Below are positions 1 to 64,000 of a stretch of DNA of 64,000 bases, one piece after another. Made by a program: the position numbers and the translations under genes. Numbering within the stretch: position 1 is the stretch's first letter; every line of letters starts with the position of its first letter. Below the pieces are notes generated by a model. It ran no database searches, was not told the origin of the DNA, and was given only the letters and a program-made list of their open reading frames with translations. The stretch is from Lachnospiraceae bacterium UBA3643 (GTDB lineage Bacteria > Bacillota > Clostridia > Lachnospirales > Lachnospiraceae), in contig DFKO01000022.1 of the NCBI GenBank assembly GCA_002373855.1, positions 6,509-70,508 of the forward strand. Direction: 5' to 3'.

Positions 1-151
1 AGAATACATAATCGGGTAATGTAAGGAAAACATCCGGTCTGATCCGGAGTTGACTACGAATATTTTATAAGAAAATTCAAATAGTTTATGTAAACAACAA
101 TATATACAAATAATTTTATATAATATGTGAATTATTTTATAACAGTCCGGG

Positions 152-181
152 TTAATAATTAACGGATGTATCCGATATAAT
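152..181 (+). promoter_or_regulatory. Candidate SigD-type (flagellar sigma) or weak SigA promoter
   Basis: CCGATAT at 172-178 matches the -10 core of the SigD/FliA promoter class, and a TTAA lies 15 bases upstream at 152-155, where TAAA is expected. The same stretch contains TATAAT at 176-181, so a SigA promoter with a poor -35 is the alternative. It lies about 90 bases upstream of the first gene. The rest of 1-270 holds only AT-rich non-coding sequence with no other gene that I can support. Confidence 0.35.
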
Positions 182-270
182 AGATATAGTGTAGTGGCAT
201 CAGTATGCATTTTAAATGTCGGATACCAGAATTTTAGAGAAAACAGTTCATTTTACAAGGAGGTAGCAGC

Positions 271-897
271 ATGAGTGTAAACGGAATTACAGGATCGGCA
301 ACATCTGTATCAGAAGCATATTCAAAGCAGATGGTCAAACCGGCTGACGGAGTCAAGGCAGAGAGTGCTACGGCATCTGCATCAGATGCGGTTTCAAAGG
401 CATTTGACGGACAGTCGGCAGTATATGAAAAGAGCGCAGAGTCAGCAGACAAGGCATCGGATAAGTCATCAAAGGTGGCAAATCCCGAGCTGGTAAAGAA
501 ACTCAATATGGAACTTGAGGCAAGAACGACCCAGCTTCAGAATATCGTAAACCAGCTGATCTCAAAGCAGGGACTTACATATAATCACGCAAACGGATTA
601 AAGGGACTCTACGAGGCTCTCGAGGTTGATGCGGAGACAAAAGCCCAGGCCGAGAAGGATATAGCCGAGGACGGATATTTCGGAGTAGACCAGACATCAT
701 CAAGGATCTTTGATTTCGCAATGGCCCTCACCGGCGGCGATAAAGAAAAGATGGAAAAGATGAAAGACGCATTCCTCAAAGGCTACAAGCAGGCAGAGGA
801 TACATGGGGCGACAAACTCCCTGACATCTGCCAGAAGACCTACGACGCAGTCCTTAAGAAGTTTGAGGATTATGCAAACGCTGAGGAAGAGGCGTAA
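271..897 (+). CDS. Conserved protein of unknown function, 208 residues
   Basis: No known catalytic motif, signal peptide or membrane segment is visible. Residues 1-75 are rich in Ala, Ser, Lys and Asp and look disordered. Residues 76-208 look mostly helical and contain a short block around 130-200 (DGYFGVDQTSSRIFDFA, then WGDKLPDICQKTYD) that I recall in uncharacterised proteins of motile clostridia; this family link is from memory and unverified. The start at 271 is set by AAGGAGG at 258-264. The gene is monocistronic, with its own promoter region and a terminator right after it. A SigD-like sequence upstream and the helical character make a flagellum-linked or surface-linked role possible, but that is inference. 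It is unrelated to the giant surface genes that follow. Confidence 0.75.
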   Translation: MSVNGITGSATSVSEAYSKQMVKPADGVKAESATASASDAVSKAFDGQSAVYEKSAESADKASDKSSKVANPELVKKLNMELEARTTQLQNIVNQLISKQGLTYNHANGLKGLYEALEVDAETKAQAEKDIAEDGYFGVDQTSSRIFDFAMALTGGDKEKMEKMKDAFLKGYKQAEDTWGDKLPDICQKTYDAVLKKFEDYANAEEEA

Positions 898-920
898 GTA
901 AACAGATCAGATTTATCAAA

Positions 921-951
921 GAGTCTGCATAGAGATATGCAGGCTCTTTTT
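921..951 (+). terminator. Rho-independent terminator of the 208-residue protein gene
   Basis: The stem GAGTCTGCAT / ATGCAGGCTC has one G-T pair and a 6-base loop, and is followed by TTTTT. It starts 24 bases after the stop codon. Confidence 0.85.
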
Positions 952-1032
952 GATTTCAGATTTTCTGTTGCAAAAAGAAGATTAAAATGATATAGTGGCG
1001 ATTTTTTTTAGTTTTCACATAATAAACAGCTG

Positions 1033-1112
1033 CTACCCTTTAAACTACCCTTGTAAAAGGTAGGATTCTAAACCGAGGTGTAGTGGTTATTGGAGTGCGG
1101 GGACAATATAAT
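1033..1112 (+). promoter_or_regulatory. Activator-type promoter, copy 1 of a duplicated element (probable LuxR operator)
   Basis: Two CTACCCTT half-sites lie 12 bases apart (1033-1040 and 1045-1052). The second pairs with AAAGGTAG at 1056-1063 to form an inverted repeat. After a GGTGTAGTG block (1077-1085) comes GGACAATATAAT, with TATAAT at 1107-1112 and no good -35. An almost identical arrangement exists at 24084-24163, with the same 62 bases from the second half-site to the TATAAT. A poor -35 plus upstream dyad is typical of an activated promoter. The intergenic stretch 898-1314 holds only this element, a terminator and a leader motif. Confidence 0.7.
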
Positions 1113-1200
1113 GTGATAATAATTTAACAGATTTTAATTGTCTTTTTTGTATGTAAATTTGTATTGTGTAAAAAGCATATTCTATAATATAATGAAAAAA

Positions 1201-1222
1201 GTATAAAAAGGGGATAGGGGAA
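1201..1222 (+). other. Leader motif shared with the second giant gene
   Basis: The sequence GTATAAAAAGGGGATAGGGG closely resembles 13602-13624 upstream of the next giant gene, at a similar distance from the start codon (roughly 85-95 bases). Both could be a regulatory leader or a remnant of duplication of the 5' region. A TATAAT-like run at 1183-1193 just upstream may be a second promoter. Confidence 0.35.
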
Positions 1223-1314
1223 TTCTGACTTTTTTTAAGAAATCTGTCATGATCGACTTTTTCCCATGCAATAAAATAATAATTCTTTAAGTACCATACG
1301 AAAGGATGAAATCT

Positions 1315-4300
1315 ATGAAAGTAAGAAAGACTATCAAGAGAGCTCTGTCTATGCTCCTCTGCGTAGCTATGATGATGACGACATTTGACCTGTCGGCATT
1401 AACTGTACGCGCAGATGAGGGTGATATGACAACCATCAGCGGAGACAACATCGTTTTAAACGGCGATGGTGTAAATGTATCCGGCGATGAGATTGGAGAG
1501 GGAGGAGACAACAATCCATCAGATATCATATCTGATAATGACGTGGATGATGCTTCGGAAGACATTGATGAAGAAAGCAGTATTTCTGAAAATAGCATTT
1601 CAGAGAACAGTATTTCTGAAAACACTATTTCTGATAACAGCATAAATCCTGTTGGAGATTCGTTGGCCACAATAGAAGTTGGTGGTTACAAGATTACAGC
1701 GGATGACGGATCTATGCCGGATAATGCATGTTACTTGAAATCACCTAATGGGGAATATGTGATTATCAATACTGAAGAGGCACTGACAATAGAACTGAAT
1801 GATGGTGTCACTTCAGCTGATAAACCGATAAAAGCGGAACATTATGGAATGACGCTTAATCTGACAATAAATAACCTTAAAATCGATGTTTCAGAGAGTT
1901 CTTGTTATTGTGGAATTATTGATGCAAGTTATTCGTCATTAAATCTGACAATTGAAGGAATAAATGAAATTACAGGGTTTGAGTCAAAAAACCATACTCG
2001 TCCAGCAATTTGCGCGGGAAATTATTCATTTTCGCCATCTGCAGCATACCCTGATGGTGATTTGGTAATAGGTGGAGATGGAACACTTATATTGAATCAT
2101 TTTGATTGTGCATTTAAGCATTCTGATATAACAATTTCTAGTGGATGTTTCAAATTTATAGATTGTGATAAGGTATCGTTTACTACAGCACCTGATTATA
2201 AAGTTGAGGTAACAGGCGGTTCATTTAGTACGGGTGATATCAGATATCAGACTGTTGGCCCTAAGATGGATTCTGATACCTATTATGAAAAAGGTTTTCC
2301 TGTATCGGCCGGTTATCAACTTATAGAGACAGATGATGAAGATTTTCCTTACAAAATAGTAGAGGCTACATATCAGCAGCGATTTATGGATTACATAATA
2401 TCTGCTGATGACAAAACTATATTGGAAAGAGGTAAAGATTACTACATTTACAATTCTAATTCCTCGAAAGAAATTGTAGCAATTAACACTGAAAAGCCTA
2501 TAACCATCGAGATGGCTGATGGTGTTGATGTTACGACCGTTCTAATCAAAGCAGCCAAGAATGGAATGGAACTTAACATAACAATAAAAGATATTTGCAT
2601 AGATTATTCAAATGTGAAAGTACGTTCTGACTATGCATTAATTGATGCAGCAGGATCAACACTTAATCTTACGATTGAAGGTGATAATACACTTATTGGT
2701 GATACTAATTATGCTCCATCGGCCTTTTCTGCAGGAAAAATTTATAGCACTTTACCTGATGGAGACTTAAATATTGACGGTTCCGGTACTGTTTTGTTAG
2801 ATAGTTTTGATATAGCTTTTAGAAGTATAGATTTGACAATTACCGGGGCCAAATTCAGGATTATAAATACTAATTTTACATTTGGATTATATGGTTCAAG
2901 TGTGTATGAAATAAATATAACAGGTGGGTATTTTTCAGATGCTGATATAGAAAAAAATACAGTCGGCAAGGGAAATGCATCGGAATCTAGTAAAACTGTA
3001 GGCGTAGCTGTTGCCAATGGCTATATGGTTGTTGAGAGTGGTGATGATGTTTTCCCTTACAAGGTTATCGCTACCCCTGCAATAATCACTTCATTTGATT
3101 TAAGTGAGAGTGCTAAAACTGTATATTTAAAAGCAGGTGATGAATATGATGTAGACTGGGAAGACGGAGTAGGTGGAAGATCAAGTGCTTTTCTCCTTAC
3201 AGTTGATAATATAACGGATGAAAATGGTGAAGAAGTTTCATTTGAAGATGCAAATGTCAGGTTTACATCTTTAAATCCTACTATAGCTGAAGTCACAAAA
3301 GACGGTGTTGTTCATGGACTTTCTGTAGGTACGGCCAAGATTGAAATAAAAGCCGGATACGGAAATGAGACATACACACAAGTTTGTACCGTAACCGTCA
3401 AGAAGGGCTCTATTGATGTGCTCCAGGAAAAGTGGGCTCCTGTAGACGCTGAAGGTATTCCCGTTGATTTCGACCATTTTGATGAAAACGGACAGCCTGT
3501 AGATGCTGAAGGGAAGCCTGTGGCTTGCGAGAAGTGGGGACCAACCGGAGAGATGATGGTAGTCAATTCATTCGGTAACCTTGTTGAAACAAACGAGTGG
3601 ATTACAAACGACTGGCAGCTTCAGTATAGCGATTGGAAGGACAGACCGAATCCTCAGCCCGATGAAGAATTTTGGCCTTCAAACTATACTGTAAAGGTTT
3701 ATACAGCCCAGACAATTACTGACTCAACGCTTAAAGCATTGAATTATACATTTAATCGTGATGGCGTATTGGAAAATGCAAACCATTCAATCACATTTGA
3801 TCTTTCCGGAAAGACATGGACAGCAAGCGTTCCGTTTGTTCTTGAAGATCAGATGCTCTTTACAAACGGAATCATCAATGCAAACAAAGATCTGAATATT
3901 GGCTATACAAAAACAGTAGATACAGAAAATGTTACCGTATCAATTGGCGAAGGATTAACTGTAAATGCATCAAATCTGTATGTTGAAGAAAATACAAGCA
4001 TAATTGTTAACGGTACGCTGACAGTCAAGGGAGAAACTCAACTCTATGACAACGTTAACATTATAGATAATGGTAGTGTTACTCTAAATAATGTTAACGT
4101 TGATACTAATAACTGGAATAATCCCGGCTTTATAGGCATTGCCAGATACACAGAAGCAGCACTTTCAATTAATGGTAATGTAGAAAGTGGTGGAGTATTT
4201 TTAAATGTTGGATTGATTTCAGCACCTGTCGATTATCGCGATGATGATTTTACAAACGATATTATCGACAATGTAGAAAATGAGGGCGTACTTCAAGCGA

Positions 4301-7300
4301 TAAATGAGAAAACAGAGCTTTTCAAATCAACTCTTGCAACTTTTGACTGTGAATATGTTAGGGTATGGCAGCCATGGAGCAATCAGGGCGCAAGTTTCCC
4401 TATCACATATTATGACAAGACTGAAAAGGCTGTTTATGCAGGTGAAGAGGCATATTATGTTGAGAATATTACATCTCAATATCATTATGGTGTGTCATTT
4501 GCACAATGGTCAGATGTTGCAGAATATGTAGCTTCTATTAATGATGCTGACAGTGAATATGTTGTAAACATAAATGTAGGAGAAGTTGAAGCATTTGCAA
4601 ACTTCAAATTCCCCAAGGCTGCAAGGTCAATTACATTTAGAAGCAATTACATATTGAAAGATGACGATGGAAACCCCATATCCGAAGTAGATGAAGAGGG
4701 TAATCCTGTATATGTAATCGGCGGTACTCTTGTTAAGTACACCGGTGATCTGACCCTTACTACAGATACAGTATTTGAAAATATTGACTTTGTGAGAGTT
4801 GATTCAAATAAAGATGAGACTCCTTATACCCTTACAAAGGTAGAAATAGCAGGACATGTCCTTTCAACCAGAGGCGAGGTTACATTCAATACACCGGTTA
4901 ATTTCACTGATAATAAGAAGAGCGGTACTCTTCGGGTAGAAGAAGGCAAGCTCTTTACGGGATATGTTGCGATAGGCGGCGCAGGTGATAATGGTGGTGA
5001 CTACCATGACGGAGTTGTTCAGAAATATCTCGAAAACTATGCTGTAAAAGCATATTTTGACGAAGAATACAAGTATAACAAAGATGACGGCGTAGCAATT
5101 ATTGCAGGTCAGATTAACGGAGTAGGAAATCTTGAAGTCAGAGATGCTCAGCTCTTTGTAGTAACTGACTACATGACATTTGCAAGCGGTAAATATACAT
5201 TTAATGCACCTGTATTTACACCAACTAATATTGATGAAGGTGCAGGTACAATTATCGTATCCAATATCAACGCAGATTATTTTACAGGCCAAAATACTGA
5301 TGCAGTATTTGTGGAGGGCATGAAGACAGCTGCAGAAAACCTTAAAACTAAGGCAAAGGCAACTGTTACAAATGTAAATATTTACAATTACGGTAGATTT
5401 ATAGCTGATGAAATGCAGCTTACAAATGTAATACTTAACGGTGCTACCGTACAGTCCAAGGGACTCTTTAATATCACAGGTATCCTCAGCAGTACAAACG
5501 GAGGAAACCTCCTGGCTACTGCAACGGATCCCAATAAGAATCTCCCTTACTTAAATGTCAGCGGTGATGTTATAACTTACGAAATGTGTGAGATCAACAT
5601 TGCCAATGTTGCATCATTTAATATTTTCAATACTGATCTTGAATACGAATATCCTGCGTATTCAGGTGTTGCAGGTGAAGGCGAGGCACAGTCAGTACTT
5701 CTTATTACAAAGACCGGTACTGCGGAACAGTTCCGTCCTCAGTACTGGAGACCTATTGATTGGGATAATTCTGATATTATGGCAGAACCGCCAATTTATG
5801 CTTTTATAACTGATGGAGAAACAGGTAAATTGTTAAAACCTCAGACCAACATTCCCCTGAGTATGTATGGTCATTTGGATGATGCAAATAATCTTGTATA
5901 TGACTATGAGGGTAATTCATGGCAGGATCTTGCATTCGGTCCTGAGAAGACTGATGGATTCTATACAAAGAAATCCGGTGATAATATATACCTACTCTCA
6001 GGAGCAGATATATCAGTGGCTCTTGCTTATGACGAGGATCAGCATGCATATTATGATGGGAATAATAATTACGTTAACGAGCTTGAGGCAAATGCGGGTA
6101 ATATCATCGGATATTATTCGACATGGGCTGATGCGGTTGTGGCAATCAATAATCTGAAGAACTCGGATGCATGCTATGAAATCATTCTTATCAATGATGC
6201 AGGCTCGGCAGAAAAACCGATAACACTCAGCTTCCCGACAGCAGCCTGTCTGTCAATGCTCCGGGTTACAGGTATAGATAATGCCAAAATATATTACACG
6301 AACGGTCTGACCCTTACATCCAATACGATATTTGAAGATGTCATACTTGCTCCAGTTAAGTTAAATGACGGAGTATATCAGGGTACAGCACTTGCAATCA
6401 ATTCAGGTGCGTATAATCTCGATATGAACGATGTGTTTTTCCCTACTGTAAACGGTGGGGCGTGTACGCTTGCCTCAATTACAGGTAATGGCAGAAATAC
6501 AGTAAATATAGAAAGTGTAGAGGGAGGAGTCAATAGTAATAATAATCTGGTGCTCACAGGCGGTATCACAAATATTGGTACATTAAATATTAATCGTGGT
6601 AAAGTTGTGATTCAGAAAGGTGACGTCAAAGTTGTTAATCTTAATATAATGGAATATGGAAGCACGCTGACTATCATATCAGGTAACATAAATGCAACCA
6701 GCATTTTCAGTAAGGAAACAACTGATATTATCCTGGAAAAAGGAAAGATTGACGCAACTAACGCTGACATTAACAGAATGACAGTTAATGGAGACGTTAC
6801 TATAAAAGAATCCATAACTATAAGGGATGGAGCTAATACCGGCAAATTTACTGCTTCAGATTTAACATTGGGTGATACTATGGTTAAGTTGAAGGCAAAT
6901 GGAAATGTAGATATTAAGGGAACGCTCACAATGAATAGTGCCTCAAGGATATATGCTGAGGGACAAACATATGCAGTCACTATAAAAGACATTAAACTGC
7001 TTGGAACGGGAATGATTTATACCTGGCGTAAGAAGGATGGTTCAACCAACCTGAAGATTACAGGTCAAATAAATATGGACGGAAATTATAAACTAGAGTT
7101 ATATCAAAACGCAGCCGATGAAGACGGCGATATGGTTGTTGCAAACCCGGTTGATAAATTGTCCGTTCAGAACGGCAAAGTAACTCCTGGTGCCAAAAAT
7201 CTGATTGCCAATATAGGAACGATTCCTTCTGAATACTTTGATTTTGGATATTATCATTATGATGAAGGTCAAACTGTACCTGATGGAGTTATCATCGGTT

Positions 7301-10300
7301 CCAATGTTCTTTTAAAGTACAACGGTGGTCTCTACTACGCAGACAGTAGTGTTGCACCGTTTAACAGCAACTTTGTATATCTTGATAAAGAGACAGTCGA
7401 TGAAAATGGAGGCGTTGCTTACTACGATCATTCAAGATACCTTGACTGGAATGAAGCTGTTAAGGAAATTAATTCCATTAACGATCCTACAGCAAAGTAT
7501 CGTATTAACATTGGAGCAGGTGTAACAGATACAAACCTTACTGATGCAAATGAATATGGAACCCTTACACTTCCCGCAGCTAAGAAGTGTGCATGGTTGA
7601 CTGTAAAGGGTAATCAAACGTTAGATCCGAATCCGGAACTTTGGTTTACTAACACAAGCCTAACGCTCACAACTAATGTGACAGTAGAATCTCTTAAATT
7701 AGGTATGAGAGCGGCAGTTTCGTTATCCCTTGGTTCATATACATTTATCCAGGATAAATCATGGTTCCCTAGCGGTCTTAAAGGAGTTACAGGAAGCTCG
7801 GCAAAGGGAACATCAAAATATGTGATTAAAGGACCTTTTTATGATAGTTATACATCAGTTATGGGCAATATCAATAATGTAGGAACTCTTGATATTATTG
7901 GTACTGATGTAAGAGTATTTGGAAACATAAATGTTGGTAATGTTGTTAAGCGCGGTGATGCATATGTTAGTCTGCAGGCAACTGGAACTGTAAACATAGG
8001 AAATATCGAATCATATGGTAATGCAGTTCTTGAATTAGATGGCTTTGCAAAGGTTGCAACAAAGAATGTTAAAGATGCAAAACCTGAGATAACAGGTATT
8101 ACATCTAACATCACTATTACAGGTATTATTACATGTGAGGATTCTGATTCTCCTGTACAGGTAAGCCTTTATAATGCAGCACTTGATGTTGGAACATTTG
8201 ATGATGCCAACTTGCTTTCGCCTGATAATATTGAAAATCAGAATAATTATTCAAATGGTGCAGATTTCCTTTATACCACAGGTATCACATTTGCAAAGGC
8301 TCTTAAGGCTGACACAAATATGATCAGATACGTGAACGGTACAGACGGCATGATTATCAAGAAGAATGGTAATCTTGTATGGGTTAACAGAGATCGTGTT
8401 CCTTATGAACTTCGTTACGGAACCAACTCTGTGCCTTGTCTCACATTTGCAGATGCCGTAACAGAGATTAAGAATCTTAATAATAAAAATGGTGAGTATA
8501 CAATTATCCTCATTGCTGATGGTCAGCATGATGTAAATGCGGATTATCCTGAGAACTTTACGATGCCTACGGCTGCTACTCTTAAGAGCCTGACAATAAA
8601 GCCTGAGGGTAATTCTCCAGTTAACCTTTACTATGGTACATACAATGCCACAAAGAAGACGACGACAGCAGTAGCAAAGCTTGCATTTGCAACAGATACT
8701 GTTATTGAAAACGTAAAATTCATCGATGCTGAAGCAGCTGCAAATCTTGTACAGGGAGACTATCCTAACAGAGCAGCCCTTAATGTATCACTCGGTGGAA
8801 AGTATGTAACATTTGATAACGTAACATTTGAAGGCAGAGGAGTTATCTTTGATGGTGGCAAGGGTACGATGGCAATCGGAGATGGTGGTCTTGTTGCAGG
8901 TACAGAGCCGGTAACTCTTAATAGTAATTATTCCGGATGCAGTGTTGTACAGGGTGAGATTAAAAACCTTGCTACACTTGTTACAGCAGAATGTGAAACA
9001 TTTGGAAGCGGCAGCGGAGAAACTCTTGTTATTACAAGATACATTGCTGCAGCAAACGGAACTATGAAGGATGGCGCTCTTGCGACAGTTACTAACCTTA
9101 ACCTCATAGGAGCAACTATCCAGGTAGATGGTTCGATAAATGTAACAAATATTATTACAGGAACAGAAACAGCACAGTCAATTGTGATGGCTGATACAGC
9201 ATTTACCGTATCGGGAACTGTTACTGCAGGAAGTGCAGACAACCTTGCGCTTATCGGTCGTCAGAAAAATGATGGTAAGACACCTCAGTTGACAATCAGT
9301 GGTACGGTTGCTCCTGGCAGCAATCCTGTAGCAATCGGTATCCTTCCTTACTATGACAGTAAGAGTGAGAAAACAGACAGTTCATATGAAACTTTGGCTG
9401 TACCTGAGACAGGTTTATCATTAGTGACTGCATCAAAGTGCACTGCTGACAGATTTGTGACAATTACAGAACTAGATGTACAGGACAATATTGTCGGACA
9501 ATTTGAAACAATGGGATTTGATCCTACACAGGCATCCGATCAAAGAGGTATAGGTCTTGTTAAGAGTGGCTCTGTCATAATGGCCTTTGACGGAAGTTAT
9601 ATCCATATCGTCCTTTCCAAGATGGCAGATGCAACAACAGGAAACGTACCTGTTACAGGTGAGGATGTTATCGGATATTACAACACATTCAAGGAAGTAA
9701 CTGATACAATAAATAACCTGAATAATAAGAATGCTCAGTATGGTATTTCACTGCTCGATGATTTTGGAAGTGAAAACGAGACAATCGCAATACCAAATAA
9801 CTCAAAGGCAGCAGGTATTTGTATTGAAGGATGCTTTTATTATGATCAAGAACTTTCGTTGAAGTCTCTTGCAATAACAAACAATCTTACATTATCCAAT
9901 GTTATAGTTACAGTTAACGGTGCAATTACATCAACGAAAGGCACGACGCTTACATTAGAAGGTATTGCCCATATCCAAGGTGCAAAAGCAATTACACTTG
10001 AAAATATAGATAATAAATGTAGTAATGAAAATGGTGGAATATGGTTTGAAAGAACCACATCAAATGTTAGTCAGCTTAAGATTAACGGTACTGTAACAAA
10101 CAGTGAAAATGGAAAGCTTTATCTGCTAATGCTTGATGAACGAGCAAATGTAGAAAATTATGTTGTATCTTCTGTAGAAGAGATTACTAAAGGTAATACG
10201 AAACAACTTTTTACAGCTCCAAAGGTAATGCAGGAAGATCTAGTAATCTATGTTGATGGTAGTGACTGTAAATTTGTTGATAACGAGCAAAGAACGCTTG

Positions 10301-13300
10301 TAAAGGCCAAGGATGCATTTTATTACGTAAGCAATGAAAAATTTGAAGATTCAATGGTAAATTTGGCGGTTAATAACGGTACATCCGGAACTTTCCTTGA
10401 CCTCAACCAGGCACTTCTTCAGATTAAGGCATTAGCTGATTCGACAAATACTTACACGGTAATTCTTCGTGGAAATGTATCGGATACAGATGTACTTGAT
10501 ACAACAGCTCACTCAAAGATTGACATGCCGGCTACAAATACGGCTGGTTCAATCTCTGTTAAAGGAGATGGAGATACAATTACGTATAGCGGGGATATTA
10601 CCGCATATGTTGCAGCAGATGGAGCACTTACATTTAGTGACGTAAAACTTGATAATGTAAATCCTTCTACAGGTGCACCTGTTAATACAGGTAAGATTAC
10701 CCTTAACAGAAACAGTGCTGACAAGACAGGAACAGTAACACTTTACTTTAGTGACGTAACATATACCGGCGATCTTGGTACGATTGCAGGTACAAAGGGT
10801 GTTACCGATGTTTACCTCGATAGCAATATTAAACTGGCAACAGGATTCTCCAATATCAATGAATTGACGATAGGTAATGGAATCTGTGTTGAGACCCTCA
10901 AGTCAGATACTGGTATCGGAACAATTACATTTACCGGAAATGCTATATATGAATCGTCAAGTACGGTTGTGGATAATATCAATATAGCTGCGAACAGCAA
11001 ACCGCTAATCAATACATCGGGCGGTGATAAGTTTAAGATCAATAAAAATGTAAATGCAGCAAATGAGAATGCCACACTAACAATCGAACTGAATGGTGGC
11101 GATTATGAGAATGCAAATCTCGTATATGCACCCCTTGCAGATGCATCGGTATTTAAAGCAGCGGCTTATGTTTATGATGAAAATTACGTTTCATACAAAT
11201 CAGGCAACTATGTCCGTGTAGGTAATATGGATGATATGACAGTCAGGATCGAAGGCAAGTATGAGACAGCAGCCGGCGATGAGATGAACCTGTCATCATA
11301 TGCCAAGAATTATAAAGATGCCATCGATATGATCAACACCTGGAAGACCAAGGCGGATTATACGGTTGAGCTCCTTAATGATGTGTATGCAACAGGTAAG
11401 GATAATGCCTATGCCGCATTTGTAACACCTACGGCTGCTAATGCTAATTCTGTGACAATCAAGGGTCAGATTGAAAAAGAAGATGACGGAGAAGAGATAA
11501 GCAGAACCGTTATCGCCTTTACAGGAACGATTAAACCTACAGTTGATGTGATATTTGAGGATGTTGCATTAGATGCCGGAAAAGCCGTAAAGGGTGAATG
11601 GGTATCGGATGGAGAGATATCTCTCGACCTCAGTTCAGCTTCAATAGATATGGGTAATGCTATAACAGCCGCGTATAACAAAGATGATGATTCAATGAAT
11701 TATAGTGATAGTCTTTGGGTAAAAACTATTAAAGGAACAAAAGGTGAGCTGACATTACGTGATACATTTATATATATAAGTGATGTAATTAATGTTGGAA
11801 CACTCAAAATTGATGGATATGTAAATGTTATTAGAAATTGGAGTGTATTAAAGAATATTACCATCGGATCTGTTATCGGTATAGATATTGATGTAATTAA
11901 TGAAGATCAGCTGATCATTGATACGCCTATAGGATCATCACCCATGCTCAAGATTACAGGTGAAGTAACGGGACTTGATAATAGATATGAAATAAGTACG
12001 GATGATGAAACGGGGGAGGAAATATCTAATCTTACAGATTACGGTCTAATCCTTCGTCCCATAAAGAAAGATTCATCCGGAGAGGTCAGATATCTGAATG
12101 AATTAGAATTGGATGATCTGGTTCTGGAAGGTTCTGAGAATACTGCTCAGATGGCTAAGATGAAAATAGCCGATATTGCAAAAGTACCTACCTCTTGTGT
12201 GGGAGTACAGGCTAATGGATATGATCTTGATTGGTCACCTTTTGAAGTATCTGTTACCAAGTCAGGCGGATTCATTTATCTGACAAGGGAGGATAATCTC
12301 TGCGTAGATGTTATTAGAACGAGTGGTCAGGAGTATATGTCACGGTTTACATCATTTGCAGATGCTGTAGCTGATATTGATAAGCTTGCAGATAAAGATG
12401 CAGACTATGAGATACATATTACAGATAACTGTGTCGGAGCTTACGACTGCTGGAGTAGAAAAGCATTCGGAGCAATAACCCTTCCGAAGAATGCAGCTTT
12501 TGTAATGATAAAAGGTTGTAAGGATGAAGAAACCGGCGAAATGTATGATACAAGTATCTGCACCACAAGTACATCGATAACTGTAAATGTGCTTACGGTA
12601 TTTGATCATGTACAGTTTGTGAGCGTAAAGCAGAAGTATAATAATCCTGCACTTGGTTACTATTATGAGCAGAATCCCACACTGATGTCATACAATATTG
12701 CGAATAATGCTGATCTTGATCTGTATGGTTGTTATATGGCGGCAGGTAAGATAACGGGAGATACGCTTTATTTGGACAACTTTTCGATTGTTAAATTAAC
12801 CGGAGGCTTAACGGTAAAAGATCTTATATTATCAGACAATTCAGTAATCACGACTAATGGAAAGACCACGATAACGACACAGAACAAGACAGTTATCATG
12901 GGGGATTCCTCAATTGACGCGCCACTTGCAAATGTTACATTGAAGGGAACCACCATTGGTGATCCCGATACTGATACGTGCGGTGGAAACTGTATATATG
13001 GATCCAATATCACACTTACAGGTGATACCATGTCGTATGGTGGAACAATTACTGCATGTGGAGAAAATGCTGCCGGAACAGGTAAGTTATCAATTCAGAA
13101 TCTGACAATTGGAGGAGTAACGGAATACGATTATATTGGTGGTGATGATGCTTCAAATCACGATATTAATTTATCTGCAAAGGTTGATGCTTCCGGAAAA
13201 TCTCAGATCAATATCAGCGGAACTGTATCGAGAGAGGATGGCTCAAATGCAAGTATTCGTACGGAGTTGTTAACTGATACAAGCGTTTACTATAATACGA

Positions 13301-13464
13301 GACCATTCCCTATAAAAACCGGAGACATAATCATGATTGCGCCGAAGCTTGATATTGAAGATGCAAATAATTGGATTTTTCTTGAGAACACAGATTGGGG
13401 GGAACCGATATTCATAAAATCCGGAAATAATATTGTGTTCGATCATGTTGATGATCAAACTTAA
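1315..13464 (+). CDS. Giant secreted repeat protein with beta-helix and eight DAV-motif modules (about 4050 residues)
   Basis: A secreted surface or matrix protein; no enzymatic motif is seen and the function is unknown. The start at 1315 is preferred because AAAGGA (1301-1306) is correctly spaced from it; an in-frame ATG at 1306 overlaps that site. Numbering from 1306, a signal peptide covers residues 1-36. An acidic linker with ISEN repeats follows (about 37-118), then two beta-strand-rich modules of about 240 residues (about 120-350 and 355-590) with LNLTIEGDNTL-type motifs like the Cthe_2159 carbohydrate-binding beta-helix family. A Big_2-like domain follows (about 593-700). Eight large modules fill the rest, starting near 1059, 1601, 2040, 2377, 2788, 3028, 3331 and 3680. 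Each opens with a helix of pattern xDAVxxIxxLN, then Tyr-x-Ile-x-Leu and LTIKG, and most end with KSGN-like strands. There is no LPXTG, no wall-binding repeats and no terminal membrane segment. The 2959-residue neighbour is a paralogue. Confidence 0.85.
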   Translation: MKVRKTIKRALSMLLCVAMMMTTFDLSALTVRADEGDMTTISGDNIVLNGDGVNVSGDEIGEGGDNNPSDIISDNDVDDASEDIDEESSISENSISENSISENTISDNSINPVGDSLATIEVGGYKITADDGSMPDNACYLKSPNGEYVIINTEEALTIELNDGVTSADKPIKAEHYGMTLNLTINNLKIDVSESSCYCGIIDASYSSLNLTIEGINEITGFESKNHTRPAICAGNYSFSPSAAYPDGDLVIGGDGTLILNHFDCAFKHSDITISSGCFKFIDCDKVSFTTAPDYKVEVTGGSFSTGDIRYQTVGPKMDSDTYYEKGFPVSAGYQLIETDDEDFPYKIVEATYQQRFMDYIISADDKTILERGKDYYIYNSNSSKEIVAINTEKPITIEMADGVDVTTVLIKAAKNGMELNITIKDICIDYSNVKVRSDYALIDAAGSTLNLTIEGDNTLIGDTNYAPSAFSAGKIYSTLPDGDLNIDGSGTVLLDSFDIAFRSIDLTITGAKFRIINTNFTFGLYGSSVYEINITGGYFSDADIEKNTVGKGNASESSKTVGVAVANGYMVVESGDDVFPYKVIATPAIITSFDLSESAKTVYLKAGDEYDVDWEDGVGGRSSAFLLTVDNITDENGEEVSFEDANVRFTSLNPTIAEVTKDGVVHGLSVGTAKIEIKAGYGNETYTQVCTVTVKKGSIDVLQEKWAPVDAEGIPVDFDHFDENGQPVDAEGKPVACEKWGPTGEMMVVNSFGNLVETNEWITNDWQLQYSDWKDRPNPQPDEEFWPSNYTVKVYTAQTITDSTLKALNYTFNRDGVLENANHSITFDLSGKTWTASVPFVLEDQMLFTNGIINANKDLNIGYTKTVDTENVTVSIGEGLTVNASNLYVEENTSIIVNGTLTVKGETQLYDNVNIIDNGSVTLNNVNVDTNNWNNPGFIGIARYTEAALSINGNVESGGVFLNVGLISAPVDYRDDDFTNDIIDNVENEGVLQAINEKTELFKSTLATFDCEYVRVWQPWSNQGASFPITYYDKTEKAVYAGEEAYYVENITSQYHYGVSFAQWSDVAEYVASINDADSEYVVNINVGEVEAFANFKFPKAARSITFRSNYILKDDDGNPISEVDEEGNPVYVIGGTLVKYTGDLTLTTDTVFENIDFVRVDSNKDETPYTLTKVEIAGHVLSTRGEVTFNTPVNFTDNKKSGTLRVEEGKLFTGYVAIGGAGDNGGDYHDGVVQKYLENYAVKAYFDEEYKYNKDDGVAIIAGQINGVGNLEVRDAQLFVVTDYMTFASGKYTFNAPVFTPTNIDEGAGTIIVSNINADYFTGQNTDAVFVEGMKTAAENLKTKAKATVTNVNIYNYGRFIADEMQLTNVILNGATVQSKGLFNITGILSSTNGGNLLATATDPNKNLPYLNVSGDVITYEMCEINIANVASFNIFNTDLEYEYPAYSGVAGEGEAQSVLLITKTGTAEQFRPQYWRPIDWDNSDIMAEPPIYAFITDGETGKLLKPQTNIPLSMYGHLDDANNLVYDYEGNSWQDLAFGPEKTDGFYTKKSGDNIYLLSGADISVALAYDEDQHAYYDGNNNYVNELEANAGNIIGYYSTWADAVVAINNLKNSDACYEIILINDAGSAEKPITLSFPTAACLSMLRVTGIDNAKIYYTNGLTLTSNTIFEDVILAPVKLNDGVYQGTALAINSGAYNLDMNDVFFPTVNGGACTLASITGNGRNTVNIESVEGGVNSNNNLVLTGGITNIGTLNINRGKVVIQKGDVKVVNLNIMEYGSTLTIISGNINATSIFSKETTDIILEKGKIDATNADINRMTVNGDVTIKESITIRDGANTGKFTASDLTLGDTMVKLKANGNVDIKGTLTMNSASRIYAEGQTYAVTIKDIKLLGTGMIYTWRKKDGSTNLKITGQINMDGNYKLELYQNAADEDGDMVVANPVDKLSVQNGKVTPGAKNLIANIGTIPSEYFDFGYYHYDEGQTVPDGVIIGSNVLLKYNGGLYYADSSVAPFNSNFVYLDKETVDENGGVAYYDHSRYLDWNEAVKEINSINDPTAKYRINIGAGVTDTNLTDANEYGTLTLPAAKKCAWLTVKGNQTLDPNPELWFTNTSLTLTTNVTVESLKLGMRAAVSLSLGSYTFIQDKSWFPSGLKGVTGSSAKGTSKYVIKGPFYDSYTSVMGNINNVGTLDIIGTDVRVFGNINVGNVVKRGDAYVSLQATGTVNIGNIESYGNAVLELDGFAKVATKNVKDAKPEITGITSNITITGIITCEDSDSPVQVSLYNAALDVGTFDDANLLSPDNIENQNNYSNGADFLYTTGITFAKALKADTNMIRYVNGTDGMIIKKNGNLVWVNRDRVPYELRYGTNSVPCLTFADAVTEIKNLNNKNGEYTIILIADGQHDVNADYPENFTMPTAATLKSLTIKPEGNSPVNLYYGTYNATKKTTTAVAKLAFATDTVIENVKFIDAEAAANLVQGDYPNRAALNVSLGGKYVTFDNVTFEGRGVIFDGGKGTMAIGDGGLVAGTEPVTLNSNYSGCSVVQGEIKNLATLVTAECETFGSGSGETLVITRYIAAANGTMKDGALATVTNLNLIGATIQVDGSINVTNIITGTETAQSIVMADTAFTVSGTVTAGSADNLALIGRQKNDGKTPQLTISGTVAPGSNPVAIGILPYYDSKSEKTDSSYETLAVPETGLSLVTASKCTADRFVTITELDVQDNIVGQFETMGFDPTQASDQRGIGLVKSGSVIMAFDGSYIHIVLSKMADATTGNVPVTGEDVIGYYNTFKEVTDTINNLNNKNAQYGISLLDDFGSENETIAIPNNSKAAGICIEGCFYYDQELSLKSLAITNNLTLSNVIVTVNGAITSTKGTTLTLEGIAHIQGAKAITLENIDNKCSNENGGIWFERTTSNVSQLKINGTVTNSENGKLYLLMLDERANVENYVVSSVEEITKGNTKQLFTAPKVMQEDLVIYVDGSDCKFVDNEQRTLVKAKDAFYYVSNEKFEDSMVNLAVNNGTSGTFLDLNQALLQIKALADSTNTYTVILRGNVSDTDVLDTTAHSKIDMPATNTAGSISVKGDGDTITYSGDITAYVAADGALTFSDVKLDNVNPSTGAPVNTGKITLNRNSADKTGTVTLYFSDVTYTGDLGTIAGTKGVTDVYLDSNIKLATGFSNINELTIGNGICVETLKSDTGIGTITFTGNAIYESSSTVVDNINIAANSKPLINTSGGDKFKINKNVNAANENATLTIELNGGDYENANLVYAPLADASVFKAAAYVYDENYVSYKSGNYVRVGNMDDMTVRIEGKYETAAGDEMNLSSYAKNYKDAIDMINTWKTKADYTVELLNDVYATGKDNAYAAFVTPTAANANSVTIKGQIEKEDDGEEISRTVIAFTGTIKPTVDVIFEDVALDAGKAVKGEWVSDGEISLDLSSASIDMGNAITAAYNKDDDSMNYSDSLWVKTIKGTKGELTLRDTFIYISDVINVGTLKIDGYVNVIRNWSVLKNITIGSVIGIDIDVINEDQLIIDTPIGSSPMLKITGEVTGLDNRYEISTDDETGEEISNLTDYGLILRPIKKDSSGEVRYLNELELDDLVLEGSENTAQMAKMKIADIAKVPTSCVGVQANGYDLDWSPFEVSVTKSGGFIYLTREDNLCVDVIRTSGQEYMSRFTSFADAVADIDKLADKDADYEIHITDNCVGAYDCWSRKAFGAITLPKNAAFVMIKGCKDEETGEMYDTSICTTSTSITVNVLTVFDHVQFVSVKQKYNNPALGYYYEQNPTLMSYNIANNADLDLYGCYMAAGKITGDTLYLDNFSIVKLTGGLTVKDLILSDNSVITTNGKTTITTQNKTVIMGDSSIDAPLANVTLKGTTIGDPDTDTCGGNCIYGSNITLTGDTMSYGGTITACGENAAGTGKLSIQNLTIGGVTEYDYIGGDDASNHDINLSAKVDASGKSQINISGTVSREDGSNASIRTELLTDTSVYYNTRPFPIKTGDIIMIAPKLDIEDANNWIFLENTDWGEPIFIKSGNNIVFDHVDDQT
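1576..1638 (+). repeat. ISEN tandem repeats in the N-terminal linker
   Basis: Four consecutive five-residue units of type SISEN/TISDN follow an Asp/Glu-rich stretch, just after the signal peptide. Similar linkers occur in the other three large secreted proteins of the locus, near 14035-14085, 24375-24600 and 31730-31950. Confidence 0.8.
4483..13464 (+). repeat. Eight tandem large modules of the first giant protein
   Basis: Module starts lie near nt 4483, 6109, 7423, 8437, 9670, 10390, 11299 and 12346. Each is roughly 240 to 540 residues long. The opening motif is an aromatic or Leu residue, then DAV or EAV, a helix ending in Leu-Asn, and a strand of pattern Tyr-x-Ile-x-Leu. A Pro-x-Ala turn and a strand ending in IKG or similar follow. 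The body is Asn/Gly/Thr-rich with short alternating strands, suggesting a parallel beta-helix. Identity between modules is low but the order of motifs is constant. Confidence 0.75.
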
Positions 13465-13470
13465 TTACCT

Positions 13471-13497
13471 AAATGGACCCTTCGGGGTCCATTTTTG
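13471..13497 (+). terminator. Terminator of the first giant gene
   Basis: Perfect 10-bp stem AAATGGACCC / GGGTCCATTT closed by a UUCG tetraloop and running into a T-tract, starting 7 bases after the stop codon. Confidence 0.95.
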
Positions 13498-13504
13498 ATT
13501 TGAA

Positions 13505-13544
13505 ATATTAGATGGCAATAGTAACCATAAACATCATCTAATAT
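13505..13544 (+). promoter_or_regulatory. 10-bp inverted repeat upstream of the second giant gene
   Basis: ATATTAGATG (13505-13514) and CATCTAATAT (13535-13544) are perfect inverted repeats separated by 20 bases. They lie between the terminator of the first giant gene and the second giant gene. No T-tract follows, so an operator or RNA stem is more likely than a terminator. No clear -35/-10 pair was found in 13545-13700. Confidence 0.5.
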
Positions 13545-13601
13545 ATAGCAAAAATACCGTAGAAAATTTAAGGGATTGTGGGGTAAAATATCTATTAGGG
13601 T

Positions 13602-13624
13602 GTATAAAAGGGAGATTGGGGAAA
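13602..13624 (+). other. Leader motif, second copy
   Basis: GTATAAAAGGGAGATTGGGG resembles the motif at 1201-1222. It lies about 85 bases before the start codon of the paralogous gene, as the first copy does. Confidence 0.35.
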
Positions 13625-13706
13625 TATCGGATTATCATTTAAATCTTTATTTTTTCTGACAATTTTTCCGTTAATTATTTGTAATCGCGAAAAGGAGCAA
13701 ATTATT

Positions 13707-16700
13707 ATGAAAAGAAAGAAATTCGTAAAGAGAGCGCTGTCTTTTTTTCTTGCGCTATTAATGACATTGTCATATATACCGGAGATAGCTTATGCATATT
13801 CGGTCAATGATGGTACAGGATACAGCATCTCGTCTGATAATGTTCAGTTTAATGATGATGCATCCAATGATATTGACGATGTTCAAATATCGGAAAGTAA
13901 TAATGATGTTTCCGGCGAGGATGCATCTGAAACTATCTCAGATAATAAACCTGATAATGAAGAAGACGACAGTAACATCCAGGACGATCAGGAAGAACAG
14001 GATGATAGTGATGTCGATGAAGTGATCGAGGATGACAGTATTTCTGAAAACGATATCGATGAAGAAAGTATTTCTGAGAATGTTGCTGAGTTAGAGGAAT
14101 TAGAGCCGGTTGGGAATGATAGTTACAAGGTAAGAGTTTCATATCCTAGCGGAATTTATGAATATGATGAGAATGGTAATCCAATCTGGTCAGTGGAAAA
14201 TATGCTATTTGATTCCATTGACGAGGCTTTTGGCGCATTTTATGACGGTACATTTATAACAGAAAATAATGATTCACCGATAACAGGAAGATATGAAATA
14301 ATTCTTAAAAATAATGAACAGATGACAGAGGACTTTATTATCCCATCATATGTGCGATTTTTTAATATTACAAGTGAATATGGTACCGAAATTTATTCTC
14401 TTGATATGAATGGTCATACAATAAAAACGGGTGATAAAGATAATAGTGAACTCGATGTTTATATAAATGATGTAAAAATTGTAAGTAATGCAGATGAGTC
14501 TGGTTCAATTGAGTTAAATTTTCTGGAGCCGCCAACAGGAAATGATGTTTTTGGAAAATATTTAAGTGTACTGCCGGAGAATATAATCTGTGAAAATGGA
14601 ACTGAAATATGCTTGTTTGATAATATTGAAATACGTTCCCCGTATGTGTATTTACGAACGAAAGAAAATAATAAATTAGTATTAAATGATACAATCATTG
14701 AAACAGCATCATGTTCTGTTGCTCAGGGAAAATGGACAATTAAGGAAATAAACGCTGATTGGTTAAGCGTTAATTGTTTATATGAAGAAAATGGAGATGG
14801 GACATATTCATGGACAAAAGCAACACTTGTTGCGGATAATGTAACATCAGAATGTTCTTTGATGGATTGGTCAACATTTAGGGCTATAAGTATAAAAGGT
14901 GAAGCGACAATAAAAAATCTGACATTGAATGAAGCACGTTTGTCAGTCGAAAAGGCATATGTTTATGGTATTAGTGAGAATGGAACAGGTATTCCATCGG
15001 TTTTTTGTCCCTTTGAGCCATCTCTTGATGTTGATAATATTACACTTACAAAAGGCCCGAGTTCATACGCTTCATATTATGATTCTGAAACTAATTCGGA
15101 TAATAATTATGCGGTTCAGGTTAACACCGGATGTAAATTGTCATGCGATTCATTTGATATGAAAGCGGGTACTTTTTGTAATAGAGGATCCGTAAATTTG
15201 GGTCAAGCGTATGTTCAGGATGATTTGATTCTTCAAAAAGGCTCATCTTTCACGGTTGATGATATTTCTATGGGAACAAGGGGAGAAATATATTTTAATG
15301 GTGGATGTACATTAAATATAAATAGTACCGCAACTTTATATAATCCATATTTTGAAAATATATATGATAATTATTTAGGTGAGGATCGTGTAATTACTAT
15401 TAATCGAAAAAATGATACTTCCGTAACCTTTAATGGTAATGCTTGTTGGGATAAGGATTTTAAAATGTTGCTTCGAACCGTAGACAACAATGGAAGTCTG
15501 ATCGGTACACCCGCAGGAACAAAAGTTTTTTCAGCAAGTTTCTTCTCATTAATAATAGATAATGTAAGTGTGGAACAAACGGAAGAATTTTCCGAATATG
15601 ATGTTTTAATTGCATATGGTTCCGATGTGGTTGTCGGAAAGAAATCATTTATTGTTGGAACGGTGGAACCGTTAGGACCCAATGAGGTATACACGCCTGA
15701 TAGAGAGTTTACTGAGCTCGACAGATTTGTAAAATGGTCCGATGCTGTAACATACATCGACTCACTTAATAATACAAATGTCGATTATGCCATAATGATC
15801 GAGGGTGATACAGATAATTATGAAGCGCTTACGTTACCCAAAAATGTTAAGTCTTTTAAAATAATAAGTTCTAATTTTGAAACATTTAAGGAAGAGGATG
15901 AAAGACCGTATCTTTCATTTATAGGAAATATCACATTAAATACAGATTTAATAGTTGAAGGCGTCATATTAAAACCGATAGCTAAGAACGGAGACGTATA
16001 CATAGATAATACCGGAATGACAGTATCATTAAATGGCAAATGTCTGTATATGTCTGACTCGGAGTTTTACAGTAAGATTGCGTCTGTTACCGGTACAGGT
16101 AATTCATCAATTTATCTGATGAGAAATAATTTGTATGAAGAAAAACCTGCTCTTGAATTGACAGGTAAATTTAGTGTGCCTGACGCTTCAATCAGTGATT
16201 ACATTGTTAAGGCGTCTGATATACAGATTACTTCAGTTTTAATGATCACAAACAGTACAATCGAGTCAGACGGAAACATTTCACTTGGAACAGTCTGGGC
16301 ATTTAACAAAAACGGTGACAAAAACATATTTGTCACAGGAAACCTGGCAACAAATAAGGTCACAATAAGCAATACTGTAAAAACCGGATATCCGTCAACA
16401 GTTGCAGATGTGACTATTCTTGGAGCGGGAGGTGATGGAACTGATACAGCCCAGCTTAATGTGGATAATGTAATATCATTAAGATCAAAATATATAGAGG
16501 ATCAGATAGATAAAGGAAACGGAATATCATATGGAGATTTCACTGATCACACTCTTGTGACTGGAGCAAAGGTACCGGCATCACTTTTCGTAATCGGATT
16601 TGAGTATGATTATTATTTTGATGAGGAAACATATGAATCCGAGTATACAAACTGCACGGCTGACTTTTTGACTCAGAAATCGGGAAATGATATTAAGGTT

Positions 16701-19700
16701 TCTGCAGTTACACCTAAAGCGGTAACACTGTATACGACCGGATTTTTTGTTGATGAGTACTGCAATCCGGTAGGCTCATACGAAACTTTAGCTGATGCAA
16801 TCGCAGAAATTGACAAACTTGCAAATGCTACAGCCGAATATGAGATCCGCATCAATCCGGAGGATTGTGAGACGGTAACAGTTAGCACTGCGAATTTCAC
16901 TATGCCCAAGGCGACAAGCCTGGCAGCCCTCACCATAAAGAGTGCAACAGCTGAACCGGTTGCAATTAATTTATTAAATGCTCTTCCGGCCCTTACATGT
17001 GATTTGACTCTCGAAAATGTAAATCTCGTTCCGTCGCAGGGTAAATTAAGCATGTCGCTTAATAAATATGCTCTGACATTAAAGAATACTGATATTGACG
17101 GAATCGTTACCGGTATAACAGGTGGTTCAGCTACAGGTACATCATGCCTTAATATCATAGATACAAATGCGACAGCAGGTAATCTTGGATTATTTGAAGT
17201 AAACGGCAAGATTAACAATGTGGGAACTATCTCTCTTGATGGCATAAAGCTTAGCGTAACAGATACAGTTAACATAGGTGACCTGACTCAGGCTGGTGAA
17301 ACCGGTGCAATATTTGAGGGTACGGTAAAAATTACGCAAAAGAATAATGAGATAACCGCTACAACTCCAAATATAACTATAAACGGAAAGATTTCCGGAG
17401 ATAAATTAAAAATCGGTGCTCTTACCGAAAAAACAGTAGATGGCGTAAAAACATATGTACCTGTTGAGGAATATGGCTTTATCAATTATTCAAGTTATGC
17501 TACTGACACAGGTATTATAATAGCAAAAGCACTTAAGACTGATCCAGACGGTGTGAAATATGTGACCGGTACAGGAATGATGATAAAGAAATCAGGTAAT
17601 CTTGTTTATATAAACAGAAATTATGTTCCATATATTTTGGAATATGATGATAATACGATACCCTGTCTTACTTTTGCGGATGTTGTTACAGAAATCAATA
17701 ATATAAATAATAAGAACAACTATTACACGGTGGTTCTGAGAGCTGATGCAAACGGAGACGTGAATGTGGGAGCACCGGAGGCATTTACTATGCCTGCAAC
17801 AGCAAAGCTTGCCGGTCTGACTATCACTTCAAACAGTAATGTCAATCTTTATTATGGAACAGCTAAGAACGGAAAAGTTACTGCTGTATCAAAGCTTGCT
17901 TTTACAACAGATACAATCATAAGCAATGTTACTTTTATAGATGCTGAAGCATCAGTAAATATGACAGACGTCAATTATCCATACCGCGCGGCTCTTAATA
18001 TATCTCTTGGTGGCAAGCAGGTTTCTTTTGAGAATGTTGTTTTTGAAGGCAGGGGAGTGATTATAGACGGCGGCAGGACAGGAGTTCTTACTCTTGTAGG
18101 AGATACAGGATTGCTTGCCGGATATGATGTTGATCAGTTACGTGCATCTTATGATGGATGTAATGTTATTGAAGGCGAGTTCAAAAACATGAGTACAGTA
18201 TATCTTGATGATAATGCCGTACTTCTAATGAAGAGATATATATCTGATAATAAGGGAACAACTCGTAAAGATGCTTCAATGAATTTATCTACTTTTGCAG
18301 GATTTGGAAACACTGTTCACGTTGAAGGATCAATAACATTAAAAGATATAACATCAAATTATGATGCTAATCAGAATATCATTATAGCTGACAGAGCATT
18401 TACGATATCCGGAACAGTATTTGCAGGTGCAGAAAACAATCTGGTACTGATTGGCAGACAGAAGAATGATAATGCTTTGACACCTTTCCTGAGTATAACG
18501 GGTACTTTTAATGCGGAAAGTTATCCTATAGCGGTAGGAATAATGGCTTATGATATCAATGATTATGATCTGATCATACCGGAAGTAGATACACCTGTAT
18601 CGCTGCTAAGTGCATCAAAATGCAATGCCGCTGATTTCGTTACGGTCGTTAATTCAGATTATGCCGGGGACGGAACTATTGCAACTATTGCAGAAGTTGA
18701 AGGATTTAATCCGGATAGCGATGAAGCACAGCGTGGAATCGGACTTATTAAAGATAAAACTCTGATAAGAGCATATGACGGAAGCTATATTCATTTAGCG
18801 CTTGTCGCAGTTGAAAATGAATATGAAATGGCAGACGTTGCTGGAGATGCAGTTATCGGATATTACAACAGTATACCTGAAGCGATGTCTGCTATAAATA
18901 CTATTAATGATAAGACAGTTCATTATACCATTATACTATTGGATGATATCGGTAATTCAACAACTACAGTGACAATTCCGGCAACTGCAAAAACAGCGGG
19001 TATCTCTTTCCAGGGATATGGGGATGAAAGAGTTCTGACACTTAAAACACTGGTGATCAGCAATAATTTGGCCATTGTTAATCTAAAGATTAATATCATT
19101 GGTAATGTCACAACTACGAAAAACATGACCCTTACCCTGAATAATGGATCGGTCCTTTCAGCAAAGGGAACGGTAACCCTTGAGAATATAATAAACAGAG
19201 AGGGTAATAATAGAGTTGAATATACAAGAACAGCAAAGGATGCTAACCAGCTGAAGATTAACGGCAGAGTAACAAACTATAATGGCGGGCAGCTTGCTGT
19301 TAAGATGACAAATGAAGCAGGTAATGAATATACAGTAGCAGAATATACTGTTGAAAATATTTCAGAAATCTCTAAGCCTGCAAATAAACAGCTCTTTGTA
19401 GCACCACTTGTAACCGTGTCTGATATAAAGATTATGATCGGTACAAGCGAATTAAATGAATCATATAACGGTACATCCTCAATCGTTGTCAAATCAAAGG
19501 ATGGATTCTATTATCTTCCGTCAGGCATGCAGAATACTATAGCTGCACTCGGATACGGGGACAGTGAACCTAATGCATATTATATCGATATGAACCAGGC
19601 ACTGTATCAGATCAAGGCAATAGCCGACAGGACAGCGGACTATACTGTATACATTGATGATACGATTGATGTAAATGTGATAGATACTGTTGCACATTCA

Positions 19701-22586
19701 AAAATAGAAATGCCTACAACGAATACTGCAAGGTCGATAAAGATCACGGGATTTGACGGTGATGAAACAGATATGTATTTCAGCGGTGATATCTCAGCAT
19801 TTGTGGCAGCAGGCGGAAGCCTTACATTTGAAGGTATAAAGATGGTACCTGTTGCGGCAGCAGATAAGAATGGCGTCATGGTTAATTCAGAGACAAGCAA
19901 GATAACACTCGGAAGAAACGGCGCTGACAAATCAGGAGAGGTGACACTTAACCTGATTGAGTGCAGTATAGAAGGATATCTGAACCAGATCGTCGGAACG
20001 AAGAATGTAACGGACGTATATGTCGATTCTGATATTACATTGAAGGCAGGATTTACAAATGTTTATAATCTCACAGTAGATGGCACTACAGGAGCTACAG
20101 TGATCGCAGGAGGAAACAGTACGGTCGGAAACCTTTATCTGAAAGGATCGGATGCCGGCTTTGTATCTTTAGGAACAGCAACTGTTGATACGATAAAGAT
20201 TGATTCAAATCTTGGATTTGAAGGACCGTGGATCGGAGCCGCAGGACCGGCCAAGTTCAAGATCAATAAGACAGTTGAATCTGAAAATACAAAAGTGCTC
20301 ATAAGATTACTTGATACATCAGATAAAACGCTTTCATATGCAACAATAAATGATGAGAGCTATTTGGCTGACGAAGATGAGAATTATCTTGATAAAGATC
20401 TTATATATGCTCCATTAGCAGATACATCTGTATTTACCGCATATCCTTATGGAGAAACAGAAGGAAAAACGATCGCGGGCGATGAACCGACTGTGTCATA
20501 TAAAAATGGTAATAATATCCGTATAGGAAATAAAGCCGAGATGGTAATCACAGTTGAGGCAGATGGTTTATTCACATATGCAAAAGACTATGCAGAGGCG
20601 ATTAAGTCTATTAATACATGGAAAAACAAGACTGATTATACCATTACATTCTTAAGTACAGGCGCTGTGACAACTACGGCTGCCGGCAAGGACCCCGGAG
20701 CATTTACTTATCCGGCGGCTGCCAATGCATCATCTCTTACAATAAAAGGTACTGTTGATGGCATAAACATAACCGAGATCCAATTTACCGGTGCAATAAA
20801 GCCTGCGGTTGATACAACATTTGAGAATGTTGTACTTAACTGCGGTAAAATTGCAAATAAAGCATTTATAGAGCTTGGAGAGGTGGCACTTGATCTTGGA
20901 ACGGCATCTCTTGATATGGGTAATGCGATAACAAAAGACATATCATACGGACAGGTAGCCCAATGGCCTGATTTGTTTGTGTCTTCTATTAAGGGTACAA
21001 AAGGAACCCTTACATTAAGAGATTGTACGGTGTATGCAGACAGTATCAGCATGGGAACTCTTAATGTAATGGGAACAGTTGATATTTCAACGAGGAGTGC
21101 AATACTTCAGAATTATTCGATTGGTTCGATATATGGAACAGAAGGAGATGATAAATTATTTATTGACGCACCAAAGGCTGCATCACCAATGCTAAAGGTT
21201 ACCGGTTATGTTAGAGGTATGGAAGAGATAGGTATCAGACCTGTCTTTAAGGACACAACCATCGGTCATAACAGATATTACAGAATGGAAGAGCTCGACG
21301 GTATTGTCACAAATGGTACTGAGACCACCGCAGTGCTTAACAAGATGAGACTTGCTGATATGGCAAAGGTACCTACCGATATCGTCAATGTATATACGAA
21401 TTTTGCTCATTCAGAAAAGTTTACGAATGCAAATATCAACAAAGTTTCCGGATTTATTTATCTGACTTCACAGATAATGAGCATTACGGTAACCGATGAG
21501 AATGATTATTCATCTCAATTTGTGTCATTTATGGATGCTGTAACAGACATTGATAAGATTGCGGATAAGACAGCAGATTATCAAATAACACTTAAAGAAG
21601 ATACGGGCAGAGCATTTTATTATACGTCAAATGAGATTAAGGCTGTAACTCTTCCTAAAAATGCTGCAAGTGTGACTGTTAAGGGTGAGAATGTAGAAGT
21701 ACCGGGAGCAGCTAATGATATCGACGGAGATGGAAAGTGCACGCTATATACTTCAGGTACATCACTTGTGGTCAATATTCCGACAACATTTGAAAATATA
21801 TCTGTAAGACCTGTTAAGAAGACGTCAAGCTATAAGAGTGGCAATACCACCATGTATTATTATTCGAATAATACATCCGGGCTGGCAATCAATATTGGAA
21901 ACAATACATCTCTTGAACTAAATGAAGCATATCTGGAATATTTTATAAACAAGATAAGCGGAGGAAGTCTCGATGTGTATGGTTCTAGTATAGATGATTA
22001 TGCCGGAATATTAAAAAATATCACGGTAAAAAATTTACATATTCAGAATTCATATGTAATGGTACGCGTAGCAAAGGCGACTATAACATGTCAGACATCA
22101 GGATATATAAAAGAATCTAATATAGTATGTGAAACAGGAAATATATCACTTAAAGATACAGAAATAATCAGATCTTCAATAGAAGCCGCCAACATAAATC
22201 TTACAGGTATCACTACTCTTAATGAAACAGTAGTGAGTGCTATCAGGGATAAAACTGTTGGACAGGGAAAAATATCCATGGCAAATGTTGCCCTTGAAGG
22301 AGAAGACAGTACTATACAATACAAACAGGATAAAGCAGGAAAGCCAATGCTGACCATATCAGGTACAGTAATATCGGACGGTGCAAAGGCAATATTGGGA
22401 TTGTATTACAGTAACAGTGATTATAAATCACAAAACAATAAGGTGATTATCTCTGTAGGTACGATTTTTGCTACAGCAGCAAAGGTGACAGATGTAAGTG
22501 TATTTGGTACGGAAAACAACTTTGTAACAGGCTGCAGCATGATGAAATCCGGCAACAATATTGTATATTCTCGCGTAATGTACTAA
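13707..22586 (+). CDS. Giant secreted repeat protein, paralogue of the preceding gene (2959 residues)
   Basis: Secreted surface or matrix protein of unknown function. AAAGGAG at 13691-13697 fixes the start. A signal peptide (about 1-31, ending near AYA) is followed by an Asp/Glu-rich linker with ISEN units (about 32-130). Eight modules start near residues 167, 673, 1023, 1318, 1716, 1957, 2289 and 2604. Modules 4 to 8 match modules 4 to 8 of the upstream protein one to one: CLTFAD, GYYN, DxNQAL, YAKxY and the final FxSFxDAV openings occur in the same order. Modules 1 to 3 are diverged. It lacks the Cthe_2159-like pair and the Big_2 domain of its neighbour. The protein stops right after a KSGNNI strand, as does its paralogue, and has no wall-anchoring signal. 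The first 600 residues are encoded by noticeably more AT-rich DNA than the rest. A terminator follows. Confidence 0.85.
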   Translation: MKRKKFVKRALSFFLALLMTLSYIPEIAYAYSVNDGTGYSISSDNVQFNDDASNDIDDVQISESNNDVSGEDASETISDNKPDNEEDDSNIQDDQEEQDDSDVDEVIEDDSISENDIDEESISENVAELEELEPVGNDSYKVRVSYPSGIYEYDENGNPIWSVENMLFDSIDEAFGAFYDGTFITENNDSPITGRYEIILKNNEQMTEDFIIPSYVRFFNITSEYGTEIYSLDMNGHTIKTGDKDNSELDVYINDVKIVSNADESGSIELNFLEPPTGNDVFGKYLSVLPENIICENGTEICLFDNIEIRSPYVYLRTKENNKLVLNDTIIETASCSVAQGKWTIKEINADWLSVNCLYEENGDGTYSWTKATLVADNVTSECSLMDWSTFRAISIKGEATIKNLTLNEARLSVEKAYVYGISENGTGIPSVFCPFEPSLDVDNITLTKGPSSYASYYDSETNSDNNYAVQVNTGCKLSCDSFDMKAGTFCNRGSVNLGQAYVQDDLILQKGSSFTVDDISMGTRGEIYFNGGCTLNINSTATLYNPYFENIYDNYLGEDRVITINRKNDTSVTFNGNACWDKDFKMLLRTVDNNGSLIGTPAGTKVFSASFFSLIIDNVSVEQTEEFSEYDVLIAYGSDVVVGKKSFIVGTVEPLGPNEVYTPDREFTELDRFVKWSDAVTYIDSLNNTNVDYAIMIEGDTDNYEALTLPKNVKSFKIISSNFETFKEEDERPYLSFIGNITLNTDLIVEGVILKPIAKNGDVYIDNTGMTVSLNGKCLYMSDSEFYSKIASVTGTGNSSIYLMRNNLYEEKPALELTGKFSVPDASISDYIVKASDIQITSVLMITNSTIESDGNISLGTVWAFNKNGDKNIFVTGNLATNKVTISNTVKTGYPSTVADVTILGAGGDGTDTAQLNVDNVISLRSKYIEDQIDKGNGISYGDFTDHTLVTGAKVPASLFVIGFEYDYYFDEETYESEYTNCTADFLTQKSGNDIKVSAVTPKAVTLYTTGFFVDEYCNPVGSYETLADAIAEIDKLANATAEYEIRINPEDCETVTVSTANFTMPKATSLAALTIKSATAEPVAINLLNALPALTCDLTLENVNLVPSQGKLSMSLNKYALTLKNTDIDGIVTGITGGSATGTSCLNIIDTNATAGNLGLFEVNGKINNVGTISLDGIKLSVTDTVNIGDLTQAGETGAIFEGTVKITQKNNEITATTPNITINGKISGDKLKIGALTEKTVDGVKTYVPVEEYGFINYSSYATDTGIIIAKALKTDPDGVKYVTGTGMMIKKSGNLVYINRNYVPYILEYDDNTIPCLTFADVVTEINNINNKNNYYTVVLRADANGDVNVGAPEAFTMPATAKLAGLTITSNSNVNLYYGTAKNGKVTAVSKLAFTTDTIISNVTFIDAEASVNMTDVNYPYRAALNISLGGKQVSFENVVFEGRGVIIDGGRTGVLTLVGDTGLLAGYDVDQLRASYDGCNVIEGEFKNMSTVYLDDNAVLLMKRYISDNKGTTRKDASMNLSTFAGFGNTVHVEGSITLKDITSNYDANQNIIIADRAFTISGTVFAGAENNLVLIGRQKNDNALTPFLSITGTFNAESYPIAVGIMAYDINDYDLIIPEVDTPVSLLSASKCNAADFVTVVNSDYAGDGTIATIAEVEGFNPDSDEAQRGIGLIKDKTLIRAYDGSYIHLALVAVENEYEMADVAGDAVIGYYNSIPEAMSAINTINDKTVHYTIILLDDIGNSTTTVTIPATAKTAGISFQGYGDERVLTLKTLVISNNLAIVNLKINIIGNVTTTKNMTLTLNNGSVLSAKGTVTLENIINREGNNRVEYTRTAKDANQLKINGRVTNYNGGQLAVKMTNEAGNEYTVAEYTVENISEISKPANKQLFVAPLVTVSDIKIMIGTSELNESYNGTSSIVVKSKDGFYYLPSGMQNTIAALGYGDSEPNAYYIDMNQALYQIKAIADRTADYTVYIDDTIDVNVIDTVAHSKIEMPTTNTARSIKITGFDGDETDMYFSGDISAFVAAGGSLTFEGIKMVPVAAADKNGVMVNSETSKITLGRNGADKSGEVTLNLIECSIEGYLNQIVGTKNVTDVYVDSDITLKAGFTNVYNLTVDGTTGATVIAGGNSTVGNLYLKGSDAGFVSLGTATVDTIKIDSNLGFEGPWIGAAGPAKFKINKTVESENTKVLIRLLDTSDKTLSYATINDESYLADEDENYLDKDLIYAPLADTSVFTAYPYGETEGKTIAGDEPTVSYKNGNNIRIGNKAEMVITVEADGLFTYAKDYAEAIKSINTWKNKTDYTITFLSTGAVTTTAAGKDPGAFTYPAAANASSLTIKGTVDGINITEIQFTGAIKPAVDTTFENVVLNCGKIANKAFIELGEVALDLGTASLDMGNAITKDISYGQVAQWPDLFVSSIKGTKGTLTLRDCTVYADSISMGTLNVMGTVDISTRSAILQNYSIGSIYGTEGDDKLFIDAPKAASPMLKVTGYVRGMEEIGIRPVFKDTTIGHNRYYRMEELDGIVTNGTETTAVLNKMRLADMAKVPTDIVNVYTNFAHSEKFTNANINKVSGFIYLTSQIMSITVTDENDYSSQFVSFMDAVTDIDKIADKTADYQITLKEDTGRAFYYTSNEIKAVTLPKNAASVTVKGENVEVPGAANDIDGDGKCTLYTSGTSLVVNIPTTFENISVRPVKKTSSYKSGNTTMYYYSNNTSGLAINIGNNTSLELNEAYLEYFINKISGGSLDVYGSSIDDYAGILKNITVKNLHIQNSYVMVRVAKATITCQTSGYIKESNIVCETGNISLKDTEIIRSSIEAANINLTGITTLNETVVSAIRDKTVGQGKISMANVALEGEDSTIQYKQDKAGKPMLTISGTVISDGAKAILGLYYSNSDYKSQNNKVIISVGTIFATAAKVTDVSVFGTENNFVTGCSMMKSGNNIVYSRVMY
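14209..22586 (+). repeat. Eight tandem large modules of the second giant protein
   Basis: Module openings lie near nt 14209, 15727, 16777, 17661, 18855, 19577, 20574 and 21519. They have the same helix-strand-IKG layout as the upstream gene. Openings 4 to 8 correspond in order to those of the upstream protein, which indicates duplication of the whole modular block rather than independent expansion. Confidence 0.75.
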
Positions 22587-22596
22587 GAATCTTAAA

Positions 22597-22635
22597 GGGG
22601 CTGTCGCATTAAAGCTACAGCCCCTCGTTGTTTTT
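22597..22635. terminator. Shared terminator between convergent genes
   Basis: The stem GGGGCTGT (22597-22604) / ACAGCCCC (22617-22624) is followed by a T-rich tract on the plus strand. It lies between the second giant gene and the convergent LuxR gene. The right arm is inside the last codons of the LuxR gene, whose stop codon is in the loop region. On the minus strand the T-tract is weaker (TTTAAG). The phrase AAAGGxGCTGTCGCA recurs at 29667-29681. Confidence 0.8.
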
Positions 22636-24009
22636 ATGCTCATTAAACATTTTCGATAATTCGGTCCTGTTGGGTACGCCGGTTTTCTTTAAGATATTCT
22701 TCATATGAAATTTGACGGTATTTTCAGAGATAAACAGGGCTTCGGCAATCTTGCTGTTTGAACCGCCCTTGATCACTTCCTGCAAAACCTCTATTTCTCT
22801 TGAGGAAAGATTGTTCGCATTTGCAAAGGCCCTTAACTTCTCCTCTTCATTAACGGTATCGGGGGAAGTATTATTTTTGATCATTATACCGGGCAGATAG
22901 ACATTCCACCAAAGTAATACCGCGCATATTACAGAAGTTAAGAAAAATACGGATATCAGGATAATAAGGATAACGGGATAATCAAGCAGGGGCGTACCGA
23001 GCAGAGTTCCGCCGGATTCACCTATTCGTCTGCAAAGTGTTCCGAATCCGGCGAGAAAAACCGCATCCTGCGCATAATCCGAAAATAATGTAATGCTGTA
23101 AACGGTTATAAATCCGGTTATAGCATAATTAAGTGCCCAAACCACAATATTCCCGATTGAAAAATTGTTAAACAGAAGGGATATGAACGGGCATATGAGT
23201 GTGGCGACACATAGCAGCAGACCGCCCTGCCTTGATCTGTCACATACTATGCCTGCTATTATGAGCCCTACTACAGAAAAAGCCCTGCTGTACTCTATAT
23301 TGACAGACCCGCTTGTAAAATCGGAGATAGGAAACATAAATCCAAGACTGCGGGTTGTTTCTATAAATGTTATCGTAAGCATAGACAAAACTATGATTTT
23401 GGCAGGGATTTTAGAAGGTTTTTCCTTTACCGAATTGATCTTATCCCCGGCATCATTAAGCGGGAAATGAATTATAAGCAATGAGATGACAGCAAGTAAT
23501 CCATACAGGACAAGAGAAAAGTCGCTCTTTAGGAATTCTCCATCCATTGGAATGGATACCAGCCAGGATGACAGGGTTCCGATTGACCATCCGATTCCGA
23601 TAGTTATGGCCTTAAATCTTTCGAGGGCTGTCAGGTACATCAGTGAACATGCGAAAATAACACCGCAGAAGAAATCCATGGATATTCCGAATATAACAGA
23701 CAGTTGAACGGTCGAAACTGTTATGGCGATTATCATAGAAATAAGCTCACAGACAATTGATATCGTAAATGATACTTTTAAATTAAACAGGTTTCTTTTA
23801 CAACATATTTTAGTGAAAATTGAAAATGCAACGATACCGAGTGCCTGTACAAAATAATCTATGATATTAGCAAAAAGATCCACAGTCTCTTCGGGCAATC
23901 TGTCCAATAATCTGTATATCCAGCATAAATATCCTGTACCTACCCATGAGTAAACTATACCTATGAGAAGGGTAGTTAAAATTGTGTTTCTTATCATTTC
24001 TTTTTTCAT
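22615..24009 (-). CDS. Membrane-embedded LuxR-family transcriptional regulator
   Basis: A 464-residue protein combining a polytopic membrane region (about residues 8-385, roughly twelve hydrophobic helices, transporter-like) with a C-terminal LuxR-type helix-turn-helix (about 395-455). The HTH shows LSSREIEVLQ, then SNSKIAEALFISENTVKFHM and LKKTGVPNRTEL. Proteins of this layout are known as ligand-responsive activators of neighbouring genes in Actinobacteria such as Eggerthella and in some Firmicutes; the ligand here is unknown. It is the only minus-strand gene in the window. It is divergent from the 1806-residue surface protein, and the intergenic region carries a dyad-plus-TATAAT element that also precedes the first giant gene. 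I infer that it activates the surface genes. The start at 24009 has only a weak ribosome site (AGGT). No acceptor-type response-regulator domain is present. Confidence 0.85.
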   Translation of the reverse strand: MKKEMIRNTILTTLLIGIVYSWVGTGYLCWIYRLLDRLPEETVDLFANIIDYFVQALGIVAFSIFTKICCKRNLFNLKVSFTISIVCELISMIIAITVSTVQLSVIFGISMDFFCGVIFACSLMYLTALERFKAITIGIGWSIGTLSSWLVSIPMDGEFLKSDFSLVLYGLLAVISLLIIHFPLNDAGDKINSVKEKPSKIPAKIIVLSMLTITFIETTRSLGFMFPISDFTSGSVNIEYSRAFSVVGLIIAGIVCDRSRQGGLLLCVATLICPFISLLFNNFSIGNIVVWALNYAITGFITVYSITLFSDYAQDAVFLAGFGTLCRRIGESGGTLLGTPLLDYPVILIILISVFFLTSVICAVLLWWNVYLPGIMIKNNTSPDTVNEEEKLRAFANANNLSSREIEVLQEVIKGGSNSKIAEALFISENTVKFHMKNILKKTGVPNRTELSKMFNEHKNNEGL

Positions 24010-24083
24010 TACCTAGTGAGAATATCACATTTAATAATATTTAACAATGAGAACGAAGTCCCAAAACCCTTATAAATATGCGC

Positions 24084-24163
24084 CTACCCGATAAACTACC
24101 CTTAAAAAGGGTGGGATTCCAAACTACGGTGTAGTGTTAATCGGTTCATAAGGACAATATAAT
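24084..24163 (+). promoter_or_regulatory. Activator-type promoter, copy 2 (divergent LuxR/surface gene region)
   Basis: CTACCC at 24084-24089 and CTACCCTT at 24096-24103 repeat the 12-base phasing of copy 1. The second half-site pairs with AAGGGTGG at 24107-24114. A further dyad CTAC-GGT-GTAG lies at 24124-24134. GGACAATATAAT ends at 24163, with TATAAT at 24158-24163. The half-site-to-TATAAT distance is 62 bases, the same as in copy 1 at 1045-1107. The start codon of the 1806-residue protein is 68 bases further on. Confidence 0.75.
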
Positions 24164-24230
24164 TTATCTGAATATTAAGTAAAAGGATCAGAGTTTTTTG
24201 ATCATTATCTGATGTAAAGGGGACCAGCCT

Positions 24231-27200
24231 ATGAAATTAACCGGATTCAGAAAAAGAAAAAAGAGAAAAAACCTGTATAGGAGCATATCTTTTCTTCTGG
24301 TGTTGATAATGGTATTTACCTATATGCCGTTAACATCCTTTGCCGGAGATCAACCGGAACAGGTCGAAGATTCCATATCCGAAAATATCACAAATGAGGA
24401 TACAAATGATACGGATTCGGTCTCCGGGGATGATACAGGTGAAGATGTACCGGACGCCCCGGATGATACGACCGGTGAAGATGATATATCAGATAATATA
24501 TCAGATAATATATCAGATAATATCGTAGGAGAAGATACTGAAAATGACGATTCTGTTAGTGGTAATACAATCAGTGACAACACGGCAGAAGAAATATTTG
24601 AAACACCGGATACAGTAGAACCCGTAGTAGACAGCATCTTCACATATACGGAGGATGAAAACGGAGACAGAATATACAGCGGCGGAGACTGTGATTTTGT
24701 CGTGACGGTTGATATGCCGGAGGATCTGACGGAATTTGAGGGGGATGTCAGCTTCTATACAATGAGCGAGGGTCAGGGAGTATTGTATATATATACGACA
24801 AGCCCTGTCACGGTATCAATGAAGGATGGTGTGACAGTAACAGACCAGAGCATCAGGGTAGGATACTCATCCCATGGTATCCATGACGGAGCACATATCA
24901 CACTTGACAATGTGCATATTGATATGTCAGAGCAAAATGCATTTATCAATGCAAGTGATTTCAGTTATCAGGATATTACAGATTATATCAATCGTTTTGC
25001 TGCCTTTTCGTATGTAGGTTATGATAGTTATACTTCGAGCATAACGGTTACACTTGTTGGCGATAATACACTCATTGGACCCAAAGTAGCTGACTCAAGT
25101 AGTTACCAGGCAGCATACGGAATATATGCGCAAGGCGGATATGGTATAGGTATAAAGGGACACGGCAATCTGACTTCTTATGTAGAAAAAGAGGATACAG
25201 ATGTGTATGACAACTATAGTATATATGTAAAATACGGAGCACTTAGGATAGAATGTGACGGTTATTTTGACCTTGGCCCTGTAGAAAACGGAAATGTGTA
25301 TTCTGAAGATTCAGCCATAATAACCGGAGGTACATATGCTCTTGGTAATGCATCATATGATGCAGTATATGGTGTAAATGCCAGCAGAGAGACATGGGGT
25401 GACGGCATACAGAGGCTTTATAGAGTCGGATATACAAATAACAAAAATAAATATGATAAATATGATGTGTCGGTATATATGCCGGACGATGCAAAGGCGT
25501 ATCTTTCGAATTATATAGGCAGAGAAACATTATATGCCATGAATGAAGATTACGGTCAGGCGTATGATGCCGTATACGCTGCTGCAGTAAGTTTTACCGG
25601 TGGTAGTGAGTTTGATGCAGATTATCATATGAATTATGGATTCTCAATGGCAGAGACCGGTATGATTCATAATGCTGTAGTAAATGATCATCCTGAATTT
25701 ATCTGGTGGTGGTCATCTTCATGGGGAGGCGGTTCAAGAGGTCTGGTTGTAAACCTGAGTACAGAATCTGCGGTTCAGGGATACGAACTTATAAGAAGAC
25801 AGAAGGCATTTGAGGAGAGCACGGTAAGACTATTAAGAGAAGCCGGAATCACAGATACGATGACTGATTATCAAAAGGCCTATGCGCTCTATCAGGTTTT
25901 GGTGGCAAATGTTGTTTATAATCTTGATGCAGGAGACCAGGGAGCGTATGAGGCTATGGTAAATGGAGAAGGCGTATGTGCCGGTTATGCCAAAGCATAT
26001 GTATATCTCCTTCAGAGAGCAGGAATAAAGGCTTCATATGTACCCGGTCAGGCAGCTTTACCGGGCCAGTGGTCACAGGGGCATGCATGGGTAATAGCGA
26101 AAATAGATGGAGCATATTACCACAGTGACCCTACATGGGATGATAATGGTTCTACGTCAAATTTTAAGTATTTTAATGTGCCTTGGAGTGCTCTTTCGTC
26201 AGACCACTGGATAGATGATGATTTGGGATATGAATTCCCTAATGCAATAACAGCCAAGCCGACTCTTCCGTCAAATGTAGTAAAGATAACTGCAACGGCG
26301 GGTGCAAATGGTACATCGTATCCTTCAAGCCTTAGGATTCCATCAGGTTCAAGTGCAAAAGCTACATTTGTAGCTGAGGAAGGATTTGTTATTGATACGG
26401 TTAGGGTTAACGGTGTGCCGGCTACTCCTGTCAGCGAGGGCGGTGGAGTTTATACGCTTGAATTAAGCAATATCACAACTGCGACAACAGTAAGTGCCAC
26501 ATTTACCGAAGCAGATCCAACTGATGTCATACCAAAGCAGGTTGGTGATTTCATAGTTTATTTCAACGATGGAACGGAGATAAACGCGGAAGGTACAAGT
26601 GATTGTTTCGCAAGCGGAAATAATTTTTATATTTTAACTGATAAACCCATAACAATTGAAATGGGCAAAGATGAAAACGGTGATACCATAGCTTCAAGCA
26701 GTATGAAAATTACACCATCCGTAGCTGAGTCCTATATCACACTAAAGAATGTAACTATTGTATTTGATGTGGAGAATTACGATTCAATAATTGATGCAAA
26801 AGGAAAAACTGTTCATCTGACTCTTATTGGAGATAATTATCTGATAGATTCCGATCCGAACTTTACCGGTACAAGCGGAATATCAACTGGAAGACCTGAT
26901 TCGAACTATACGTATTTGAAGGAAGGTGAATTAACAATAACCGGTACGGGAACACTTACCATGCAGGGACTGCAAAGTGGCCTTGAATTTAGCGATCTGA
27001 CAATGACGGGAGGATCTCTCAAATTTGTAAATTGTACCCAGCCATACGGATACTGGGGCGCAGGAAAGGTAGAGATTAAAGGCGGAAAATTTGCTGATGT
27101 TGTGGATGCGTCAAAAGGCATAGTCTTCAAATATATGGATTACACCAATGGGACAGGACAGCAGAACGTATATGTAGCTTCCGGATATAAGATTGTCACA

Positions 27201-29651
27201 TCCGGTGACGCCTCATATCCATACCAGGTTGTATCATCAGGTTCATCATCCGGTGCAGTAAATGTTTCATCGATTACTCTGAATAAGACATCCTGCACAC
27301 TTTATGTTGGTATGGTAGATGGTGATGTTGTGGGTGATACGATATCGCTTGTTGCAACAGTAAAACCTGCAAATGCAGATAACCCTGATCTTGTATGGTC
27401 ATCGTCAAATGAGTCGGTTGCAACAGTGGATATCTATGGCAATGTTACGGCTATTGCCCCCGGAACAGCTGTTATAAAGGCTTCAAGTACTGACGGAAGT
27501 AATAAGTCGGCTACATGTACCGTCACCGTAAAGGCTCAGCAGGCTACGGGGATACATATAATGTGTCAGGGATCCATTGTAAGTTCGGTGACTATTGAAA
27601 CAGGAGGTTCAAGGGTCCTTGATGTATTATTTGATCCGACAGATACGTATTATAAAAATGTTACATGGACGACATCCAACAGTAATGTTGCCGAAGTTGA
27701 TGATAATGGAACACTTCATACATATGCAGACGGTACAGCAACCATTACCGCTACAACAACAGACGGTTCCAATAAGAAAGCAACGCTTACGGTAATTGCG
27801 AGAACTCCGGCGACGGATATAACAATTACCGGTCCAGGAGTAGAAGATGATAAGGTCACTCTTTCTAATGGAAATTCATTACAGTTAACCGCTTCTGTTA
27901 TGCCGGATAATGCAACGGATAAATCTGTGACATGGTCAAGTTCAAATACAGCTGTTGCATATGTATCATCTACCGGACTTGTAAAGGCCAAGGGAACCGG
28001 AACGGCTGTAATTACAGCAACCGCTAATGGAGGAACCGGAGTAAGCGCTTCAATCACTGTTACGGTATTCACCCAGGGCTTTACTATTGACGCTGATGGA
28101 AACACGACATATGTAAAAAGTGACCATACTCTTGCAACAGGCTGGACAACTGTCGGCAGACGTACTTACTATTTTGATCCTGAAACATCTTATATGCTAA
28201 CCGGATGGGATGTTTTAGATGGTAATAAGTATTATTTCAATCCGGAGACGGGAGCCCTTCAGACAGGCTGGCATACCATAGATGATGAATTATATTACTT
28301 TAATCCTTATGCAAATGGTGATGTGCATGCAGGAGCAATGGTTACCGGTGAGTTTACATACAGAGGAAAGACATATTTTCTGGATGAAACGACGGGGGCA
28401 ACAGTCATTGGATGGAGAACAGTTGGAGATAACAGGTATTACTATGATGCGACCGGCGCTATGGTGAGTGGTCTGGTATCTCTGGGAGATGGGGATTACT
28501 TCTTTGCAGCCAACGGTACTCTTGTAAAGAATGATTTTGTCGAAATTGACGAGGCGGTATACTACTTTGACAATGACGGTAAGAAGGTACTTGGAGACGA
28601 TGATTATAGAGAAATAAACGGAGAGCGTTTCTATTTTGATCCCGAAGGAAAGGTAAAATCCGGATGGGTCGATATAGATCCTTCTGCTGATGAAAGACTG
28701 GTATATTGTCTTGAGGCGGGTGATGATCATCATAGTTTTGGTCAGGTCGCAGCAGGTCTGGTAGATATTAATGGTAATACATATCTCTTTAGTGGTATTG
28801 ATGATAATTATTACTATGGTGAAATAAAGACAGGATTACAGCAGTACTACGATGACTGGTACATGTTTGATTCTGACGGCATAGCTCTCTCCGGCTGGCA
28901 GAGTGATGATGGTGATATATACTATTTCGATTCAAATACGAAAGCTGCTGCTCGTGGTATGACCGTAATCAATAAAAAGACATACTACTTTAATGCTGAT
29001 GGTAGCGAAAAGCCAACGCTCGTTGTAAATGATACTGTAAAAATTGAGGGCGAAGACTACATAGCAGATAAAAACGGAGTCCTGAAGAGTGTCAATAATA
29101 CTTCGACATGGGTTGATGACGGAGATAAAAAGATATTCCTCAGCAAAAACGGAACAGCAGTGTCAGGATGGGTCGCAGACGGTGGTCTGATGTACTACTG
29201 TGATCCCGCAACAGGCGAGGCAGTGACAGGCCTTAAAAAGATTGGTTTAAAGGTTTATCTCTTTGATGATGACGGTGCGCTGGCAACACCGGATCGCGTA
29301 ACGGCAATCATAAAAGGTGAAGAATATGACTTATCAGGTGAGATAACAATAGAGGTTGACGGAGAAAACAGGCAGTACAAGATACGCGGCGATGGTTCTT
29401 TGGTGACAGGCTGGGTAAGAGACAACGGATGGAAGTATATTCCCTCTCCTGTTGCTGCAGTGGGATGTCAGGCATGTTATCCTTCCTATACAGATGCCCT
29501 TGGGGCAGCTACTCTCAGCAGTGACATGGCTTCAGCCAATACTCTTGATATGGCCAACATCGCACCGGTATCATACATGGGATCTGAAAATATAGCTATG
29601 ATTATTCCAATGCATCTGAAGGCTCATTCACTGAAAACAATGATGTTCTGA
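24231..29651 (+). CDS. Wall-bound transglutaminase-like surface protein with beta-helix, Big_2 and choline-binding-type repeats
   Basis: Secreted protein of 1806 residues. A long signal peptide (1-43) precedes an acidic linker with ISDN/SGN repeats (about 44-130). A beta-strand module with an [13 protein letters not shown] motif follows (about 140-420). A transglutaminase-like domain (about 520-680) has the expected triad: Cys583 in GVCAGY, His618 in GHAW and Asp633 in DPTWDD. After a short repeat domain (685-760) comes a second Cthe_2159-like module (765-1005), then three Big_2 domains (about 1009-1280). Roughly a dozen wall-binding repeats of the GW...YYF type fill about 1297-1730, followed by an odd 80-residue tail. 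Such domains cross-link proteins or act as peptidases; which applies here is not shown. The start is supported by AAAGGGG upstream. It is transcribed divergently from the LuxR regulator. Confidence 0.85.
24486..24521 (+). repeat. Three perfect 12-bp tandem repeats in the linker
   Basis: ATATCAGATAAT occurs three times head to tail in frame, encoding ISDN three times. Copy-number change would keep the reading frame and only alter linker length. Confidence 0.9.
28122..29440 (+). repeat. Choline-binding-type wall repeats of the transglutaminase-like protein
   Basis: Units of about 20 residues with TGW, aromatic pairs and YYFDxxG (for example [16 protein letters not shown]) repeat across the segment. 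The last part, with GLKVYLFD and then [11 protein letters not shown], is shared with the cysteine-protease protein downstream. These repeats usually bind choline or other wall polymers. Confidence 0.85.
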
Positions 29652-29699
29652 CACAAGCAATTATGTAAAGGAGCTGTCGCAGGTCCAAAATTAAAACGA

Positions 29700-29738
29700 A
29701 AACCATATCCTGTTATGCAAGACGGGGTATGGTTTTTT
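29700..29738 (+). terminator. Terminator of the transglutaminase-like gene
   Basis: AAACCATATCC pairs with GGGGTATGGTTT (G-T pairing at the base near the loop) and runs into TTTTTT. It lies about 50 bases after the stop codon. Confidence 0.85.
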
Positions 29739-29776
29739 ATTGCATACATTTACTTTAGGAAGAATCATGATACTTA

Positions 29777-29805
29777 TTGAATATATAACGTGAACGCGTT
29801 ATAAT
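29777..29805 (+). promoter_or_regulatory. Promoter and probable autoregulatory operator of the HipB/HipA-like pair
   Basis: TTGAAT (29777-29782), a 17-base spacer and TATAAT (29800-29805) form a good SigA promoter. An inverted repeat TATAACG (29784-29790) / CGTTATA (29797-29803) overlaps the spacer and -10, where a bound HipB-type repressor would block RNA polymerase. Confidence 0.7.
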
Positions 29806-29825
29806 TTAATTACGAGGTTGGAGTA

Positions 29826-30275
29826 ATGAATGAGTATTTTAAATCAAAAGTGAGAGAGTGTGGGAAAAGTCTGTATAGAATAAGTCATGAAACCGGCATA
29901 CCGTATACTGTTTTAAATGAGATATATAACGATAAGAAAAATATTAACAATATCACATCCGAAACAGTGTACAAGTTATGCCTTTACTTTGATTGCGATA
30001 TGAAATCGCTCCTTAATCCTTTTCCTCTTCTGAAAAACAGCAGAGGGATTTACAGAAAAGTATCTTATCAGTGGGTTGCCACGAATAATGGTGAAGAGAT
30101 GGAATTACAGATATTGGCAGATAATGAGCCGGAGACAATAATTACTTTGAAGCAAGCTATACCTGATGCATACAAAGAGTACAATAGTCTGGTTGCTGAA
30201 GTAGCTATTGATGATTATTTAAAGAGGAAGAAGGACGAAGAGGTATTAAATGGGGCAATATTTTTTGATGCATAA
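29826..30275 (+). CDS. HTH-type antitoxin-like protein (HipB-like)
   Basis: A 149-residue protein with an Xre/Cro-type helix-turn-helix in residues about 8-62 (SLYRISHETGIPYTVLNEIY, then ITSETVYKLCLYF). The C-terminal half is not recognised and may contact the kinase partner. GGAG upstream supports the start. The gene overlaps the following HipA-like gene by 26 bases, the usual antitoxin-first arrangement. A palindrome overlapping its own -10 box suggests autorepression. No recombinase or repeat borders show that the pair moved recently. Confidence 0.75.
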   Translation: MNEYFKSKVRECGKSLYRISHETGIPYTVLNEIYNDKKNINNITSETVYKLCLYFDCDMKSLLNPFPLLKNSRGIYRKVSYQWVATNNGEEMELQILADNEPETIITLKQAIPDAYKEYNSLVAEVAIDDYLKRKKDEEVLNGAIFFDA

Positions 30276-31416
30276 AAATGATATATGCGGTGCAATGGTT
30301 ATTGATGATGATAGCAGTTATATCCGATCATATAAGGATTCTGGGAAAGGAAAATCTCCTTTTCTGGGAAATTGTGACGAGAGAAAAATAATAAAATGGT
30401 GGGAGGGTCGAGCTGTACCGGCTTCGAGAAAAATGGTACAGGATATCCTGAAGCACAACGGTTATATCAATACGGAAAAGTATCTCGTGAAAAATCTGGC
30501 ACTTTCGATGACGGACGCTTATTGGATAAGGCCTATCAGTATGAAACTGGTATATGAGGACATATCCTTTTCCAATCTCTCACCATACAATGACGGTAAA
30601 GTTCCATATCATAACGAGACATCATATGATCCAAATGCTTCTCTTGGAGGTCAGATGGATAAATATTGGGATTTGAGTACGGAAAAGCCGTCACTGGTAA
30701 AAGAAAGTTATAAATATTTTGGTCAGCAGGCAATAAATGAAGTCTTTGCCACAATGATTCATCAGAGACAACAGACAAAGATACCATTCGTATCATATAC
30801 AGCTGAAAAGACGGACGACAATGGAGTTATTTGTCGTTGTGAAGCATTTACGAGTGAAGATTTGGAATTTGTCCCGGCATATGAAGTAATAGAGAGTTCA
30901 AAAAATGAGAGTGAAAGCTCACCATACGATAATTATATTAGGATTTGTGCAAATGCCGGAATTAAAAAAGTTGTAATGCAGGAATTCATGGATTATCAGA
31001 CTATGACGGATTTTATTATAAGTAATACTGATGAACATCTCCTAAACTTTGGAATTCTGCGTAACCCGGATACATTTGAGTATATTGGACCGGCCCCTAT
31101 TTTTGATTCTGGTAACAGTATGTTTTTCTCTGAAAAAGCAGAGGTATTATCACGTGTGTCATTATTGAAAAGGCAGATTACCGGATTCTATCAGACAGAA
31201 GAAAAAATGTTAAAAAATGTAAAAAACAAGGATATTGTAGATTTATCTTTGTTACCGTCTGAAAAAGAGTGCAAAGAATTATATAAAGCCTATGGTATAC
31301 CTAAAGAAAAAGCCGAGGCGATAGCAAAAAATTATATAACTAAAGTTAAAATGGCTCATGATTTTCAAAAAGGAATGAAAATCTCACTGTATCATGAGAA
31401 AAACAAAAAATCGTAG
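30250..31416 (+). CDS. HipA-like serine/threonine kinase toxin candidate
   Basis: A 388-residue protein whose middle part has HipA-type kinase motifs: NTDEHLLNFG with catalytic Asp261 and Asn266, and IFDSGNSM with metal-binding Asp286. A lysine in EKPSLVKESY (about residue 145-153) could be the ATP lysine. HipA kinases phosphorylate aminoacyl-tRNA synthetases and induce dormancy; the target here is unknown. It is shorter than E. coli HipA (about 440 residues), and I do not see the N-terminal HipA subdomain clearly, so it may belong to a HipA-like subfamily with a separate partner. It is translationally coupled to the HTH gene through a 26-base overlap. A hairpin follows. Confidence 0.75.
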   Translation: MGQYFLMHKNDICGAMVIDDDSSYIRSYKDSGKGKSPFLGNCDERKIIKWWEGRAVPASRKMVQDILKHNGYINTEKYLVKNLALSMTDAYWIRPISMKLVYEDISFSNLSPYNDGKVPYHNETSYDPNASLGGQMDKYWDLSTEKPSLVKESYKYFGQQAINEVFATMIHQRQQTKIPFVSYTAEKTDDNGVICRCEAFTSEDLEFVPAYEVIESSKNESESSPYDNYIRICANAGIKKVVMQEFMDYQTMTDFIISNTDEHLLNFGILRNPDTFEYIGPAPIFDSGNSMFFSEKAEVLSRVSLLKRQITGFYQTEEKMLKNVKNKDIVDLSLLPSEKECKELYKAYGIPKEKAEAIAKNYITKVKMAHDFQKGMKISLYHEKNKKS

Positions 31417-31467
31417 CAAAATGAATAAGAAGCCGGGCCATACCACTTTTTTGGTGCGGGTGTTTTC

Positions 31468-31502
31468 AGGGTTGACACAGAGATGTGTTAACCCTTTATT
31501 TA
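31468..31502 (+). terminator. Terminator-like hairpin after the HipA-like gene
   Basis: AGGGTTGACAC (31468-31478) and GTGTTAACCCT (31485-31495) form an 11-bp stem with one G-T pair and a 6-base loop, followed by TTATTTAT. The T-tract is imperfect. The long dyad could also serve as an operator for the next gene, because TTGACA at 31472-31477 lies within it. Confidence 0.6.
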
Positions 31503-31602
31503 TATGTCGGAAAATAGTAAAATATAGGTAGCACGCTTTATTGATTTAAGCGATGACAGCATAGTGATTTTTAATGTATTTTCGTCGAATGGAGGCGGAT
31601 TT

Positions 31603-34600
31603 ATGAACAGAACTAAAAGTAGAAAAGCGGGAAAAAGAATTTTTTCGATAATGCTGGCAGTTCTCCTGCTCTTTAATTATATTCCGGAGACAGTTTATGC
31701 CGGAACGGTTAATGATGGAGAGGACGTAAGCGTATCCGGAAATGTAGCGAATTATGACAGCGTATCCAGTGATGACGCAGACGAAACAGTGTCGGATAAT
31801 ACCTACGACGAATCGGGAGATGCTGCAGGCGATGAATCAGATAATATCCCGGATGAACCATCGTCAGTTTCAGATAATGATTCGGAGTATTCTGAAAACA
31901 ATGACGCAGAAGATACTGTATCTGACAATAGTGTGTCGGATAATGATGTGGATGATTACAGTCAGGTCCCTGATTTTCCGACCGGAGGTAATAATGAGAT
32001 AGAGGATACCATAGATATTGAGAATGTAAATGTCAAACCGACAAATTATGTTCCAAATCTTAGGGGAAGCGTCCTTCCTGTTTCATATACTACACCGAAT
32101 CTTCCAGATCTTCGTAATCAGTATCCGTATGGAACCTGTTGGGCTCATTCTGCAATGGCACTCGCTGAAATTAGTTTAATAAAGCAGGAATTTGTGGATC
32201 CAAGTGTCGACTTATCTGAGTTACATTTAGCTTACTTTTCTTATAATACGGTAATTGATCCATTGGGTGGACTTGATGGTGATTCGAACGCATGTTTAAA
32301 CGATACCTTTATGGATAGAGGAGGAAATATCTCTCTTGCTGAAAATGTGTTGTTTTCATGGACTGGAGCTGCAAGTGAAGAAACAGCCCCTTATTCAAAT
32401 GCGTCATCAGCACTTGTGAATGGATTAAGCACCGGGATTGCATATACCGATTTAGCACATATGACGGCCTGCTATGAAACTACTATTTCAACATCTCAGG
32501 CTGATATAAATGCAGTAAAGCAAATGGTGTATGATTATGGTGCTGTAGGAATCAGTTATTATGCTGTAAATTCAATGTCTGCTGTTACATCCCAAAATAT
32601 CTACAGTACAGCAAATAATTGCTATTACAACTCAGGAGCATCCGGACTTACAGCAAATCACGCTGTTACGATTGTTGGATGGGATGACAGTTTTGCAAAA
32701 GAAAATTTTGCTACTCAGCCGGCAGGAGATGGTGCATGGCTTATCAGAAATAGCTGGACAACAGGAACTGTCTATAGTTATTCAGGATATTTTTGGATGT
32801 CATATTATGAACCTTCTATTGATGATGATGCTGTATCTTATGTGTTTGAACTAGAAAATAACTATGACAATAATTATCAATACGATGGAGGTATGCAGTC
32901 AAATTCTGTTCCGGGAACAAAGTTTGCAAATGTCTTCACAGCACATGCAGAAGGTGGAGATTTAGGAGAAACTATAGAAGCAATTGCTTTTTATACACCG
33001 ACATCAAATGTTACTTATACTGTAAATATATATGGCGATGTAACGGGGACTAATCCGGAGAGTGGTACTTTGATTGCTACACAGACCGGAACTACTACTT
33101 ACGCAGGATATTATACAGTTAAATTAAAAAAACCATGCACAGTTGAAAAAAACACTAAATTTTCTGTCGTAATCTCTCTGTCTAAAGAAGGTTATACAGC
33201 TGAAATGGGATATGAACAGCCTGTTTCAACAAGCGACTGGTATCAGGTAACGACTCATGCGGATGCCGGAGAGAGTTATATATATAATGGTTCGTGGAGA
33301 GATTTTACAAATTATTATTCTAATCTTACAAATTCTAATCTTAGAATAAAGGCTTTTACCAATAATGTTCAATCAGGTGAAATTGTTGCTCCTGAAAGCA
33401 TTGAAATAGACGATGAAATATTATCTAACGGAATCACTCTTGGTGTAACACAAAGTTATACAGTTAGTGCAAAAGTTAATCCAAGTAATACAACAAACAG
33501 GAAACTGATATGGACAAGTTCTGATACAAGTATAGCGACTGTGGCTAATGGAGTTGTCACCGGAGTTAGTTCAGGAACGGCAGTTATTACAGTAAAATGC
33601 GATGCTGATAATACGATATATAAAACATTTTCTGTAACGGTAGATGCTGACACACTGATTTCGATTTCTGTCAGCGCAGACTCGCAAAAATTCAAGAGAT
33701 ACAGTGAATATACATTTTCGGCTTCGGCAAATCCTTCAACAGCGTCGCTTGAAGGTTTGACGTGGTCGTCATCCAATACAAACGTAGCAACAATAGATTC
33801 TACAGGAAAAGTGAAGACGGTAGGTGTTGGTAAAACAACAATTACTGCAACATGTGGTAATATTACCGGCTCCAAGGAGATAACGGTATATCCTGATGCC
33901 CCCAACTTTACTTATTATACGGACGATGATAATACAATCAAGCTTTATTGGGAAGCCGTAGATGGAGCGACAGGTTATGAGATTAATTATAACCAAAAGG
34001 AAATTAGTATAGTTTCTGAAGAGGGAAAAACAAATTACGAATATGAGATTAACGATTATTCAGGGATTGAATATAGCGAAAATAATTGCGTTGCGATAAC
34101 TGTTTATGCGTTGGTTCCCAGTGTTGACAGCACAGGAACGTATGGTTATGGATTAACCCAATATGTATATTATGGACCAACATATACAATTATTTATGAT
34201 GTCGGAAACGGAACGAATAATGCAAATAATCCCAGCACATACAAATATGGACGCCCGGGTATATCATTTCAAAATCCTATAGCTCCTAAAGGATATACTT
34301 TTAAAAGATGGTATTACATAAAAAATAATACAACATATACAATTACAGGGATTAGTTCTACATATTATTTTGATAGTTCCACAAAGAGTTTAAAAGTGTA
34401 TGCGGAGTATAAGCCGATTACTTATACAATAGCTTTTAACAATAATGGCGGCACGGGTACGATTAATTCCGTTTCATGTACTTATGATACTGCAAAGACT
34501 CTTCCAGCATGTACATTCACAAAGAACGGATATACATTTACAGGCTGGAATACCAAGGCTGACGGAACAGGCACATCGTATGCTCCCGGAGCCAGCGTAA

Positions 34601-37500
34601 GTAATCTTACATCGACCCAGGGGGCGACGGTAACACTTTATGCTCAGTGGTCAAAAGGTTCATACACGATTGTTTTCAATGCCAATAATGGAACAGGAAC
34701 CATGAACAATCAGGTATGTGCATTTGACGAAGAAATAACACTGTCGGCAAATACATATACGAGAACAGGATATACGTTTGCCGGATGGAATACACAATCA
34801 AATGGCAATGGAACATCATATGCTGACAAGGCAAGTGTAAAGAACCTTGCTGCAAGTGGATCAATAACGTTATATGCACAGTGGACACCGATTACGTATA
34901 CAATTGCATTTGACGGAAATGGTGGAACAGGTACGATGAGTTCCGTTTCATGTACTTACGATAGTGCTAAAACTCTTCCGACATGTACATTTACAAAGAC
35001 AGGATATTCATTTTATGGTTGGAATACAAAAGCAGATGGAACAGGTATATCATATGCAGATAAGGCAAGTATAACTAATCTGACATCAACCCAGGGAGCA
35101 ACGGTTACGCTTTATGCAAAATGGAAGGCCAATACATACACGGTAGCATTTAACAGTAATGGTGGAACCGGCACGATGTCATCAATGACAGGTTGTACCT
35201 ATGACAATGCTTATTATTTAACTGATAATAAATTTAAGCTTACAGGTTATATGTTTGCAGGCTGGAATACGAAAGCCGATGGAACGGGTACATCATACGC
35301 AGACTGTGCAACTGTGGCAAATCTGGCAACAAGCGGAACGGTTACATTGTATGCCCAATGGACACCGATTACATATACAATTGCATTTGACGGAAATGGT
35401 GGAACAGGTACATCAGCATCGATGACACAGTGTTCATATGATAATTCGATTGTTCTGACGGCTAACGGATTTACGAAGGAAGGATACACCTTTACAGGAT
35501 GGAATACATCTTCTGACGGAAAAGGTGTGGCCTATGCTGACGGGGCATCAGTAAAGAATATGTCATCTGTACAGGGTGCGACGATCACCTTGTATGCACA
35601 GTGGAAGGCAAACAAATATACAGTTGTCTTTGATGCAAATAGCGGAACAGGAACAATGAATTCCCTTGAATGTACTTATGGTACATCATCAATTCTTCCT
35701 CAGTGTTTGTTTACGAAACAAGGATATACTTTTGCCGGATGGAATACGGAGCCGGATGGTACAGGTATTAACTACGGAGATAAGGCTGATGTGCTGAATC
35801 TTGCCACAGAAGGTAATATCACACTTTATGCTATGTGGGAAGGCATGCCGGTGACAGTTACGCTCTGTGCTAATGGCGGACAGTTTGATGACGGAAATAC
35901 TGATAAACAGATAACAGTTTATTATAACGGAAAATATACATCTCTTGTAACTCCCGAGAGAGCCGGATTCACTTTCGGTGGATGGTATGTTTCATTGGCA
36001 GGTGGAAATGAGATTACAACGAATACTCCTGTGACAAGCTGCGCAAGTCATAAACTGTACGCAAAGTGGATTGCGAATGATGGCTGGCATGTAAGTGGAA
36101 GAAGCAGTTATTATACAAGCGGTGGTAATCGTGTATATGGTCAGTACGATTTTAGTGAATCTGAAAGCTATTACTTCAACCCTTCAACCGGTCTCCTTAT
36201 GACCGGTCTGATCAAGACTGCTGAAGGAACATATTACGGTGACTCATCCCAGGGCGGAAAACTCATTAAGGGTGAGAAGGTAATCGGATCAAATACGTAT
36301 TTGTTTGCTGATGGTTACAGAATGGTGACAGGCTGGTATGATAATTGTTACTACGATGAGATAACCGGCGCCAGACAGACAGGATTTATTGAGATCGAAG
36401 GCAATACTTATTACCTGAACCCCGAAAAGGTAACCGGCTGGCAGGATATAGATGGTGACAGATACTATTTTGACACAAACGGTATCATGGTCACAGGTCA
36501 TCAGGCTGATATAAATGGTAAAGAGTATTACTTCACTGAAGACGGTCAGCTCATGACAGGCTGGATAGATACTGATGCCGGTGAGATATATGCTGTAGAA
36601 ACGGATGATGTCCTGACGGGAGAAACTATCGGCGAGATTGTTAAAGACAGAGATCGTCTGATAGATGGAACGATGTATAAATTCAATGCTGACGGTTCTG
36701 TTTATGCACCGGAAGAACCCGGAGTAACGGAAATAGGCGGTAAATATTATTTCTTTAATGCTGACGGAGTAGCAGTAAAGGGTTGGTATACATTTGATGA
36801 TGGAAAGACATATTACTTTGGAAGCGACGGAGCAGCTCTTTTAGGTAATCAGGTAATAAATCTGAAAGCATATCAGTTTGATGCTGATGGCGTCCTCACA
36901 AATGAATACAAGCCGGGATCATCGACATTCTTTAACGATGAAGATGGCGATAAATATTACATAAACAAATATGGCAAGGCCGTAACCGGCTGGATATATT
37001 CAGGCAACAGCAAGTATTATATGAACACTGAGACAGGTGCTGCTGTGAAGTATGCCTACAAGGTAGGACTCAAGGTTTACTACTTTGACGCAGAGTGCAG
37101 GCTGGTATCATCCGGTAATACTGTGCAGATCGGAAACACTACATATTCAATAAAGAATGACAGCAGCCTGAAGACCGGATGGGTCAGAACAGGTGGTATA
37201 TGGCAGAGTATCCCTGAACCTGTAATGGGTATACCGGGAACAGTGACACAGCTTCCGCAGAGCACAGGATATATACCTGAACCAATGACATCAACCCAGG
37301 CACTTGCAGCTTGTCAGTCGGTATTCAACACAGAGAACTTTGAATCGGTATATGACGTCACATCAGATACAGCCGGTACAGACAGTGTGACAGATATTAT
37401 TATGACAGTAGACTTTGAGCAGTTGCCTGTTTCTACAATGTTGGCGACACATGCAGATTACCATTGTTTATCGTCAAAAAACATGATGGCAAATTATTAA
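31603..37500 (+). CDS. Wall-bound papain-like (C1) cysteine protease with Big_2, InlB-type and choline-binding-type repeats
   Basis: Secreted protease of about 1965 residues. GGAGGCGG at 31591-31598 sets the start at ATG 31603; an in-frame GTG at 31564 has no ribosome site. A signal peptide (about 1-34) and an acidic linker with VSDN/SGN units (about 35-140) are followed by a C1 peptidase domain (about 150-400). That domain has Gln173 (oxyanion), Cys179 in GTCWAHS, His353 in ANHAVTIVGW and Asn383 in RNSW. Next are a lectin-like beta domain (about 420-580), two Big_2 domains (about 596-763), a fibronectin-like stretch, and eight InlB/Listeria-Bacteroides repeats (about 860-1490). Wall-binding repeats fill about 1493-1866, and a 100-residue tail ends the protein. 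It shares the C-terminal block GLKVYYFD...LKTGWVR with the transglutaminase-like protein. It may process the giant proteins or host targets; this is inference. The pflA gene starts 16 bases downstream. Confidence 0.85.
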   Translation: MNRTKSRKAGKRIFSIMLAVLLLFNYIPETVYAGTVNDGEDVSVSGNVANYDSVSSDDADETVSDNTYDESGDAAGDESDNIPDEPSSVSDNDSEYSENNDAEDTVSDNSVSDNDVDDYSQVPDFPTGGNNEIEDTIDIENVNVKPTNYVPNLRGSVLPVSYTTPNLPDLRNQYPYGTCWAHSAMALAEISLIKQEFVDPSVDLSELHLAYFSYNTVIDPLGGLDGDSNACLNDTFMDRGGNISLAENVLFSWTGAASEETAPYSNASSALVNGLSTGIAYTDLAHMTACYETTISTSQADINAVKQMVYDYGAVGISYYAVNSMSAVTSQNIYSTANNCYYNSGASGLTANHAVTIVGWDDSFAKENFATQPAGDGAWLIRNSWTTGTVYSYSGYFWMSYYEPSIDDDAVSYVFELENNYDNNYQYDGGMQSNSVPGTKFANVFTAHAEGGDLGETIEAIAFYTPTSNVTYTVNIYGDVTGTNPESGTLIATQTGTTTYAGYYTVKLKKPCTVEKNTKFSVVISLSKEGYTAEMGYEQPVSTSDWYQVTTHADAGESYIYNGSWRDFTNYYSNLTNSNLRIKAFTNNVQSGEIVAPESIEIDDEILSNGITLGVTQSYTVSAKVNPSNTTNRKLIWTSSDTSIATVANGVVTGVSSGTAVITVKCDADNTIYKTFSVTVDADTLISISVSADSQKFKRYSEYTFSASANPSTASLEGLTWSSSNTNVATIDSTGKVKTVGVGKTTITATCGNITGSKEITVYPDAPNFTYYTDDDNTIKLYWEAVDGATGYEINYNQKEISIVSEEGKTNYEYEINDYSGIEYSENNCVAITVYALVPSVDSTGTYGYGLTQYVYYGPTYTIIYDVGNGTNNANNPSTYKYGRPGISFQNPIAPKGYTFKRWYYIKNNTTYTITGISSTYYFDSSTKSLKVYAEYKPITYTIAFNNNGGTGTINSVSCTYDTAKTLPACTFTKNGYTFTGWNTKADGTGTSYAPGASVSNLTSTQGATVTLYAQWSKGSYTIVFNANNGTGTMNNQVCAFDEEITLSANTYTRTGYTFAGWNTQSNGNGTSYADKASVKNLAASGSITLYAQWTPITYTIAFDGNGGTGTMSSVSCTYDSAKTLPTCTFTKTGYSFYGWNTKADGTGISYADKASITNLTSTQGATVTLYAKWKANTYTVAFNSNGGTGTMSSMTGCTYDNAYYLTDNKFKLTGYMFAGWNTKADGTGTSYADCATVANLATSGTVTLYAQWTPITYTIAFDGNGGTGTSASMTQCSYDNSIVLTANGFTKEGYTFTGWNTSSDGKGVAYADGASVKNMSSVQGATITLYAQWKANKYTVVFDANSGTGTMNSLECTYGTSSILPQCLFTKQGYTFAGWNTEPDGTGINYGDKADVLNLATEGNITLYAMWEGMPVTVTLCANGGQFDDGNTDKQITVYYNGKYTSLVTPERAGFTFGGWYVSLAGGNEITTNTPVTSCASHKLYAKWIANDGWHVSGRSSYYTSGGNRVYGQYDFSESESYYFNPSTGLLMTGLIKTAEGTYYGDSSQGGKLIKGEKVIGSNTYLFADGYRMVTGWYDNCYYDEITGARQTGFIEIEGNTYYLNPEKVTGWQDIDGDRYYFDTNGIMVTGHQADINGKEYYFTEDGQLMTGWIDTDAGEIYAVETDDVLTGETIGEIVKDRDRLIDGTMYKFNADGSVYAPEEPGVTEIGGKYYFFNADGVAVKGWYTFDDGKTYYFGSDGAALLGNQVINLKAYQFDADGVLTNEYKPGSSTFFNDEDGDKYYINKYGKAVTGWIYSGNSKYYMNTETGAAVKYAYKVGLKVYYFDAECRLVSSGNTVQIGNTTYSIKNDSSLKTGWVRTGGIWQSIPEPVMGIPGTVTQLPQSTGYIPEPMTSTQALAACQSVFNTENFESVYDVTSDTAGTDSVTDIIMTVDFEQLPVSTMLATHADYHCLSSKNMMANY
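34180..36075 (+). repeat. Eight InlB/Listeria-Bacteroides repeats
   Basis: Units of about 75-80 residues begin with YTIxF(D/N)xNGGTGT, contain GYTFxGWNTKADGTG and end with VTLYAQW. Six are very similar, and the first and third of these are near copies (TYDTAKTLPACTFTK versus TYDSAKTLPTCTFTK). The first and last of the eight are diverged. The beta-grasp repeats form rod-like stalks and are prone to recombination. Confidence 0.9.
36079..37215 (+). repeat. Choline-binding-type wall repeats of the cysteine protease
   Basis: Repeated TGW...YYF units of about 20 residues run from GWHVSGRSSYY to the GLKVYYFD / GWVRTGGIW block. The probable role is non-covalent attachment to wall polymers. Confidence 0.85.
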
Positions 37501-37516
37501 TCAAGGAGATAAAGAT

Positions 37517-38293
37517 ATGCAGGGTAGAATTCATTCACTTGAGAGTTTTGGTACGGTGGACGGACCGGGAGTCAGATATGTAGTATTTGTACAGGGATGT
37601 CCAATGAGGTGTGCATACTGTCACAATCCCGATACATGGGAGATGAATGCGGGCACACTTATGGAGCCTTCATATATCATAGAACAGTATGAGAGAAACA
37701 AAGGCTTTTACACAGATGGTGGTATCACTGTTACAGGCGGCGAGCCACTTATGCAGATTGATTTCCTCATCGAGCTCTTTACTCTTGCGAAAGAAAAAGG
37801 CATCCATACGTGTATTGATACGTCAGGTATAGCATTTAATCCTAATAACGAGGAGTATGTAAAAAAGGTAGACAAGCTCCTGCCACTCACAAACCTCATT
37901 ATGCTCGATATCAAGCATATCGACCCGGAGAAGCATAAAGAACTGACACAGCAGCCCAACGACGGAATACTTGCTTTTGCAAAATATATAGATGAAAAAG
38001 GCGTGGATATCTGGATCAGACATGTGGTGGTACCCGGTATCACAGACGATGATGTATATCTTGAAAAACTCGGATACTTCATCGGCGGTCTTAAGAATCT
38101 GAAGGCTCTCGATGTATTGCCGTACCATACAATGGGCAAGCCCAAGTATGAGAAGCTTGGCATAGAATACAAGCTAAAGGATGTGCCTGCCATGGACCAG
38201 AAGACCGTCATTGAGAAAAAGAAAGTGATCCTCAAGGGTATCAAAAAGAGAAGGAACGAGGACGGAACAGATCACTTTAATGAGGAAGGATAA
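37517..38293 (+). CDS. pflA: Pyruvate formate-lyase activating enzyme
   Basis: Radical SAM enzyme of 258 residues that installs the glycyl radical on pyruvate formate-lyase under anaerobic conditions. The 4Fe-4S motif CX3CX2C is Cys28, Cys32 and Cys35 in GCPMRCAYCHNP. The N-terminal SFGTVDGPG and the TGGEPL motif are typical of PflA, and the length fits the family. AAGGAG lies 7 bases before the start. The gene for its substrate PflB is not adjacent in this window, although it often is elsewhere. It begins 16 bases after the protease gene and 6 bases before aroE, so it may be co-transcribed with them. A related activase for another glycyl-radical enzyme is less likely, because no extra ferredoxin domain is present. 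Confidence 0.93.
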   Translation: MQGRIHSLESFGTVDGPGVRYVVFVQGCPMRCAYCHNPDTWEMNAGTLMEPSYIIEQYERNKGFYTDGGITVTGGEPLMQIDFLIELFTLAKEKGIHTCIDTSGIAFNPNNEEYVKKVDKLLPLTNLIMLDIKHIDPEKHKELTQQPNDGILAFAKYIDEKGVDIWIRHVVVPGITDDDVYLEKLGYFIGGLKNLKALDVLPYHTMGKPKYEKLGIEYKLKDVPAMDQKTVIEKKKVILKGIKKRRNEDGTDHFNEEG

Positions 38294-38299
38294 TCAACA

Positions 38300-39190
38300 A
38301 TGGAAGACATCAGCAAGATAAATGAGAGAGTAACCGGAAAGACAAGACTGCTGGCATTGATCGGATCGCCTGTCGGTCATTCCGGATCACCGTCTATGTA
38401 TAATTACAGCTTTGCAAGGCTTGGACTTGATTACATCTACACGGCATTTGATGTGAAGGAGGACGGCGTAAAGCAGTATATCGATGCCATGAGACTCCTC
38501 AATATGAAGGGCGGTAATGTCACCATGCCCGACAAGATTGAAGCTGCAAAATATATGGATGAGCTTTCTCCCGCAGCAAAGATAATAGGTGCCATAAATA
38601 CTATTGTCAATGATGACGGTAAGCTGACGGGTCATATCACAGACGGAGAGGGATTTGTAAACAACTTAAAGGATCACGGCGTCGATATTAAGGGTAAAAA
38701 GATAACGGTGGCAGGCGGAGGCGGCGCAGCTACGGCAATACAGGTTCAGTGTGCCCTTGACGGTGTCAGGGAGATTTCTGTCTTTAACAAAAAGGACAGC
38801 TTCTTTGAGCGTACGCTGGCCATGGCAGATAAGATTAAAGACGCTGTGCCCGGCATAACAGTAAATGTATATGATATCGACGATACAGCAAAGATGACAG
38901 AGGAAATAAAGTCAAGTGACATATTTGTAAATGCCACAATAGTCGGTATGAATCCAAATCTCGCCGACCAGAGCGTGGTAAAGGATCTGTCTGCATTCAG
39001 GGAAGGCCTCGTGGTATGTGATGCGGTATACAATCCCGAAGAGACAAAACTTCTTAAAGAAGCAAAGGCAGCAGGCTGCACTACTATCGGCGGCAAGGGT
39101 ATGCTCCTGTGGCAGGGTGTATCGGCATTTAAGCTCTTTACGGGAGAGGATATGCCGGTGGATGAGGTAAAAGCGAAATTTTACTCATAA
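38300..39190 (+). CDS. aroE: Shikimate dehydrogenase
   Basis: NADP-dependent reduction of 3-dehydroshikimate to shikimate in the chorismate pathway. The 296-residue protein has the substrate site SPVGHSGSPSMYN, the catalytic Lys in GGNVTMPDK and Asp in ITDGEGF. It also has a Gly-rich nucleotide loop AGGGGAATA and the C-terminal GKGMLLWQG. The start is set by GAGGAAGGA upstream. It forms an operon with pflA upstream and aroK 49 bases downstream. The Gly-Gly-Gly-Gly loop variant and the TMPDK sequence (instead of TIPHK) resemble clostridial paralogues, so quinate/shikimate specificity is not certain. Confidence 0.9.
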   Translation: MEDISKINERVTGKTRLLALIGSPVGHSGSPSMYNYSFARLGLDYIYTAFDVKEDGVKQYIDAMRLLNMKGGNVTMPDKIEAAKYMDELSPAAKIIGAINTIVNDDGKLTGHITDGEGFVNNLKDHGVDIKGKKITVAGGGGAATAIQVQCALDGVREISVFNKKDSFFERTLAMADKIKDAVPGITVNVYDIDDTAKMTEEIKSSDIFVNATIVGMNPNLADQSVVKDLSAFREGLVVCDAVYNPEETKLLKEAKAAGCTTIGGKGMLLWQGVSAFKLFTGEDMPVDEVKAKFYS

Positions 39191-39239
39191 TGCACGCTGT
39201 AAAAATTTGATATGTAATCTGAAGAAGGATTTTGAATAA

Positions 39240-39740
39240 ATGAAAAATATTTTTTTTGTCGGCTTTATGGGAGCCGGAAAGAGTACGGTTGCGAGAAATC
39301 TCCAGAAGAGACTCAAGATGAATCTGGTCGAGATGGATGAACGCATAGAAAAAGAGCAGGGAATGACAATACCCGAAATATTTGAAAAGTACGGCGAGAG
39401 CAGATTCCGTGATCTTGAGAGCGAGCTTATCCTGACCATAGGTAAGGAGGGCAACACGATAGTTTCCTGCGGAGGAGGCGTAGTCGTTCGTCCCGAGAAT
39501 ATTGAATATATGAAGAAAAACGGAATGGTCATATTTTTGTCCGCAAAGCCTGAGACTGTGTTTTACAGGGTTAAGGACAGCACAAACCGTCCGATTCTTA
39601 ACGGTAATATGAATGTGGAATATATCGGCGAGCTCATGGAAAAGAGACGGGCTCTTTACGAGGCTGCGGCAGATGTGAAGATCTCCACCGACGGCAAAAG
39701 TATAGATGAGATAACAGATGAGGTCATTATTGCAATCTGA
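39240..39740 (+). CDS. aroK: Shikimate kinase
   Basis: ATP-dependent phosphorylation of shikimate to shikimate-3-phosphate. The 166-residue cytoplasmic protein carries the Walker A loop GFMGAGKST, MDERIE with the substrate-binding Asp, GESRFRDLE with the shikimate-binding Arg and GGGVVVRPE. Length and motif order are typical. It is the last gene of the pflA-aroE-aroK group and is followed by a terminator, so it is separate from the mannan operon. Confidence 0.93.
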   Translation: MKNIFFVGFMGAGKSTVARNLQKRLKMNLVEMDERIEKEQGMTIPEIFEKYGESRFRDLESELILTIGKEGNTIVSCGGGVVVRPENIEYMKKNGMVIFLSAKPETVFYRVKDSTNRPILNGNMNVEYIGELMEKRRALYEAAADVKISTDGKSIDEITDEVIIAI

Positions 39741-39770
39741 TCAAAATTTCTTTCGATTTTTTCCCGGATA

Positions 39771-39795
39771 AGGACGGTTAATATCCGTCCTTTTT
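39771..39795 (+). terminator. Terminator after aroK
   Basis: AGGACGG / CCGTCCT stem with a 7-base loop, followed by TTTTT. It starts 30 bases after the aroK stop. Confidence 0.9.
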
Positions 39796-39820
39796 AGTAC
39801 CATAAAAGTGTAGTTGTTAG

Positions 39821-39835
39821 AGAGTAATTAACTCT
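39821..39835 (+). promoter_or_regulatory. Small inverted repeat upstream of the mannan promoter
   Basis: AGAGT-AATTA-ACTCT is a 15-base dyad about 130 bases upstream of the -35 of the mannan operon. It may be an activator or repressor site; no regulator gene is adjacent. Confidence 0.3.
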
Positions 39836-39964
39836 GACATCTGCACTTATTTTTTTGTGGAAAAAACAGAAAGCATGTAATATTACATAAAATAATCATC
39901 TTGCACAAATTGTAATTAAATTTTCGGTCATTTCGACAAAATATACAATAAAACAATTTTCTCT

Positions 39965-39993
39965 TTGACAGTTTTTTGTGTGAAAGTTATACT
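39965..39993 (+). promoter_or_regulatory. SigA promoter of the mannan operon
   Basis: TTGACA (39965-39970), a 17-base spacer and TATACT (39988-39993). It is followed by about 80 bases of leader and the first GH130 gene. The -35 is a consensus match, so control is probably by repression. The intergenic stretch 39741-40081 holds this promoter, a terminator and two dyads. Confidence 0.85.
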
Positions 39994-40008
39994 TAAAATG
40001 TAAGTTAC

Positions 40009-40031
40009 CGATTAAGTAAAAACGATAATCG
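40009..40031 (+). promoter_or_regulatory. Probable operator downstream of the mannan promoter
   Basis: CGATTA (40009-40014) and TAATCG (40026-40031) form an inverted repeat. The right side contains the 9-base palindrome CGATAATCG (40023-40031). It lies about 10-35 bases after the expected transcription start, where a LacI-type repressor would act as a roadblock. Confidence 0.5.
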
Positions 40032-40081
40032 ATCTAAAACATGCATAAAAAACCATAAATCAAAGTGAAAGGATACCGAAA

Positions 40082-41101
40082 ATGGCTAAATTTATCAATG
40101 TTGACTCACTTCCCAATATTCCCTGGCAGGAAAAGCCCGAAGGATTAAAAGGCGCTCCCGTATGGAGATATACCGAAAACCCGATCATAGACCGTAATCC
40201 GGTAGAAGGCGTAGCGAGAATATTTAACTCGGCGGTAATGCCTTATGAGGGTAAATTTATCGGTGTATTCAGGGGAGAGCAGACAAACGGTATCCCATAT
40301 ATATATCTTGGCAGATCTGAGGATGCGATCCACTGGGAGTTTGATAAGGAGAAGATCCCCTTTACGGATGAGGCAGGCAAGCCTTTTATGCCGGTATATG
40401 CATACGATCCGAGACTCGTAAAGGTTGAGGATACATATTACATCATATGGTGCGGCGATTTCTACGGTGCGGCTATCGGTCTTGCCAAGACCAAGGATTT
40501 CAAGACATTTACCCGCATCGAGAACCCGTTTATTCCTTTTAACAGAAATGCGGTATTGTTCCCGAGAAAGATAAACGGCAATTTCGTAATGCTTTCAAGA
40601 CCTTCCGATTCGGGACATACACCCTTTGGAGATATCTTCCTTTCAGAGTCTCCCGATATGACATACTGGGGCAAACACCGCCATGTGATGAGCAAGGGCT
40701 CTGAGTGGTGGGAGTCAGTCAAGATAGGCGGCGGTGCAGCTCCCATCGAGACAGATGAAGGATGGCTCCTTTTCTATCACGGAGTGTCAGGCACCTGCAA
40801 TGGATTTGTATATTCAATAGGAGGCGCGATCCTCGATATCGACAACCCTTCAATAGTTAAATACCGTTGCCAGAACTTCCTCTTAACTCCGGAGCAGTGG
40901 TTTGAGGAGAGAGGATTCGTACCTAATGTATGCTTCCCCTGCGCGACTCTTCAGGACAATGACACAGGCAGGATCGCCATCTACTACGGAGCTGCAGACA
41001 GCTATGTAGGTCTGGCATTTACAAAGCTTGACGAGGTGGTTGATTACATCAAGAAAAACAGTGTGGTCACGACTACCGATACGGAGATCGGCATCCGTTA
41101 A
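40082..41101 (+). CDS. GH130 beta-1,4-mannooligosaccharide phosphorylase (subfamily 2 type)
   Basis: A cytoplasmic enzyme of 339 residues that phosphorolyses beta-1,4-mannooligosaccharides to mannose-1-phosphate. It has the five-bladed beta-propeller layout of GH130. The conserved Asp109 in YAYDPRLV is the expected proton donor, and phosphate-site segments include FNRNAVLFP and GGGAAPIETDEGW. The length and the C-terminal FTKLDEVVDYIKKNS resemble the RaMP2 type of Ruminococcus albus. No signal peptide is present. It is the first gene after the operon promoter, and the second GH130 gene follows. Exact chain-length preference cannot be read from the sequence. Confidence 0.9.
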   Translation: MAKFINVDSLPNIPWQEKPEGLKGAPVWRYTENPIIDRNPVEGVARIFNSAVMPYEGKFIGVFRGEQTNGIPYIYLGRSEDAIHWEFDKEKIPFTDEAGKPFMPVYAYDPRLVKVEDTYYIIWCGDFYGAAIGLAKTKDFKTFTRIENPFIPFNRNAVLFPRKINGNFVMLSRPSDSGHTPFGDIFLSESPDMTYWGKHRHVMSKGSEWWESVKIGGGAAPIETDEGWLLFYHGVSGTCNGFVYSIGGAILDIDNPSIVKYRCQNFLLTPEQWFEERGFVPNVCFPCATLQDNDTGRIAIYYGAADSYVGLAFTKLDEVVDYIKKNSVVTTTDTEIGIR

Positions 41102-41108
41102 TGATCGG

Positions 41109-41130
41109 CCGGGTATATGTAAAGACCCGG
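41109..41130 (+). other. Intercistronic hairpin between the two GH130 genes
   Basis: CCGGGT (41109-41114) pairs with ACCCGG (41125-41130) around a 10-base loop. No T-tract follows, so it is more likely an RNA processing or stability element than a terminator. Confidence 0.5.
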
Positions 41131-41167
41131 GTTATATAAAACATATCAGAAATGCAGGATGAACATA

Positions 41168-42346
41168 ATGGCAAAATTACACCCGAAATATATTGAATTA
41201 TCAAAAAAATACGAAGACCTGATAACCAGAAAAAACGAGGTCGACGAGACATTTTATAACGGTATTTACGACAGATATAAATATCCGGTCCTCACAAGAG
41301 ACCATATACCCCTCACATGGAAATATGATGTGAATCCGGCGACCAATCCCTATTTCATGGAGAGGCTCGGTGTCAACTGTGTATTTAACGCAGGTGCCAT
41401 AGAGCTTAATGGCAAATATTATATAGTAGCCAGGGTTGAGGGCAACGACCGTAAATCATTTTTTGCGGTGGCAGAGTCTGACAGCCCGGTGGACGGTTTC
41501 AGGTTTACGGACTATCCCATACTGCTTGATGATACATGCCCCGAGGAGACCAATGTGTATGATATGCGTCTCACAAAGCACGAGGACGGATATATATACG
41601 GAGTATTCTGCTCGGAGAGCAAGGATACGACGGTTAACGACCTCTCGGCAGCCGTGGCTGCAGCAGGTATAGTCAGGACAAAGGATTTAAAGACCTGGGA
41701 GAGACTCCCTAACTTAAAGACTTTAAATTCTCCCCAGCAGAGAAATGTAGTCCTCCATCCCGAGTTTGTAAACGGCAAATATGCTTTTTACACAAGGCCC
41801 ATGGATGATTTCATAGATACCGGTTCGGGCGGAGGCATCGGATTTGGCCTTTGTGACGATATTATGAATCCCGTAATCGATGAGGAGATCATCACTTCAA
41901 AGAGAAAATACCACACCATCACTGAGAGCAAAAACGGTGCCGGTGCGGTCCCTATAAAGACAGACAAAGGCTGGATACATATCGCACACGGTGTGCGCAA
42001 TACAGCGGCAGGCCTTAGGTATGTTATCTATGCCTTTGTCACCTCCCTAAATGACCCGTCAAAGGTAATAGCCGAGCCCGGAGGCTTCCTCATAGCTCCC
42101 CTTAAGGGCGAGAGAGTGGGAGATGTATCGAATGTGGTATTTACAAACGGCGCGATTGCTAAAGAAAACGGCGAGGTCTACATCTACTATGCTTCATCGG
42201 ATACGAGGCTCCATGTGGCAAAGACGTCTGTGGACAGGCTCCTTGATTATGCATTCAATACGCCTGAGGACCCCTTAAGGAGTGTAGAGTGTGTGGCACA
42301 ACGCACAGAATTGATCAGAAAAAATCTGACATATTTACAACAGTAG
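41168..42346 (+). CDS. GH130 4-O-beta-mannosyl-glucose phosphorylase (subfamily 1 type)
   Basis: A cytoplasmic enzyme of about 392 residues that converts mannosyl-beta-1,4-glucose and phosphate to mannose-1-phosphate and glucose. It resembles the RaMP1/MGP enzymes: Asp132 in [12 protein letters not shown] is the expected catalytic acid, and [20 protein letters not shown] and [10 protein letters not shown] are characteristic. The start at 41168 fits CAGGA (41155-41159) better than the in-frame ATG at 41159. In the mannan route this enzyme acts after a mannobiose 2-epimerase, which is not found in this window. Confidence 0.9.
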
Positions 42347-42387
42347 TTTTATTGTAATAACAGGCCGGCATAAGTTAAAATTAAAGA

Positions 42388-43881
42388 ATGAGTAAACGAT
42401 TAATTAAAATCACATTAACAGCAATTTTGACAGTGCTTCTGTGCTCCTGCGGAAAAGATAAGGCGGACAAAATCGTGAATACATACAACTGGGAAGAAGC
42501 AGATGTCTATGAGGCAGAAGACGGAGTATTATTCGGAAACTGCAAGGTCGCAAATACCGCATCCGGATTTGGCGGAACAGGTTATGTGGAAGGCTTTACC
42601 GATGACGGAGACAGTGTGACCGTAACCATAGAGATTTCAGAGGACGGATTCTACGATCTCGATTTTGTATCGGCATCAAGCGGTGGAGATTATAAGGAAA
42701 ACAATGTGACGGTAGACGGAGAGAGCGTAGGCGTTACAAGCGTCCAGAGCAGTACGTTTACAGATTCCATACTTGAGCGTATCTACTTAACAGCCGGCAC
42801 CCATGAGATAAACATTAGTAAATACTGGGGCTGGATCATGCTTGATGAGATAAAAGTAAAACATTCCGATGATATAGATCCTTCTATATATGAAGTAAAC
42901 AGGACGCTCTGCAATCCGAATGCTACTGAGGAGGCTCAGAGATTATACAGCTACATGTGCGATATGTACGGCAACCATATAATCTCAGGTCAGGTTTCGG
43001 ATGGTATGTACGGACTGGAAAATACCTCTATATACAACGAGACCGGCGAGTATCCCGCGATCCTCGGACTCGACATGATGGAGTACTCTCCGTCAAGAGT
43101 AGCCCACGGAAGTGTGGGCAATTCCGTTGAATCTGCCATAGGATACTGGAACCAGGGCGGCATCGTTGCGTACTGCTGGCACTGGAATGCGCCGGAAAAA
43201 TATCTGTCCGGTGTATGGTACAGCGGATTCTACACAGAGCATACAAATATAGATCTGGCCAAGATACTTAACGGCCAGGATGATGAGGGATATGAACTCC
43301 TCATGCAGGATATAGATGCCATCGCGACCCAGCTTAAAATCCTTCAGGATGCGGGAGTCCCCATTCTCTGGAGACCGCTTCATGAAGCCAGCGGCGGATG
43401 GTTCTGGTGGGGTGCATCGGGACCTGATGCATACAAGCAGCTCTACATACTGCTCTACGACAAGCTGACCAATGAATACGGATTAAACAATCTCATATGG
43501 GTTTGGAACGGCCAGTCGGCTGACTGGTATCCCGGTGATGAGTATGTGGATATCATCGGATGGGATATATACCCGGGTGAGCATGTATATACAGCCCAGA
43601 CCAATACATTCTTAGAGGCTGCATCGATATCGGAGGACCACAAGATGATAGTCCTTTCGGAGAACGGATGTCTCTTTGATCCGGATCTGGCATTCAGGGA
43701 CGGAGCGACATGGGGCTACTTCTGTACATGGTGCGGTGAGTTTGTTCTTAAGTCAGATGGCTTCAATACATACGGTGAAAAGTATACGGAGAAGGATATG
43801 CTCATGAAGGTATACAGAGATGAGAGGGTTATAACCCGCGACGATCTCCCCGACCTTACGACATATCCGATAAACAAGTAA
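42388..43881 (+). CDS. GH26 endo-beta-1,4-mannanase lipoprotein with N-terminal CBM35-like domain
   Basis: A 497-residue surface enzyme that cuts beta-mannan outside the cell. The signal peptide ends in a lipobox LCSC with Cys21 as the lipid-modified residue. Residues about 38-160 form a CBM35/CBM6-like beta-sandwich (YEAEDGVL ... WIMLDEIKV). The GH26 domain (about 165-490) carries the acid/base Glu333 in WRPLHEASGGWFWWG and the nucleophile Glu425 in VLSENG. The WHWNAP segment is also typical. It lies 42 bases after the second GH130 gene and directly before the YesL-type gene, so mannan cleavage, uptake and phosphorolysis are in one transcript. Confidence 0.92.
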   Translation: MSKRLIKITLTAILTVLLCSCGKDKADKIVNTYNWEEADVYEAEDGVLFGNCKVANTASGFGGTGYVEGFTDDGDSVTVTIEISEDGFYDLDFVSASSGGDYKENNVTVDGESVGVTSVQSSTFTDSILERIYLTAGTHEINISKYWGWIMLDEIKVKHSDDIDPSIYEVNRTLCNPNATEEAQRLYSYMCDMYGNHIISGQVSDGMYGLENTSIYNETGEYPAILGLDMMEYSPSRVAHGSVGNSVESAIGYWNQGGIVAYCWHWNAPEKYLSGVWYSGFYTEHTNIDLAKILNGQDDEGYELLMQDIDAIATQLKILQDAGVPILWRPLHEASGGWFWWGASGPDAYKQLYILLYDKLTNEYGLNNLIWVWNGQSADWYPGDEYVDIIGWDIYPGEHVYTAQTNTFLEAASISEDHKMIVLSENGCLFDPDLAFRDGATWGYFCTWCGEFVLKSDGFNTYGEKYTEKDMLMKVYRDERVITRDDLPDLTTYPINK

Positions 43882-43896
43882 ACAGGTGGTGATGAG

Positions 43897-44547
43897 TTGA
43901 GTGATTTCTTTGCCACTGACGGACCTTTCTTTACATTCATCATGAAAGCGGGACAGGTCATCATATTAAACGTCATATGCATACTGATGTGCATACCGGT
44001 CATAACCATCATACCTGCGCTGTCGGCATTTTATTACAGCATGATAAAATCCGTCCGCCGGGAGAGGGGATATGTCCATAAAGAATATTTCAGATCCTTT
44101 AAACACGGGTTGAAAAAAGGACTGATACTTTCACTTATATACGTTGGATTGGCGGCAGCAGTCATAGTCAATCTCTATATAGTAGACTGGACAAATGTGA
44201 CATATATCGCCATATACCTGCTGGTGCTGATCGTCCTGACCATGAGCTTTGTATATATCATACCGGTGCTCAGCCGGTTTAACATGAAGCTAAAGGATAT
44301 GATAAAGCTGTCGCTGAATATGAGCATAAAGCACTTCCCAACAACACTGCTCCTGGTGGCGGGACTGCTTATAACAGCATTTTTGCAGATCAGGGTACTG
44401 CCGATGACTGCGATACTGTTTATCCCGGGAGCCTGGTGCTACATATCGACATACCCGATAGAAAAGGTATTAAAAAAATACATGGAAGAGATAATAAAAG
44501 CCGAGGGAAATCCCGGCGGCGATGAAGATACATGGTATTTAGAATAA
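43897..44547 (+). CDS. YesL-family (DUF624) membrane protein
   Basis: A 216-residue integral membrane protein with about five hydrophobic helices (near residues 12-45, 72-95, 100-125, 140-160 and 165-180). YesL-type proteins are regularly found beside sugar ABC transporters; their role is unknown and may be transporter assembly or regulation. The start is a TTG at 43897 behind AGGTGGTGA. It precedes the first solute-binding protein by 16 bases. A second member of the family is encoded at 59754. Confidence 0.8.
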   Translation: MSDFFATDGPFFTFIMKAGQVIILNVICILMCIPVITIIPALSAFYYSMIKSVRRERGYVHKEYFRSFKHGLKKGLILSLIYVGLAAAVIVNLYIVDWTNVTYIAIYLLVLIVLTMSFVYIIPVLSRFNMKLKDMIKLSLNMSIKHFPTTLLLVAGLLITAFLQIRVLPMTAILFIPGAWCYISTYPIEKVLKKYMEEIIKAEGNPGGDEDTWYLE

Positions 44548-44563
44548 AGGCGCGAGAAAATCA

Positions 44564-47500
44564 ATGAAGAAAAATCAGATCAAAAAAACTCTTAAGAAAA
44601 CAGTCTCCGTTGTGATGGCGGCAGCAGTACTGGCTACAGCCCCGTCAGTATCCGTAAAGGCGGAGACAGATCTTACGGTAAGTGATTATGAGAATCTTGT
44701 CAGTACGTATTCCGTGGACGATTCGATTCCTTCATATCAAAATTATGTATCAAAATTTCCCGAGAGCTACAGTCAGGATGAGGTGATTATCACATCATCC
44801 GATTTGTCGCGTTATGAAAACGACGGAGTGGCGTCAGACCCCGAAATATACACTAATTATAAGGGTGTGACAGGTGACAGTATTCTCTCTGATGAAGAGA
44901 CACTGATGGAATATGACTTTACCGTTGCCACATCAGGATTTTATTATTTCGAGCTAGAGTACTATCCCATCGAAGGCAAGACAAGTGAGATAGAGAGAGC
45001 ATTCTTTATAGACGGCGAGCTGCCCTATGAGGAGCTGGCTACAGTAGAGTTTAAGCGTATATGGGTAACCGATGTTACGGATACCTATGTTGATTCAAAC
45101 GGTGTCACCGTGAAAGTCTGGGATATGGACAATCAGGGCTTTGAGATAAAGCCTGAGACTGTTGAAGCTCCCGAGTGGGTGACTACATATTTTTACGATT
45201 CAAACGGATATATCACCGATCCCCTTGCTGTCTATCTCGAGGCAGGAAAGCATACGATCACGATGATGTCCCAGAAAGAGCCTATGCTCGTCCATGAACT
45301 TCGTTTTGTTGCGGCAGATACAGTAGCTGACTACGCTACAGTAAAGGCCGGTCAGGATTCTATGGGCGCAGCTGCGACTACCGGTCAGTCAATTCGTATC
45401 GAGGGTGAAAATGCGGTAAAGATGTCTTCACAGATGCTTTATCCGAGACAGGATCAGTCATCGCCTGCAGTATATCCCTCAAGTCCCAAATATCTCCTTA
45501 ACAATACAATAGGCGGTACTTCATGGCAGGATGCGGGCCAGTGGATCGAGTGGGAGTTTGACGTAGAGGAGACAGGCTACTACAACATCTCCACATTCTG
45601 CAAGCAGAATTTTGTCAGAGGTATCGATGTATGCCGTAAGATTTACATTGACGGAGAGGTTCCCTTCTCTGAGATGAATGCTTACGGTTTTGGCTATGTC
45701 CAGAACTGGCGAGAGGAAATCTTTTCAGATGAAAACGGCAATGCTTATGAATTTTACCTGGAAAAAGGTCATCATACGATCCGTATGGAAGTGGTCCTCG
45801 GTGATATGGCCGGCATCATCGCCGATGTCCAGGAGACAGTACAGCAACTCAATGAGATATACAGATCTGTAATTTATGTAACGGGTGTATCGCCTGATAT
45901 CTACAGAGATTATCAGATAGACTCGACTCTGCCGGGACTCAATGCCCAGCTGTGTGATGCCAAGATGGGTATCGATACGGCTATCATGAGACTCCAGGTA
46001 ACGGCGGGCAACAACTCGGACAAGCTCACAGTACTCAAGACCATGAGCGACCAGCTGGAGGAACTCATCGAGGACGGCGACAGATTCCCTGAGGTTATCT
46101 CTTCATATAAAGTAAATGTACGTGCGTGCGGCAACTGGATCACACAGGTGCTTCCCCAGCCCCTTGCCATCGACCGCATCATGATCTACTCATCTGATTC
46201 CCATCAGAAGATCGCATCAGATAACTGGTTTTCCAGACTTGTCTATGAGATCAAGAGACTGTTTTATTCATTCATCATTGATTACAACCAGATCGGTAAT
46301 ATCGCAAAAGAGGGCGAGGCTACAACCATCATCACTCTCTGGGTTGGTACAGGTCGTGACCAGGCCAATGTGGTAAAGGCTTTAATAGACGAAAACTTTA
46401 CGACGGCGACAAACATAAGCGTAAATGTCCAGCTCGTCGATATGAATACGCTGCTGCGGGCGACGCTTGCGGGAGAAGGCCCCGACGTGGCTATCCAGGT
46501 AGCCAATACATCGGGTATCGCAGGAGCCGTACTTAATACAGGTAATGATACGCCGGTTAACTATGGCCTTAGAAGTGCCGTACTTGACTTGACACAGTTT
46601 AGCGATTATGAGGATGTAGTCACGAGATTTTCCGACAGTGCGATAGTGCCTTTCTCATTTAACGGTGCCACATACGCACTCCCCGATACACAGACATTCC
46701 TCATGATGTTCTATCGTAAGGATATCCTCGCAGAGATCGGCCTCGATGTACCGACCACATGGGATGAGGTAAAGGTAGCCATGACAGTCCTGGCCAAGAA
46801 CCAGATGGAGTTTGGTATGCTCCCTTCCGAGCAGGTATTTGCGATGCTCCTGTTCCAGAATGGCGGTGTCTACTATACAGAAAACGGTGACGCATCGGCA
46901 CTTGATTCCGATATTGCAGTATCGACATTCAAGCAGTACTGCGAGTTTTACACCGATTACAAGCTTGACAAGGCTACATCAGTTGAGGAGCGCTTCCGTA
47001 CAGGTGAGTGTCCGATCATCATAGCTGACTATACCGTATACAACAACCTGCAGGTATCTGCACCCGATATTGCGGGACTCTGGGATTTCACGGTTGTACC
47101 CGGTGTAGAGAATCCTGACGGAACCATTAATCATACAACAGGTTCGACAGGTCTGGCCGATATCATCATGGCCAATACCGAGCACCCGGATGAGTGCTGG
47201 GAGTTCCTCAAGTGGTGGACAAGCGCCGAGACCCAGACCCTGTATGCGAGAGAGATGGAGAGCTTAATGGGAGCATCGGCGAGAGTAGCTACGGCAAACC
47301 TTGAAGCCCTTGCAAATCTCTCATGGCCCATCAAGGATTACAAGGAGCTGATAGAGCAGTTCTCCCAGGTCCAGGGCATACCCCAGGTACCCGGAGGATA
47401 TTACACATGGCGTAATGTCAACAACGCATTCTACACCGTGACGACAGATGCGGCGTCCAGCGGCAGGACATATACGGCAACTCCGAGAGAAGAGCTGATG

Positions 47501-47578
47501 GACAAGGTCCTCTACATAAACGACGAGATTGATTACAAGCGACTGGAATTTGGTCTCCCGCTTGCATCAGATAACTAA
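44564..47578 (+). CDS. Secreted ABC solute-binding protein fused to two carbohydrate-binding-like domains
   Basis: A 1004-residue exported protein. A Sec signal peptide (about 1-33, ending SVKA) has no lipobox cysteine, unlike normal Gram-positive binding proteins. Two beta-sandwich domains resembling CBM6/35 follow, at about 85-245 (VYLEAGKHTITM) and 275-420 (IRIEGENAVKMSS ... LEKGHHTIRME). A helical region of about 170 residues comes next. The C-terminal 400 residues (from about 586, TTIITLWVGTGRDQ) are a family-1 extracellular solute-binding domain. The paired permeases begin 18 bases downstream. The domain order suggests that long mannan chains are captured by the N-terminal part and handed to the binding domain. 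Anchoring could be via a partner or may be absent. Confidence 0.85.
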   Translation: MKKNQIKKTLKKTVSVVMAAAVLATAPSVSVKAETDLTVSDYENLVSTYSVDDSIPSYQNYVSKFPESYSQDEVIITSSDLSRYENDGVASDPEIYTNYKGVTGDSILSDEETLMEYDFTVATSGFYYFELEYYPIEGKTSEIERAFFIDGELPYEELATVEFKRIWVTDVTDTYVDSNGVTVKVWDMDNQGFEIKPETVEAPEWVTTYFYDSNGYITDPLAVYLEAGKHTITMMSQKEPMLVHELRFVAADTVADYATVKAGQDSMGAAATTGQSIRIEGENAVKMSSQMLYPRQDQSSPAVYPSSPKYLLNNTIGGTSWQDAGQWIEWEFDVEETGYYNISTFCKQNFVRGIDVCRKIYIDGEVPFSEMNAYGFGYVQNWREEIFSDENGNAYEFYLEKGHHTIRMEVVLGDMAGIIADVQETVQQLNEIYRSVIYVTGVSPDIYRDYQIDSTLPGLNAQLCDAKMGIDTAIMRLQVTAGNNSDKLTVLKTMSDQLEELIEDGDRFPEVISSYKVNVRACGNWITQVLPQPLAIDRIMIYSSDSHQKIASDNWFSRLVYEIKRLFYSFIIDYNQIGNIAKEGEATTIITLWVGTGRDQANVVKALIDENFTTATNISVNVQLVDMNTLLRATLAGEGPDVAIQVANTSGIAGAVLNTGNDTPVNYGLRSAVLDLTQFSDYEDVVTRFSDSAIVPFSFNGATYALPDTQTFLMMFYRKDILAEIGLDVPTTWDEVKVAMTVLAKNQMEFGMLPSEQVFAMLLFQNGGVYYTENGDASALDSDIAVSTFKQYCEFYTDYKLDKATSVEERFRTGECPIIIADYTVYNNLQVSAPDIAGLWDFTVVPGVENPDGTINHTTGSTGLADIIMANTEHPDECWEFLKWWTSAETQTLYAREMESLMGASARVATANLEALANLSWPIKDYKELIEQFSQVQGIPQVPGGYYTWRNVNNAFYTVTTDAASSGRTYTATPREELMDKVLYINDEIDYKRLEFGLPLASDN

Positions 47579-47595
47579 GGGAAAGGAGTGGACCG

Positions 47596-48588
47596 GTGGC
47601 TAAGGAAAACACAGTAAAAGAAAAAAGCATAAACACTCCTTCAGTGCAGTACAGCGCAGATACGATAGTTGATGCAGCTGACCTTGCGGCAAAGCAGAGA
47701 AAGCTCAGCTATCAAATAAAGAGAAATAAGGAATCGTACTTAATGATGTTTCCTTATTTTCTGCTGTTTTTCTTCTTTACAATACTGCCTGTGGCAATGT
47801 CGATGTTTTTAAGCTTTACAAACTTCAACATGCTGGAGTGGCCGACATTTGTAGGCTGGAGAAACTACATCAAACTTTTCCTCGAGGATGACATATTCAT
47901 TGTGGCACTCAAAAACACCCTTATATTTGCGGTGATCACGGGGCCTATCTCATACATGCTCTGTCTCCTCTTTGCATGGATTATCAATGAATTTAAGGGA
48001 GTGCTCAGAGCCTTCCTCACACTTATATTTTATGCACCGTCTATATGCGGTAATGCATATCTTGTGTGGAACCTGATCCTCTCAGGTGACCGCTACGGAT
48101 ACTTAAACGGTATCCTGTTAAAACTCGGTATCATCAACGAGGCCAAGCTCTGGATGCAGACAGAGAAATATGTCCTCCCTGTGCTTATCATAGTACAGCT
48201 GTGGCTCTCCCTCGGTACAGGTTTCCTCTCATTCATAGCCGGTCTTCAGACAGTTGATAAGAGCCTCTATGAAGCAGCAGCCCTTGACGGAGTAAAGAAC
48301 AGATGGCAGGAGCTCTGGTATGTGACACTCCCGGCCATGAAACCCCAGCTCATGTTTGGTGCCGTAATGCAGATCACACAGTCATTTGCGGTAGCGGATA
48401 TATCGATCAACCTGGCAGGTAACCCTTCGGTTAACTATGCCGGAGCCACTATAGTAACCCACCTTCTCGATTACGGTTCCACAAGATTTGAGATGGGTTA
48501 TGCATCAGCCATCGCGACGGTACTCTTCCTCTTAATGGTAGGTACCAACAAGCTGGTCCAGAAGATCCTCGGAAGGGTAGGTGAGTAA
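47596..48588 (+). CDS. Sugar ABC transporter permease, pair 1, MalF-type
   Basis: A 330-residue membrane protein with six core helices. The EAA loop, which contacts the ATPase, is at about residue 226 (EAAALDGVKNRW ... LPAMKP). The N-terminus has a 35-residue cytoplasmic extension. It starts with GTG at 47596, preceded by AAAGGAG. The partner permease gene begins 3 bases after its stop. No ATPase gene is present in the window, so a shared MsmX/UgpC-type ATPase encoded elsewhere is expected. Confidence 0.92.
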   Translation: MAKENTVKEKSINTPSVQYSADTIVDAADLAAKQRKLSYQIKRNKESYLMMFPYFLLFFFFTILPVAMSMFLSFTNFNMLEWPTFVGWRNYIKLFLEDDIFIVALKNTLIFAVITGPISYMLCLLFAWIINEFKGVLRAFLTLIFYAPSICGNAYLVWNLILSGDRYGYLNGILLKLGIINEAKLWMQTEKYVLPVLIIVQLWLSLGTGFLSFIAGLQTVDKSLYEAAALDGVKNRWQELWYVTLPAMKPQLMFGAVMQITQSFAVADISINLAGNPSVNYAGATIVTHLLDYGSTRFEMGYASAIATVLFLLMVGTNKLVQKILGRVGE

Positions 48589-48590
48589 TT

Positions 48591-49508
48591 ATGGCAAAAG
48601 AAAAATTACAGAAAACCGAAACCCCTAAAATCGATCGCCCCAAAAAGAAACTGTTTAAGAAGCGGGCAAAGCAGCTTAACCGTTCTGTGGCAGGTAATAC
48701 ACTGCTGTTCGCAATCATGATAATCTGCGGCTTATTCATGGTACTGCCCCTTGTCATGATAGTGAACAATGCACTTAAGCCACTGGATGAACTTTATCAG
48801 TTCCCGCCAAAGATTTTTGTGCGTAATCCGACACTTGAAAACTTCTCGGATCTGTTTGTACTCATGAATGATTCGTGGGTACCGTTCTCGAGATACATAT
48901 TAAATACGATCATCATTACCGGAGGCGGTATGGTAGGACATGTAATCGTGGCGTCCCTCGCCGCATACCCTCTTGCCAAAAACAAATTCCCCGGCAAGGA
49001 CATCCTCTTTAGCATGGTAGTCCTCTCGATGATGTTCTCATGGACAGTTACACAGATACCCCAGTATCTGATCATCAGCTGGCTCCATATTAACAACAAT
49101 TATCTGGCACTTATCCTGCCTGCATTTTCATTCGGTATGGGTCTTTACCTGATGAAGCAGTTTATGGAACAGCTCCCGGATTCCCTGATGGAATCAGCCA
49201 GACTCGACGGAGCAAATGAGTGGATTATCTTCTGGAAGATAGTCATGCCCAATGTAAAGCCTGCGTGGCTGACACTTGCAATATTCCAGTTCCAGCAGAT
49301 GTGGGGAAATACAGGTTCGCTTTTCTTAAGGGATGAGCAGCTCAAACCTCTCCAGTTTGCACTCCAGCAGATCACGGCCGGCGGTATCGCCAGAGCCGGT
49401 GCGGCAGCGGCAGTTACATTTATTATCGCTGCAGTACCAATTACATTTTTCCTGATCTGCCAGAGTAATGTACTTGAGACCATGACCACTTCGGGTATGA
49501 AGGACTGA
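48591..49508 (+). CDS. Sugar ABC transporter permease, pair 1, MalG-type
   Basis: A 305-residue membrane protein with six helices and an EAA-type loop at about residue 201 (ESARLDGANEWIIFWK). The N-terminal 35 residues are Lys-rich and cytoplasmic. It is translated directly after the MalF-type subunit. The substrate, inferred from the operon, is mannooligosaccharide. Confidence 0.92.
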   Translation: MAKEKLQKTETPKIDRPKKKLFKKRAKQLNRSVAGNTLLFAIMIICGLFMVLPLVMIVNNALKPLDELYQFPPKIFVRNPTLENFSDLFVLMNDSWVPFSRYILNTIIITGGGMVGHVIVASLAAYPLAKNKFPGKDILFSMVVLSMMFSWTVTQIPQYLIISWLHINNNYLALILPAFSFGMGLYLMKQFMEQLPDSLMESARLDGANEWIIFWKIVMPNVKPAWLTLAIFQFQQMWGNTGSLFLRDEQLKPLQFALQQITAGGIARAGAAAAVTFIIAAVPITFFLICQSNVLETMTTSGMKD

Positions 49509-49522
49509 TAAGGAGCAGCTTT

Positions 49523-51028
49523 ATGAAGCTAAAAAGCGTTTTGACAAAAGTAACGGCACTGGCTGCGGCAGCAGTGATAGGCATCGGAGCTTTTTCCCTG
49601 CCTGTACTTGCTGATGGCAACGTACCGTATACTACCTACAATTACAACTACTGGGGAGATATAGTTTATACTCCTGCGGCTTACGAACCTGACAAGGTGG
49701 TGACAGGCGGCAACCTCATATATAACGGGGAGAGTATAGGCAACTTCTTTTCGCCTCAGGATATATGTGTATCCGATGCAGGTCTCATATACCTGGCTGA
49801 TACAGGTAATAACCGTATCGTAGTCATGGACGGAAATATGTCGAGTGTCATAAATATTATTGACAGTTTTGACAATGAGGGCGTGACCGATACATTTAAC
49901 CAGCCTTACGGCGTGGCTGTATCGGAATCTGATCAGATCTATATCGCAGACTCCCAGAATAACCGTGTGGTAGTACTTAATCAGGACGGCAGTCTTGCAA
50001 GGATAGTATCTAATCCCGTATCGGAATCCCTCGAGGACGGATATGTATTTGTACCACTCAAGGTCACGGTAGACTACGCAGACCGAATATACTGTATAGC
50101 CCAGAACATGTTTGAGGGAATCATGGTATTTGAGACAAACGGTCAGTTTGCCGGATTCTTTGGAACCATCAGCGTGGATATCACTCTCTGGGAGAAGTTC
50201 TGGAGAAAGCTTGCCACAAAAGAGGAGCGTGCAAAATCCCAGCTCTTTATCCCTACAGAGTTTACCGGTATAGATATTGACCCCGACGGATTTGTATATG
50301 CATCAAATATTGATGCAAACGGTATCCAGGGTGTGAGACGTCTTAATCCGAGAGGTCAGGATGTCATCAAGAAAGGTACCAATGAAAATCTGGGTGGAGA
50401 TCTTCAGATAGCAGGATCTACCGATTATGCCGGACCGTCCCAGTTTACAGACGTGGTATACAGAGAAAACGGTATCTACAGCTGCCTTGATAAAAAGCGA
50501 GGCAGGATATTTACATACGATCACGAGGGCAACCTCCTCTATATATTCGGAGGCCTCGGTACCCAGATGGGTACATTTAAAGTACCGGCATCCATCGAGA
50601 GTGTAGGCGGAGACCTTATCGTACTCGATTCAAGCAATGCGACCGTTACATATTTCAACGAGACAGAGTACGGCAGACTCATCAACCAGGCTGTATCACT
50701 CCGCTATGACGGAGATGAGGAGCAGGCTGTAGAGCTCTGGAAACAGGTACTCCTCCTTGATGAAAACAATGAGCTTGCCAACACAGGTATAGGTAAAGCA
50801 TACTTAACAGCCGGCGACTATGTCCAGGCCATGAAGTATTTAAAGATCGGTATGGCGAGAGATTATTATTCTCTTGCATACAAGAGATACAGAAACAATA
50901 TCCTCACAGAGAATGCCGATGTATACATGACAGTGATCATCGTGGCTGTAGTGGGACTGTATGTCTGGTCAAAGGTTAAGAAAAAAGTAAAGAAAAAAGT
51001 AAAGAAATCCGGAAAGGAGGTAAAGTAA
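49523..51028 (+). CDS. NHL beta-propeller and TPR membrane protein
   Basis: A 501-residue exported protein. A signal peptide (about 1-31, ending VLA) is followed by NHL-type propeller repeats (about 60-390; ICVSDAGLIYLADTGNNRIVV, then GVAVSESDQIYIADSQNNRVVV). A short TPR-like helical region lies at about 395-460. A transmembrane helix at about 468-485 is followed by a strongly basic cytoplasmic tail (KKKVKKKVKKSGKEVK). The propeller is therefore outside and C-terminally anchored. I know no assigned function; the position between permease pairs suggests a scaffold or sensor in a transport complex. Spacing to the next gene is 4 bases. Confidence 0.8.
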   Translation: MKLKSVLTKVTALAAAAVIGIGAFSLPVLADGNVPYTTYNYNYWGDIVYTPAAYEPDKVVTGGNLIYNGESIGNFFSPQDICVSDAGLIYLADTGNNRIVVMDGNMSSVINIIDSFDNEGVTDTFNQPYGVAVSESDQIYIADSQNNRVVVLNQDGSLARIVSNPVSESLEDGYVFVPLKVTVDYADRIYCIAQNMFEGIMVFETNGQFAGFFGTISVDITLWEKFWRKLATKEERAKSQLFIPTEFTGIDIDPDGFVYASNIDANGIQGVRRLNPRGQDVIKKGTNENLGGDLQIAGSTDYAGPSQFTDVVYRENGIYSCLDKKRGRIFTYDHEGNLLYIFGGLGTQMGTFKVPASIESVGGDLIVLDSSNATVTYFNETEYGRLINQAVSLRYDGDEEQAVELWKQVLLLDENNELANTGIGKAYLTAGDYVQAMKYLKIGMARDYYSLAYKRYRNNILTENADVYMTVIIVAVVGLYVWSKVKKKVKKKVKKSGKEVK

Positions 51029-51032
51029 CCGT

Positions 51033-51668
51033 ATGTCAAAATATTTCGGTAAAGACAAATGGTTCTCAATGCTCCGTACGATAACCCATCCCATGGATGA
51101 GTTTTACTGGATAAGGCACAGGGAAAACAGAGGCAGTGTACCTCTTGCCATACTCATGGTATTTATCTTCTCATGCTGCTTTACGGCAAACAGGCTCTTA
51201 TCAAGTTTTGTCGTTAATGATATTGACGCAAGGACTGTAGACAGTCTGTTTGAGCTTATCGGTGTACTCGTATTTTATCTCCTGCTCTGTGTCAGCAACT
51301 GGTCGATCACCTGCCTTATGAACGGTGAGGGCAGACTAAAGGATATCGCGATAGCAGTAGGATACAGCACGGTACCAATCAGCTTTATATTAATGGTGGC
51401 TACAATTGTCAGCCGTTTTATCGCAGATGATGAGCAGGCTTTTTACTCAATCATCCTTGTGGTAGGTGTGGCCTACGGCATCATCATGATGGTCATAGGT
51501 ATCATGCAGGTACACAATTATACTCTGGGCAAAACTCTGCTCACAGTATTCCTCACATTTGTGGCACTGCTTATCATTGTATTTTTAATACTGTTACTTA
51601 CAAACCTTATCGGTATGGTATTTAACTTCTTTAAGAGTATTTATACCGAGTTGATATTCAGGACTTAG
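51033..51668 (+). CDS. Yip1-family membrane protein
   Basis: A 211-residue protein with about five membrane helices and the Yip1-like N-terminus RTITHPMDEFYWIRHRENRG. Bacterial members have no assigned function but recur beside sugar transporters with NHL and DUF5696 genes, as here. It lies 4 bases after the NHL gene and 10 bases before the DUF5696 gene, so the three are probably made together. Confidence 0.75.
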   Translation: MSKYFGKDKWFSMLRTITHPMDEFYWIRHRENRGSVPLAILMVFIFSCCFTANRLLSSFVVNDIDARTVDSLFELIGVLVFYLLLCVSNWSITCLMNGEGRLKDIAIAVGYSTVPISFILMVATIVSRFIADDEQAFYSIILVVGVAYGIIMMVIGIMQVHNYTLGKTLLTVFLTFVALLIIVFLILLLTNLIGMVFNFFKSIYTELIFRT

Positions 51669-51678
51669 GAGGCAGACG

Positions 51679-54237
51679 ATGGAAGAAGAAAAGAACTTAA
51701 ACAACGCGCCTGCCGATGAGACGGAAAATATCACGGATGTACAGGAGACCGAAACTAAGGAGATGAGCTCTGAGGCAGTCAAGGTCAACATGTACTCTCT
51801 GGAGGATAAATATACAAACGATCCGAACTTTGATAACGAGGAGTTTATGCGCTACTGGACTCCCGCAGAGAGAAGGCGGAGAGTACGGGCAGCCAACAAG
51901 GTAAAGAAGGGCAAAAAAGTCAGAAAGAAGATGACAAAGGTCGGCAAGATCGTCCTCGGAATCTGCTGCGCAGCACTGGTTTGTGTTGCCCTCTACTTTG
52001 TGCATTACTTTATTTACTATGTTAATTATGATGAGTATAAAAAATATCTCTCATCATACGAATATGAAGAGGCAAAGGCATATACACCTCTTGCAGATTC
52101 GGGAGCAGATGTGCCCGGATTTGAACTTGCGGCAGAGACAGAGTATTTAAAGCTCTATACAGACAGAACCACCGCAAATGTAGCCGTTTATGACAAGAGA
52201 AACGGCGAGGTAATGTACGCAAACCCTGTTGACGCAGATGATGATACAGTTGCCAATGCGGCAAATATCAACATCATGAAATCCCAGTTTATTCTGTATT
52301 ATTACAATACAGACGTGGTTTCAGGTACGTTTAACTCGTATACGGACTGCGTGGCAAAGGGCAAGGTCTCAATAGAGGGACTCGAGGACGGTTTCAGATA
52401 TATATACAACATAGGCGACGGCAATGTTATGTTTAACATTCCCCTTGAGTACAGGATAAAGGATGACTACCTTGAGGTATCGATCCCCGCAGACCATATC
52501 GAGGAACTGGGTCCCGGATATGTATACAGGATACAGCTCCTTCGGTACATGGCTGCTCCTTCAAAAGATGACCTTGGTTATATGGTCATACCTAACGGTT
52601 CAGGAAGCCTTATCAACTACAACAACGGCAAGACAAGTGCGGCAGCATATTCTCAGTATATTTACGACATAGATCCTCTTGCTGCAAACTATACGACACT
52701 TGAGGAGACAGAGTCTGCCAGACTCCCTCTCTACGGATTCTGCAATACAGACAGCTCGGTACTGGTGACTGTTGAGGACTCCGCAACAAATTGCGTTATC
52801 ACAGCCGGCGTATCGGGTGTATATTCCGATTACAACTATGCTTTCCCTACATTTGTATACCGCATTACGGACAACCTCCGTATGTTTGGTGATTCAACAA
52901 CAGATGTGTATGTCATGGAACCGGAGCTCTACCAGTCAAATGTATGTGTCAGATATACGATGCTGACCGATGAGTACAGCGGATATTCCGGCATGGCCAA
53001 CTATTACAGGGAGCGTCTTGAATCAGAGGGCGTACTTGTAAAGGATGAGTCGGCTACAGGAGATATACCTTTCTACTATGACGTCATAACAGGTGTCAAG
53101 GAGATAGGCCATTTCCTCGGAGTCCAGTATCTCCATACATTTGCGATGACCACATTTGATGAAGCGGCTGTTATGTCCAATGATTTTGCAGAGGCCGGTA
53201 TCAGCAACCAGGTCATGAATATCCAGGGCTGGTTTAACGGCGGATATTATCATGATGCTACAGATAATGTGAGAGTCATCGGCAAGCTCGGCGGCAGGTC
53301 TGACCTGGCAGCCCTAAATGATACTGTTAAAAACAACGGCGGTATCCTCTACGGAGATGTAGCACTTCAGAAGGTCACATTTGCTGACAGGTGGTTCCCC
53401 TACGGCAAGGTTGCATCAAGATATTACGGCGCAGGGTATACAGCATCATTCGGACTCATCAATCCGACAACACTCCGTAATACATCGGGACTCGGATATA
53501 CAGAAAACAGATACAATCTCTTATCACCAAAGTTTCTGCCAAGATATGTACAGAGCTTTATAAACAAGACAGAAAATATCGCCATAGACGGATATTCACT
53601 CAGAGATTTAGGATGCGTGGTGGCATCAGATAAAAAGCGTACATGCATGATAGACAGAGAGCAGGCTCTTGATGTCATCATCGGCCAGTATGAGCTCCTC
53701 TCCGCTACAGGTAAGAGACTCATGACAAACAAGGCCAATGCATATTCGTTTGGATATACAACTGATATCCTAAACGCTCCCTTATATGATACGAAATACG
53801 ATATCATCGACGAGACGATACCTTTCTATGAGATGGTAGTCCACGGATATATCGATTACTCATCTGACCTTCTTAACTTTAAGAATGCGGATGATATGGA
53901 CAGTGAAGTGCTTCACTTGATAGAGACAGGTGCTTCTCCCCATTATGTATTTACAATGGAGGAGTCGAGCCGTATGAAGATGACAGCCCTCAACTGTTTC
54001 TATACGACTACATATGACGTATGGAAAGACAGAGCAGCCTATGTTTACACATCAGTAAATGATGCTCTTAAGTACGTGTCAGGCTGTGCGATCGTTGACC
54101 ATCAGATCATTGACGATGATGTACGCAGGGTAGTATATGACAACGGCGTATCGATCATCCTCAACTATTCGGATGAAGAGATAACCCTTGACGGAACAGT
54201 TGTTCCGGCAAAGAGCTACAGATTGGAGGGAATCTGA
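51679..54237 (+). CDS. DUF5696-domain membrane protein
   Basis: An 852-residue protein. The first 90 residues are cytoplasmic and charged (Glu/Asp-rich, then KKGKKVRKKMTK). One helix spans the membrane at about 94-117, and about 735 residues lie outside. The outer part has the DUF5696 signature MVIPNGSGSLINYNNGK near residue 295 and later segments that may form a TIM-barrel-like fold. I cannot assign catalytic residues with confidence. A glycoside-hydrolase-like or sugar-binding function is possible. It starts with GGAGG well placed upstream. It sits exactly between the two permease pairs, and its stop is one base before the next start codon. Confidence 0.8.
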   Translation: MEEEKNLNNAPADETENITDVQETETKEMSSEAVKVNMYSLEDKYTNDPNFDNEEFMRYWTPAERRRRVRAANKVKKGKKVRKKMTKVGKIVLGICCAALVCVALYFVHYFIYYVNYDEYKKYLSSYEYEEAKAYTPLADSGADVPGFELAAETEYLKLYTDRTTANVAVYDKRNGEVMYANPVDADDDTVANAANINIMKSQFILYYYNTDVVSGTFNSYTDCVAKGKVSIEGLEDGFRYIYNIGDGNVMFNIPLEYRIKDDYLEVSIPADHIEELGPGYVYRIQLLRYMAAPSKDDLGYMVIPNGSGSLINYNNGKTSAAAYSQYIYDIDPLAANYTTLEETESARLPLYGFCNTDSSVLVTVEDSATNCVITAGVSGVYSDYNYAFPTFVYRITDNLRMFGDSTTDVYVMEPELYQSNVCVRYTMLTDEYSGYSGMANYYRERLESEGVLVKDESATGDIPFYYDVITGVKEIGHFLGVQYLHTFAMTTFDEAAVMSNDFAEAGISNQVMNIQGWFNGGYYHDATDNVRVIGKLGGRSDLAALNDTVKNNGGILYGDVALQKVTFADRWFPYGKVASRYYGAGYTASFGLINPTTLRNTSGLGYTENRYNLLSPKFLPRYVQSFINKTENIAIDGYSLRDLGCVVASDKKRTCMIDREQALDVIIGQYELLSATGKRLMTNKANAYSFGYTTDILNAPLYDTKYDIIDETIPFYEMVVHGYIDYSSDLLNFKNADDMDSEVLHLIETGASPHYVFTMEESSRMKMTALNCFYTTTYDVWKDRAAYVYTSVNDALKYVSGCAIVDHQIIDDDVRRVVYDNGVSIILNYSDEEITLDGTVVPAKSYRLEGI

Positions 54238-54238
54238 T

Positions 54239-55210
54239 ATGGATAGTCTTAAGCAGTTAAAAAAGCCTAAGGAGCCCGGATCTAAAAAAGAGAAGAAAAG
54301 TCTCACCCTCCTTCAGAAGAGGAGTATGACCGGATATCTGTTCATACTGCCCTGGCTCGTGGGATTTTTGATCTTCTATGTGAGAGGTCTCATTCAGACT
54401 ATAGAATTTACTTTCTGTAATCTGACGATCAATCCGGCAGCAGGCGGATATACTCTGACTCCCGTAGGATTTGATAATTACATTTACGCATTCAGAGTCC
54501 ATGCCCAGTTTAAGCAGACCCTGGTTTCCTCTATAGGAAATATGCTTGTTGATGTACCCCTTATCATATTCTTTTCGCTGTTTATGGCGATGCTGCTAAA
54601 CAAGGATTTCCCGGGCAGAAGTATAGTCAGAGCGATCTTCTTCCTGCCTGTAATACTTAACTCAAATGCGATTCAGGCAGCCATCGAGCTCTCATCTACC
54701 ATGATGAACGGTGGTGTGGCTACTCAGGCAACAGAGATGGCCCAGTCGGCAGGCAGTGCCAATGTGGCATTTTCCATGGACTACCTGATAGACATGTTTG
54801 TGAGCCTCGGTATACCTGCATCACTCCTTGATTACGTGACGGCTGCGGTTGAGCGTATAAACGATATCATCAAGGCCAGCGGTGTCCAGATAGTCCTGTT
54901 TATAGCAGCTCTTCAGTCAATACCCTCGTCACTTTACGAGGTTGCAAAGATTGAGGGCGCCACGGGATACGAGACGTTCTGGAAAGTAACATTCCCCATG
55001 GTTATGCCTCACATTATCACAAATGTTGTATATACCATCGTGGATTCGTTTACCCAGTCAGATGTACTCGACCTGGCATACAATACGACTCTCACGGAGC
55101 TCAACTACGGACTCGGATCTGTATTTTCACTGATATCGACGGTGATCACGTGTGTCATCCTCGTCGTGGTGGTGGGCTTCATACAAAAACGTACATTCTA
55201 TTACAACTAG
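54239..55210 (+). CDS. Sugar ABC transporter permease, pair 2, MalF-type
   Basis: A 323-residue permease with an EAA loop at about residue 234 (EVAKIEGATGYETFWK). The start at 54239 is set by GGAGGG at 54225-54230; an in-frame upstream start would overlap the DUF5696 gene. Compared with the pair-1 subunit it has an extra segment of about 50-60 residues (about 150-215), predicted to be extracellular and partly amphipathic. It is the second transporter in this operon. Confidence 0.9.
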   Translation: MDSLKQLKKPKEPGSKKEKKSLTLLQKRSMTGYLFILPWLVGFLIFYVRGLIQTIEFTFCNLTINPAAGGYTLTPVGFDNYIYAFRVHAQFKQTLVSSIGNMLVDVPLIIFFSLFMAMLLNKDFPGRSIVRAIFFLPVILNSNAIQAAIELSSTMMNGGVATQATEMAQSAGSANVAFSMDYLIDMFVSLGIPASLLDYVTAAVERINDIIKASGVQIVLFIAALQSIPSSLYEVAKIEGATGYETFWKVTFPMVMPHIITNVVYTIVDSFTQSDVLDLAYNTTLTELNYGLGSVFSLISTVITCVILVVVVGFIQKRTFYYN

Positions 55211-55222
55211 GAAAAGGAGGAT

Positions 55223-56191
55223 ATGAAAATGGCAAAGTTTACAAAAATGTTCTCCGATCCCTTAGAGAGAAAGATAGCATTAAATCAGTTAAAAAACATA
55301 CTTGTGACCTTTGTGAAGGTTGCCATCCTGGTAGGCGTAGGATATGTTATAGTATCACCTCTTATCGGTATGTTTGTCAGCTCCATCGCATCAGCTGAGG
55401 ATATATACAATCCCATGATGTATGTACTGCCCCAGCATCCCGGCACAGACAAATATGAGCTGGTGCTTCAAAGGCTCGATTATTTTAAGACAATAGGAAC
55501 AGACCTTTTATACACGTGTACACTTACGGTAATACAGCTGTTTGTCTGTTCAATGGTCGGATACGGATTTGCGAGATTTAACTTCAGATTCAAGTCCCTG
55601 CTCTTTGCATGTGTGGTTGTAATGATCGTGGTCCCTTCATATACGATCATGCTGTCATTAAGACTCACATTCCAGCAGTTTGATCCCCTCGGACTTATGA
55701 CACTCATTAACGGCAAGAGTCTTAACATGATGGGAACCGTTACCCCGATGTATATAATGACACTGCTAGGATGCGGCGTAAAATCCGGATTGTATATTTA
55801 TATTTTCAATCAGTTTTTCAGAGGATTGCCCAAGGAGATAGAGGAGGCCGCGTTTGTGGACGGGGCTGGAGTATGGTATACTTATTTCCGTATAATGCTG
55901 TTAAATGCAATGCCTTCGGTAATCACCGTAACGGTATTTTCGATAGTATGGCAGTTTAATGATACATTCTATGCAAACCTTTTTATGATAAGTGAGAAAG
56001 TCGTTATCAGTAAGAAGATTTCGACACTTGCTTCCGTAATAGCAAATCAGGACAAGATATTGAATGTAACATTCCAGAAGCAGTATACGAATGCCGGAAT
56101 CATCCTGGTCATCCTGCCCATTATATTGATATATGTCATACTGCAAAAGCAGTTTATAGAGGGCGTGGAACGGTCCGGAATCGTAGGTTAA
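55223..56191 (+). CDS. Sugar ABC transporter permease, pair 2, MalG-type
   Basis: A 322-residue permease with six helices and an EAA-type loop at about residue 208 (EEAAFVDGAGVWYTYF). AAAGGAGG ends 3 bases before the start ATG, and another in-frame ATG (55229) is also possible. The loop between the first helices is longer than in the pair-1 subunit. It is followed by a hairpin and then by lipoprotein genes. Confidence 0.9.
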   Translation: MKMAKFTKMFSDPLERKIALNQLKNILVTFVKVAILVGVGYVIVSPLIGMFVSSIASAEDIYNPMMYVLPQHPGTDKYELVLQRLDYFKTIGTDLLYTCTLTVIQLFVCSMVGYGFARFNFRFKSLLFACVVVMIVVPSYTIMLSLRLTFQQFDPLGLMTLINGKSLNMMGTVTPMYIMTLLGCGVKSGLYIYIFNQFFRGLPKEIEEAAFVDGAGVWYTYFRIMLLNAMPSVITVTVFSIVWQFNDTFYANLFMISEKVVISKKISTLASVIANQDKILNVTFQKQYTNAGIILVILPIILIYVILQKQFIEGVERSGIVG

Positions 56192-56196
56192 ACAGG

Positions 56197-56219
56197 CTTA
56201 AGTCCCGTAAGGGATTAAG
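56197..56219 (+). other. Intercistronic hairpin before the lipoprotein genes
   Basis: CTTAAGTCCC pairs with GGGATTAAG with one bulged base and a GTAA loop. It lacks a T-tract. Such stems often sit before binding-protein genes, where they stabilise the downstream part of the message; that role is inferred. Confidence 0.5.
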
Positions 56220-56274
56220 TATAGATGTGAAAAATTTTATGCAACAACTATAAATGTAAAGGAGGATGAAAGAG

Positions 56275-58161
56275 TTGAAGGCAAAAAAATTTTTAGCAAT
56301 GCTCCTTGCTGCAATGATGACTTTCTCTCTTGTTGCCTGTGGCGGTACTGCACCTGCCGGTCAGGAAGCAAGCGGAAATGAAGCAGAGGCACAGCAGGAC
56401 GACAGCACAGCTGCAGCTCCGGCAGCAGATGTGACAATCGAGAATCCCAGCATAGACTTTTCAGATGGTCTTGTAGGATTCCTCGGCAATGACAAGGTGA
56501 TCAACCCCAGTGGTGATGACTCTGTGATTCAGGCAGGTGAGTTTAACGGCGAATCTGCAGCACAGATCACTCCTCAGGGCAAGAATCCCTTTATCGCTAT
56601 CCAGATGGATGCTCTTGTAGGCGATGCGATCGGTGATGTTGCTTCCGTAGCAGTCACAATCGGTATCGACTCATACGACGGCAACTTCTATGCAGCTTCA
56701 GGTAGTCTGTACGAAGTGATCGGCGGAGCAAAGACAGGCGGTACCACATGGTCTATCTACAAGGAAGACATAAACCCCAGAACTATTGTACATGAGCTTT
56801 CAGGTGCAGCAGCAGAGGGCGACTACATGGTACTCTCAATGGAAAGTGATGTAGCAAGAGATAACGGTATGGAGCCTTCAGGTCTCTATATTCTCGACAT
56901 CACATTCCTCGATGCGGACGGAAATACAATTGCAGCTGATTCTTCAGCAGAGTATGCAGATGCTTCAGCAGGTGCAGACAGATCAAATCTCTTTGGTATA
57001 GCAAATCCTATCACTGTTGATCTTGCAGGTTCAGGCGACGGATGGAGCCAGATCGGATACCAGGATCTTACAGAGGAGGAGATGGCAGCTCTCTCTACAC
57101 CCGGATCTGTCGTTGAGATCGAGTACTCATCAGAGACAGGCAATATGTGGATGGGTCTCTCAGGAGATTCATGGCTCAGAGTCGGCGTAGGTGACTGCGA
57201 CGGTTCAGGTCAGGGTTACTCTTACTACAACAATTCTAGGACGATCGCTCAGATCACATACGAGGATATCGTATCAGTATGCGGCGATGATTCATCTAAG
57301 TGGGGCCAGATCTTCATCGAGTCAGATGGTGCATTCGAAGTTTACTCAGTTAAGATCGGACAGCAGGCACCTAACTACACAGTTACAGGCGGTATTGATA
57401 TCGGTCTTGAAGGCAGTGCAGACGGATGGGCTCAGATCGGATACGATGTAGTCCTTTCAGACGAGGCAATTGAGTTGCTTAAAACTCCCGGATCTATCGT
57501 AAAGGTTGAGTACTCAGCAGATACAGATGATATCTGGATCGGTCTCTCAGGAGAGGGCTGGAACAGAGTCGGTGTAGGTAATGCAGACGGATCAGGCGGA
57601 ACCGATGCTATCTCAGACGGAAGCGTAGCTTATGTAACATATGACATGATCGCAGAGATCTGCGGTGATGATTCATCAAAATGGGATACAACAATCTTTG
57701 TTGAGTCAGACGGCGCATTCGAGGTATATTCGGTAACCGTAGGTATGGCATCAGAGCTCGTACCTATCAGAAACCTTATCACATTTGATGCAGGCGCAAA
57801 GGGAGACGGTTGGGCTCAGGCAGATGTTGTTGCCGATATCACAGAAGAGGATATTGCAGCAGCTCTCGTACCCGGATCTGTTATCTCAATCAGCTACACA
57901 TCAGAGACAGGCGAGATATGGCTTGTATTCCCTGATTCAGAGGCAGGCTGGATGAGAGTCGGTGTAGGCGATGCTGATGGCAGCGGACAGGGATATGCAG
58001 CTTACGACGGAAGCGTTTGCCAGATCACATTTGAGACAATAGCAGATGTACTCGGAAGCTCTGATATCGCACGCTGGGGAGCAAGGATCCAGGCTGAGGC
58101 ATCATCAGCATGGGAAGTTTACTCAGTATCTATCGGTCAGTCAGCTTATCAGCCCGAGTAA
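56275..58161 (+). CDS. Lipoprotein with three tandem carbohydrate-binding-like modules
   Basis: A 628-residue surface lipoprotein (numbered from TTG 56275). AAAGGAGG (56258-56265) touches the in-frame ATG at 56266, so the TTG at 56275 is the likely start. The signal peptide ends with lipobox LVAC, Cys22. A linker rich in Ala, Gln and Asp follows, then a first beta domain (about 50-235). Three modules of about 120 residues follow, at 243-363, 374-490 and 501-622. Each has GDGW(S/A)Q, PGS(V/I), W(M/I/L)(G/V), a RVGVG strand, a Tyr/Phe-aspartate helix and a closing AFEVYSV-type strand. The pattern recalls carbohydrate-binding modules of clostridial cellulases. It is probably a mannan-capturing surface protein working with the binding protein encoded next. 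No catalytic site is seen. Confidence 0.75.
   Translation: MKAKKFLAMLLAAMMTFSLVACGGTAPAGQEASGNEAEAQQDDSTAAAPAADVTIENPSIDFSDGLVGFLGNDKVINPSGDDSVIQAGEFNGESAAQITPQGKNPFIAIQMDALVGDAIGDVASVAVTIGIDSYDGNFYAASGSLYEVIGGAKTGGTTWSIYKEDINPRTIVHELSGAAAEGDYMVLSMESDVARDNGMEPSGLYILDITFLDADGNTIAADSSAEYADASAGADRSNLFGIANPITVDLAGSGDGWSQIGYQDLTEEEMAALSTPGSVVEIEYSSETGNMWMGLSGDSWLRVGVGDCDGSGQGYSYYNNSRTIAQITYEDIVSVCGDDSSKWGQIFIESDGAFEVYSVKIGQQAPNYTVTGGIDIGLEGSADGWAQIGYDVVLSDEAIELLKTPGSIVKVEYSADTDDIWIGLSGEGWNRVGVGNADGSGGTDAISDGSVAYVTYDMIAEICGDDSSKWDTTIFVESDGAFEVYSVTVGMASELVPIRNLITFDAGAKGDGWAQADVVADITEEDIAAALVPGSVISISYTSETGEIWLVFPDSEAGWMRVGVGDADGSGQGYAAYDGSVCQITFETIADVLGSSDIARWGARIQAEASSAWEVYSVSIGQSAYQPE
57004..58143 (+). 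repeat. Three tandem modules of about 120 residues
   Basis: Repeat starts lie near nt 57004, 57397 and 57778. The units share the GDGW/ADGW opening, the RVGVG strand and the EVYSV ending. They are similar at the DNA level too, for example GTCGGTGTAGG in the last two units and close variants in the first. Confidence 0.85.
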
Positions 58162-58192
58162 TATAAAAGATTAAAGGAGGAAAATAAGACTA

Positions 58193-59668
58193 ATGAAAAA
58201 CATTAAGAAGTTTTTGGCATTAGGTATTACAGCAGCAACCATGTTTGCCATGACAGCATGCGGCGCAGGTAACGGTGGCGCTGCAGGCGCAGCTGCAACA
58301 GGCGATACAACTATTTCCACTACTGCAAGAGATATCGTGATTGGTTCATGGTGGAGACAGTATTACGCAACAGGCGATGTCCTTGAAGATTCAGCAGACT
58401 GGACAGGTGCTCAGTTCTCTGATGACGATGATGATGCAAAGCATGCCGAGAAGGAAGTAAACCAGAGAGTTGCACTTGCAAAGTTTGACAAGGTTGCTTC
58501 TATCAAAGAAAACATGAACATCGACTTTACTTGGGTTAACCTTACATATGACGGAACAAAGGAGTCACTTAATACATCCGTACTTGCAGGTGCTCCCGAC
58601 TGTGATATTTACATGGTTGACGCAGGTATGGCAATTCCCGCACAGGCAAACGGTCTCCTCGTAGACCTTAAGACTATCGTGCCTGCAGATGATGACCTCT
58701 TCACAAACCAGACAGTATTCTCATATCTTGATCTTGGTGATGACAAGGCCTGCATCCTTAAGGTACAGGGTGGTCTCTCAAATACATATCCTCTCGGATT
58801 CAACCTCCAGATGCTCGAGGAAAACAACCTTGAGGATCCCAGAGATCTCTGGGACAGAGGCGAGTGGACATGGGATAAGTTCCTTGAGTACTGCGAGATC
58901 CTGACACAGGATACAGACGGTGACGGCCAGATCGATCAGTACGGATACTGCGGATTTGCAAATGATACACTTAACGAGCTCCTCATGTCTAACGGTACTG
59001 CAATCGCAGGCGGCCAGACAGAGACTCTGACATCAGCTGCAACAGGAGAAGTTCTCCAGATGTTCCAGGATCTTTACTCTCCTGCACATGCATATCCTTA
59101 TGACTACTACTACAACGGTGGTAATGCAGCAGATTCCATGAGAAACCAGTACAACGACGGTACTATCGGATTCTTCCCCATCGCAGTATGGATCCAGAAT
59201 GCTAACGGCAACTATCCTATGGATAACGGTGGCCAGGGCAACCTCGCATGGGATACAGTATATGTACACTGGCCTGTAGGACCTTCAGGAAACAAGGATA
59301 CAAACCCTGCTGTAAATGCATCAGGCGGTAACTTCTTTGTAATCCCTGCAGGTGTTGAAGAGCCCCTCAGAGTTTACTACTTCCTGTATGACCTCTATAA
59401 CTGGTTTGACGGTGATACATCATTCAGAGATGATCCCGCTACAGCTACATGGTGGTACAACGAGACAGCTAACAAGGAAGAGATCAAGGAATCCAACTGG
59501 AATCTTCAGCTTGACTGCCTTGCAAGACCCGGTATGGAGCTTTACGACTCACTCGGTGTAGAGTTTGAGCTTGAGACACTTATCGATGGTACTACTACAC
59601 CTGCTCAGTGGCAGGAGACATACAAGAATTCATTCCAGGATGCACTTGATGCTACATTCGGAAACTAA
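58193..59668 (+). CDS. Lipidated ABC sugar-binding protein, second in the operon
   Basis: A 491-residue lipoprotein with lipobox MTAC (Cys23). It is a family-1 solute-binding protein with domains joined around residues 150-200 and 380-400, and many surface Trp and Tyr residues (WWRQYYATGD, DLWDRGEWTWDKF, ATWWYNETA) suited to stacking on sugars. AAAGGAGG lies 13 bases before the start. It follows the three-module lipoprotein and is probably the partner of permease pair 2. A terminator follows, so this gene closes the first part of the operon. Confidence 0.9.
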   Translation: MKNIKKFLALGITAATMFAMTACGAGNGGAAGAAATGDTTISTTARDIVIGSWWRQYYATGDVLEDSADWTGAQFSDDDDDAKHAEKEVNQRVALAKFDKVASIKENMNIDFTWVNLTYDGTKESLNTSVLAGAPDCDIYMVDAGMAIPAQANGLLVDLKTIVPADDDLFTNQTVFSYLDLGDDKACILKVQGGLSNTYPLGFNLQMLEENNLEDPRDLWDRGEWTWDKFLEYCEILTQDTDGDGQIDQYGYCGFANDTLNELLMSNGTAIAGGQTETLTSAATGEVLQMFQDLYSPAHAYPYDYYYNGGNAADSMRNQYNDGTIGFFPIAVWIQNANGNYPMDNGGQGNLAWDTVYVHWPVGPSGNKDTNPAVNASGGNFFVIPAGVEEPLRVYYFLYDLYNWFDGDTSFRDDPATATWWYNETANKEEIKESNWNLQLDCLARPGMELYDSLGVEFELETLIDGTTTPAQWQETYKNSFQDALDATFGN

Positions 59669-59701
59669 TTCTTGAATAAAAAGAATATATGATTTATCAA
59701 G

Positions 59702-59731
59702 CCCGCACCCAAATTTCGGGTGCGGGTTTTT
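59702..59731 (+). terminator. Terminator after the second binding protein
   Basis: CCCGCACCC / GGGTGCGGG stem of nine perfect pairs, a 7-base loop and TTTTT. It starts 34 bases after the stop codon and ends just before the next gene, so downstream genes are reached only by read-through or another promoter. None is evident in the roughly 20 bases left before that start. Confidence 0.95.
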
Positions 59732-59753
59732 GATAAAAATATCAGAGGATGCA

Positions 59754-60635
59754 ATGGAGAAATTTAACAGCTTATTTGGTCCGGACACAATGTTTGCCCG
59801 GTTTATGAATAAATTGTGGGATATCATATGGACAGGACTTTTGTGGGTACTCTGTAGTCTGCCCATTGTTACCATGGGAGCTTCTTCATGCGCAGCCTAC
59901 CAGTGTATCATCACTGTGGCCAGAGGAAAAAACAGTGGAGTGACGAACCTGTTTTTCCAGATATTTAAAGAGAATATAAAAACAACCATAGTATTAAAGA
60001 TCATAGGTATATTTTTTATCGCCTGGCTCGGTTTTGATATCATTTACCTTTACGGATACGGAACAGATTTTTCAAGGACACTCTCATTTATCCTGTATAT
60101 AGTGCTTGCCCTGTATATAATTGTCGTATCGTATCTTTATCCCCTTACATCAAGATTTGATGAGAGCAGATTTACGCTGTTTAAACTCAGCTTTTATCTG
60201 ACATTCAGATATATACCGATGTCGATTCTGGCCCTCATCATATTCCTGGTATGTGTATATGCTGTATATGCCATGCCATGGACTGTATTTGTCATGCCGG
60301 GATTTTACTGGTATCTTATGAGCTTTCCCGTAAAGAAGGCTATAGGCATGATGGCAGGAGATAAGGACACGGAGGAAGAGGATGACAGTGAGCTTAATAA
60401 AGCAGTGACTGTAAAGACTCCGGAACCGGAGATAAAAACAGAGATAAAGACCGTTAAAGTCAAAAAGAGAAAGATAAAAAATCCGTGGAAGAAAAAAGAC
60501 GTGGGTCACGGAAAAGCAGATAAATACAGAGACAAGACAGGCGAGTACGATCAGGATATATACGGTAAAGCGCCTGTAGAGATAGGAATGGAAAAAGATG
60601 ACGGACCTGTTGACAAGGTCATCGATAAGGGGTAG
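59754..60635 (+). CDS. YesL-family (DUF624) membrane protein with long basic tail
   Basis: A 293-residue membrane protein with about five hydrophobic helices in the first 200 residues and a Lys-rich cytoplasmic tail (VKVKKRKIKNPWKKKD onwards). The start at ATG 59754 is supported by GAGG at 59744-59747; an in-frame TTG at 59730 lies inside the terminator. It is the second YesL-type protein of the cluster and has a tail absent from the first. Its role is unknown; genomic context links it to the sugar transporters. Confidence 0.75.
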   Translation: MEKFNSLFGPDTMFARFMNKLWDIIWTGLLWVLCSLPIVTMGASSCAAYQCIITVARGKNSGVTNLFFQIFKENIKTTIVLKIIGIFFIAWLGFDIIYLYGYGTDFSRTLSFILYIVLALYIIVVSYLYPLTSRFDESRFTLFKLSFYLTFRYIPMSILALIIFLVCVYAVYAMPWTVFVMPGFYWYLMSFPVKKAIGMMAGDKDTEEEDDSELNKAVTVKTPEPEIKTEIKTVKVKKRKIKNPWKKKDVGHGKADKYRDKTGEYDQDIYGKAPVEIGMEKDDGPVDKVIDKG

Positions 60636-60644
60636 GAGGTAAAA

Positions 60645-61760
60645 ATGGAACCCAAACTTATAGCAAAAGACGGAATGGTAAATCGGGGTAACTGGGGCAG
60701 AATAAAAAAGGTGATGGACAAGGCATCAAACGGAGAGCCTGTAAATATAGCTTTTCTCGGAGGCTCCATTACCCAGGGATGCAATGCATCCGTACATGAA
60801 AAATGCTACGCGTACCTGACATATAAATGGTTTGAGGAGAAATATCCAAAGAGCAAAGTGACATATATAAATGTAGGTATCGGCGGAACCACCAGCCAGT
60901 TTGGCGTAGCCAGAGTGGACAGAGATGTATTTTCAAAAAAGCCCGATATGGTCTTTATAGAATTTACCGTAAATGATGAAAATACCGATTTTTTCAAAGA
61001 GACGTATGAGGGACTCATCAGACATGTGTATTATCATGAGTCAAAACCCGCCATCATGCTGATCCATAATATAAAATACGATGACGGTGCCAGTGCGTTT
61101 TCAAAGCATATAGAGATAGGCAGATATTATGAGCTGCCCTGCTGCAGTATCATAAAAACTATGTACGAGATGGTAAAGCGCGGGGATGTAAAAGCTCTTG
61201 ATGTGACAACGGATTATCTCCATCCCAATGACAGAGGTCACAGGATACTGGCCGATGTCATCACGTATTATCTGAATGAGATCGATAATGACAGGGTGAT
61301 AGAGGAATACTCCTTTGAGGAAGTAAAGGAACCTCTCACGAAAAATGAATACGAAATATCAGAGAGATATCAGTGTAAAGACATCGATGCCGTATCTGAC
61401 GGCTTTACAAAAGATGAGAGGGAAAAGGAATACTTCACCGATAATTTTAAGGGAGGATGGACTGCTAAAGAAAAGAATGCTTCCATAACCTTTAAGATAA
61501 AGGGAACGGGTGTGGCAGTCCAGTATAAGCAGACGCCAAATAAACCTGCACCGGTTGCAAAGGCAGTGATTGACGGTGACGAAAAATCATCTGTCACACT
61601 TGATGCCAATTTTAATGAGGACTGGGGAGATAATCTGCGTATAGACAATATCCTCGTCCATGGAGAAAATAAAGAACATGAACTGAAGATTACGATCACA
61701 GAGGCACACGATGATGACAGATCGGAGTTTTATCTGCTGTCCGTAATAGGTTCAAGATAA
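60645..61760 (+). CDS. Cytoplasmic SGNH-hydrolase, probable CE17-like mannan-oligosaccharide acetylesterase
   Basis: A 371-residue protein without a signal peptide. The SGNH blocks are Ser41 in GGSIT, Gly78-81 in GIGGTT, Asn110 in FTVNDEN, and Asp190/His193 in DYLHPND. A C-terminal beta-sandwich (about 255-371) resembles the CBM35-like domain of CE17 acetylesterases. In Roseburia intestinalis, CE2 and CE17 enzymes remove acetyl groups from imported mannan oligosaccharides. Location between the transporters and manA makes the same role likely here, but substrate specificity is inferred. AGGAGG lies 6 bases before the start. Confidence 0.65.
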   Translation: MEPKLIAKDGMVNRGNWGRIKKVMDKASNGEPVNIAFLGGSITQGCNASVHEKCYAYLTYKWFEEKYPKSKVTYINVGIGGTTSQFGVARVDRDVFSKKPDMVFIEFTVNDENTDFFKETYEGLIRHVYYHESKPAIMLIHNIKYDDGASAFSKHIEIGRYYELPCCSIIKTMYEMVKRGDVKALDVTTDYLHPNDRGHRILADVITYYLNEIDNDRVIEEYSFEEVKEPLTKNEYEISERYQCKDIDAVSDGFTKDEREKEYFTDNFKGGWTAKEKNASITFKIKGTGVAVQYKQTPNKPAPVAKAVIDGDEKSSVTLDANFNEDWGDNLRIDNILVHGENKEHELKITITEAHDDDRSEFYLLSVIGSR

Positions 61761-61774
61761 AGGAAACATAATAC

Positions 61775-62656
61775 GTGAAAAGTAAGATTTTGTTTTTAAA
61801 GCCTATAATAAAAGAAAAAATCTGGGGAAGTGAATCATGGGGAGTATCCGCATATCGTGATGCCGACTGTATCATAGACGGAGGAGAATATGACGGCAGG
61901 ACACTGTCCGATTTATGGAAAAAAGTACCGGAGCTCTTTGGACATGCAGATTATCCGGAGTTTCCTCTGCTCACAAAGATAATAGATGCAAAGGATGATC
62001 TCTCTATCCAGGTACATCCGGACAATGATTATGCACAGAAGTATGAAAATTCCCTGGGCAAGAAAGAGTGCTGGTATATCCTTGAGTGCCCTGACAAAGC
62101 ATCACTCATCATCGGCAATAATGCAAAAGATCATGAAGAACTGGAGGATATGATAAATAACGGCAGATGGAGTGAACTCTGCAATGAAGTACCTGTGAGA
62201 AAAGGGGATTTCATTCAGATCGACCCCGGTACGCTTCATTCCATTAAAGGCGGATTTGTCATACTTGAATCCCAGCAGTCCAGTGATATCACATACAGGG
62301 TATATGATTTTGACAGAGTGACAGACGGCAAAAAGAGAGAACTGCATTTAAAGCAGAGCCTCGATGTAATAAAAACTCCGGGAAAGTACAGGGAATGTGA
62401 TATAATTCATACGACAGACGTTCATGATGAAAAGCAGCTCCTTGAATCAAATGACTGCTATAAAGTCTGGAAGATGCATATTACAAAAGAAGCAGACCTG
62501 TCACATGATGAGCCTTTCCTCATATGCACAGTAGCAGAGGGAGAGGGCACGGCAGACGGTAAAAATGTGAAAAAGGGAGACAGCTTCATCATACCCTGCG
62601 GGATAAAAGATGTCCCCGTAACAGGCAATATGCTGCTCATAATGTCTGCGTTATAA
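61775..62656 (+). CDS. manA: Mannose-6-phosphate isomerase, class I
   Basis: Converts mannose-6-phosphate to fructose-6-phosphate in the cytoplasm. The 293-residue zinc enzyme has the metal-binding motifs QVHPDN, KKECWY and GTLHSI, plus a Lys/Arg-containing YRVYDFDR segment. The start is GTG at 61775 with AAAGGA upstream. In this operon it completes the mannan route by using mannose-1-phosphate after a phosphomannomutase, which is encoded elsewhere. Confidence 0.92.
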   Translation: MKSKILFLKPIIKEKIWGSESWGVSAYRDADCIIDGGEYDGRTLSDLWKKVPELFGHADYPEFPLLTKIIDAKDDLSIQVHPDNDYAQKYENSLGKKECWYILECPDKASLIIGNNAKDHEELEDMINNGRWSELCNEVPVRKGDFIQIDPGTLHSIKGGFVILESQQSSDITYRVYDFDRVTDGKKRELHLKQSLDVIKTPGKYRECDIIHTTDVHDEKQLLESNDCYKVWKMHITKEADLSHDEPFLICTVAEGEGTADGKNVKKGDSFIIPCGIKDVPVTGNMLLIMSAL

Positions 62657-62684
62657 TCTGTAAAAAGTAAGAGGGAGAAAACAA

Positions 62685-63323
62685 ATGACATTCGATGATC
62701 TTGAACCGGGAAATCAAATATCGCTGACTATCTCAAATGAGAGAGGCAAGATGCAGATTTTTACAAAAATAGAGACCATAGTGGACAATTCGCTGGTGGT
62801 CGAGCCCCTTATGGTAGATGGTGTTGTGGTAAATTTGCAGGGTCATTACGAAGTAGAGATGCTGGTCATCCGTCAGGACGGAGAGGTCCCCATATACTGG
62901 CAGAAGGTCAGGATCGATAACAAGATGTATCATGAAAAAGAGTGCAATGTCATCACATCAAAGCTGCCGGGAGTAAGGTTAAACAGGCGGAGCTGTTTCA
63001 GGGTAGGTATCGCAGCCCAGGTCAAGGTAAACGGTATCGGCTCCGAACCTATGAACCTCAATCTGAAGGACCTGTCAGCAAACGGTTTCTCACTGGCTGT
63101 ACCAAAGGACCTGGAGATAGAGTTTCATAAGAAACTGACCATAGAATATCTGGATCAGAGAAATCAGACATTTTTCGAGCTGGGTGGCAGACCAATCAGA
63201 AAAAACGAGATGAACGGCATGGCTATATACGGAGGAGTCCTCGATCGGAGGATGCCAAACCTTGAGGCATACCTGACTCAGAAACAGATGGAAAACAGAC
63301 CTAATTCAAGGAAGCAGATTTAG
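62685..63323 (+). CDS. PilZ-domain c-di-GMP receptor
   Basis: A 212-residue cytoplasmic protein. The N-terminal 95 residues resemble a YcgR-type flagellar brake domain. The PilZ domain has the RxxxR motif (Arg102-Arg106 in RRSCFR) and DxSxxG (Asp129, Ser131, Gly134 in DLSANG), both required for binding c-di-GMP. It may slow flagellar rotation or control exopolysaccharide or adhesion. It lies 28 bases after manA with GAGGGAG upstream. Whether it shares the mannan transcript is not clear. Confidence 0.85.
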   Translation: MTFDDLEPGNQISLTISNERGKMQIFTKIETIVDNSLVVEPLMVDGVVVNLQGHYEVEMLVIRQDGEVPIYWQKVRIDNKMYHEKECNVITSKLPGVRLNRRSCFRVGIAAQVKVNGIGSEPMNLNLKDLSANGFSLAVPKDLEIEFHKKLTIEYLDQRNQTFFELGGRPIRKNEMNGMAIYGGVLDRRMPNLEAYLTQKQMENRPNSRKQI

Positions 63324-63329
63324 TAATAT

Positions 63330-64000
63330 ATGAAAATACTTATAATTGGCGGAACATATTTTGCGGGCAGATCATTTACAAAGCTCCTGTTAAAAAGAGG
63401 AGATGAGATATTTCTCCTTAACAGGGGAAATGTCCCCATATCATCACCGGGGATAGTATCCGTAAAAAGTGACCGCAGGGATTATGATAATATAAAAACC
63501 CGTATAGGTGAACTTAAGGAAAATGGCGGCATACCTGATCATATGGATGCCGTCGTTGATTTTTGCGGGTACCAGAAAGGCGATATTGAGGGACTCATAT
63601 CCGTACTCTCATTATCGGGGATCTCTTTTGACAGATATATTTTTGTCAGCACATGCGACGTCCTCATGCATGGCACCGGGGAGGTATATGATGAGGACGG
63701 TCCCAAAGAGGACAGGCTCATCGAGGGCGATGTCGGGCTCTATGTAAAGGGCAAGGTAGCCCTTGAGGATGAGCTTGAATCAAACGGCTGCAGGTATACT
63801 ATACTGCGTCCGCCGTTTTTATACGGACCCTATAATTATGCTCCGAGAGAAAGCATATATTTCAAATGGATCCGGGAGATGGGAGAGATACTCTATCCCG
63901 TGGATGCAGACGGCAGATTCCAGATGGTCTATACAGATGATCTGTCCGAGATAATATACAGATGTATCGGAAATCCGGCTGCTGAAAATAAAGTATTTAA
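63330..64000 (+). CDS. NAD-dependent epimerase/dehydratase family protein (3' end outside the window)
   Basis: Starts at ATG 63330, 6 bases after the PilZ gene, and is open to the window end (223 residues seen). The N-terminal Rossmann motif MKILIIGGTYFAGR is GGTxFxG-type, as in extended short-chain dehydrogenases related to isoflavone reductase or UDP-glucose-4-epimerase. RPPFLYGPYNYAPRE and a YVKGK segment (catalytic YxxxK pattern) are visible. A substrate cannot be assigned from the partial sequence. Confidence 0.8.
   Translation, partial: MKILIIGGTYFAGRSFTKLLLKRGDEIFLLNRGNVPISSPGIVSVKSDRRDYDNIKTRIGELKENGGIPDHMDAVVDFCGYQKGDIEGLISVLSLSGISFDRYIFVSTCDVLMHGTGEVYDEDGPKEDRLIEGDVGLYVKGKVALEDELESNGCRYTILRPPFLYGPYNYAPRESIYFKWIREMGEILYPVDADGRFQMVYTDDLSEIIYRCIGNPAAENKVF

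What the first reader, a model, noticed from the sequence alone, without database searches (positions are those of the whole stretch)
1315..37500. A possible surface-assembly system of two giant fibres, a transglutaminase-like enzyme and a papain-like protease
Four large secreted proteins lie in one locus and share the same N-terminal plan (signal peptide plus acidic (I/V)S(E/D/G)N linker). Two are giant beta-helix-like proteins without any anchor. The other two carry intact active sites (Cys583-His618-Asp633 and Cys179-His353-Asn383) and wall-binding repeats. Together with a dedicated membrane regulator this suggests coordinated building, cross-linking or trimming of a surface fibre or matrix. 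I know of no described system with this set; the functional link is inference.
Basis: partly seen in the sequence, partly recalled or inferred. Interest (0 to 1): 0.8.

Follow-up and report, generated by a model that had tools for sequence, protein, structure and literature searches.

The report
Giant surface fibres with transglutaminase partner
A gut-type bacterium carries genes for two huge secreted rod-like proteins near a transglutaminase-like enzyme; in several related bacteria such an enzyme is fused to, or lies beside, the same kind of rod, so the two probably work together, while the part of the neighbouring protease is less certain.

Summary
The genes are as described: four giant secreted ORFs with a shared leader/linker and two intact active sites. 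They are probably not an operon. F1 and F2 belong to a rare, apparently undescribed family of proteins built of beta-helix units. The transglutaminase-fibre link recurs: the domain is fused to a fibre or encoded within a few genes in 9 of 15 genomes with fibre units, and in 8 of the 10 with giant ones. The linked domains come from several lineages; one clade is rejected (p-AU 4e-9). The Cwp84-type protease is less tied: 3 of the 15, among giant-fibre genomes only this one. It belongs to a large family and occurs in 25 of 59 other relatives. But in two same-genus genomes it lies two genes from a short fibre-unit gene, so a role is open. The nearest relative shows none of the four genes. The two-part core is supported, the four-part system only partly. 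Cross-linking itself is inference.

The parts
1315..13464 (+). F1: giant secreted protein; leader, acidic (I/V)S(E/D/G)N linker, N-terminal beta-rich module shared with TG, Big_2 domain, then an array of beta-helix units; no anchor domain found
   Evidence: ORF opens at 1306
13471..13494 (+). terminator-like hairpin after F1 (10 pairs, T-rich tail): F1 and F2 probably separate transcripts
   Evidence: 11 such sites in the region, 9.4 expected by shuffling; one of the two longest
13707..22586 (+). F2: second giant fibre, 38% identical to F1 over about 2000 residues; beta-helix units
22615..24009 (-). LuxR-type regulator with about 10 TM-like segments, divergent from TG
24231..29651 (+). TG: secreted transglutaminase-like protein: linker, beta-rich module, Transglut_core, second beta-rich module like F1's, three Big_2, choline-binding-type repeats
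25806..26300 (+). TG catalytic domain (residues 526-690): Cys583 25977-25979, His618 26082-26084, Asp633 26127-26129
   Evidence: Foldseek best hit 9crn (S. pyogenes TglA) E 9e-10
29826..30275 (+). HTH_26 (Cro/C1-type) gene; lies within the locus, not claimed as part of the fibre system
30250..31416 (+). HipA_C-like gene (below Pfam's cut-off), overlapping the HTH gene; not claimed as part of the fibre system
31468..31495 (+). terminator-like hairpin (12 pairs) between the HipA-like gene and CP
31603..37500 (+). CP: secreted Cwp84-type cysteine protease: linker, C1A domain, lectin-like domain, Big_2, seven List_Bact repeats, choline-binding-type repeats (ORF also open from GTG 31564)
31939..33393 (+). 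CP catalytic plus lectin-like region used as query; Cys 32137-32139, His 32659-32661, Asn 32749-32751
   Evidence: (4ci7, 4d59 E 4e-24)

Best explanation
F1 and F2 are secreted rods made of successive right-handed beta-helix units and form a surface fibre or matrix. The transglutaminase-like enzyme with wall-binding-type repeats next door acts on such fibres. [quoted passage not shown] The most likely chemistry is a Cys-His-Asp acyl transfer that covalently joins the fibre to a neighbouring fibre, to the wall or to a foreign surface. The Cwp84-type protease belongs to a common family and is at most an optional partner that processes fibre-unit proteins. Shown here: the architecture, the fold class of one two-unit segment (by model), intact triads, and recurrent fusion or nearness of fibre and transglutaminase domain. 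Inferred: surface location, that the fibre is the substrate, and that the reaction is transfer rather than hydrolysis.
Against: 6 of 15 fibre-unit genomes show no transglutaminase gene in the fibre stretch seen: G065 and G067 (near contig ends), G329, G433, G013, G029; the last four have only short fibre-unit proteins (488-1109 aa). Window TG has two relatives of 89% identity on 29,109- and 37,579-base contigs; no F2 relative sits on a contig of such length (5 of 5 listed) and no CP relative among the 120 listed of 1288, so the set may not travel together. The window's TG domain groups with LRR-type proteins, not with the fused enzymes. Transglut_core-type genes are common where no fibre was found (49 of 59 other relatives match TG). 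No conserved Lys/Gln site stands out in the fibre units (2 of 33 Lys-majority and 1 of 12 Gln-majority columns at least 75% conserved). The fold also holds peptidases and endoisopeptidases. Foldseek alone gave no fibre hit at E <= 0.001.
Confidence: 0.5

Rival explanations
1. The enzyme acts on or with the fibre but as a hydrolase (peptidase, amidase or endoisopeptidase): it trims, releases or matures the fibre or cuts wall peptides, and makes no cross-links.
For: Fold neighbours include a putative cysteine protease (3isr, E 1.7e-4) and, above E 0.001, the TgpA periplasmic domain and pseudomurein endoisopeptidases PeiP/PeiW. In R. flavefaciens FD-1, transglutaminase-like dockerin proteins were counted among peptidases (PMC2930009, passages). 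The same superfamily holds transferases and hydrolases (PMC10318531, passages).
Against: Fusion inside the fibre fits attachment or cross-linking at least as well. Nothing in the sequence decides it.
Confidence: 0.25
2. The locus is only a hot spot where unrelated, fast-changing surface proteins collect; neighbourhood and shared leader/linker reflect local duplication, not joint function.
For: Nearest held relative G014 (one flank protein on each side 97% and 98% identical) shows no fibre, no P0003 orthologue (best 35% identity) and no CP; its contigs end about 200 and 275 bases beyond the flank genes, and a 55-base stretch like the end of the LuxR gene lies before the right flank gene. Nearest relatives differ: TG 89%, CP 54%, F2 24-28%. 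Probably not an operon. The linker also occurs on scattered genes, six in G020. GC of the genes is 35-42% against 45% on the right, but the left flank has 38.5%.
Against: Does not explain fusions of Transglut_core to fibres in several genomes, nor repeated nearness in distant genomes.
Confidence: 0.2
3. The fuller system of the first reader: TG joins and the Cwp84-type protease matures or trims fibre-unit proteins, perhaps under the LuxR regulator.
For: In G013 and G025 (68% identical fibre-unit proteins, one shared arrangement) a short fibre-unit gene with an SISEN linker lies two genes upstream of a C1A/lectin-like protease in a same-strand cluster that also has a subtilase; G025's 25.6-kb contig further carries a transglutaminase-like gene near an LRR/fibre-unit gene. 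[quoted passage not shown] difficile (PMC4414356, abstract start; PMC4089489, passages), and CP has its catalytic and lectin-like domains. TG and CP share N- and C-terminal modules. TG-CP-TG and TG-CP tandems occur in same-genus G030, where no fibre was found.
Against: CP-type gene in 2 of 8 other giant-fibre genomes and at none of their fibre stretches; none in the G230, G329 and G433 stretches. The CP family is large: 1288 of 7994 scored candidates matched. No sign of the regulator in L011-L018.
Confidence: 0.2

Closest known systems
Cwp84 of Clostridioides difficile (C1A protease plus lectin-like domain; PDB 4ci7, 4d59)
   Same: CP matches over the catalytic and lectin-like domains (E 4e-24) with Cys, His, Asn present
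   Different: choline-binding-type, Big_2 and List_Bact repeats; no Cwp-type wall-binding domain among Pfam hits; substrate unknown
Streptococcus pyogenes TglA (PDB 9crn) and other Transglut_core enzymes (TgpA 6g49, TGase 4xz7)
   Same: same catalytic fold; 9crn is the best structural match and the only transglutaminase chain in the sequence match
   Different: window TG is 1806 aa with beta-rich, Big_2 and wall-binding-type modules; no paper on TglA was found
Beta-helix adhesins of Gram-positives (L. reuteri SRRP 5nxk, pneumococcal PfbA)
   Different: 10-14% identity only; F1/F2 are arrays of many units without an anchor domain
Transglutaminase-like dockerin proteins of Ruminococcus flavefaciens FD-1
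   Same: secreted transglutaminase-like proteins encoded head-to-tail, next to an LRR dockerin protein (PMC2930009, passages)
   Different: carry dockerins and belong to a cellulosome; no giant fibre in the passages seen
[quoted passage not shown]
   Same: idea of covalently reinforced surface proteins (PMC8382745, abstract start in the listing)
   Different: those bonds are described there as intramolecular; here a Cys-His-Asp enzyme domain is fused to or near the fibre

Membership tests
Transglut_core (PF01841) enzymes | domain match over the curated cut-off | tested here: met
   50.4 bits against 23
Transglut_core (PF01841) enzymes | Cys-His-Asp triad | tested here: met
   window TG, and 15 of 15 aligned rows in all
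protein cross-linking transglutaminases (by activity) | Gln-Lys transfer activity | not testable with these tools
   needs biochemistry; no conserved Lys/Gln site seen in fibre units
Cwp84-type C1A proteases | C1A catalytic residues and similarity over the protease domain | tested here: met
   (Peptidase_C1 itself was not listed for CP at E 0.001)
Cwp84-type C1A proteases | lectin-like domain PF18560 | tested here: met
   99.3 bits against 27
C. difficile Cwp family | CWB2 wall-binding domain (recalled as the family's mark) | tested here: not met
   not among Pfam hits of CP; choline-binding-type repeats instead
Cwp84-type C1A proteases | processing of a surface-layer precursor | not testable with these tools
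   no substrate known here
right-handed beta-helix proteins | parallel beta-helix fold | tested here: met
SRRP/PfbA-type adhesins | recognisable common descent | tested here: inconclusive
   fold resemblance only
large clostridial toxins (rival reading of the repeats) | domains besides the C-terminal repeats | tested here: not met
   best-scoring stretches of the matches to toxin chains fall on the repeat regions; no such domain among Pfam hits
one co-regulated operon | contiguous same-strand genes without terminators between | tested here: not met
   inverted LuxR gene; terminator-like hairpins at 13471 and 31468 (consensus scan only)

The most novel reading that the evidence does not exclude
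A class of self-joining giant surface fibres in Lachnospiraceae and kin: beta-helix rods of 2,000-5,000 residues that are covalently linked to one another, to the wall or to host or plant surfaces by a transglutaminase-like domain supplied in cis or by a neighbouring secreted enzyme, an arrangement recruited several times from different enzyme lineages, with a Cwp84-type protease as an optional maturation partner.
Probability: 0.33. Interest if true: 0.8.

Novelty: new variant of a known kind. Interest (0 to 1): 0.55.

Why it matters
If the enzyme does join fibres covalently, gut Lachnospiraceae would have a sortase-independent way to build or attach surface matrices, using a papain-fold transferase in or near the fibre. 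It would offer a testable substrate for secreted transglutaminase-like proteins, which are frequent in this group (49 of 59 other relatives match TG). Even if not, the fibre family itself appears undescribed and explains a set of very large ORFs for which Pfam gave little or nothing.

Tried and rejected
F2 alone found no relatives in genome contigs; the family alignment gave 8 loci. Viral contigs: none, so a phage origin has no support. PDB sequence search with F1 residues 120-640: none. Foldseek with the two-unit fibre model: nothing at E <= 0.001; VIA-align only re-aligned those hits. AlphaFold2 of TG 136-720 was poor in its N-terminal part (mean pLDDT 60.8), so only its catalytic part is used. 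A conserved Lys/Gln site in the fibre was looked for and not found. Matches to toxin chains fall on common wall-binding-type repeats and were set aside. The empty-site test in G014 was inconclusive because its contigs end at the locus. A first tree lost two fibre-linked rows through my removal of duplicates and had very long branches; it was rebuilt with those rows and without L001, L005 and the near-copy P0010. It holds 32 rows, 21 of them unlinked domains that happened to be fetched, and P0007/G230 still sit on a long branch, which may inflate the AU result. My draft called the protease a bystander found at no fibre locus; a recheck by profile of the 35 genus genomes, where one search had scored at most 4 candidates a genome, found short fibre-unit genes in G013, G025 and G029, two of them near such a protease. 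The claim was mended and that rival raised from 0.12 to 0.2. One search also scored at most 2 candidates a genome, so 4 of 392 may be low. Literature: searches gave no such fibre or pair in the rows listed (12 of 372, 12 of 17, 10 of 10, 1 of 1, 8 of 13, 8 of 18), no paper at all; the library holds only open-licence PMC papers, so this is weak evidence of novelty. No separate Pfam scan was made for L049, L050 or P0005 (the first two were seen in the Pfam-family genome search).

Full report
What is in the window. Searches confirm four giant secreted ORFs: F1 (1306/1315-13464), F2 (13707-22586), TG (24231-29651) and CP (31564/31603-37500). Between them lie a LuxR-type regulator with about 10 TM-like segments on the minus strand (22615-24009) and an overlapping HTH / HipA_C-like pair (29826-31416). 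The shared leader plus acidic (I/V)S(E/D/G)N linker is far from chance: 5, 3, 6 and 5 motifs in residues 31-160, shuffled means about 0.1, 0 of 2000 shuffles reaching the count in any of the four. In the held 67%-complete genome a search with the CP leader/linker found only these four genes; 10 of 59 other genomes have weaker matches, with six scattered genes in G020. The linker is thus a leader module of the wider group and by itself no proof of joint function.

Probably not an operon. Terminator-like hairpins follow F1 (13471-13494) and precede CP (31468-31495); the LuxR gene is inverted. Terminator-like sites in this region are about as many as in shuffles (11 against 9.4), so this rests on position and stem length.

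The transglutaminase link. P0007 is a fibre with Transglut_core (E 3.6e-12). In G060, G061 and G062, which also carry a fibre without the domain (L011-L013), a second giant fibre (4594 aa and open at its start, 5008, 5051 aa) has the domain near its N-terminus. G230, from the independent order sample, has a 1952-aa protein with both (Pfam E 1.7e-13 for the domain; its fibre part is weak). In L014 two, in L015 one and in L017/L053 two transglutaminase proteins lie beside or one gene from the giant fibre. In G025 a transglutaminase-like gene (E 7e-11 by my five-row model, triad-like residues visible, but no Pfam Transglut_core hit at E 0.001) lies one gene from an LRR protein ending in fibre units. 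So 9 of 15 fibre-unit genomes (own, G060-G067, G230, G329, G433, G013, G025, G029) have the domain in or within a few genes of a fibre, and 8 of the 10 with giant ones. The giant-fibre genomes without it at the stretch seen are G065 and G067, near contig ends; G065 has a transglutaminase protein (L051) on another contig. L015's neighbouring protein and the fused L048 both end in DUF5722. The fibre-linked domains fall in several places of a 32-row tree; at least 4 label changes are needed and one clade is rejected (p-AU 4e-9). Recurrent pairing from different enzyme lineages argues for a functional tie. A rough count gives 8 of 37 Transglut_core matches of the 8 genomes in or near fibres, against about 1 expected; this does not correct for clustering of secreted genes in general.

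The window's own pair is near, not fused: one gene lies between F2 and TG. Its TG groups with LRR-type transglutaminase proteins (P0011-P0013), so its coupling to F1/F2 is an extrapolation from the other loci, helped by a shared non-catalytic module (TG 801-1101 against F1 393-699, E 4e-24).

The protease. CP matches Cwp84 over catalytic and lectin-like domains (E 4e-24). [quoted passage not shown] difficile (passages of PMC4089489; abstract start of PMC4414356), which makes a maturation role attractive. Against this, CP-type enzymes occur in 25 of 59 other relatives (of these G013, G025 and G029 have short fibre-unit genes), in 2 of 8 other giant-fibre genomes and at none of their fibre stretches, nor in the G230, G329 and G433 stretches. 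1288 of 7994 scored candidates in the protein collection match. For it, in G013 and G025 a short fibre-unit gene (578 and 588 aa, 68% identical, each with one SISEN motif) lies two genes upstream of a C1A/lectin-like protease (56% identical to each other) in a same-strand cluster that also holds a subtilase and a GH5-CBM2 enzyme (Pfam run on the G013 copy only); this is one shared arrangement, not two independent ones. A transglutaminase-protease pairing without a detected fibre occurs in G030, twice (L055, L056). CP is best seen as an optional partner whose role is open.

History of the locus. The nearest relative G014 shares one flank protein on each side at 97% and 98% but shows no fibre, no P0003 orthologue and no CP. 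Its contigs end just beyond the flank genes, and before the right flank gene lies a 55-base stretch like the end of the LuxR gene. G014 is 94% complete, so unassembled genes are possible. The locus is variable between close relatives, which leaves room for the hot-spot rival.

Mechanism. Most likely the enzyme joins the rod to something by acyl transfer. Evidence for transfer over hydrolysis is thin: triads are intact (15 of 15 rows, 14 distinct proteins), but the superfamily includes both kinds and the fibre units show no obvious conserved Lys/Gln target.

Verdict. A real, rare and apparently undescribed fibre family with a recurrent transglutaminase partner; the four-component system as proposed is only partly supported.

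Noticed in passing
window 38300-47578: Shikimate dehydrogenase and kinase, then mannan-use genes: two GH130 phosphorylases, GH26-CBM35, DUF624, solute-binding protein.
   Followed up: no
window 29826-31416: HTH gene overlapping a HipA_C-like gene, the latter matching PADLOC candidate PDC-M03A (E 2e-13), set inside the surface-protein locus.
   Followed up: partly
L071 71-12037 and L072 201-12236: Shared cluster in two same-genus genomes: GH5-CBM2-type, subtilase, short fibre-unit protein, unknown secreted protein, Cwp84-type protease; a fibre-unit gene between two protease genes (Pfam run on the L071 copy only).
   Followed up: partly
L055 188-12518 and L056 233-6425: Tandems transglutaminase-protease-transglutaminase (with very similar leaders) and transglutaminase-protease in same-genus genome G030, where no fibre was found.
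   Followed up: partly
L054 2089-12828, L052 1470-13337, L057 1277-9043: Giant proteins (3579, 3955, 2588 aa) with an N-terminal Cwp84-type protease domain and no fibre units detected: the protease is also fused to long proteins.
   Followed up: no
L011 1227-4697: CAP-domain plus YDG protein, the second ORF upstream of a giant fibre (an MBG-type ORF lies between): possibly another partner.
   Followed up: no
L048 C-terminus and L015 18795-24707: DUF5722 domain at the C-terminus of transglutaminase proteins, both fused to and beside fibres.
   Followed up: partly
L059 7680-7733: 55-base stretch like the end of the window's LuxR gene just before the right flank gene in relative G014: possible scar of a lost locus.
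   Followed up: partly
L018: Sheep-rumen contig with two long fibre ORFs (3833 and 3554 aa) and two further fibre-like ORFs (601 and 602 aa) at its edge.
   Followed up: no
L073 8414-11497: BspA-type LRR protein (1027 aa) whose C-terminal third matches fibre units: the unit is also used as a module on other surface proteins.
   Followed up: no
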